IMG/VR virus record: IMGVR_UViG_3300009160_002242
Coordinates: 1 to 22,570 of that record
Strand: one strand, 5' to 3'
From: a virus
DNA: 22,570 bases
The position numbers and the translations under genes are program-made. How positions within the stretch are numbered: position 1 is the first letter of the stretch; each line of letters opens with the position of its first letter. Below are positions 1-22,570 of this stretch, one piece after another. The notes below the pieces were generated by a model. The model searched no databases and had not been told where the DNA came from. It saw only the letters and a list, made by a program, of their open reading frames with translations.

Positions 1-1
1 A

Positions 2-490
2 AAACATAATTCCCTAAATGAGACCGTCTTAGACCTCCACGAACTACGTGGTGGATTATATAGGGAATTGAGAAAGGAACTTCCAGATGTACCAGAATGG
101 GTCTTTAATGACCTTTATTATACCACCGCCAGATTTAATCCTGAGATGATGAACCCCACCCACCCTAATTACCAATACTTTCAAGACCTTAAGAAGATGA
201 AATGGAAATTCTTTCCTAACCTTCACATTACCATGGATAAGTTGGATTCTGAGTCAAGACACAACATTGGACCTCGTATTAAGGGTGCAACCCTATTTGA
301 TGGTGATAAGGAACGTCATGAGAAACAATTGGAACTCCTTAAGTCCGGTAGTAGGAAACCATTGATTATGGCCATGAACCGTTCTGAAAAGGGCAAATTG
401 GAAATGTGGGAGGGTTGGCACAGATTAATTCAGTTATTTATTATGAACCCTGATGGATTTGATTATCCTGTCTATGTGGGTATTCGTTAA
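2..490 (+). CDS. ParB-like fold phage protein, 5' truncated
   Basis: The reading frame is open back to the window edge, so the start lies upstream; the TTG at 68 is internal. The last 40 residues hold the motif W-E-G-W-H-R (near base 410), preceded by a hydrophobic strand and an acidic/Gly turn. The gene starting at 3819 ends in the same way (E-G-W-H-R), and the upstream R...Q...L...K-P-[LI]-I pattern is also shared, so the two are probably paralogues. An [ED]-G-x-H-R signature near a strand is typical of the ParB/sulfiredoxin-like fold, which covers DNA-binding CTPases, nucleases and other enzymes. The exact role is unknown. The gene ends with TAA and a 118-bp pyrimidine-rich gap follows. 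The call of a real gene is firm; the fold assignment is inference. Confidence 0.6.
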   Translation, partial: KHNSLNETVLDLHELRGGLYRELRKELPDVPEWVFNDLYYTTARFNPEMMNPTHPNYQYFQDLKKMKWKFFPNLHITMDKLDSESRHNIGPRIKGATLFDGDKERHEKQLELLKSGSRKPLIMAMNRSEKGKLEMWEGWHRLIQLFIMNPDGFDYPVYVGIR

Positions 491-592
491 TTTCTAACCT
501 CCGATAACCCCATTCACAATTTTTTGTTTTCACACGCCGGAACCCCCGTTGAAATTTGTCTCTCTCTTTTTGTGTCCGTTAATAAATGGGAG

Positions 593-617
593 ATATTTAT
601 ATGTGTATATGAAATTA
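593..617 (+). repeat. 25-bp leader cassette repeat, copy 1
   Basis: Bases 593-617 are identical to 3269-3293. The block covers the TATTTATA element, the ATG and the first codons of two otherwise unrelated genes. The following codons of both genes also stay similar (leader peptides MKLLDIILEE and MKLQDILLEK). Confidence 0.85.
594..601 (+). promoter_or_regulatory. TATTTATA start-proximal element
   Basis: Exact TATTTATA, 7 bases before the ATG at 609, within a 25-base block repeated exactly at 3269-3293. Proposed phage promoter core (-10 like). The short distance would give a leaderless or nearly leaderless mRNA. Inferred from recurrence in this window. Confidence 0.5.
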
Positions 618-2363
618 TTAGATATTATATTGGAAGAAGAAAACACATCATTGGATGAAGGTTATAATGTGGTAACAAAGGAAGGTTTTTTAAATAAGAT
701 AAAAGAACTTTTTCCATATAAAGGAGGTTGTCTTTATGACTTTCCTAATTTAGAAGATTTTAGAAAAATAGCAACTGTAAATGCTCATTGTAATAAACAT
801 AACATTGATTTTCCTGTAAAGGCTGAAAATATCTCAAAAGGTAATATTGGTTCAGAAGGATGTGTTGAATGTAAAAAAGATAGAATCTTAAATAAAAGAA
901 ATTCAGAAGTAAATAATTATTATAGTAAGGCTGAGGAAATATGGAAAGATGAAAATGGAAATCCTTTATATATCTACAATAAATCGGGTTTAAGAAGATA
1001 TACAGGTATTAAAAATGAATTTGATTTTTATTGTCCTAAACTTGGTTCAAATAAAAAACCTCACGGTAAACAAACTATTACAAATCCAGCAAGTCATATA
1101 TATCGAGACTATAGATATGATAACTACCCATATGTTGGTTGTGAAAAATGTAGAGAAGAACAAGGAATAGTTAGACAATCATTGAGTAATCTTTCTCGTA
1201 GTGAATTCATTAAAAAAGTCAAAGAAAAGATGAAATTATACCATATCCCAATAAGTTGGTATGATTGGAAAAATATGGAATATGAAACCCCATTAAAAAA
1301 TGGTAAAATAAAATGTGTAAAACATAATCAAGAAATTTCAAGGGAAAAAGCTCAAACTTTTTATACTGGTACACCTTTGTGTCCCGAATGTAATAGAATA
1401 GCGGTTAAAGAAAAAAAATTCATGGATAAAGTCCGCAAACTCTATAATGATAGATTTGTTTTATTATCGGATTATATTGGAGGAACTTCGCCCGTTACAC
1501 TTGGTTGTACATTACACGGAAAAACCCCATATCCAATTGTATTTGCGAGCCCCTCATTAATTGGGAGTTCTACCAAAAAATACGGATCAATTGAATGTAA
1601 AGAATGTAAAAGAGTTAACCAACTAAATAAATTTAAAAATACAACTTATAATTTAAATAATGAAAGATTTAAAGATGAAAATGAAAAACCATATTCTTAT
1701 CCAAATCTTGATAGTGAATTTAAAAGAATGACCGATGATATTCAAATTGTATGTCACAAAATAGGTTCAAATGGTAGAGAGCATGGAATATTTCTACAAA
1801 CTCCCTCTAACCATTCTGCAGGACAAGGTTGCCCAATATGTCAAGAATCAAAAAATCAAATTCACATTAAAAATTTATTATCTGAAGAAGATTACGAATT
1901 TGAAACAGAAAAACAATTCAAAGAATTAGGTAATCAAAAGTTTGATTTTTATATACCTGAACCAGGATATGTTAATATCCTTATTGAATATGATGGTGAA
2001 CAACATTTTGAACCTAGGTTTGCTAAATCAGAATACACCAGGCAATTAAATTATAATATACTATATGAAAGTGATAATTTAAAAAACCAATTTATTAAAA
2101 CTAATAATCTTGGTTTGGGATTGATTCGTGTACCTTATACTTTGAAAAAGGGAACATATGATAAATTATTATTAGATGCATTAAAAAGTGTTGAAGCTAG
2201 GGAAATAAGACGTTTAGGTGATTATCCAGAAAGACAATTACCTAAAGAGGCTGTACATAAAGATAAAGTTGATTTAACTAAACCAATTCGTAGACCAATA
2301 CGAACGAACGAATCCAAATTATCGTTAATTGACACGGTAAACCAATTATATAACGATAAGTAG
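609..2363 (+). CDS. Zinc-ribbon repeat nuclease with N-terminal leader peptide
   Basis: A 584-aa protein if it starts at ATG 609. The frame extends to a TTG at 549, but that would bury the promoter-like element and the MKLLDIILEE leader shared with other genes. After the leader come about five treble-clef or zinc-ribbon-like units with paired C-x2-C and C-x-K-H / G-C motifs, spread over residues ~40-430 (for example GCVEC, GCEKC, LCPEC, ECKEC, GCPIC). The C-terminal domain (~445-530) has D446 in FDFY, then E460-Y-D-G-E-Q-H-F and a closing LIRVPY strand. This is the catalytic pattern of PD-(D/E)XK/VSR-like nucleases often found in phage homing endonucleases with zinc ribbons. It could be a free-standing homing nuclease or, given the leader, a virion-packaged nuclease that attacks host or competitor DNA. 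The basic tail after residue 530 has no recognised domain. Confidence 0.7.
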   Translation: MKLLDIILEEENTSLDEGYNVVTKEGFLNKIKELFPYKGGCLYDFPNLEDFRKIATVNAHCNKHNIDFPVKAENISKGNIGSEGCVECKKDRILNKRNSEVNNYYSKAEEIWKDENGNPLYIYNKSGLRRYTGIKNEFDFYCPKLGSNKKPHGKQTITNPASHIYRDYRYDNYPYVGCEKCREEQGIVRQSLSNLSRSEFIKKVKEKMKLYHIPISWYDWKNMEYETPLKNGKIKCVKHNQEISREKAQTFYTGTPLCPECNRIAVKEKKFMDKVRKLYNDRFVLLSDYIGGTSPVTLGCTLHGKTPYPIVFASPSLIGSSTKKYGSIECKECKRVNQLNKFKNTTYNLNNERFKDENEKPYSYPNLDSEFKRMTDDIQIVCHKIGSNGREHGIFLQTPSNHSAGQGCPICQESKNQIHIKNLLSEEDYEFETEKQFKELGNQKFDFYIPEPGYVNILIEYDGEQHFEPRFAKSEYTRQLNYNILYESDNLKNQFIKTNNLGLGLIRVPYTLKKGTYDKLLLDALKSVEAREIRRLGDYPERQLPKEAVHKDKVDLTKPIRRPIRTNESKLSLIDTVNQLYNDK

Positions 2364-2364
2364 A

Positions 2365-2372
2365 TATTTATA
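2365..2372 (+). promoter_or_regulatory. TATTTATA element, distal copy
   Basis: First of two exact TATTTATA copies between the nuclease stop and the ATG at 2398; 25 bases from the start codon. Two copies in tandem before one gene is unique in this window. Confidence 0.4.
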
Positions 2373-2383
2373 ATAAACACAGA

Positions 2384-2391
2384 TATTTATA
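2384..2391 (+). promoter_or_regulatory. TATTTATA element, proximal copy
   Basis: Exact TATTTATA, 6 bases before the ATG at 2398. Same geometry as at 594, 3270 and 9618. Confidence 0.5.
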
Positions 2392-2397
2392 TAACAT

Positions 2398-3060
2398 ATG
2401 AAAAGAATTATCAAATTAACAGAAGAACAATTAAGAAATATTGTTTCTAAAGTCATTAAAGAACAATCGGCACCAATGGGTAACCCTAATCAAATTACAC
2501 CACAAAAAAGTCCAAACATAAGTTGTATCGGTTTAAAATCACCTCAAACATACAAAGTGATTAAAGGGATTAATGGAGAAGAGTTTACATTTTTCAACAA
2601 CGGTAGATTTAAAGATGTGAGTGACGACAGTATGGGATTTTATGTATGTGGAGCTCAGGCTAATATCGTTAACTTAACCTACGATTCTAACCCAAAGGCC
2701 GTTAAATATTTCAACATGACCCCCCCACCAGTTGCAAAACCAAAAGTAAAATATGTTCCTAATGAGGTTGTACCACTTAAATTTGGTCAATCAGGAAACA
2801 ATATTAAAATGATACAGGCTTCTCTTGGAGTTAAACCTGATGGTTTATTTTACACAAATACTGATGCTGCAGTTAAAAAGTATATTCCTGAATACAATAG
2901 ACAAACAGGAGTTACCCAACAAATATTTGACAAGATATTGGGAGTTGTAGCAAAAAGAACACCAGTATCTCCAGTTAGTATGAAGGATATGCAAAATATG
3001 AATAATCCCGACACCGCATTAAGTAATAAAATATTGGGTAAAAACCAATTCAATTCATAA
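2398..3060 (+). CDS. Leader-peptide protein with PG-binding-like C-terminal domain
   Basis: A 220-aa protein. It opens with MKRIIKLTEEQLRNIVSKVI, a charged amphipathic leader of the T-E-x-Q-[LIV] type seen on other genes here, followed by K-E-Q. A Pro/Asn-rich linker follows. Residues ~40-105 form a small domain with aromatic residues and one Cys pair. Residues ~125-182 (LKFGQSG, IKMIQASLGVKPDGLFYTNT, AAVKKY) match the pattern of a PG_binding_1 domain and parallel the N-terminus of the endolysin at 12863. The tail is Asn/Met-rich. It is probably a virion-associated cell-wall-binding protein, though phages also use this fold for other purposes. Start set by the TATTTATA element 6 bases upstream. 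Confidence 0.6.
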   Translation: MKRIIKLTEEQLRNIVSKVIKEQSAPMGNPNQITPQKSPNISCIGLKSPQTYKVIKGINGEEFTFFNNGRFKDVSDDSMGFYVCGAQANIVNLTYDSNPKAVKYFNMTPPPVAKPKVKYVPNEVVPLKFGQSGNNIKMIQASLGVKPDGLFYTNTDAAVKKYIPEYNRQTGVTQQIFDKILGVVAKRTPVSPVSMKDMQNMNNPDTALSNKILGKNQFNS

Positions 3061-3065
3061 TTAAC

Positions 3066-3185
3066 ATGGGAACAGCAGCACCAAAAAAACGAGCAATGAG
3101 AAGTGTCAAGTCTGGAGTTAAAACTTTTAAAAGAACATCCAAGAACACTGAAATAATTAATCGTTTGATGAGAGAACTTAAATAA
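3066..3185 (+). CDS. 39-aa highly basic protein
   Basis: ATG at 3066, five bases after the previous stop, opens a 39-aa frame ending in TAA. About a third of the residues are Lys or Arg (PKKRAMRS, KTFKRTSK), with two acidic residues near the C-terminus. Likely translated with the upstream gene. It could be a small nucleic-acid-binding or DNA-condensing protein; no family is recognised. It is followed at once by three hairpins, the last a terminator, which supports a real operon end here. Confidence 0.55.
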   Translation: MGTAAPKKRAMRSVKSGVKTFKRTSKNTEIINRLMRELK

Positions 3186-3232
3186 AGGTACCGAAAGTAC
3201 CTCTTAGGACCGGAATGGTTAACGTTCCGTTG
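3186..3232 (+). ncRNA. Two hairpins before the terminator; possible structured RNA
   Basis: AGGTAC (3186-3191) pairs with GTACCT (3197-3202) around CGAAA, and CGGAAT (3211-3216) pairs with GTTCCG (3224-3229, one G-U) around GGTTAAC. With the terminator stem at 3233-3257 this gives three consecutive hairpins in 80 bases. This may be a stabilised 3' UTR or a small RNA. It is not a tRNA: no cloverleaf or T-arm can be drawn. Confidence 0.35.
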
Positions 3233-3265
3233 GGATATGAATTCGCTACTCATATCCTTTTTTTT
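3233..3265 (+). terminator. Rho-independent terminator
   Basis: Perfect 8-bp stem GGATATGA / TCATATCC (3233-3240, 3250-3257) with a 9-base loop, followed by eight T residues. It closes the unit ending with the small basic gene. The next gene has its own TATTTATA element right behind. Confidence 0.85.
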
Positions 3266-3268
3266 GTT

Positions 3269-3293
3269 ATATTTATATGTGTATATGAAATTA
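3269..3293 (+). repeat. 25-bp leader cassette repeat, copy 2
   Basis: Identical to 593-617; spans the promoter-like element, start codon and first three codons of the next gene. Confidence 0.85.
3270..3277 (+). promoter_or_regulatory. TATTTATA element
   Basis: Exact TATTTATA, 7 bases before ATG 3285 and 4 bases after the T-run of the terminator. A promoter here is logically required for the downstream gene, which supports promoter function for the motif. Confidence 0.55.
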
Positions 3294-3806
3294 CAAGATA
3301 TATTATTGGAAAAGTTAAGAGATATGGTATCAATACCTATCTATCATCATACAACTGAAGAACGTGCTTTGGGTATTATGAATGGTAATATGTTGGTAGG
3401 GTCAAAACAATATGAGGAGGTTATGAATTTGGATAGAACATTAAAACAATCCAAACATAAAACAATGGTTTCATTTACTCGTGATAAGAACTTTATACCG
3501 GATGGGTCTATTGGTAATTCTGGTGACGGTCCTCGTATTAAACCTGATATGTTGAACGTAATCTTCGTTGCAGACAGAAGTCGTCTTAAATCACGTTATA
3601 GGGTGGTTCCTTTTGATTATGGGACAATTGCTAATAAAGCTTGGATGGACCCTGTTCCACGTAGTCGTAAAAACCCTGAAGTAGAGGAAAGAGTATTGAC
3701 GGATAGAATATATCCATTGAGACAATACCTTACAAATATCATTTATACAGGTCAAGATCCTGAGGTACAAAAGAAGATAGATGAATATCTATCTGGAATT
3801 AAGTAA
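3285..3806 (+). CDS. Putative ADP-ribosyltransferase-like protein with leader peptide
   Basis: A 173-aa protein from ATG 3285. An in-frame ATG at 3237 lies inside the terminator hairpin and would precede the shared leader, so it is rejected. Residues 1-10 (MKLQDILLEK) are the leader. The body has Y20-H-H-T-T followed by a helix and 'GNML', a strand-like S63-F-T-R-D, a hydrophobic strand NVIFVAD, and E134-E-R-V-L. A Y-H-x-T start, an S-F-[ST]-R strand and a late E-E-R are the layout of several ART-fold phage proteins. If correct, the enzyme would use NAD+ to modify a host protein or nucleic acid. T4 Alt is a virion-packaged ART, which would fit the leader. Catalytic assignment is inference from motif order; a non-enzymatic role is possible. 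Confidence 0.5.
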   Translation: MKLQDILLEKLRDMVSIPIYHHTTEERALGIMNGNMLVGSKQYEEVMNLDRTLKQSKHKTMVSFTRDKNFIPDGSIGNSGDGPRIKPDMLNVIFVADRSRLKSRYRVVPFDYGTIANKAWMDPVPRSRKNPEVEERVLTDRIYPLRQYLTNIIYTGQDPEVQKKIDEYLSGIK

Positions 3807-3823
3807 TATTTATATCTAATGAA
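3804..3823 (+). repeat. 20-bp leader cassette repeat, type 2, copy 1
   Basis: Identical to 4341-4360, including the previous stop codon, the TATTTATA element and the ATG. Identity resumes in phase at 3832-3846 / 4369-4383, the bases coding for the T-E-S-Q leader. Confidence 0.85.
3807..3814 (+). promoter_or_regulatory. TATTTATA element
   Basis: Exact TATTTATA, starting directly after the previous TAA and 4 bases before ATG 3819. Part of a 20-base block (3804-3823) repeated at 4341-4360. Confidence 0.5.
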
Positions 3824-4343
3824 TATCCTCATAACAGAATCACAATATAAACTTATCACCGAAACTCGCCATGGGTTATTAAACTATTTGGTTAGAAAAA
3901 GTAAGGAATATACGGGGGTATTGTGGCCTGAATATGTTATTAGGGATTGGATGTATAAAAATACAAAGGAAGTGGGTCCTGATAATAATGTATATAAAAA
4001 ACTTGGCCAAACATATTTTGATAATTGGATTCAAAGATTTGGTAAAGGGTATTGGGAATTTAGAGTGTTGGATGTTTCAATAGATATTTTCATTGATGGA
4101 GATCAACAAGGATTAAAGAGTAAAATTGGTGGTAGTATTAATCAACAAGTACCTAACGATTCTGAAAGACATAATACACAACAATCCAAACTTGATACAA
4201 ATGGAATCTCTTCTGAACCTATTATTGTTTATTTAACAAAAGATGGTAAATACGATTTGGTTGAGGGGTGGCACAGAACGACAGCATCACTTAAGAAATA
4301 TGATAGATATAAACAGAATGCTTGGGTCTACATTAATTTTTAA
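3819..4343 (+). CDS. Leader-peptide protein with ParB-like C-terminal motif
   Basis: A 174-aa protein opening with MNILITESQYKLITE, a clear member of the T-E-S-Q leader group, with an I-T-E site at its end. The middle is aromatic-rich (YWEFRVLDVSIDIFIDGD) and contains an SERHNTQQSKL stretch with R and Q residues. The C-terminus has PIIVYL, then D-L-V-E149-G-W-H152-R153, matching the E-G-W-H-R of the gene at the left edge. This suggests a ParB/sulfiredoxin-like fold. Whether it binds DNA, cuts it or hydrolyses nucleotides cannot be told. Its promoter-like element abuts the previous stop codon, so it may have its own transcript. Confidence 0.6.
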   Translation: MNILITESQYKLITETRHGLLNYLVRKSKEYTGVLWPEYVIRDWMYKNTKEVGPDNNVYKKLGQTYFDNWIQRFGKGYWEFRVLDVSIDIFIDGDQQGLKSKIGGSINQQVPNDSERHNTQQSKLDTNGISSEPIIVYLTKDGKYDLVEGWHRTTASLKKYDRYKQNAWVYINF

Positions 4344-4360
4344 TATTTATATCTAATGAA
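4341..4360 (+). repeat. 20-bp leader cassette repeat, type 2, copy 2
   Basis: Identical to 3804-3823 and in the same relation to the next gene's stop, promoter-like element and start. Confidence 0.85.
4344..4351 (+). promoter_or_regulatory. TATTTATA element
   Basis: Exact TATTTATA, directly after the previous stop and 4 bases before ATG 4356. Confidence 0.5.
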
Positions 4361-5228
4361 GCTTCAGGTAACAGAATCACAATTAAAACTTATTGAACAA
4401 CAACAGTTAAATGAACTGAAGTGGATGGGTAATATTCAATCACATATTGATAGATTGGATATACCTTTAACTTCATCTATTGTAAACTACATATGGGGAA
4501 AACAAAGAGTAACAACATTTCATATAGGGGATGTTCATAGTATCAATAAGATTGCTAAAATGGTAGGTACAAGAAAGGCATTATCTACATTTAGATATAT
4601 GAATAAAAAGATGGTTAATGGAATTAAGGGAATACAAACTAGTGGAGGTATTATATTTCAAATTGAAGGAGATTTACAATTTGAAGCTCCTGGTGATATT
4701 ATGAGTACACCCGACGATTCGGGTAGAAGGTGGATTACTTTACATACATTACCAGATAAAATTAGAAATGAATATTATAAAGAATTTAAAGGACACAATG
4801 AATTTAATAATATAAACGAACCTAAAACCCTAATCAACTATTACAGATGGGTTGATAATTTTATTGAAGAACGTGCGAAAGAAATACGTGAATATTATTC
4901 AGATTTTAAAATACATAGAGAAGGTCTTTGGAATGAAACGGTTGTAAACAATATCCAAATTAAGGATATATTATGGAAAGAAGATATTGTGGGATTTTTA
5001 AATACATGGGAAACCGAAGAACAAAAAATAAAAGTACTTGAAGAAGTTGGTATAAAGTTAAGTTCAATATCAACGGGTACCGTTTATTTATCTGATGGTG
5101 GAAGTACATTTGGATTTAGAGATATTGACCCCGTTAGATGGGTCGAGAAAAGAGGAGGATTAACTGACTTTAAGAAATACGTAAATAAATTTCACAAAGA
5201 AAAAGAACCAAAAACAATATCCATATAA
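4356..5228 (+). CDS. Leader-peptide protein of unknown function
   Basis: A 290-aa protein with a leader MKLQVTESQLKLIEQQ of the T-E-S-Q type (L-I-E at residues 12-14). No family is recognised with confidence. Visible features are a stretch with small and basic residues (KMVGTRKALSTFRYM), a Gly/Ile-rich hairpin (GGIIFQIEGDLQFEAPGD), and the motif STPDDSGRRWITLH, whose D-D-S-G-R-R could be a catalytic or phosphate-binding loop. A second half of ~130 residues is charged and helical with conserved-looking Trp. The gene is single, followed by an A/T-rich gap, and carries the type-2 leader cassette. Confidence 0.55.
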   Translation: MKLQVTESQLKLIEQQQLNELKWMGNIQSHIDRLDIPLTSSIVNYIWGKQRVTTFHIGDVHSINKIAKMVGTRKALSTFRYMNKKMVNGIKGIQTSGGIIFQIEGDLQFEAPGDIMSTPDDSGRRWITLHTLPDKIRNEYYKEFKGHNEFNNINEPKTLINYYRWVDNFIEERAKEIREYYSDFKIHREGLWNETVVNNIQIKDILWKEDIVGFLNTWETEEQKIKVLEEVGIKLSSISTGTVYLSDGGSTFGFRDIDPVRWVEKRGGLTDFKKYVNKFHKEKEPKTISI

Positions 5229-5279
5229 TTTTTTTATATCAATTATTTTTCATATATTGGTATCATAAAATAAATTATT

Positions 5280-5852
5280 ATGGCAAAGTACACCAAAAAA
5301 TGGGACAAGGAGTTTACCAAGAAATATTCCGATTGTTTGAAAGAATTGGAATCTCTTGAAAAAGAATTCAAAACTATGGTCGATGATAATCCCGACGCAT
5401 ATATTTCAGTTTATCCTGATACTTCCAACATTGAATTAGGTCAAGAAAATGGTTTTATGGTTTATGACTTTGGAAACGATGAGACCCCACATGTTGATAT
5501 TCAGTTATCAACACCTAACGGATCTTTTAATTTTACATTTACCGAAGTAAAAAAATTAATTGAATTTAGAGACGAATTAATGAAATCAATTGACACATTC
5601 AAGAGACCATTAGAAAAAGAAAAAAACATAATTGATTCAGATTGTGATGAGGATTTACCTGAAGACACTGAAGAAACAGAATGGGAAATTAAAGCTGAAC
5701 AACCATTAGTTCAATCTTGGACTTACAGAGTTATGGCGAAAAGTGCGTGTGAAGCAATTAAGAAGATTGAAGAGGGAGAAGAAGACGGTGTGGAAAATAA
5801 CGACGATAATGAATATTATGATTATGGTGATATTGAATATGAAGCAATTTAA
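5280..5852 (+). CDS. Acidic protein of unknown function
   Basis: A 190-aa protein starting at ATG 5280 behind an A/T-rich leader without a TATTTATA element or Shine-Dalgarno. The N-terminal ~40 residues are a charged helix (KELESLEKEF). The middle has beta-rich segments. Residues ~115-140 and the last 30 are strongly acidic (SDCDEDLPEDTEETE; EEGEEDGVENNDDNEYYDYG). No domain recognised. The acidic tail could mimic DNA or bind a basic partner. The next gene, also acidic, follows after 11 bases, so they are probably co-transcribed. Confidence 0.65.
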   Translation: MAKYTKKWDKEFTKKYSDCLKELESLEKEFKTMVDDNPDAYISVYPDTSNIELGQENGFMVYDFGNDETPHVDIQLSTPNGSFNFTFTEVKKLIEFRDELMKSIDTFKRPLEKEKNIIDSDCDEDLPEDTEETEWEIKAEQPLVQSWTYRVMAKSACEAIKKIEEGEEDGVENNDDNEYYDYGDIEYEAI

Positions 5853-5863
5853 ATATAAGTATT

Positions 5864-6349
5864 ATGGCAAGGAAACCAACGCAATATCCAAAAATTATTA
5901 GAGAATTAAAAAACTACATGAATAATGAAAATTTGACTATAACATTATCATTTGGTAAAAAATGTTTAACCGAAACACTATATGTTAGTGGTGATTGGGA
6001 GGGTAATAGTTACTCAATATCGGCAGATATTAATTGGAGAAGTGGTGAATTAAAAACAACCGAGATGGATGTTTTTCAATTAGTTAAATTATTGAGAAAC
6101 AAAAACATATCCGAAATGATGCATAAAGATTTCAATGGATTAGAATTAATCGAAACTCGTGATGGTGATACAAGTTTTTATGACCTTGAATGGAGTTCTC
6201 CATTAACTGAAGAAGAACAAGAAGTTGCACCAAGTGAATGGGACATGTATAACGACGGAGACATCAACGATTCTTTTTATGAATTTGATGGTGGAATAGA
6301 TTCGTTAACAATTGAAGTTGGAGATTATTTAGAAACAATAAGAGAATAA
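5864..6349 (+). CDS. Acidic protein of unknown function
   Basis: A 161-aa protein from ATG 5864, 11 bases after the previous stop. It alternates beta-like strands (LTITLSFGKK, YSISADINW) with a helix (VFQLVKLLRN) and ends in an acidic region (YNDGDINDSFYEFDGG). The general composition and size resemble its upstream neighbour, but I see no convincing alignment. Function unknown. Confidence 0.65.
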   Translation: MARKPTQYPKIIRELKNYMNNENLTITLSFGKKCLTETLYVSGDWEGNSYSISADINWRSGELKTTEMDVFQLVKLLRNKNISEMMHKDFNGLELIETRDGDTSFYDLEWSSPLTEEEQEVAPSEWDMYNDGDINDSFYEFDGGIDSLTIEVGDYLETIRE

Positions 6350-6365
6350 ATTAACCCAGCATTAA

Positions 6366-6422
6366 ACTAGTATTCTTTATATCTAGTTTTGCTTCTAGTG
6401 CTAGTATACTAGAATAAATACT
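6366..6422. promoter_or_regulatory. CTAG-rich nested palindromes, possible operator
   Basis: Five CTAG tetranucleotides lie in 46 bases (6367, 6383, 6395, 6401, 6409). They form a perfect 12-bp palindrome CTAGTATACTAG (6401-6412), an inverted repeat TTCTAG/CTAGAA (6393-6398, 6409-6414), ACTAG/CTAGT (6366-6370, 6383-6387), and outer arms AGTATT/AATACT (6369-6374, 6417-6422). The block sits 26 bases before the cyclophilin start, where a promoter or operator would be expected. Function inferred from position and symmetry. Confidence 0.4.
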
Positions 6423-6447
6423 GGAAAAAAACATAAAAAACAAAAAA

Positions 6448-6879
6448 ATGAGCAAAGTAAAAATTTCAACAGTAAAAGGTGATATGATTGCAGAATTATA
6501 TGACAATGAAACACCAATAACAACTGACAACTTCAAAAAATTAATTAATGAAGGTTTCTACAATGGGTTAAATTTCCATAGAGTATTGCCTGATTTTGTT
6601 ATCCAAGGTGGATGTCCAAATGGTACGGGTGCTGGTGGACCAGGATATAACATTCCTTGTGAAGTAAATGCCGAAAAACAATACCACGACAGAGGTGTAT
6701 TATCTATGGCACATGCTGGTAGAAACACAGGAGGTTCTCAATTCTTTATTTGCCATAGTCGTAATAACACTTCACATCTTGATAGAAATCATACTTGTTT
6801 TGGTAGAGTAATCGATGGATTAGACATAATTGATTTAATCCAACAAGGGGATAAAATAAATTCAATAGAAATAATTTAA
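6448..6879 (+). CDS. Cyclophilin-type peptidyl-prolyl isomerase
   Basis: A 143-aa single-domain cyclophilin that interconverts cis and trans X-Pro bonds. Compared with human CypA, the catalytic and pocket residues are present: R45 and F50/Q53 in FHRVLPDFVIQGG, M87-A-H-A, the GGSQFF block (S97-Q98-F99-F100), and H115 before F118-G. The CypA tryptophan position (W121) is His110, as in many bacterial cyclophilins. No signal peptide, so it acts in the cytoplasm or in the virion. Start ATG 6448 follows an A-rich leader, typical of Bacteroidota translation starts. It leads a tight cluster with the methyltransferase (4-base gap) and SGNH-like gene. It may help fold phage proteins or the glycan enzymes next to it. 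Confidence 0.93.
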   Translation: MSKVKISTVKGDMIAELYDNETPITTDNFKKLINEGFYNGLNFHRVLPDFVIQGGCPNGTGAGGPGYNIPCEVNAEKQYHDRGVLSMAHAGRNTGGSQFFICHSRNNTSHLDRNHTCFGRVIDGLDIIDLIQQGDKINSIEII

Positions 6880-6883
6880 TTTA

Positions 6884-7558
6884 ATGTTAGACGATAATTT
6901 TATATGGGGAGATGTTTCTGAAGTTTTTAAAAAATTAAATACGGAAGAATTTAATCTACATAACATTTACGAAAAATTTTTTACGGTTGAGGAAGGGGAC
7001 ATTGTTGTGGATATTGGAGCGTCAATTGGTCCATTTACATATTCAATATTGAAAAATAAACCAAAACATTGTTGGGTTGTGGAACCTTTAGATAATCAAT
7101 TTGAAGTGCTGAAACAAAATCTAATGGGTGGCCCTGTTTCATTTATTAAAGCTGCAATTACAGATATTAAAAACGTAAAAATTGAATGGGACGGAAATAT
7201 TGCATATCCAAGAACATTAACATTTAATGAGTTTATTACCGAAAATGGATTAAGTAAAATTGATTTTTTAAAAATTGATTGTGAGGGAGGTGAGTATGAT
7301 ATATTTTCAATTGAAAATTTTGAATTTCTAAAAACAATACCTAAAATTGTAACTGAATTTCACCTTGGTATGGAAAATGATATAAAATCTTCAACAATAC
7401 TAAAAAGTAAATTTAGATATTTTAGAGATTATCTATTAAATAATTTTAATAATTTTGAGGTCTATTCAATTGATGGGGTTGATATAAAGTGGAATTTATA
7501 TAATGAAGAATTTCTTGATTATTATACGGGTATAATTATTTATATTGATAATAGATAA
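6884..7558 (+). CDS. FkbM-family methyltransferase
   Basis: A 224-aa SAM-dependent methyltransferase. Motif I is V42-D-I-G-A-S-I-G-P-F; an acidic residue follows in WVVEPLD (ribose-binding E67). The FkbM signature appears as IDFLKIDCEGGEYDIF (about 126-141), followed by hydrophobic strands. FkbM enzymes usually O-methylate sugars or polyketides. Beside an SGNH-like protein and a sugar kinase, methylation of a surface or virion glycan is the best guess. Gaps of 4 and 3 bases to its neighbours indicate one transcript. Confidence 0.88.
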   Translation: MLDDNFIWGDVSEVFKKLNTEEFNLHNIYEKFFTVEEGDIVVDIGASIGPFTYSILKNKPKHCWVVEPLDNQFEVLKQNLMGGPVSFIKAAITDIKNVKIEWDGNIAYPRTLTFNEFITENGLSKIDFLKIDCEGGEYDIFSIENFEFLKTIPKIVTEFHLGMENDIKSSTILKSKFRYFRDYLLNNFNNFEVYSIDGVDIKWNLYNEEFLDYYTGIIIYIDNR

Positions 7559-7561
7559 TAA

Positions 7562-8536
7562 ATGTTTGAATTAGAAAATTACGAAATATATGTTGAGGAT
7601 AACATGCATAAAATAAAATATTGGATTAGAAATAATTCAGATAAAGAGGTGGAAACTATCCTCAATTTTATTCAATTACCTTTTAGAACATACACCCGTT
7701 TATTCCCATTGAAACTTGGTCCAAATGGTAGTTATTGGGTAGCAACAACATTAAGGGAAATGATGCCCGACCCAAATTGTGCGAAATATTGGGGAATGTT
7801 TTGTGGAGTTGATTTAGAAATAAAAGTTAATGGTGAATGTTTATATAAAATTAGTTTACCTTGGACAATTACAAATAATTTTGTAAGAAAAGGTATTGAT
7901 TTTAATTCAACAATTCATAAATCGAAGTTTTGGTTAATTGGAGATTCTCACGCTAATTATAATACCACGGCACCTTTAGAGCATGTAACCACCGAAAAGT
8001 ATGACATTGTACCTGTATCAGTACAGGCTTTATCATTAAGTAGATTTTTAAATAGTGATTGGAAAATGTTTTTTAACACAATACCAATTTGGGAAAATGA
8101 TGTAATTTCAATTGAATTGGGGGATGTTGATTTAAGAATAGCATTATTTAGAAAATCTAAAGAAAAGAACATTCCCATTGAAAAATTGGTAGGTGATTTA
8201 GTTAATGACTACTTTGAGTTTATTAAAGAATTAAAAAAATTATATAATAATAAAATCATTATTCAAATCCCAAATAGGACAATAAAAGATAATTGGGATA
8301 AAGATAATAGGATTATGTCCACAGTGGACGTTAGGGTCAAATTATGGGAGGATTTTAACGAGTTTATAAGAATATTAGGAAAAATCAATAACATTGAAAT
8401 TTGGGACTATAAAACGATGTATAAGGATATTGACGGATCAACAATAAATGATGTCTTAATTGAGGGTGATCTTCACCTTAAAGTTCATGAACCAATGTTA
8501 ATTGATTTAAAGAACAAAATAAATACCTACCTATAA
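7562..8536 (+). CDS. SGNH/GDSL-like hydrolase with N-terminal beta domain
   Basis: A 324-aa protein. Residues 1-115 look like a beta-rich accessory domain. The second part begins KFWLIGDSHANYN, with the block I G127-D-S129-H, then GD near residue 188 (ELGDVDL), an Asn in IQIPNRT, and near the C-terminus GDLHLKVH (D303, H305). These fit an SGNH esterase or acyltransferase, with Ser129 as nucleophile and D303/H305 completing the triad. The 'GDSH' variant is seen in glycan-modifying SGNH domains. Substrate unknown; likely acetylation or deacetylation of a sugar. The stop lies 1 base from that of the convergent kinase. Confidence 0.7.
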   Translation: MFELENYEIYVEDNMHKIKYWIRNNSDKEVETILNFIQLPFRTYTRLFPLKLGPNGSYWVATTLREMMPDPNCAKYWGMFCGVDLEIKVNGECLYKISLPWTITNNFVRKGIDFNSTIHKSKFWLIGDSHANYNTTAPLEHVTTEKYDIVPVSVQALSLSRFLNSDWKMFFNTIPIWENDVISIELGDVDLRIALFRKSKEKNIPIEKLVGDLVNDYFEFIKELKKLYNNKIIIQIPNRTIKDNWDKDNRIMSTVDVRVKLWEDFNEFIRILGKINNIEIWDYKTMYKDIDGSTINDVLIEGDLHLKVHEPMLIDLKNKINTYL

Positions 8537-8537
8537 A

Positions 8538-9329
8538 TTAATAAATTTTTGGTAATAAATCATGGTCATCTAACGACGCCTGTTTTTTCCATGGAGTGGA
8601 TACCCCTCTTTTAGAAACAACAATTGACGCCATTTTATTAGCGTAAATAATTGATTGTTTCACATCATTAGTTTCCAAATATTTTAATGTGAAAGACGCA
8701 GTGAATGTATCACCAGCTCCACTAACATCAATAGTTTCTTTAGGGTCAGGAGAAGGGAATATTTCACCCATATATTGAGCACCTTTAGAACCCAATGTAA
8801 TTAATAACTTCTGTTCTGATTTTTCATTTAACTCTTGTTTATGGAATTCAGATTCATTTAATTTAATAAAATTAAAACAAGCTGTAATATCTGGACCAAT
8901 TTTCTTCTTGGTATCCATTATGATAAATTTGGAGTGATAAGCAATTTCCTTTAAGATATTATAAGATAAAAAACCTTTATTGTAATCACTAATAATAACC
9001 GCATCAGATTCTTTAATTTGGTCAATAATATCATCAGTTAATATCAATTCATCTACATTGTTTTCACCCTCATCAATTCTAATAAACATGTGATTAGTTT
9101 TGTAATCCACGTACCTTGTTTTGGTAATTGGTTGTTTTTGATGGATAAAGTTAATCTCATTTTTATTATCAAATGGTTTCAAGTTCTCAACCGCATTTCC
9201 TGCCATACCTGGATTTTCATCTGTGAACAATGGATTAAAAACGGGGACAGGAGCCTCAGGACTCATCCTCTTAGTTTCACCATAAACGAACACATCTTTA
9301 CCTAATTCTCCTATAACTGTTATCTTCAT
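8538..9329 (-). CDS. PfkB-family sugar kinase resembling HldE/RfaE kinase domain
   Basis: A 263-aa kinase. MKITVIGELGKDVFVYG, then T19-K-R-M-S-P-E-A-P-V-P-V, is the substrate-loop signature of HldE/RfaE D-glycero-beta-D-manno-heptose-7-phosphate kinases. IISDYNKG and N158-E-S-E161 follow, and DVSGAGDT contains the anion hole and catalytic D207. At 263 residues it is shorter than the ~310 of the HldE kinase domain, and the usual Gly-Gly-Ala-Ala-Asn substrate motif is altered to GMAGNAVEN. No adenylyltransferase domain is present. It probably phosphorylates a heptose or related sugar for LPS-like glycans. The start is ATG at 9329; the divergent neighbour begins at 9386. Confidence 0.85.
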   Translation of the reverse strand: MKITVIGELGKDVFVYGETKRMSPEAPVPVFNPLFTDENPGMAGNAVENLKPFDNKNEINFIHQKQPITKTRYVDYKTNHMFIRIDEGENNVDELILTDDIIDQIKESDAVIISDYNKGFLSYNILKEIAYHSKFIIMDTKKKIGPDITACFNFIKLNESEFHKQELNEKSEQKLLITLGSKGAQYMGEIFPSPDPKETIDVSGAGDTFTASFTLKYLETNDVKQSIIYANKMASIVVSKRGVSTPWKKQASLDDHDLLPKIY

Positions 9330-9364
9330 ATTAAAATATACTCAAACTATTCTGGAAACTCAAG

Positions 9365-9372
9365 TATTTATA
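9365..9372 (+). promoter_or_regulatory. TATTTATA element
   Basis: Exact TATTTATA 13 bases before ATG 9386, in the divergent gap with the sugar kinase. Confidence 0.5.
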
Positions 9373-9385
9373 TAAAAACAAAGCG

Positions 9386-9550
9386 ATGACTAAGAAACTT
9401 AAAATCACAGAATCACAACTTAAAATGTTGGTTGAAAACAACAAAAAGACAGTTCAAGTGGAAAATGTGGTAGAACCTAAAAAAGAGGAATTACCTCAAG
9501 TAAACGAAGCAGTAGAGAAGATAAAGAGTGAGTTCAAGAGATACTTGTAA
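9386..9550 (+). CDS. 54-aa leader-peptide protein
   Basis: ATG 9386 opens a 54-aa frame ending in TAA: a leader MTKKLKITESQLKMLVE of the T-E-S-Q group, followed by only ~37 charged residues (Lys/Glu/Val-rich, helical, ending FKRYL). It is the shortest carrier of the leader, almost the leader plus a short helix. It has its own TATTTATA element upstream and its own terminator downstream, so it is a single-gene unit. T4 internal proteins are also small and charged, which makes it a good candidate for an internal or packaged protein. Confidence 0.7.
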   Translation: MTKKLKITESQLKMLVENNKKTVQVENVVEPKKEELPQVNEAVEKIKSEFKRYL

Positions 9551-9574
9551 CAATATTATTATAAAGTCGTAGAT

Positions 9575-9602
9575 AAACCCTTCAGAAATGAGGGGTTTTT
9601 TA
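9575..9602 (+). terminator. Rho-independent terminator
   Basis: Stem AACCCTTCA / TGAGGGGTT (9576-9584, 9589-9597; one G-U) closed by a GAAA tetraloop, running into six T residues. It ends the 54-aa gene unit. Confidence 0.88.
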
Positions 9603-9617
9603 TTATACATAAAGAGA

Positions 9618-9625
9618 TATTTATA
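9618..9625 (+). promoter_or_regulatory. TATTTATA element
   Basis: Exact TATTTATA 5 bases before ATG 9631 and 16 bases after a strong terminator, so transcription of the next gene must restart here. Confidence 0.55.
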
Positions 9626-9630
9626 TAGAT

Positions 9631-11484
9631 ATGAAGATTTTAGAAGTTTTATTGGAGGAATTATTACTTGAGTTAAGTGGTAAAGAGATATATCAAAAAT
9701 ATTACTCAAAAATACCATATGAGACTTTTTTAGATATTGTAATGGCCGACCCTAAGACCAATATTGATGGTACGGGTGAATTATTATCATTAGGAAAATA
9801 TGCTAAAATGTTATTGTCTTTTTATCAAAAAGGAACATTAAGAGATGACGATTTAGTAAAGGCCGAAGAATACTTAGGTTATGTGTATCTACATAACGTT
9901 GCAGTGGAAGTTGGTAAAATAAGACAACTTGGTGACTTATACAATATTGTTAAACAATATATTATTGAGGATACGTTAGATTTTAAATTGATATTAGATT
10001 CGTTGATTTTAGGTACCGATTATAAATTATTACACACTGGTGAAGATTGGACATTTTACCAACCATTGACTGAGAAGGGTTCGGCTTATTTAGGTGTTAA
10101 CACAGAGTGGTGTACCACTTGGGGGGAATATTGTTTGAATAAAAAATACAGAGATAGAACAAATTATTTTCCATCACACAATACTAAAGGACCTTTATTT
10201 ATTATAATTAATAAAACCAATCCATTAGATAAATATCAATTCCATTTTGAGACAAATCAATATATGAATAAGGATGATAAGAGAATTAACTTAACTGAAT
10301 TTTGGTTTGGTAAAGATGAGATTAAATATTATTTCTTTCCGTCATTAGTTAGAGAAACATCGGAACAAGAAGTAAAAAGTGAAATTGCAAGAATATCTAT
10401 TTTACCAGATGAAGATGGAATGGAGGTAATTAAAAAATCAATAGGCACTATTGACAATCCATTAGTGGTAGCAATTTTAAATTTGGATAATGATGCGTTA
10501 GAAGATTTAATTAATGATGACACTAGAAATGGTTCTGTGGATGTATATAATGGAAGATTAGTAATACAAGTTGATGATATTAATATTGGTGAAGCCGCTG
10601 GTGTTAACTACAGTATTAACCAATATAGAGGTGAAGCTAGTAATGGTTGGGAATGGGTACATAATGATTTGGAAAACAAATATTATGAACAAGAAGAGTA
10701 TTCTTCAGATATTGAGGGAATTTTTACAAATTATTATAATGAGAATAAAAATGAATTGTTAAATGAATTAGGGGTTCAAAGTATTGAGGAATTTACTAGT
10801 GATTATTTTCCGAATTATTCATCAAATGAAGAACTAAAAGATTATTTTGTTGATGATGTAACCGATTTAAGTTATAGAAGTTATGAAGAGGAAAATGATA
10901 GGGAAGCGGATGATATTGAAAAATATTTATCCTTCGGTAATGATGATGAATTTAATTTTTCTGTAGTTCATTTAGTTCGTTTTTTAATCAAAAAAGAAAT
11001 TAAATATATTGGGGGAGATGAATGGCCACTACAAGATTTTTTAGATAGTTATATAAGTCAATATAATATAACCACAGAAATAGACGAGCCAGTTTATAAT
11101 TTTGAAATAAAATATCCAAAATACGGTGACAATAATTATATAACAAGAGAAACTAAAAAGTATTTTGATAAAATAATATCTGACCCAAATACAAGTCGTC
11201 ATTGTATTGAACTTAGAAAAAAATTAAACAACATTATTGATAAATTTTTTATTGGTACTGGTGGACAACAAGATAGATTTGAGAATGAACATGTGATTGT
11301 GAGAATTAAATCTATGTCAATTGATTGTGATAACGAATCAATTAAAATTGATTATGAGAACAAAGATAATAAACAAAATTTTTATAACAAATCAGTAAAA
11401 ATAGATAATTTAGTTTCATACTTAACTAATCATCAATTGAATTTGAATGAAAATAAATTAAAGTTAATGTCTTTTATAAAATGA
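9631..11484 (+). CDS. Large 'WCT' domain protein with leader peptide
   Basis: A 617-aa protein opening with MKILEVLLEELLLEL, the aliphatic leader type (L-L-E, L-E-L). Residues ~130-215 form a domain I call WCT: D139-W-T-F-Y-Q-P-L-T, then L-G-V-N-T-E-W160-C-T-T, GPLFIIINK, and YQFHFETNQYM. This arrangement occurs in many phage proteins of unknown activity; the conserved W-C-T and F-H-F suggest an enzyme. The - strand gene at 13734 has a related domain. The rest (~220-617) is very acidic and helical, without recognised domains. The next gene overlaps by ATGA, so they are translationally coupled. Confidence 0.65.
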   Translation: MKILEVLLEELLLELSGKEIYQKYYSKIPYETFLDIVMADPKTNIDGTGELLSLGKYAKMLLSFYQKGTLRDDDLVKAEEYLGYVYLHNVAVEVGKIRQLGDLYNIVKQYIIEDTLDFKLILDSLILGTDYKLLHTGEDWTFYQPLTEKGSAYLGVNTEWCTTWGEYCLNKKYRDRTNYFPSHNTKGPLFIIINKTNPLDKYQFHFETNQYMNKDDKRINLTEFWFGKDEIKYYFFPSLVRETSEQEVKSEIARISILPDEDGMEVIKKSIGTIDNPLVVAILNLDNDALEDLINDDTRNGSVDVYNGRLVIQVDDINIGEAAGVNYSINQYRGEASNGWEWVHNDLENKYYEQEEYSSDIEGIFTNYYNENKNELLNELGVQSIEEFTSDYFPNYSSNEELKDYFVDDVTDLSYRSYEEENDREADDIEKYLSFGNDDEFNFSVVHLVRFLIKKEIKYIGGDEWPLQDFLDSYISQYNITTEIDEPVYNFEIKYPKYGDNNYITRETKKYFDKIISDPNTSRHCIELRKKLNNIIDKFFIGTGGQQDRFENEHVIVRIKSMSIDCDNESIKIDYENKDNKQNFYNKSVKIDNLVSYLTNHQLNLNENKLKLMSFIK

Positions 11485-11819
11485 GAATATTAATATCAGA
11501 AGGTCAATTAGAGAATTTAAAGAAGTTGGTTAATGAAGGAGAAGATATCGACGAGAGAAGTAGAAGTTTTGCGTTTACAAGAAAGAAAAGATTATTTAGT
11601 AAATCAGAAAGAATGTCTAATCCTTTGAGATATAAATTCGCCGATAGACTTGAGGAAGAAAAACCTTTAACGGACAAACAAATTAAAAGTATTGAGGATT
11701 TAAATAAAGACTCTAAATTTTTAACTTGTAAAAACTGCAGAAAGAAGTTTACACAAACAACACATAAGGGTAAGAAATCGTTACCAATTTGTCCTTGGTG
11801 TGGAACTCACAATAATTAA
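11481..11819 (+). CDS. Leader-peptide protein with C-terminal zinc ribbon
   Basis: A 112-aa protein. The leader MRILISEGQLENLKKLVNE is a variant of the T-E-S-Q type (S-E-G-Q). A basic, Arg/Ser-rich middle follows (RSRSFAFTRKKR). The C-terminus is a zinc ribbon with C83-x2-C86 and C104-x2-C107. Its ATG overlaps the stop of the WCT gene (ATGA), so it is coupled to it and lacks its own TATTTATA. It could be a nucleic-acid-binding partner of the WCT protein. Confidence 0.65.
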   Translation: MRILISEGQLENLKKLVNEGEDIDERSRSFAFTRKKRLFSKSERMSNPLRYKFADRLEEEKPLTDKQIKSIEDLNKDSKFLTCKNCRKKFTQTTHKGKKSLPICPWCGTHNN

Positions 11820-12799
11820 ATAATTGATTTATTCTTTTTATCTTCTTGTTGAAAATATTGTTCGTCCATTAAATTGTAGTTTGGAATTACAACGTTGTTG
11901 TAATTTAAAATATGTTCATATACAATATCACAAATTAGTTCGTGTCCTTTCTTTGTTGGATGTTGACATTTTGAAATCCAACCAAACTCGCTGGTTTTTT
12001 CAATGTTAAAATCTCTAAATCCATAATTTGGTATTAAGTCATCTCTATTTTCTAAATGTAATAACATATCAATCATAGAACCATATCCCATTGGTTGTAT
12101 AATATTATACCAAGGTATTTTATTAATTAATTTACTTACAACATTTCTTCTTAAAACACTTTCATTACCTTTCATTAAGGTCTTGAAAAAATAATCACGA
12201 TTTAATTCTGGAGTAAAACCACTTATTAATAATAATTTAGTGTGGTTTATTTCACACCAATTTATTAACATATACATATCTAATAAAAATTCTGATAGTA
12301 CAAATTTTTCAGTGTATATACTTTCGCCAAAATGATTTTGTAATTCCGCATAACCCATTCTATTTTTTTCAGAATAACTTGGCCATAATGTTGTTGAGTG
12401 ATGACTAACGTCGCAAATTTCATTTGCAACATCAAACCTTGAAAAATCTGACACCACAAAAACCAGTATTTTTTCATGTGCAATTTCAATGTTTAAGTTA
12501 GGGTTTAGGAATAATTCCCTAATTGCAAATCGATTTCCTTTACCTGCCATACCTAAATTTATTGGTGTGTACTCAGTTAAGTGTTTTTGACATATTTGAT
12601 TTACAAATGAACCGACTCTCGCTTGAAGAAATACATCAGGATCATTTCTCATTTTCTCAACCTCCCAATTATTTTTTTCCCATAATTCATTAGATTCGGT
12701 ACCAGTTCCAGCACAAAAACTATCACCAATACCGATTAATAATTTTGAACCTTCGTGTATTATTTTGTTAAAACCGTCTGTTGTTTTTGACATATCCAT
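11816..12799 (-). CDS. SGNH hydrolase
   Basis: A 327-aa protein. Block I is IGIGD26-S-F (GDSF, 25-28), block II is GMAGKGN (Gly/Asn, 86-89), a V-V-S-D-F strand follows, and block V is H280-P-T-K-K-G-H, which supplies the catalytic His. An ELW-type motif after block I is usual in phage SGNH proteins. It is probably an esterase or acetyltransferase acting on host capsular or LPS sugars, or on phage-linked glycans. It is not similar to the other SGNH-like gene beyond the blocks. The start is ATG 12799 (a second in-frame ATG lies two codons on). Its stop overlaps the convergent gene's stop in the shared TTAA. Confidence 0.82.
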   Translation of the reverse strand: MDMSKTTDGFNKIIHEGSKLLIGIGDSFCAGTGTESNELWEKNNWEVEKMRNDPDVFLQARVGSFVNQICQKHLTEYTPINLGMAGKGNRFAIRELFLNPNLNIEIAHEKILVFVVSDFSRFDVANEICDVSHHSTTLWPSYSEKNRMGYAELQNHFGESIYTEKFVLSEFLLDMYMLINWCEINHTKLLLISGFTPELNRDYFFKTLMKGNESVLRRNVVSKLINKIPWYNIIQPMGYGSMIDMLLHLENRDDLIPNYGFRDFNIEKTSEFGWISKCQHPTKKGHELICDIVYEHILNYNNVVIPNYNLMDEQYFQQEDKKNKSII

Positions 12800-12802
12800 A
12801 GA

Positions 12803-12810
12803 AATAAATA
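12803..12810 (-). promoter_or_regulatory. TATTTATT variant element
   Basis: One mismatch from TATTTATA, 3 bases before the - strand ATG at 12799. Confidence 0.3.
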
Positions 12811-12840
12811 TATCTATTTTTTTTTGAAAAAAAAAGTAAG

Positions 12841-12848
12841 TATTTATA
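12841..12848 (+). promoter_or_regulatory. TATTTATA element
   Basis: Exact TATTTATA 14 bases before ATG 12863; divergent with the SGNH gene. It supports the endolysin start at 12863 over the TTG at 12824. Confidence 0.5.
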
Positions 12849-12862
12849 ATAAAAGAGAAATT

Positions 12863-13705
12863 ATGTTATTAAAATTAGGATCAGAAGGAGAAGATGTAAA
12901 AAAATTACAAAATAAGTTAGGGGTCGACCCTATAGGTAAGTTCGGACCTAAGACCGAGGCTGCGGTAAAAGATTGGCAATCTAAACATGGTTTAGGTGCT
13001 GATGGTATTGTGGGAGATGGAACATGGTCTAAAATGTTCTCTGAAGGAACTGTAAGCGCTCCTACAGTAATTACTGAACCTGCACCCGTTAAGAGTATCG
13101 GTGGATTAAAATTAGAGAAGTTAAAGGGACATATACCTGACGCTGTTATTGCTCAGATTCCTGATACTGCAGCTAAATTTGAAATTAATACTCCATTACG
13201 TTTGGCTCATTTCTTGGCTCAATGTGGTCATGAAAGTGGTGGATTTAGATTAACTAAAGAAAATCTAAACTATTCAGCTAAAGGTTTGAATGGAACGTTT
13301 AAGAAGTATTTCCCTACCGAAGCGGCCGCGAAACCTTATGAGAGACAACCTGCAAAAATTGCTAATAAGGTTTATGGGGGTAGAATGGGTAATGGTCCAG
13401 AATCAAGTGGTGAAGGGTCTAAGTTCTGTGGTCGCGGTTACATTCAATTAACGGGAAAAGATAACTACACAGCATTCGGTAAATCAATCAATGAGGACAT
13501 GACCGCAAATCCCGATAAGGTAGCTTCGGATTATGCGTTATTATCGGCCGCTTGGTTCTTTAGTAAGAATGGACTACATAAAATGGCGGATGGTGGGGCA
13601 ACTGATACGGTTGTAACATCTATAACTAAACGAGTTAATGGTGGGACAATTGGTTTACCTGACCGTATAAAACACTTTAAAGAATACTATTCATTACTAT
13701 CATAA
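12863..13705 (+). CDS. Endolysin: PG-binding domain + GH19-like lysozyme
   Basis: A 280-aa protein. Residues 1-60 (LKLGSEGEDVKKLQNKLG, DG..G..T) form a PG_binding_1 domain. After a Pro-rich linker, residues ~90-280 form a chitinase-19/lysozyme-like catalytic domain: H123-E124-S-G-G-F holds the general acid Glu, and GRGYIQLTGKDNY (191-203) is the family signature. It cleaves the glycan backbone of peptidoglycan at lysis. No signal peptide is present, so a holin is needed; none is clear next to it, but the membrane protein at 16302 is a weak candidate. The frame reaches back to a TTG at 12824; ATG 12863 is chosen because the PG-binding domain starts directly there. Confidence 0.9.
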   Translation: MLLKLGSEGEDVKKLQNKLGVDPIGKFGPKTEAAVKDWQSKHGLGADGIVGDGTWSKMFSEGTVSAPTVITEPAPVKSIGGLKLEKLKGHIPDAVIAQIPDTAAKFEINTPLRLAHFLAQCGHESGGFRLTKENLNYSAKGLNGTFKKYFPTEAAAKPYERQPAKIANKVYGGRMGNGPESSGEGSKFCGRGYIQLTGKDNYTAFGKSINEDMTANPDKVASDYALLSAAWFFSKNGLHKMADGGATDTVVTSITKRVNGGTIGLPDRIKHFKEYYSLLS

Positions 13706-13732
13706 AAAAAGGGACTTAATGTCCCTTTTTTA
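13704..13732. terminator. Bidirectional terminator
   Basis: AAAAAAGGGAC (13705-13715) pairs with GTCCCTTTTTT (13721-13731) around TTAAT. The T-run works in both directions, and it sits between the convergent endolysin and WCT genes. Confidence 0.9.
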
Positions 13733-13733
13733 T

Positions 13734-15443
13734 TTAATTCATTTCTTTAATATCTACATCCGTTTCAGGGTCAAAATCACTAATTCTTACACTATCGTCT
13801 TCGTCATTTTCATCCTTAGGTTGTATTTTAGTTTTTAACATTTCAAATTTTGCCGCGGTAACAAAGTGACCACTTGCATTATCATTCTCTTCGATTGGAA
13901 ATACACAGTATAAACTTGTATTATCTGGATTACCACCTGTTGTGTATGTCTCAACAATGTAAGTTTTACCTTCATTGTCATTATATAAATCAGTTCCCAT
14001 TTGAACATAGTTAGGTTCAAAAACTATACTATCTTGTTTAACCCACGATGCTTTGTCGTTATAATATAAACCAAATTTTTTCGTTTTTTTACTTTCGTAT
14101 AAAACTAAATTTTTGTTATCTATACTAACTCTAGCAACTATAAACTCATTCGACATTAAATGTTCATAGATATAACCGACTCCAACATCTCCCAATTTTT
14201 GATTAACAGCAGCACCTCTTTCATCTAATCTTAAACCTAAAGACCTAAGTGTGTTATCTAATAACTTAAATTCATTACCAACTTTTCTAATTTCACTCAT
14301 CAACTCATATGATTGATATTTGTCAATCACATTTCTTGCCGTTGTTGAAATAATATATAATGTTCTAAGATCAGTATCCATTCGTTGCCAAGACTTTGCA
14401 GTTGAAATATTCCCACCTCTATCGATGTAAGCTTTTTTCAAATCTCTTCTAACCATTGCAAATTCTAATTTATTTCCTGGTGTTTCATTAAGTCTATTAA
14501 CAATGTCCCTATCAAATAACTCACTCTCATCGTATTTTATATATTTGAATAAATCTCTATGTTCAGCAAGTTGTGGGTAAATTTGAGTAACTTCTTCCCA
14601 TGTTTTAGGTTCATCACCATCATTTAACATACTGGTCATTTTAAACCCAGTATATGGATTACTTCTATAGTCTTTATCTCTTTCACAATATTGTAGTGCA
14701 CATAAATAATATTTATGAACATTAGGATTTGGATTATCTATAGGATTTTTAGATTCATCAATAACAAACCAAAACGTTCTTACTGGTCTATATGTCCCCC
14801 ATAAATTACCACGAGAATCATTAGTATTTCTACCTGTTACACACCATTGTGCTCCACCTAATTTTTTTGTTGTTGATTGTTGATAAAATCCGTATTTAAT
14901 TGCTTCTCTAGCGTCAGAAACATAATGTACTTTAAATCCTTCTTCATTGACCACACTATTACGTTCACTTAACCATAATTTATATGATGCTTTAATTTTC
15001 TCAGGTGTGGAATCTAATTTACCTTTGAATTCATCTTCTTCATCATTACCATTTAAGGTTGCATCTCTAAATTCGTCAAGTAAATCTTCAAATTGTTCTA
15101 AAGTATAACGACCTGGGTCTTTAACGTCATCAAAATTAAACGGAACCAATTTGAACATAGGTTGTCCGTTATTTTGTTTTTGCACCCCATTATTGTCCAA
15201 ATCTGGTACCTTAACACCTAAACCATGTACACCATCCCAACGATGTAGGAACGAAAGAACACCAGGATTGTTTAATGTTAACCCTTTTTGCTTTTCAAAA
15301 AATAACTGTAAATTCTCTTCCGCTCTTTTAATTTGTTGAGGGGTTGGTTCATCACCATACCATTTTTTTAATAGGAAAGCAAATTGCTTCTTATTTTTTA
15401 CTTCCTCAACTAGTACGTCGTACACTAAATCGGTAATATTCAT
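13734..15443 (-). CDS. Second 'WCT' domain protein with leader-like N-terminus
   Basis: A 569-aa protein. The N-terminus MNITDLVYDVLVEEV has the hydrophobic/acidic pattern of the aliphatic leader (L-V-E at 11-13), though less closely. Residues ~165-270 carry the WCT domain in diverged form: FKVHYVSDAREAIKYG, L-G-G-A-Q-W200-C-V-T, then FWFVIDESKNP and YYLCALQYCER. In the protein at 9631 the corresponding elements are W-C-T-T, FIIINK and YQFHFE. Long flanking regions have no recognised domain; the last ~60 residues are acidic. Start ATG 15443 is preceded by TATTTATG, a one-mismatch element. It is probably a paralogue in function of the 9631 protein. Confidence 0.62.
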   Translation of the reverse strand: MNITDLVYDVLVEEVKNKKQFAFLLKKWYGDEPTPQQIKRAEENLQLFFEKQKGLTLNNPGVLSFLHRWDGVHGLGVKVPDLDNNGVQKQNNGQPMFKLVPFNFDDVKDPGRYTLEQFEDLLDEFRDATLNGNDEEDEFKGKLDSTPEKIKASYKLWLSERNSVVNEEGFKVHYVSDAREAIKYGFYQQSTTKKLGGAQWCVTGRNTNDSRGNLWGTYRPVRTFWFVIDESKNPIDNPNPNVHKYYLCALQYCERDKDYRSNPYTGFKMTSMLNDGDEPKTWEEVTQIYPQLAEHRDLFKYIKYDESELFDRDIVNRLNETPGNKLEFAMVRRDLKKAYIDRGGNISTAKSWQRMDTDLRTLYIISTTARNVIDKYQSYELMSEIRKVGNEFKLLDNTLRSLGLRLDERGAAVNQKLGDVGVGYIYEHLMSNEFIVARVSIDNKNLVLYESKKTKKFGLYYNDKASWVKQDSIVFEPNYVQMGTDLYNDNEGKTYIVETYTTGGNPDNTSLYCVFPIEENDNASGHFVTAAKFEMLKTKIQPKDENDEDDSVRISDFDPETDVDIKEMN

Positions 15444-15447
15444 ACTA

Positions 15448-15455
15448 CATAAATA
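15448..15455 (-). promoter_or_regulatory. TATTTATG variant element
   Basis: One mismatch from TATTTATA, 4 bases before the - strand ATG at 15443. Confidence 0.4.
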
Positions 15456-15471
15456 TATAAAAAAACCAAAA

Positions 15472-15825
15472 TTATTGAGATATGATGTTTTCTGATTTTA
15501 TTACATTATTCTTTAAATTACTCAATTCAGTTGTAATTGAACCAATCATCTTTTCAATCATCATGATTTTCATTAAATTTTCAGCATTTACTGATACATT
15601 ACCAATCGTATCACTATTCAAAAATGCCATTTTTAATAAGGTATCATTTTCAATTTTAGAGATTTTTAATTTCTTTCTTTGAAAATACTTTTTAGAATTT
15701 TCACGGGTACAGTCAATACAGTAGTTACTATGACCATCCAATACCAATTTGTTCTTGTAAAAACTATCAAGTGATTTAGGTGTTTTACAACCTGAACATC
15801 TCTTCTCATTTTTCTCTTCTGACAT
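15472..15825 (-). CDS. Small zinc-finger protein
   Basis: A 117-aa protein. Residues 10-39 hold C10-x2-C13 and C36-x2-C39 with the spacing text 'DSFYKNK...DGHSNYC', a zinc-finger type common in phage proteins and in HNH-like nucleases. No catalytic HNH residues follow, so it is more likely a DNA- or RNA-binding protein. The C-terminal ~70 residues are a predicted helix pair rich in Ile, Met and Leu. It may be a regulator. The start codon lacks a TATTTATA element. Confidence 0.65.
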   Translation of the reverse strand: MSEEKNEKRCSGCKTPKSLDSFYKNKLVLDGHSNYCIDCTRENSKKYFQRKKLKISKIENDTLLKMAFLNSDTIGNVSVNAENLMKIMMIEKMIGSITTELSNLKNNVIKSENIISQ

Positions 15826-15863
15826 AAATCTATTTTTTGATTAAGACACAAAAGTAGGTATAT

Positions 15864-15902
15864 TAAAAGAAAAACCCAAATATCATAAAAAATATTTGGG
15901 TA
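15864..15902 (-). terminator. Rho-independent terminator (- strand)
   Basis: Perfect 10-bp stem ACCCAAATAT / ATATTTGGGT (15875-15884, 15893-15902) with an 8-base loop. On the - strand it is followed by TTTTTCTTTT, so it ends the unit of the PG-binding-like and GAF-like genes. Confidence 0.85.
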
Positions 15903-15929
15903 TAACTTATATTAAATTATATTTTAATA

Positions 15930-16295
15930 TTAATTGAATAAACTACTAAGGAAACTAGGTTGCATTTTATCCCATAGTTTATATAAATCAGGTCTTTTTG
16001 ATTTCATAATATCTACAGTATTTGTACCCCAAACCCCATCTCTTGACATGTAATCAATACCTAATAAAGTTTGTAATTTAATAATTGCATCAGACGTTGA
16101 TGAATTTCTACCTGTTTTACCATCAACAACTAATTGTGTAAATGACTTATCCCCTTTAAAAATTTCATTCAAAAATTTTTGAACTGTCATTGTGAGTTTT
16201 CTATTCTCATCTCCTTCTTGTATTTCTTTGGTTTCAGTAATTTGACTATCAATAATCTTCTTAATTTGACTTTCTGTGAATATAAATTTTTTCAT
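15930..16295 (-). CDS. Leader-peptide protein with PG-binding-like domain
   Basis: A 121-aa protein. MKKFIFTESQIKKIIDSQITE is a clear T-E-S-Q leader, ending in I-T-E. Residues ~35-100 have the layout of a PG_binding_1 domain, with hydrophobic LQTLLGI followed by RDGVWGTNTVDIMK (the D-G-x-W-G-x-x-T signature). A short tail PSFLSSLF closes it. It resembles the 2398 protein in combining the leader with this fold. It is probably virion-associated, binding peptidoglycan or another partner. It follows the GAF-like gene by 6 bases, so it shares that transcript. Confidence 0.65.
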   Translation of the reverse strand: MKKFIFTESQIKKIIDSQITETKEIQEGDENRKLTMTVQKFLNEIFKGDKSFTQLVVDGKTGRNSSTSDAIIKLQTLLGIDYMSRDGVWGTNTVDIMKSKRPDLYKLWDKMQPSFLSSLFN

Positions 16296-16301
16296 AATAT
16301 G

Positions 16302-16928
16302 TTATTTTGATTTAAGGTATACTGATAAATATCCAGCTAAACGACTACCTCTTTCAATAAGAAAATCTTTTTGTGTTTGTGTTAGTTTCTTTTTCTCTCT
16401 ATAATCAATCCCCATAGTTCCAATACATCTGTCTGTTACAATATCAAATAACCCAATTGCATATGTTGCATTGGTTCCTGTCGCATCTGCTGCCGATTTC
16501 AAACCACAAGTTGCAACTGTTTCATCTTTAAAATCTGGAATCCATAAATGTTTATTTTCCATAATGTGATTCATTGCTCTTGAATATAACGATAATGGAA
16601 TATCTGTGAATAAATGGATAACACTACCTATTCCAGGTTTAGTATCTTCATACGTAATTGAGAACTTTTGAATTGATTTGTTTGTATGAAGAAAATGACC
16701 ACCATTGTGAAATTGAGTTATCCAAATCCTATCTGCATCTAACATATCTCTAATTTCTGATATTTCGTCAAAAATAACCAAATTTCTTTCAATATCATCT
16801 CTAACGATGTCTTTTGAGATAGGTTTAGATAGTTTAGCTTTTACATACTCAAGTCCCGCTGGACCAACTAATGCTGTAATGACAGCAACTAAAACCATAC
16901 CAAGTAATTCCATTGTGTGTTGTTCCAT
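16302..16928 (-). CDS. Membrane-anchored GAF-like protein
   Basis: A 208-aa protein. Residues ~6-27 (ELLGMVLVAVITALVGPAGL) form one membrane segment, then a basic stretch KAKLSKP. The remaining ~150 residues resemble a GAF domain: an amphipathic helix, a strand-rich centre with the ligand-type run WITQFHNGGHF, ATCGLKSAAD, and a closing strand GTMGIDY before a final helix. GAF domains bind small molecules or act as sensors. An N-terminal anchor next to a lysis gene cluster could suggest a lysis regulator, but that is a guess. An in-frame ATG five codons downstream is an alternative start. Confidence 0.5.
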   Translation of the reverse strand: MEQHTMELLGMVLVAVITALVGPAGLEYVKAKLSKPISKDIVRDDIERNLVIFDEISEIRDMLDADRIWITQFHNGGHFLHTNKSIQKFSITYEDTKPGIGSVIHLFTDIPLSLYSRAMNHIMENKHLWIPDFKDETVATCGLKSAADATGTNATYAIGLFDIVTDRCIGTMGIDYREKKKLTQTQKDFLIERGSRLAGYLSVYLKSK

Positions 16929-16939
16929 AGTAATAATTA

Positions 16940-16947
16940 TATAAATA
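16940..16947 (-). promoter_or_regulatory. TATTTATA element (- strand)
   Basis: Exact TATTTATA on the - strand, 11 bases before the ATG at 16928. It heads the - strand unit 16928-15930. Confidence 0.5.
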
Positions 16948-17011
16948 CCAATATATGAAATAAAAATTTAAATTTACTTAAGATAATAGTCCCTATAACC
17001 CAAATTAATTT

Positions 17012-17040
17012 TTTGATGACAAATAGACATCCTATTTTTG
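17012..17040 (+). promoter_or_regulatory. Flavobacterial-type promoter
   Basis: TTTG (17012-17015), 17-base spacer, TATTTTTG (17033-17040). This fits the reported Flavobacterium consensus TTG-N17-23-TAnnTTTG read by the host housekeeping sigma factor. A second TATTTTTG lies at 17067-17074, with no well-spaced upstream TTG. It points toward the kinase-nuclease operon. Confidence 0.5.
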
Positions 17041-17140
17041 AGTGTTTTTACAATATATGGCTTATTTATTTTTGTTGTCGGGGGACAAAATAAACTTATA
17101 TAAATTAATATACGGGAGATTTCACAAACTCCCTTTTTTT
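17041..17140 (+). ncRNA. Leader RNA or small RNA ending at an orphan terminator
   Basis: Between the flavobacterial-type promoter and the terminator lies about 90 bases without a frame. It contains an inverted repeat TTTTGT / ACAAAA flanking TGTCGGGGG (about 17070-17090). The terminator at 17114 lies ahead of the operon, so transcripts either stop there as a small RNA or read through into it, as in attenuation. Inferred from element order only. Confidence 0.35.
17114..17140 (+). terminator. Rho-independent terminator upstream of an operon
   Basis: GGGAG / CTCCC stem (17114-17118, 17129-17133), possibly extended by TTT/AAA across a bulge, followed by seven T residues. No + strand gene lies upstream within the 230-bp divergent gap. 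Confidence 0.75.
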
Positions 17141-17158
17141 ATGTATATTATATAAAGT

Positions 17159-17710
17159 ATGAGTAAGATAATTAACTTTTTTGGTGGTCCTGGTATTGGT
17201 AAATCCACACAAGCGTCAGGTTTATTTACCGAGATGAAAAAACACCACATGAGTGTTGAATACACATATGAGTTCCCAAAAGAGGTTGCGTGGGAAGGAA
17301 ATGTATCCCAATTGAAGGACCAATTCTTTATTACCGCAAATCAACATAGAAACATTAGTCGTCTTTATGGAAAAGTTGATTACATCATTGTCGATTCACC
17401 TATAGTGTTGGGGTGTTTTTACGAACAACGATACGGAGAGGGTTACCCTGCATCTCATTACGGAATGTCAGGTTTAGGTAATTTTCTTTGGACATTATTC
17501 AAACAATATGACAACATAAACATATTATTAAAAAGAAATGATGAAACATATGATACAAATGGTAGACTTCAGAACTTACAGGAAGCTATTGAAATTGATA
17601 ATGATATTAAGGAAACATTGGATGTTAACAGCATACCTTATAGCGAATTTATTGTTAATAATAATACTGCTTTGGAGATTTACGAGTATTTAAAAGAAAG
17701 CAATTTATGA
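17159..17710 (+). CDS. P-loop ATPase/kinase (AAA_28-like)
   Basis: A 183-aa protein. The Walker A motif G9-G-P-G-I-G-K15-S-T follows a first strand. Further motifs are EYTYEFPKE, a DQF helix, and D-Y-I-I-V-D-S-P-I as a Walker B-like strand. This pattern fits phage P-loop proteins annotated as AAA_28/NadR-like kinases, which phosphorylate nucleosides or related small molecules. The substrate is not readable from the sequence. Its stop overlaps the start of the nuclease (ATGA), so the two are coupled. Confidence 0.75.
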   Translation: MSKIINFFGGPGIGKSTQASGLFTEMKKHHMSVEYTYEFPKEVAWEGNVSQLKDQFFITANQHRNISRLYGKVDYIIVDSPIVLGCFYEQRYGEGYPASHYGMSGLGNFLWTLFKQYDNINILLKRNDETYDTNGRLQNLQEAIEIDNDIKETLDVNSIPYSEFIVNNNTALEIYEYLKESNL

Positions 17711-18366
17711 GGAAAAATTTAGGTTCTTACGTGGGGATTACATTAATGACTATTATGTTATTAACAATCACAGTGTTCACTTTCGCACAAGACGTGGTAG
17801 TGTTAAAACACACAAATTACACTTCACATTATTCAAAATCAAAGAAATATCCTGTGATGGTAGAGTGGTGGATTACAAAGGCAAAAATAGGTTGTCCCAC
17901 CCCATTGGCAAGAAAAGACAATTTCAAACCCGACCCAAAATTACCAAATGAAACTGATTTAATTGAGGATTACAAGGGTTCAGGAACAGATAGAGGACAT
18001 ATGATGCCCGCAGCTGAGAACTTATGTCAAACACCTGCAGTTCAAGATGAGTGTTTTTATTTTTCAAATATGGCGGCACAATATCACTCATTAAACGCTG
18101 GAGATTGGAAAAGTGTCGAGATGTTGGAAAGACAAATATCGTTAGAAAATGACAGTGTTAAAGTTTGGTGTGGTAATTTTGGTGAAGCTAAACGTATAGG
18201 TAAAGTTGCTGTTCCAACTAATTGTTGGAAGGTTATATATGTGGTTAAAACTAAAGAATGGTTATGTTTTTTGTTTGACAATAATACATCAAAACCAGAC
18301 GGTATTAATAACAATAAAGTTGATAAATCTGATATTGAAAAATTAACACATTTTAAATTTAAATAA
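17707..18366 (+). CDS. Secreted DNA/RNA non-specific endonuclease
   Basis: A 219-aa protein with an N-terminal signal peptide: MRKNLGS, then a hydrophobic run (~9-27) and a likely cleavage after FTFA-Q. The mature part is an Endonuclease_NS (Serratia nuclease type) domain. The motif T-D95-R-G-H98-M-M-P provides the general base. N121 (FSNMAAQ), N130 and E138 follow with spacings of 9 and 8, the same as in Serratia nuclease (N110, N119, E127). It would degrade DNA and RNA in the periplasm or outside the cell, perhaps to feed nucleotide supply, reduce lysate viscosity or destroy incoming DNA. Coupling with the kinase fits nucleotide recycling. Confidence 0.9.
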   Translation: MRKNLGSYVGITLMTIMLLTITVFTFAQDVVVLKHTNYTSHYSKSKKYPVMVEWWITKAKIGCPTPLARKDNFKPDPKLPNETDLIEDYKGSGTDRGHMMPAAENLCQTPAVQDECFYFSNMAAQYHSLNAGDWKSVEMLERQISLENDSVKVWCGNFGEAKRIGKVAVPTNCWKVIYVVKTKEWLCFLFDNNTSKPDGINNNKVDKSDIEKLTHFKFK

Positions 18367-18575
18367 TGGTCCCTAAAGAATTGGTAAATTATCAAGACAA
18401 ATTATACTATGTATATAAAAAAATGAAACCTCATCAAATTAAAGATGGGTACATTAATGATATAAAAGAACATTTAAGATGTGATGTTGTTGTTAGAAAT
18501 AAACATAACAACGACGATACTTTCTTATTTTTAATTGAAATTCCTGAAGCGGAGATTGTAAAAGATTTGTTATAG
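18366..18575 (+). CDS. Small protein of unknown function
   Basis: A 69-aa protein whose ATG overlaps the nuclease stop by one base (TAATG), so it belongs to the same operon. It is charged with a central beta-like pair (CDVVVRNKHNNDDTFLFLIEIPE). No signal peptide, so it would stay in the cytoplasm. One possibility is an immunity protein for the nuclease, but nothing in the sequence shows that. Its stop directly abuts the convergent gene's stop. Confidence 0.6.
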   Translation: MVPKELVNYQDKLYYVYKKMKPHQIKDGYINDIKEHLRCDVVVRNKHNNDDTFLFLIEIPEAEIVKDLL

Positions 18576-18968
18576 TTACATGTTCTTCTTAATATGTTTT
18601 AAACATATATTGGTATATTTCTCCTCATTACGTTTAGCTTCTTTCTCCAATGGGTTTTGGGAATAATAATGTGTTTTTTCGTAATTCCTATATTTTGTAC
18701 GAGATTGTAAATAATGTGTATATTCATGAATCATGGTAGCCACAATGTCATGTATGGTGGTGTTATTGGGTAGATACAATGTTATTGTATTTCTCCAAAA
18801 ACAGTAGTTTCCGTAAATTTCAGAATTACCTGATTTTCTTTTCCATTCACTAACTTTAAAGATTAACTTTCTTTTCTTTCTATCACATAGACCAAAATAC
18901 TTCTCACACCACTTCAATGTTTGTTTTGCGTAGTATGTTTTGGACCCTATGTCAATAGTTCTAGCCAT
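18576..18968 (-). CDS. HExxH metalloprotease-like protein
   Basis: A 130-aa protein with a zinc site H81-E82-Y-T-H85 (TMIHEYTHYLQ) in a helix after hydrophobic strands (TITLYLPNN). E108-K-E-A could supply the third ligand, as in SprT-like and minigluzincin families. The domain is small, consistent with a phage metallopeptidase. Substrate unknown. Its start overlaps the end of the upstream gene by 8 bases. Confidence 0.7.
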   Translation of the reverse strand: MARTIDIGSKTYYAKQTLKWCEKYFGLCDRKKRKLIFKVSEWKRKSGNSEIYGNYCFWRNTITLYLPNNTTIHDIVATMIHEYTHYLQSRTKYRNYEKTHYYSQNPLEKEAKRNEEKYTNICLKHIKKNM

Positions 18969-19329
18969 TGTTAGTTTTGTCAGTTTTGTCTACTTTTATT
19001 GTCCTTGTTGTTTTTTTGGTTGTTTTGGTGAACTCATTAACTGCATCAAAATTTTGAGCGATGTCATTCAAAATGGCGGCAAATTCATAATTTTCAATCT
19101 CTTCGTTCTTTTTCCATAAAACTGTAACGAAACTTCTCATCTCAACGTCGGTTAGTTTTGCTCTAACTAATAGAGATTTTTTCATTAGTTTAAATACCAT
19201 ATATAACACCCCCATTTTCTTTTCTTGGGGTAGTGTGAAATAATTACTAACTGTCACATTGGACAAAATGTTGGAACTAACGTTATCTAAAAATGAAATA
19301 AAGGACGGATGATTAATGTTTACTTTCAT
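18961..19329 (-). CDS. Helical protein of unknown function
   Basis: A 122-aa, mostly helical protein with a low-complexity C-terminal tail rich in Lys, Thr and Asp (TKTTKKTTRT, KVDKTDKTNNG). No domain recognised. Its end overlaps the metalloprotease-like gene by 8 bases, so they are probably one unit. A TATTTATT variant lies 18 bases before the start. Confidence 0.55.
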   Translation of the reverse strand: MKVNINHPSFISFLDNVSSNILSNVTVSNYFTLPQEKKMGVLYMVFKLMKKSLLVRAKLTDVEMRSFVTVLWKKNEEIENYEFAAILNDIAQNFDAVNEFTKTTKKTTRTIKVDKTDKTNNG

Positions 19330-19347
19330 GGTTTCTTTGTCGTTTTA

Positions 19348-19355
19348 AATAAATA
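19348..19355 (-). promoter_or_regulatory. TATTTATT variant element
   Basis: One mismatch from TATTTATA, 18 bases before the - strand ATG at 19329. Weak. Confidence 0.25.
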
Positions 19356-19371
19356 CTCTTGTAGGAGTTAT

Positions 19372-19412
19372 AAAATAGAAAAGGGGATAAGTTTTTTATT
19401 TCTTAACCCCTT
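19372..19412 (-). terminator. Terminator of the Nmad1 gene (- strand)
   Basis: AAGGGGaTAAG / CTTAaCCCCTT (19381-19391, 19402-19412; one mismatch) around TTTTTTATTT. On the - strand the stem is followed by TTCTATTTT. It lies 23 bases past the stop of the 19436 gene. Confidence 0.75.
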
Positions 19413-19435
19413 ATTTGATTGTTATTTGTTTTGGG

Positions 19436-19795
19436 TTATTTCCCCCATTTTTCGTTTTTAACCAATTGGGCAATGATGGAATATACAGAAAGGTCTTGGT
19501 AGGTGTCGTCCACAACCTCTCCTACGTTATCCTGACGACCCAAAACGACGAGTTGTTTGATTCTTTGTATCTTATCGTTCATTCTGAACCAAAGACCCAT
19601 TTGAGACAATTTACGGTCTTCCTCCTTACTTAAATCCTTACCTAACGCAATGTTATCAGGACCGTAATTGGATTGTTTTCTACAAAAAGTTTCGTATTGG
19701 TCCCTCATTATTCTTTTGAATTCTTTGGTCATTTCAGGGTATTTCTCTTCAATTTCTTTGATAACCGAATTTACTTGTGGTTTATCTTCTGACAT
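19436..19795 (-). CDS. DUF1599/Nmad1 nucleotide-modification domain protein
   Basis: A 119-aa protein matching the DUF1599 (nucleotide modification associated domain 1) pattern: a helix ending in K40-x2-N-Y-G45, then R71-M-N-D-K-I-Q-R-I, and D97-T-x-x-D-L-S-V-Y-S-I-I. The acidic residues and Lys are the expected active-site positions of this all-alpha NTP-pyrophosphatase-like fold. Such proteins are linked to modified bases in phage DNA. No other base-modifying gene is visible in the window. Confidence 0.8.
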   Translation of the reverse strand: MSEDKPQVNSVIKEIEEKYPEMTKEFKRIMRDQYETFCRKQSNYGPDNIALGKDLSKEEDRKLSQMGLWFRMNDKIQRIKQLVVLGRQDNVGEVVDDTYQDLSVYSIIAQLVKNEKWGK

Positions 19796-19843
19796 ATTTT
19801 ATCTATTTATTATAATATAATGAAAAATAAGGGTAAAACCAAA

Positions 19844-19851
19844 TATTTATA
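19844..19851 (+). promoter_or_regulatory. TATTTATA element
   Basis: Exact TATTTATA, 15 bases before ATG 19867. Confidence 0.5.
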
Positions 19852-19866
19852 TAAAAATATATCCAA

Positions 19867-20112
19867 ATGGCGTCTAAGAAATATCAAGAAATGCAGGCTT
19901 CAGGTGAAACCGCGAAAACACAACAACCTAAACATAAACAACTTATTAAGATGTTGACTTTCAGAGTTGTACCGGCATATTATAAAGAAATCGAAAAGGT
20001 TGCTAATCATCAAGATAAAACTGTATCTAAATTAATTAGAACGTATATCAAAGAAGGTATGAAAAGAGATGGTGAATTAACTGATAGAGAAGAAAAAAGC
20101 ATCGGTGTATAA
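19867..20112 (+). CDS. Ribbon-helix-helix DNA-binding protein
   Basis: An 81-aa protein. A basic, flexible N-terminus precedes MLTFRVVPAYYKEIEKVAN and SKLIRTYIKEGM. This is the layout of a ribbon-helix-helix (Arc/CopG) fold: a strand (LTFRV), helix, turn with T-V-S-K, second helix. It would bind DNA as a dimer and act as a regulator. The next gene follows 6 bases later. Confidence 0.7.
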   Translation: MASKKYQEMQASGETAKTQQPKHKQLIKMLTFRVVPAYYKEIEKVANHQDKTVSKLIRTYIKEGMKRDGELTDREEKSIGV

Positions 20113-20118
20113 TAAATT

Positions 20119-20448
20119 ATGGAAAAACAAATTATTACCGAAAATCAGGTAAAAGATATATTAGATAAAGTTATAATGGAACAAACCTCTAAGGTTTCTC
20201 GCAATGAGTTCAGTAGAGTTCAGTTTAAAATTGAGGAATTACAAAACTCACTTAATGAAACTGTTAAAGAATTAAGAAAATTGGAAGACTCTATACCAGG
20301 TGGGTTACAACCACTTACAAAATCAAGAGTTTCTATAATTTCATCAAATTTAATCAACTCACAAAAGGTATTGTCAATATTGAAAGATAAGGTTAGACAA
20401 TATAAGCGTAGTTTATATGATCAAAGTATTGAAGAAAAGAAAAAATAG
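20119..20448 (+). CDS. Leader-peptide coiled-coil protein
   Basis: A 109-aa protein opening with MEKQIITENQVKDILDKVI, a T-E-N-Q variant of the leader, ending in I-M-E-Q, very like I-K-E-Q in the 2398 protein. The rest is two long amphipathic helices with heptad-like Leu/Ile spacing (FKIEELQNSLNETVKELRKL and VLSILKDKVRQYKRSL), ending in a lysine-rich tail. It is probably a coiled-coil or helical hairpin. Co-transcribed with the RHH gene (6-base gap). Confidence 0.65.
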   Translation: MEKQIITENQVKDILDKVIMEQTSKVSRNEFSRVQFKIEELQNSLNETVKELRKLEDSIPGGLQPLTKSRVSIISSNLINSQKVLSILKDKVRQYKRSLYDQSIEEKKK

Positions 20449-20808
20449 TTAAATTAACTCATTATTTTTCTTCATTTCCCTTTTTCCTTTTTTTGTTAGA
20501 AAAAACATCTCCTCAGTTGTGTCATCTTGGTATGAATCGACTAAACCCTTCTCTTTTAATTCATACAAAACACTACCGGCAACAATTTCCCTTAACACTA
20601 CTTCAAATTCCTCGTCATTAAAGATTAAAATTGAACCCTCGTCGTCATTATCTAAATTCCCCTCGATGAACTTATCGGTTAATTTATCACACAGATACTT
20701 TCTAGCAAATTCCAATGACATTATTTCATAATCAATAAATAAGTCAGTTAAAGATTCAATAATTTCATTACTTTTTTCGATTACTATAGGTTGGTAAATT
20801 GTACTCAT
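20449..20808 (-). CDS. Winged-helix-like protein
   Basis: A 119-aa acidic protein. The C-terminal ~45 residues read LYELKEKGLVDSYQDD, then EEMFFLTKKGKREMK. This is the end of a winged helix: recognition helix, 'GL' turn, beta wing, L-T-x-K-G-K. The acidic N-terminal half is helical. It may be a transcription regulator, although its low charge argues for protein rather than DNA binding. Stops abut those of the convergent gene. Confidence 0.5.
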   Translation of the reverse strand: MSTIYQPIVIEKSNEIIESLTDLFIDYEIMSLEFARKYLCDKLTDKFIEGNLDNDDEGSILIFNDEEFEVVLREIVAGSVLYELKEKGLVDSYQDDTTEEMFFLTKKGKREMKKNNELI

Positions 20809-20828
20809 TTATCATTTAGATTTATTAT

Positions 20829-20836
20829 AATAAATA
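20829..20836 (-). promoter_or_regulatory. TATTTATT variant element
   Basis: One mismatch from TATTTATA, 20 bases before the - strand ATG at 20808. Weak; the region is generally A/T-rich. Confidence 0.22.
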
Positions 20837-20862
20837 ATACGATTTTTTTTCTAAAAAACAAA

Positions 20863-20895
20863 ATAACGGTTCTAAATGTGTATAATTTCCGTTAT
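20863..20895 (+). promoter_or_regulatory. Inverted repeat around a TATAAT box
   Basis: ATAACGG (20863-20869) and CCGTTAT (20889-20895) form a perfect 7-bp inverted repeat with a 19-bp spacer that contains TATAAT (20881-20886), upstream of ATG 20918. It may be an operator overlapping a promoter for the glycosyltransferase. No T-run follows, so it is not a terminator. Confidence 0.35.
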
Positions 20896-20917
20896 ATTAG
20901 ATTATAATTTATAATAT

Positions 20918-22168
20918 ATGGGAAATGGAAAGATTTTTATTCAAATTGCATCATATAGAGACCCTCAATTGGTACCGACAATCAAAGATTGTATTGAGAA
21001 GGCTAAAAACCCCAAAAAATTGGTATTTTCCGTCGCTTGGCAACACTCAACGGAGGATTTGTGGGATAATTTAGATGAATTTAAGGACGATAAGAGATTT
21101 AAAGTTGTTGATATTGACTATAAGGAGTCAAAAGGAGCTTGTTGGGCTAGAAATCAATTACAACAGAATTACAAAGACGAAGAATACACGTTACAGTTGG
21201 ATTCACATCATAGATTTGCCGAAAATTGGGACGAGGAGTGTATTGTAATGGTAAATCAACTCCAAAAGAAAGGACATAAGAAACCTTTGTTAACGGGGTA
21301 TATATCATCTTTTGATCCTGATAATGACCCAAGTGGTAGAATACAACAACCATGGAAAATGAACTTTGATAGGTTTATACCCGAAGGTGCGGTGTTCTTT
21401 TTACCTGCAACTATTGATGATTATAAGGAAAGAACTGAACCGTTGCCGGCCAGATTCTATTCGGCACATTTTTGCTTCACTTTAGGTTCGTTTGTTAAAG
21501 AAGTTCCACATGATCCTGAATATTATTTTCACGGGGAAGAAATTTCAATTGCGGTAAGGGCATATACTTGGGGTTATGATTTATTTCATCCACATAAAAT
21601 CATTGCTTGGCATGAATATACTAGAAAGGGTAGAAAAAAACAATGGGATGATGACCCTAAATGGGTAACTAAAAATGTAAATTGTCATTTACGAAATAGA
21701 AAGTTATTTGAGATGGATGGGTTAGTTAAAGATATTGATTTTGGAATTTATGATTTTGGTACTGAAAGAACATTAGAAGATTATGAAAGATATGCTGGTT
21801 TATCATTTAAAAAGAGGGCTGTGCAACAATATACAATAGATAATAATTATGCACCAAATCCACCATTATATGGTGAAGATTTTGATAAATCATTCTTAAA
21901 GATATTTAAACATTGTATAGATATTGGTTTTGATAAAATACCATTAACTGACTATGAATTTTTTGTTGTCGCATTTCATGATGAAATGGATGAAACTATT
22001 TTTAGAAAAGATGCCGATGTCAATGAAGTTAAAAATATTAAAAACGATAGTGAAGGGTATGGTAAAATTTGGAGAGAATTCCAAACAGATAAAAAACCAA
22101 AGTATTGGGTTGTGTGGCCTTATAGTGCAACTAATGGTTGGTGTGAAAGGATAACTGGAGATTTATAA
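20918..22168 (+). CDS. GT60-type glycosyltransferase (GNT family)
   Basis: A 416-aa protein. IFIQIASYRDPQLVPTI (6-22) is the nucleotide-sugar-binding start. G-A-C-W-A-R (73-78) and TLQLDSHHRF (91-100) follow; D95-S-H97 is the DxD-like metal site of GT60/GlcNAc-transferase-type enzymes. HGEEISIAVRAYTWGYDLFHP is the acceptor/catalytic segment with paired Glu. Known relatives transfer GlcNAc to hydroxyl groups of protein. The C-terminal ~130 residues are an additional domain without a recognised family. It may glycosylate a virion protein or a host envelope protein. Confidence 0.87.
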   Translation: MGNGKIFIQIASYRDPQLVPTIKDCIEKAKNPKKLVFSVAWQHSTEDLWDNLDEFKDDKRFKVVDIDYKESKGACWARNQLQQNYKDEEYTLQLDSHHRFAENWDEECIVMVNQLQKKGHKKPLLTGYISSFDPDNDPSGRIQQPWKMNFDRFIPEGAVFFLPATIDDYKERTEPLPARFYSAHFCFTLGSFVKEVPHDPEYYFHGEEISIAVRAYTWGYDLFHPHKIIAWHEYTRKGRKKQWDDDPKWVTKNVNCHLRNRKLFEMDGLVKDIDFGIYDFGTERTLEDYERYAGLSFKKRAVQQYTIDNNYAPNPPLYGEDFDKSFLKIFKHCIDIGFDKIPLTDYEFFVVAFHDEMDETIFRKDADVNEVKNIKNDSEGYGKIWREFQTDKKPKYWVVWPYSATNGWCERITGDL

Positions 22169-22169
22169 T

Positions 22170-22570
22170 ATGGAATATATTGTTAGACATCAATTTAGGG
22201 ATATCTTAGTTGGAGGTAAAGAATTTTACGTAACTAGCTTGTTTAAAAAACTTTATCAATCTTTAATTGAAAAAAATCCACAACATACATTTAAGATTGA
22301 AATTGACCCATCATATGAAGATTACGGTTCGGGAGGCATTTATAGTTGTATGAGTTTGTCAATTATCAACCCAATAAATAATACTTATATTTTAGTTTCA
22401 CTATTTGATAATTGGAAATACCATTTTATGAAACATGTTGGGTGGGAACCAAAAAAAATGAAACAGTTTTTTTATGCTGGAGGATTTAATTTTTTAGATT
22501 ATTTTAACAATAAAGTTAATGGTAAAAATAATATAGATTTAGAATTTCCGGATAATATCGAATCAATATA
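22170..22570 (+). CDS. Unknown protein, 3' truncated
   Basis: ATG 22170 lies one base after the glycosyltransferase stop, and the frame stays open to the window end (133 codons seen). The visible part has a beta-rich centre (GGIYSCMSLSIIN, YILVSLFDNW), then HVGWEPKKMKQFFYAGGFNFLDYF. The close spacing suggests it acts with the glycosyltransferase. The GGFNFLDYF segment may belong to a glycan-related enzyme, but no family is recognised. Confidence 0.6.
   Translation, partial: MEYIVRHQFRDILVGGKEFYVTSLFKKLYQSLIEKNPQHTFKIEIDPSYEDYGSGGIYSCMSLSIINPINNTYILVSLFDNWKYHFMKHVGWEPKKMKQFFYAGGFNFLDYFNNKVNGKNNIDLEFPDNIESI

Follow-up and report, generated by a model that had tools for sequence, protein, structure and literature searches.

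Interchangeable N-terminal leaders on unrelated proteins of uncultured phages as candidate capsid-targeting propeptides

The window analysed in our study is a complete IMG/VR record of 22,570 bases, a piece of a tailed-phage genome, in which a series of genes encodes proteins that begin with short leader peptides. The eleven N-termini listed in the initial annotation are all present as it gave them, and the number of leader proteins has to be raised to at least 12 by adding g1, a ParB-like body (2-490, plus strand) whose N-terminus lies beyond the window edge and whose ortholog in the related contig G001 begins with an aliphatic leader, MNLINTLYE/TVLDLH (here and below, a slash marks the known or predicted cut). 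Aliphatic leaders are also found in g2 (MKLLDIILEE, 609-638, plus strand; gene 609-2363, HNH-type endonuclease-like), g4 (MKLQDILLE, 3285-3311, plus strand; gene 3285-3806), g14 (MKILEVLLEE, 9631-9660, plus strand; gene 9631-11484, a protein with a WCT motif), and g18 (MNITDLVYDVLVEE, 15402-15443, minus strand; gene 13734-15443, a protein with a WCVT motif). The T-E-x-Q leaders, given here up to their predicted cut, include the long form of g3 (MKRIIKLTEEQLRNIVSKVIKE, 2398-2463, plus strand; gene 2398-3060) and the short forms of g5 (MNILITESQYKLITE, 3819-3863, plus strand; gene 3819-4343, ParB-like) and g6 (MKLQVTESQLKLIE, 4356-4397, plus strand; gene 4356-5228), together with those of g13 (MTKKLKITESQLKMLVE, 9386-9436, plus strand; gene 9386-9550), g20 (MKKFIFTESQIKKIIDSQITE, 16233-16295, minus strand; gene 15930-16295), and g29 (MEKQIITENQVKDILDKVIME, 20119-20181, plus strand; gene 20119-20448, coiled-coil-like), while the leader of g15 is T-E-x-Q-like (MRILISEGQLENLKKLVNE, 11481-11537, plus strand; gene 11481-11819, zinc-ribbon-like). 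The product of g13 is for the most part leader, followed by a short charged tail. Our study distinguishes aliphatic leaders, short and long T-E-x-Q/D leaders, and, in addition, a third type.

The functional labels originally attached to the bodies of these proteins fared differently. The nuclease label of g2 is supported by a match to phrog_559 (7e-34), the ParB-like label of g5 corresponds to a weak match (2e-4), and for the zinc-ribbon label of g15 the match lies below the cut-off. The ART-like label of g4 was not borne out, as this protein has no PDB sequence relative and its AlphaFold model, which is poor (pLDDT 51), gave no Foldseek match at E<=0.001. The structure model of g18 is poor as well (pLDDT 48). 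This protein has a WC[TV]T motif in common with g14; homology between the two was considered and rejected, since their similarity is not significant.

A late-promoter-like box, TATTTATA, stands directly before g2-g6, g13, and g14, and heads the units containing g15, g20, and g29. On the plus strand it occupies positions 594-601 (upstream of g2), 2384-2391 (g3), 3270-3277 (g4), 3807-3814 (g5), 4344-4351 (g6), 9365-9372 (g13), 9618-9625 (g14), and 19844-19851 (upstream of g28, in the unit of g29), with further copies at 2365 and 12841 on the same strand and at 16940 on the minus strand; upstream of g18 there is a variant of the box, TATTTATG. Relatives of the window were found by means of g18 (L001-L004), and they include G004 (335,630 bases), G002 (97 kb), G003, and G001. 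In G004, TATTTATA is the top enriched 8-mer upstream of genes (29.5-fold, 56 genes; reverse complement 6), it stands ahead of the terminase, portal, protease, and scaffold genes, and it is present at 16 of the 30 leader genes compared with 41 of the remaining 344 genes (p=3e-7). The shorter TATTTAT accompanies 52 of 76 leader genes in other leader contigs, against 237 of 757 remaining genes (p=6e-10). We infer that TATTTATA is a late promoter of these phages; its sequence is different from that of the T4 late box, TATAAATA.

The T-E-x-Q leaders were described by the regular expression [ILVF][TSK]E.[QDE][LIVYF]..[LIVM], which was composed after the data had been seen and which matches the window at seven N-terminal and no internal positions (p=4.9e-10), and G004 at 10 N-terminal as against 9 internal ones in 93,170 positions (p=4.9e-10); N-terminal enrichment is likewise present in G001, G002, and G003. 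A profile built only from the leaders of other phages also gives N-terminal matches in the window, where the g3 leader scores 35.2, and in G004, and it gives no matches on shuffled N-termini. The initial observation of an [LIV]-x-E motif at or directly behind the leader was upheld in a stricter form: [LI]-x-E with its Glu at residues 12-25 occurs in all seven T-E-x-Q leaders of the window (p=1.7e-6) and in 13 of 13 in G004 (p=1.9e-11), the background among the other G004 proteins being 15%. It is important to note that a wider Glu range of 6-25 was dropped in favor of 12-25 because the leader's own I-T-E matches it, which would have made the comparison partly circular. Aliphatic leaders are genuinely enriched at N-termini of the window (8.7-fold, p=6e-6), but this type is looser and weakly defined, and it is weaker genome-wide, where the enrichment in G004 is just 2.1-fold (p=2.5e-3).

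The long form of the leader, MKK[IV]I[RK]LTESDL...VIxE, was searched with a degenerate DNA pattern that spans its first 12 residues only. This pattern identified at least 120 stretches in viral contigs, where a permuted-codon control (same codons, other order) gave 0 matches, and it found two matches in about 85,000 cellular genomes (257 Gb), one of them on a phage-like contig and the other outside any called gene. A profile recovered 38 further leaders spelled outside the search pattern, and its matches were N-terminal in 121 cases and internal in 6; three of these six directly follow a Met, so that the annotated starts of these genes probably lie upstream of the true ones. Beyond the searched residues, the leaders among the matches listed retain Glu22 in 112 of 128 cases and I/L/V at residue 20 in 124 of 128, are hydrophobic at residues 19-20 and mostly basic at 17-18, and finish in L/I-x-E in 108 of 128. 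Conservation covers residues 1-22 and ends just past the Glu of V-I-x-E, with about 0.5 bit of information left at residue 24. The pattern of residues suggests that T-E-S-D is a helix N-cap and that residues 12, 15, 16, 19, and 20 line up on a single hydrophobic side. In addition, L-T-E/S within the leader is a possible second cut site, with which one body family that starts directly behind MKYLITE is compatible.

Among the matches listed, the 116 complete bodies behind the long leader fall into 91 clusters without detectable similarity. The leader is consequently not a part of one common domain, which the initial annotation had named as a refutation of its reading. The bodies of the window, which it described as unrelated, are not all so, since g1 and g5 are homologous (27.5%, E=1e-6) and carry different leader types. 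Related phages do have the leaders on other domains, for which the initial annotation had suggested a search. As to the distribution of the system, tblastn against cultured phages (INPHARED) and against plasmids found no long leader, a search in which such short queries may be missed, and g18 had no match in cultured phages. The Flavobacterium phage immuto is a cultured relative by its capsid protein and has almost no long-form leaders, which indicates that the leader system is not general in its clade. A search of the open-access literature found no paper describing the leaders.

Comparisons between related contigs reveal natural swaps at the end of the leader. The g20 gene and its counterpart in G002 have 206 bases in common at 90% identity, comprising the upstream region and 27 codons; behind the leader their bodies are unrelated, and the 3' flank is again 96% identical. 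The g20 body is homologous to a protein of L104 that bears the long leader. Between L038 and L128, the body and the region ahead of the gene are near-identical, whereas the leaders are MKKIIRLTESDLTRIVR and MNKSYSKLRHIQEANQILEKRMLNEKKQYLNEG, both of which run into RVIKE/Q. Members of the B15 body family have a long, short, or aliphatic leader depending on the phage, the YMFFSNL and DKIS body families likewise occur with different leader types, and in G002 an extra zinc-ribbon segment is inserted right behind the g15 leader. The earlier suggestion of a separate destination for each of two leader types is not supported by these cases, as homologous bodies carry either type, and this exchange favors one address. 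The same swaps could be read in another way, namely that recombination at a conserved cassette of promoter plus start has produced the shared N-termini as a side effect and that the peptide itself has no function; box and leader do often move together, and the swaps do occur at the junction. We consider this hardly credible, as distinct leaders finish in the same kind of site and the residues of the leader are fixed while the codons at its invariant positions are as variable as background, which means that selection acts on the peptide.

The initial annotation had called for a scan for a T4 gp21-like prohead protease. Since the window covers just 22.6 kb and includes no head genes, the protease is visible only in its relatives, where it is indeed present. 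G004 matches Pfam Portal_T4 (3e-78) and the Gp23-type capsid protein (2e-72), and it encodes a Peptidase_S77, the family of T4 gp21 (E about 3e-20 to 5e-21). Peptidase_S77 was identified in 33 of 49 leader contigs, including 11 of 11 among those of at least 240 kb, and in 3 of 21 random viral contigs chosen by an arbitrary 15-mer; in two leader contigs longer than 170 kb (G014, 214 kb; G036, 171 kb) the search for S77 gave no match. Nineteen capsid proteins of leader phages have the propeptide site [FHYV]L[IL][NY]E/[AS], which sits where T4 gp23 is cut (FLTE/A) and obeys the same I/L-x-E rule as the leaders, the long form of which ends in V-I-x-E/ and the aliphatic form in L-x-E near residue 10. 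It has been reported that T4 gp21 cleaves after L/I-X-E, and that the first ten residues of the internal protein IPIII suffice for its packaging, with residues 4 and 7 acting in targeting and residues 8 and 10 in processing (PMC9026906).

The position of the cut site bears on a further reading, in which the leader is an uncleaved docking helix for a partner outside the virion (RNA polymerase, the ribosome, or a replication compartment, for example) that would gather late proteins. An N-capped T-E-S-D helix resembles a protein-binding element, and these phages may modify translation, given the bS21 gene in G004 (Ribosomal_S21, 122185-122331, minus strand, E=5e-12), which lies between the portal and the protease, inside the terminase-capsid region. 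Nevertheless, an uncleaved helix leaves unexplained why conservation stops right behind the Glu of a capsid-like I-x-E site, why an x-x-E end persists ahead of homologous bodies whose leaders are otherwise rather dissimilar, and why the leaders are linked to S77, and we regard this reading as quite improbable.

Very probably, the leaders are an expanded set of modular capsid-targeting propeptides, similar to the capsid-targeting sequence (CTS) of T4 and processed by the prohead protease. This is in essence the reading of the initial annotation, which agrees with the gp21-type protease of the relatives, the modularity of the leader, and the capsid site, and from which the two destinations have to be removed. 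During late infection, the leader would dock its protein on the scaffold or core of the growing prohead by means of an amphipathic helix, which in the long form would consist of a short strand and an N-capped helix. The gp21-type protease would then remove the leader by a cut behind the Glu of its terminal [LI]-x-E, at the time when the major capsid protein is also cleaved (LINE/A), and the freed body would remain in the DNA-filled head. Docking on the core, cleavage, and retention in the head are thus deduced from sequence; with less confidence, we suggest that some bodies, among them the nuclease-like and ParB-like ones, are probably ejected with the DNA and may act as effectors. The leader is a portable module placed on many unrelated bodies, and all its types seem to serve one address.

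Alternatively, the leaders might be propeptides of minor head proteins that the prohead protease removes, serving mainly to time assembly or folding rather than as address tags, with the bodies staying in the shell or core and not being injected. The YMFFSNL and GSRGSY leader families are encoded beside the capsid gene and widely conserved, and the T4 vertex protein gp24 has a propeptide of this kind. However, 91 unrelated and patchily distributed bodies, the swaps of bodies, and the modest size of many of them suit cargo better, and we judge it unlikely that this explanation accounts for the leaders. If the capsid-targeting reading is extended to the phages as a group, they would be large members of the T4 superfamily, probably infecting Bacteroidota, in which interchangeable leaders, one core, and one protease load each virion with dozens of rapidly exchanged cargo proteins, most of which are injected and act on the next host, the leader being a genome-wide label that makes the injected arsenal of uncultured phages legible in their sequences; this broader picture may hold or fail with about equal likelihood.

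As a rule, it is not known which proteins of an uncultured phage enter the cell along with the DNA. Should the leader be a mark of head cargo, scanning large metagenomic phages for it would yield candidate injected proteins, such as anti-defense and host-takeover proteins, from sequence, and the internal proteins of T4 would be one case of a far larger and fast-swapping cargo system. Other known systems share part of these characteristics. In phiKZ and SPN3US, according to passages of two articles (PMC9026906, PMC10052503), many head proteins are cut after the Glu of a short motif and large sets of proteins reside in the head; the motif of phiKZ is S/A-x-E and its protease is distant, whereas in leader phages the protease belongs to Pfam S77, the capsid is of the T4 type, and the leader is short and conserved. 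The N-terminal 30 residues of DarB of phage P1 are enough to localize a foreign protein to the capsid, and its authors saw no consensus among the N-termini of the Dar proteins (PMC9024508), unlike the leaders, which are conserved over more than 100 proteins. In the bS21 phages of Bacteroidetes, portal, a reverse-strand S21, protease, and capsid genes lie together in the passages of Chen et al. 2022 that describe them (PMC9723584), as they do in G004 and many leader phages, and the same passages make no mention of leaders; the relatives of our window belong with these phages, which are predicted there to infect freshwater Bacteroidetes.

The closest comparison is with T4 itself, whose IPI, IPII, IPIII, and Alt likewise combine a short N-terminal leader, cut by gp21 and ending in L/I-x-E, with unrelated bodies (PMC3012670, PMC9026906), and whose portal, Gp23, and gp21-family protease occur in one genome as they do in the relatives of the window. 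Except at its end, the 22-residue long leader is not recognizably similar to the T4 CTS. The aliphatic leaders are similar in length and [LI]xE spacing to those of T4 gp24 (MAKINELLRE) and IPIII (MKTYQEFIAE), and also resemble the Alt leader in length and pattern, a likeness too short for significance; the T-E-x-Q leaders resemble none of these. T4 has a handful of leader proteins, whereas leader phages, whose hosts are probably Bacteroidota, have about 26 in one 335-kb genome, with several leader types that are interchangeable on homologous bodies.

Separate from the leaders, a further N-terminus, M..(P/D)FKF[FL]xG, is common to several proteins of two related viral genomes, encoded at 3-17 kb (stretch L006) and 303 kb of G004 and at 76-95 kb (L026-L027) of G002. 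It is N-terminal in 14 of the 374 G004 proteins, where nine internal matches also occur, and in 15 of the 117 G002 proteins, with no internal match. Because none of the genes in either genome's set carries the late-promoter-like TATTTATA box, we consider that these proteins probably constitute a separate, non-late class.

A third leader type, resembling KLRHIQEANQILEKRxLNE or EEIxRIKxxM, was identified in L128 (3942-4484, minus strand), where it also has the terminal [LIV]-x-E, and in G004 (40623 and 319736) and G002 (49742). Leader-like motifs also occur in the interior of an acidic core-like protein (G004 219153-220397, L017) and at the extreme C-terminus of a head-region protein (L177 7329-8282), which has an aliphatic N-terminal leader in addition. 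Some large leader proteins contain the motif [GA]xxWC[TV][TA], found in the window at 9631-11484 (g14) and 13734-15443 (g18, minus strand) and in L048, L070, L119, L134 and L022; the bodies bearing it follow aliphatic leaders in g14, g18 and L048 and the 22-residue long leader in L134.

In G004, a gene for ribosomal protein S21 (122155-122346, minus strand) is flanked by portal and protease genes. Window positions 6448-9329 and 17707-18366 encode a cyclophilin, an FkbM methyltransferase, a carbohydrate kinase of the PfkB type and a DNA/RNA non-specific endonuclease whose N-terminus is hydrophobic. A GlcNAc-type glycosyltransferase is encoded at 20918-22168 of the window; its nearest cultured relatives, 46-49% identical to it, come from Xanthomonas and Stenotrophomonas jumbo phages.

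Follow-up and report, generated by a model that had tools for sequence, protein, structure and literature searches.

The window analysed here is an entire IMG/VR record of 22,570 bases with a G+C content of 30%, in which several genes open in the same manner, with the octamer TATTTATA, a short spacer, the ATG and a short N-terminal leader (together, the cassette). Fourteen related contigs, retrieved by means of the 20-mer TATTTATATGTGTATATGAA from the original prediction, were compared with the window over their complete sequences; they include G002, a contig of 335 kb. The exact 20-mer occurs in 15 stretches of the related contigs, each time ahead of an ATG. The features of the window are as follows.

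594 to 608, plus strand: octamer TATTTATA (594-601) and the 7-nt spacer TGTGTAT before the ATG at 609, a cassette type typical of nuclease family F0
609 to 2363, plus strand: HNH/homing-endonuclease-like protein of 584 aa, leader MKLLDIILEE (609-638)
2384 to 3060, plus strand: octamer, spacer and a gene with leader MKRIIKLTEEQLRNIVSKVIKEQ, 220 aa
3232 to 3265, plus strand: terminator-like hairpin and T-run upstream of gene X, conserved in G001 and G014 by alignment
3270 to 3284, plus strand: octamer and spacer TGTGTAT of X
3285 to 3806, plus strand: gene X, 173 aa, leader MKLQDILLEK, with orthologues in nine related contigs
3804 to 3823, plus strand: left copy of a direct repeat (stop, octamer, spacer TCTA, ATGAA)
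3819 to 4343, plus strand: gene Y, 174 aa, leader MNILITESQYKLITE; the inserted unit measures 537 bp
4341 to 4360, plus strand: right copy of the direct repeat
4356 to 5228, plus strand: gene Z, 290 aa, with leader MKLQVTESQLKLIEQQQLNEL; its DNA is invariant in the leader and diverged in the body
9365 to 9550, plus strand: octamer and a 54-aa protein with leader MTKKLKITESQLKMLVEN
9618 to 11484, plus strand: octamer and a 617-aa protein (start at 9631) with leader MKILEVLLEE
13734 to 15443, minus strand: 569-aa protein with leader MNITDLVYDVLVEE, preceded by the octamer variant TATTTATG

The gene at 609 matches the HNH endonuclease family phrog_559 (E 6.6e-34) and Y gives a weak ParB-like match. 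No Pfam or PHROG match was found for the 617-aa and 569-aa leader proteins, and Pfam and PADLOC searches returned nothing significant for the cargo genes tested. An AlphaFold model of X was discarded as unusable (pLDDT 40). The truncated first gene of the window (1-490) and Y are distant paralogues of family F24 with a GWHR motif as in ParB-like domains, and these paralogues bear different leaders in the relatives.

The phages belong to a giant T4-like family, and their leader genes are accessory genes clustered in a variable island. G002 possesses a T4-type head module with a major head protein (phrog_138), a large terminase and a head protease (phrog_207, E 2e-38) encoded in a part of the genome that lies outside the window. 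The isolates nearest by head protein (35-41% identity) include Flavobacterium phage immuto and Rhodothermus phage RM378.

Within 34 nt of the 403 gene starts of G002 the octamer TATTTATA was found 60 times in sense and 5 times in antisense orientation; it is a sense-strand gene-start motif. The antisense count was substituted for the reversed octamer ATATTTAT, which was dropped as an unsuitable control because GATATTTATA contains it. The octamer is probably best read as a late-type promoter element, and it precedes leader genes as well as genes without a leader that we take to be structural. Its distance to the ATG is bimodal, either 2-7 or about 10-20 nt. Mostly it ends 2-7 nt before the ATG, as at 609, 2398, 3285, 3819, 4356 and 9631 in the window and throughout G002; were it a -10 element, the late transcripts of these genes would have little or no untranslated 5' leader. 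No clear enrichment of the octamer-ATG arrangement was seen in phage immuto or in the uncultured 484-kb phage LR756508, both of which have related head proteins.

The original prediction had singled out two pairs of gene starts in the window as conserved at the DNA level, and its identities hold base for base: 593-617 equals 3269-3293 (25/25), 3804-3823 equals 4341-4360 (20/20, including the upstream TAA) and 3832-3846 equals 4369-4383 (15/15, in phase). When extended, the match reaches 43 nt at 91% identity in the first pair (609/3285) and 53 nt at 85% in the second (3819/4356). The bodies are indeed unrelated, as BLASTP within each pair (609 with 3285, 3819 with 4356) aligned the leader only, besides one short alignment with E = 0.11. 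Anchored at the ATG, DNA identity in the two pairs amounts to 0.85 and 0.80 from -20 to -1 and to 0.80 and 0.73 from +1 to +30, drops to 0.23 and 0.40 from +31 to +60, and further into the bodies stays at the background level of about 0.3.

When the window was simulated 100 times with an order-3 Markov model, the longest exact repeat measured 14-21 nt (median about 15-16), compared with the 25 observed. A stricter null holds TATTTATA, the two peptides and the lengths of the two spacers constant, while codons and spacer bases are sampled from other genes with leaders. Under this null a run at least as long as that observed has p = 0.00045 for 609/3285 and p = 0.0010 for 3819/4356, values which apply per pair and precede correction for the roughly 55 pairs possible, so that the window alone is suggestive and short of decisive. 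The decision on recombination rests on the relatives.

In seven of these (G002, G003, G004, G007, G010, G011 and G012) X and Z are adjacent, with one octamer-start repeat between them and 12 bp from the end of X to the start of Z, across TATTTATATCTA or, in G003 and G007, TATTTATATTTA. In the window, Y sits between X and Z with the 20-bp TAATATTTATATCTAATGAA on either side, while G001 has the order X-W-Y-Z, with an extra gene W ahead of Y. Gene number, order and identity vary at this locus among the relatives (X-Z, X-Y-Z, X-W-Y-Z), and promoter-containing direct repeats of 20 or 47 bp flank the variable gene on both sides. The 47-bp promoter-start-leader segments before W and Y in G001 differ by a single base, W having C and Y having T. 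The window's Y carries the C, i.e. the W variant, ahead of a Y body; its 5' end therefore matches that of W and its body that of Y, which makes it a hybrid formed within the leader. The hybrid means either that W was lost or that W was gained in the other line, and the direction of change at the locus, insertion or later deletion, can be suggested by parsimony only. In G014 yet another gene (L102, record position 20922-21590), presumably pirin-like judging from its sequence, lies between X and Y with neither octamer nor leader of its own; this insertion bypassed the cassette. Recombination at the 5' end, as originally proposed, is thus borne out by the three arrangements and their junction repeats of 20-47 bp, but it is not a general rule.

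A sharp drop in synonymous identity just after the leader had likewise been anticipated, and it is present in Z. Codons 2-22 of the Z leader are identical in 21 of 21 positions between the window and its distant relatives G002, G011 and G007, whereas the body reaches about 62% synonymous identity. With G002 and G011 the match at the start of Z is exact over 84 nt (15 upstream and 69 downstream), and identity drops at codon 24. By family, leader and body synonymous identities are 0.95 and 0.63 in F8 (Z), 0.92 and 0.54 in F32, and 0.91 and 0.77 in F0, whereas F1 (0.57 and 0.66), F7 (X; 0.70 and 0.84) and F24 (0.33 and 0.59) display no leader excess. The hyperconserved synonymous sites in the Z, F32 and F0 leaders could also reflect a constraint on the start region itself, by which translation initiation, RNA structure or protein binding would conserve the leader DNA as such, and a slight 5' excess exists in non-promoter genes too (0.70 vs 0.65). 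Such a constraint does not account for the families F1, F7 and F24 or for the spacers, which differ between most genes of one genome, and RNA structure from the octamer to +60 was rejected as a cause since nothing was found there beyond shuffles. We regard this explanation as quite improbable.

The likeness of spacers is a local matter. For non-homologous leader genes of the same genome, identical spacers were found in 10 of the 96 pairs lying no more than 3 kb apart and in none of the 447 more distant pairs (p = 2e-8, with pairs from related contigs not being independent), and a permutation of positions within each genome, pooled, gave p = 0.0002 for this locality. The latter was substituted for a within-genome permutation of equal-length spacers of leader genes, which was underpowered (p = 0.08). 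Codon identity at matching residues lies above expectation only within 1.2 kb (68 vs 52.9) and beyond that distance slightly below codon-usage expectation; what is conserved across the leaders as a whole is therefore the peptide, and their DNA identity is local. Leaders alike in protein and never in DNA, the case that the original prediction had set against itself, turn out to be the majority, as the distant spacers illustrate, and it is the neighbouring genes for which its DNA-level claim stands.

These figures bear on the view that each gene independently keeps its promoter and its targeting peptide, the AT-rich codon bias merely mimicking a likeness in DNA and 5' recombination being superfluous. 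Distant leader pairs conform to it, as their peptides agree while codon identity does not exceed expectation; so do the octamers ahead of putative structural genes without leaders, and ACA, GAA, TCA and CAA are common codons. Yet convergence of this kind leaves unexplained that identical non-coding spacers are confined to neighbours, that empty and filled sites exist together with a hybrid leader, and that the 84-nt run in Z breaks off at codon 24. It appears unlikely overall, and for the island genes it is already disfavoured.

Deduplicated insertions between contigs were surveyed further, the direct repeat being scored at the empty site. Junctions that span TATTTATA gene starts carry a repeat of at least 15 bp in 11 of 12 cases, against 10 of 46 away from gene starts (p = 1.5e-5), where independent events are few, perhaps six, the contigs being related and some near-identical, and where not all 12 join unrelated genes, since in several of the cassette events the neighbours are paralogous F0 nucleases. 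For the remaining genes, such a repeat is present at 16 of 48 junctions located at or near a start. Because other junction classes show repeats too, above all the oppositely oriented gene starts described next, repeat-mediated gene exchange is not specific to leader genes. At 20-25 bp, a junction repeat is a short substrate for general recombination.

Longer repeats, of 50-80 bp, at the starts of mainly oppositely oriented genes also occupy gene-gain junctions (L065 in G002, 13571-13652 and 14783-14863; L108 in G013, 1974-2051; L082 in G011, 14589-14636). Some contain TAnnTTTG, as in Bacteroidetes promoters, and they are perhaps an early-gene counterpart of the cassette.

Promoter, leader and body do not always travel together. 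Starting at the ATG, the DNA of the X orthologues agrees with that of the window (91-94% in the body), but several unrelated sequences lie upstream among the relatives, with the break at the ATG; here the promoter has changed while leader and body stayed together. The spacer TGTGTAT belongs to the window's X only (1 of 10 X genes, the nine relatives having other upstream sequence), and two bases of its leader, in GAT and GAA, are unique among the ten X genes and match the resident 609 leader. Conversion of the X leader from 609 would fit this, short of proof. Synonymous identity of X between lineages is 0.80-0.82, compared with about 0.55-0.75 for most other genes compared and about 0.6 for typical neighbours, which suggests that X alone was recently exchanged. 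The original prediction had genes acquire expression and targeting together, and this holds at best in part, as X keeps its leader behind unrelated promoters and the Y body shares 52% identity with a protein of G002 that has an unrelated leader, the homology starting at ITE in one and INE in the other. Both leader types occur within nuclease family F0. As a general and indivisible unit the cassette must be given up, in view of the replaced promoter of X and the pirin-like insertion in G014.

The common parts of these genes are short: 609 and X have residues 1-10 in common and no body homology, W and Y residues 1-15 alone, up to the same ITE/INE motif. Tandem duplication would produce such genes if the bodies then diverged very rapidly and only a constrained 5' end stayed alike, and the F0 nuclease genes are in fact adjacent paralogues with the same cassette. 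W, Y and Z, however, differ in length and have no detectable body homology, and the homology of the Y body to a gene with another leader argues that the bodies have separate histories. We hold duplication to be highly improbable.

At least two leader types occur here, MKxxDIIxE and ITESQLKxI; a literature search for the ITESQ motif yielded nothing relevant. The motif L/I/M-x-E, a class that includes M besides L and I, is found within residues 5-24 in 40 of 83 promoter genes and in 67 of 320 others (p = 2.5e-6), body controls giving 20-23%. The T4 protease gp21 cleaves after L/I-X-E, and targeting in T4 needs no more than the first 10 residues of IPIII (PMC9026906); the T4 internal proteins, encoded at a variable locus, have the leader alone in common (PMC12373910). 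The motif excess, the head protease and these T4 precedents together make capsid targeting of the window's leader proteins likely. By this analogy the leaders are most probably T4-type capsid-targeting propeptides, cut after L/I-x-E by a gp21-type head protease.

Taken together, we consider it probable that repeats of promoter, start codon and capsid-targeting leader recombine with one another and in doing so add or delete genes and swap promoters or leaders. The shared 5' DNA would comprise the TATTTATA promoter (probably late), the start codon and the short N-terminal leader, and near-identical stretches of 20-50 bp at neighbouring genes would offer a substrate for homologous recombination or gene conversion. 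Because neighbours carry such stretches, whole genes could be gained or lost and a promoter or leader occasionally swapped, and new cargo genes would arrive already expressed and addressed. More tentatively, and with some doubt on our part, the promoter-start-leader DNA may act as a standing gene-capture site, where recombination inside the leader-coding part would time and again place new bodies behind a ready-made late promoter and capsid tag; the injected cargo would then evolve through the exchange of units bounded by the head-protease site. The intermediate states (empty, one-gene, two-gene, hybrid leader) make the recombination mechanism testable from sequence alone. If the leaders are capsid-targeting tags, octamer plus leader would constitute a search key for dozens of candidate injected effectors or anti-defence proteins.

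The closest precedent, now 30 years old, is found in the internal-protein (IP) loci of T-even phages. At these loci promoter-containing repeats reportedly flank the genes and are said to have been proposed to mediate shuffling, and the small genes, reportedly unrelated, have the packaging leader alone in common while their number and identity vary. The present locus resembles them in its unrelated ORFs with a common short N-terminal leader, its variable gene content and its flanking promoter repeats. Unlike in the T-even loci, the repeat here is the putative late-type octamer TATTTATA, which abuts the ATG and runs into leader-coding DNA, there is more than one leader type, and the phages, related to the 335-kb genome, are far from T-evens in sequence.

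The PeSL cassettes of T4-type phages (Arbiol 2010; Comeau 2014; cited in PMC4503421) are similar in so far as repeated regulatory sequences lying between genes reportedly provide the homology for modular shuffling. By contrast, the Y, Z and 609 junctions have no consistent stem-loop with early promoter, their structure being nowhere beyond shuffles (z -0.42 to 0.31), and the common tract here includes coding sequence. Among the junctions folded, hairpins occur only upstream of X (3232-3265, z -1.7, unflagged by a simple terminator scan) and of 9631 (z -3.3). The T4 CTS/gp21 system (PMC9026906, PMC3012670) likewise places an N-terminal tag of 10-20 residues, ending in L/I-X-E, on unrelated proteins, and a gp21-type protease is encoded in the relative G002; the peptides here are different ones (MKxxDIIxE, ITESQLKxI), and their packaging and cleavage are predicted from sequence. 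We class the phenomenon as a variant of the T-even internal-protein locus rather than as a new kind of system; with it, the shuffling model developed for T-even internal proteins reaches a distant lineage of giant phages.
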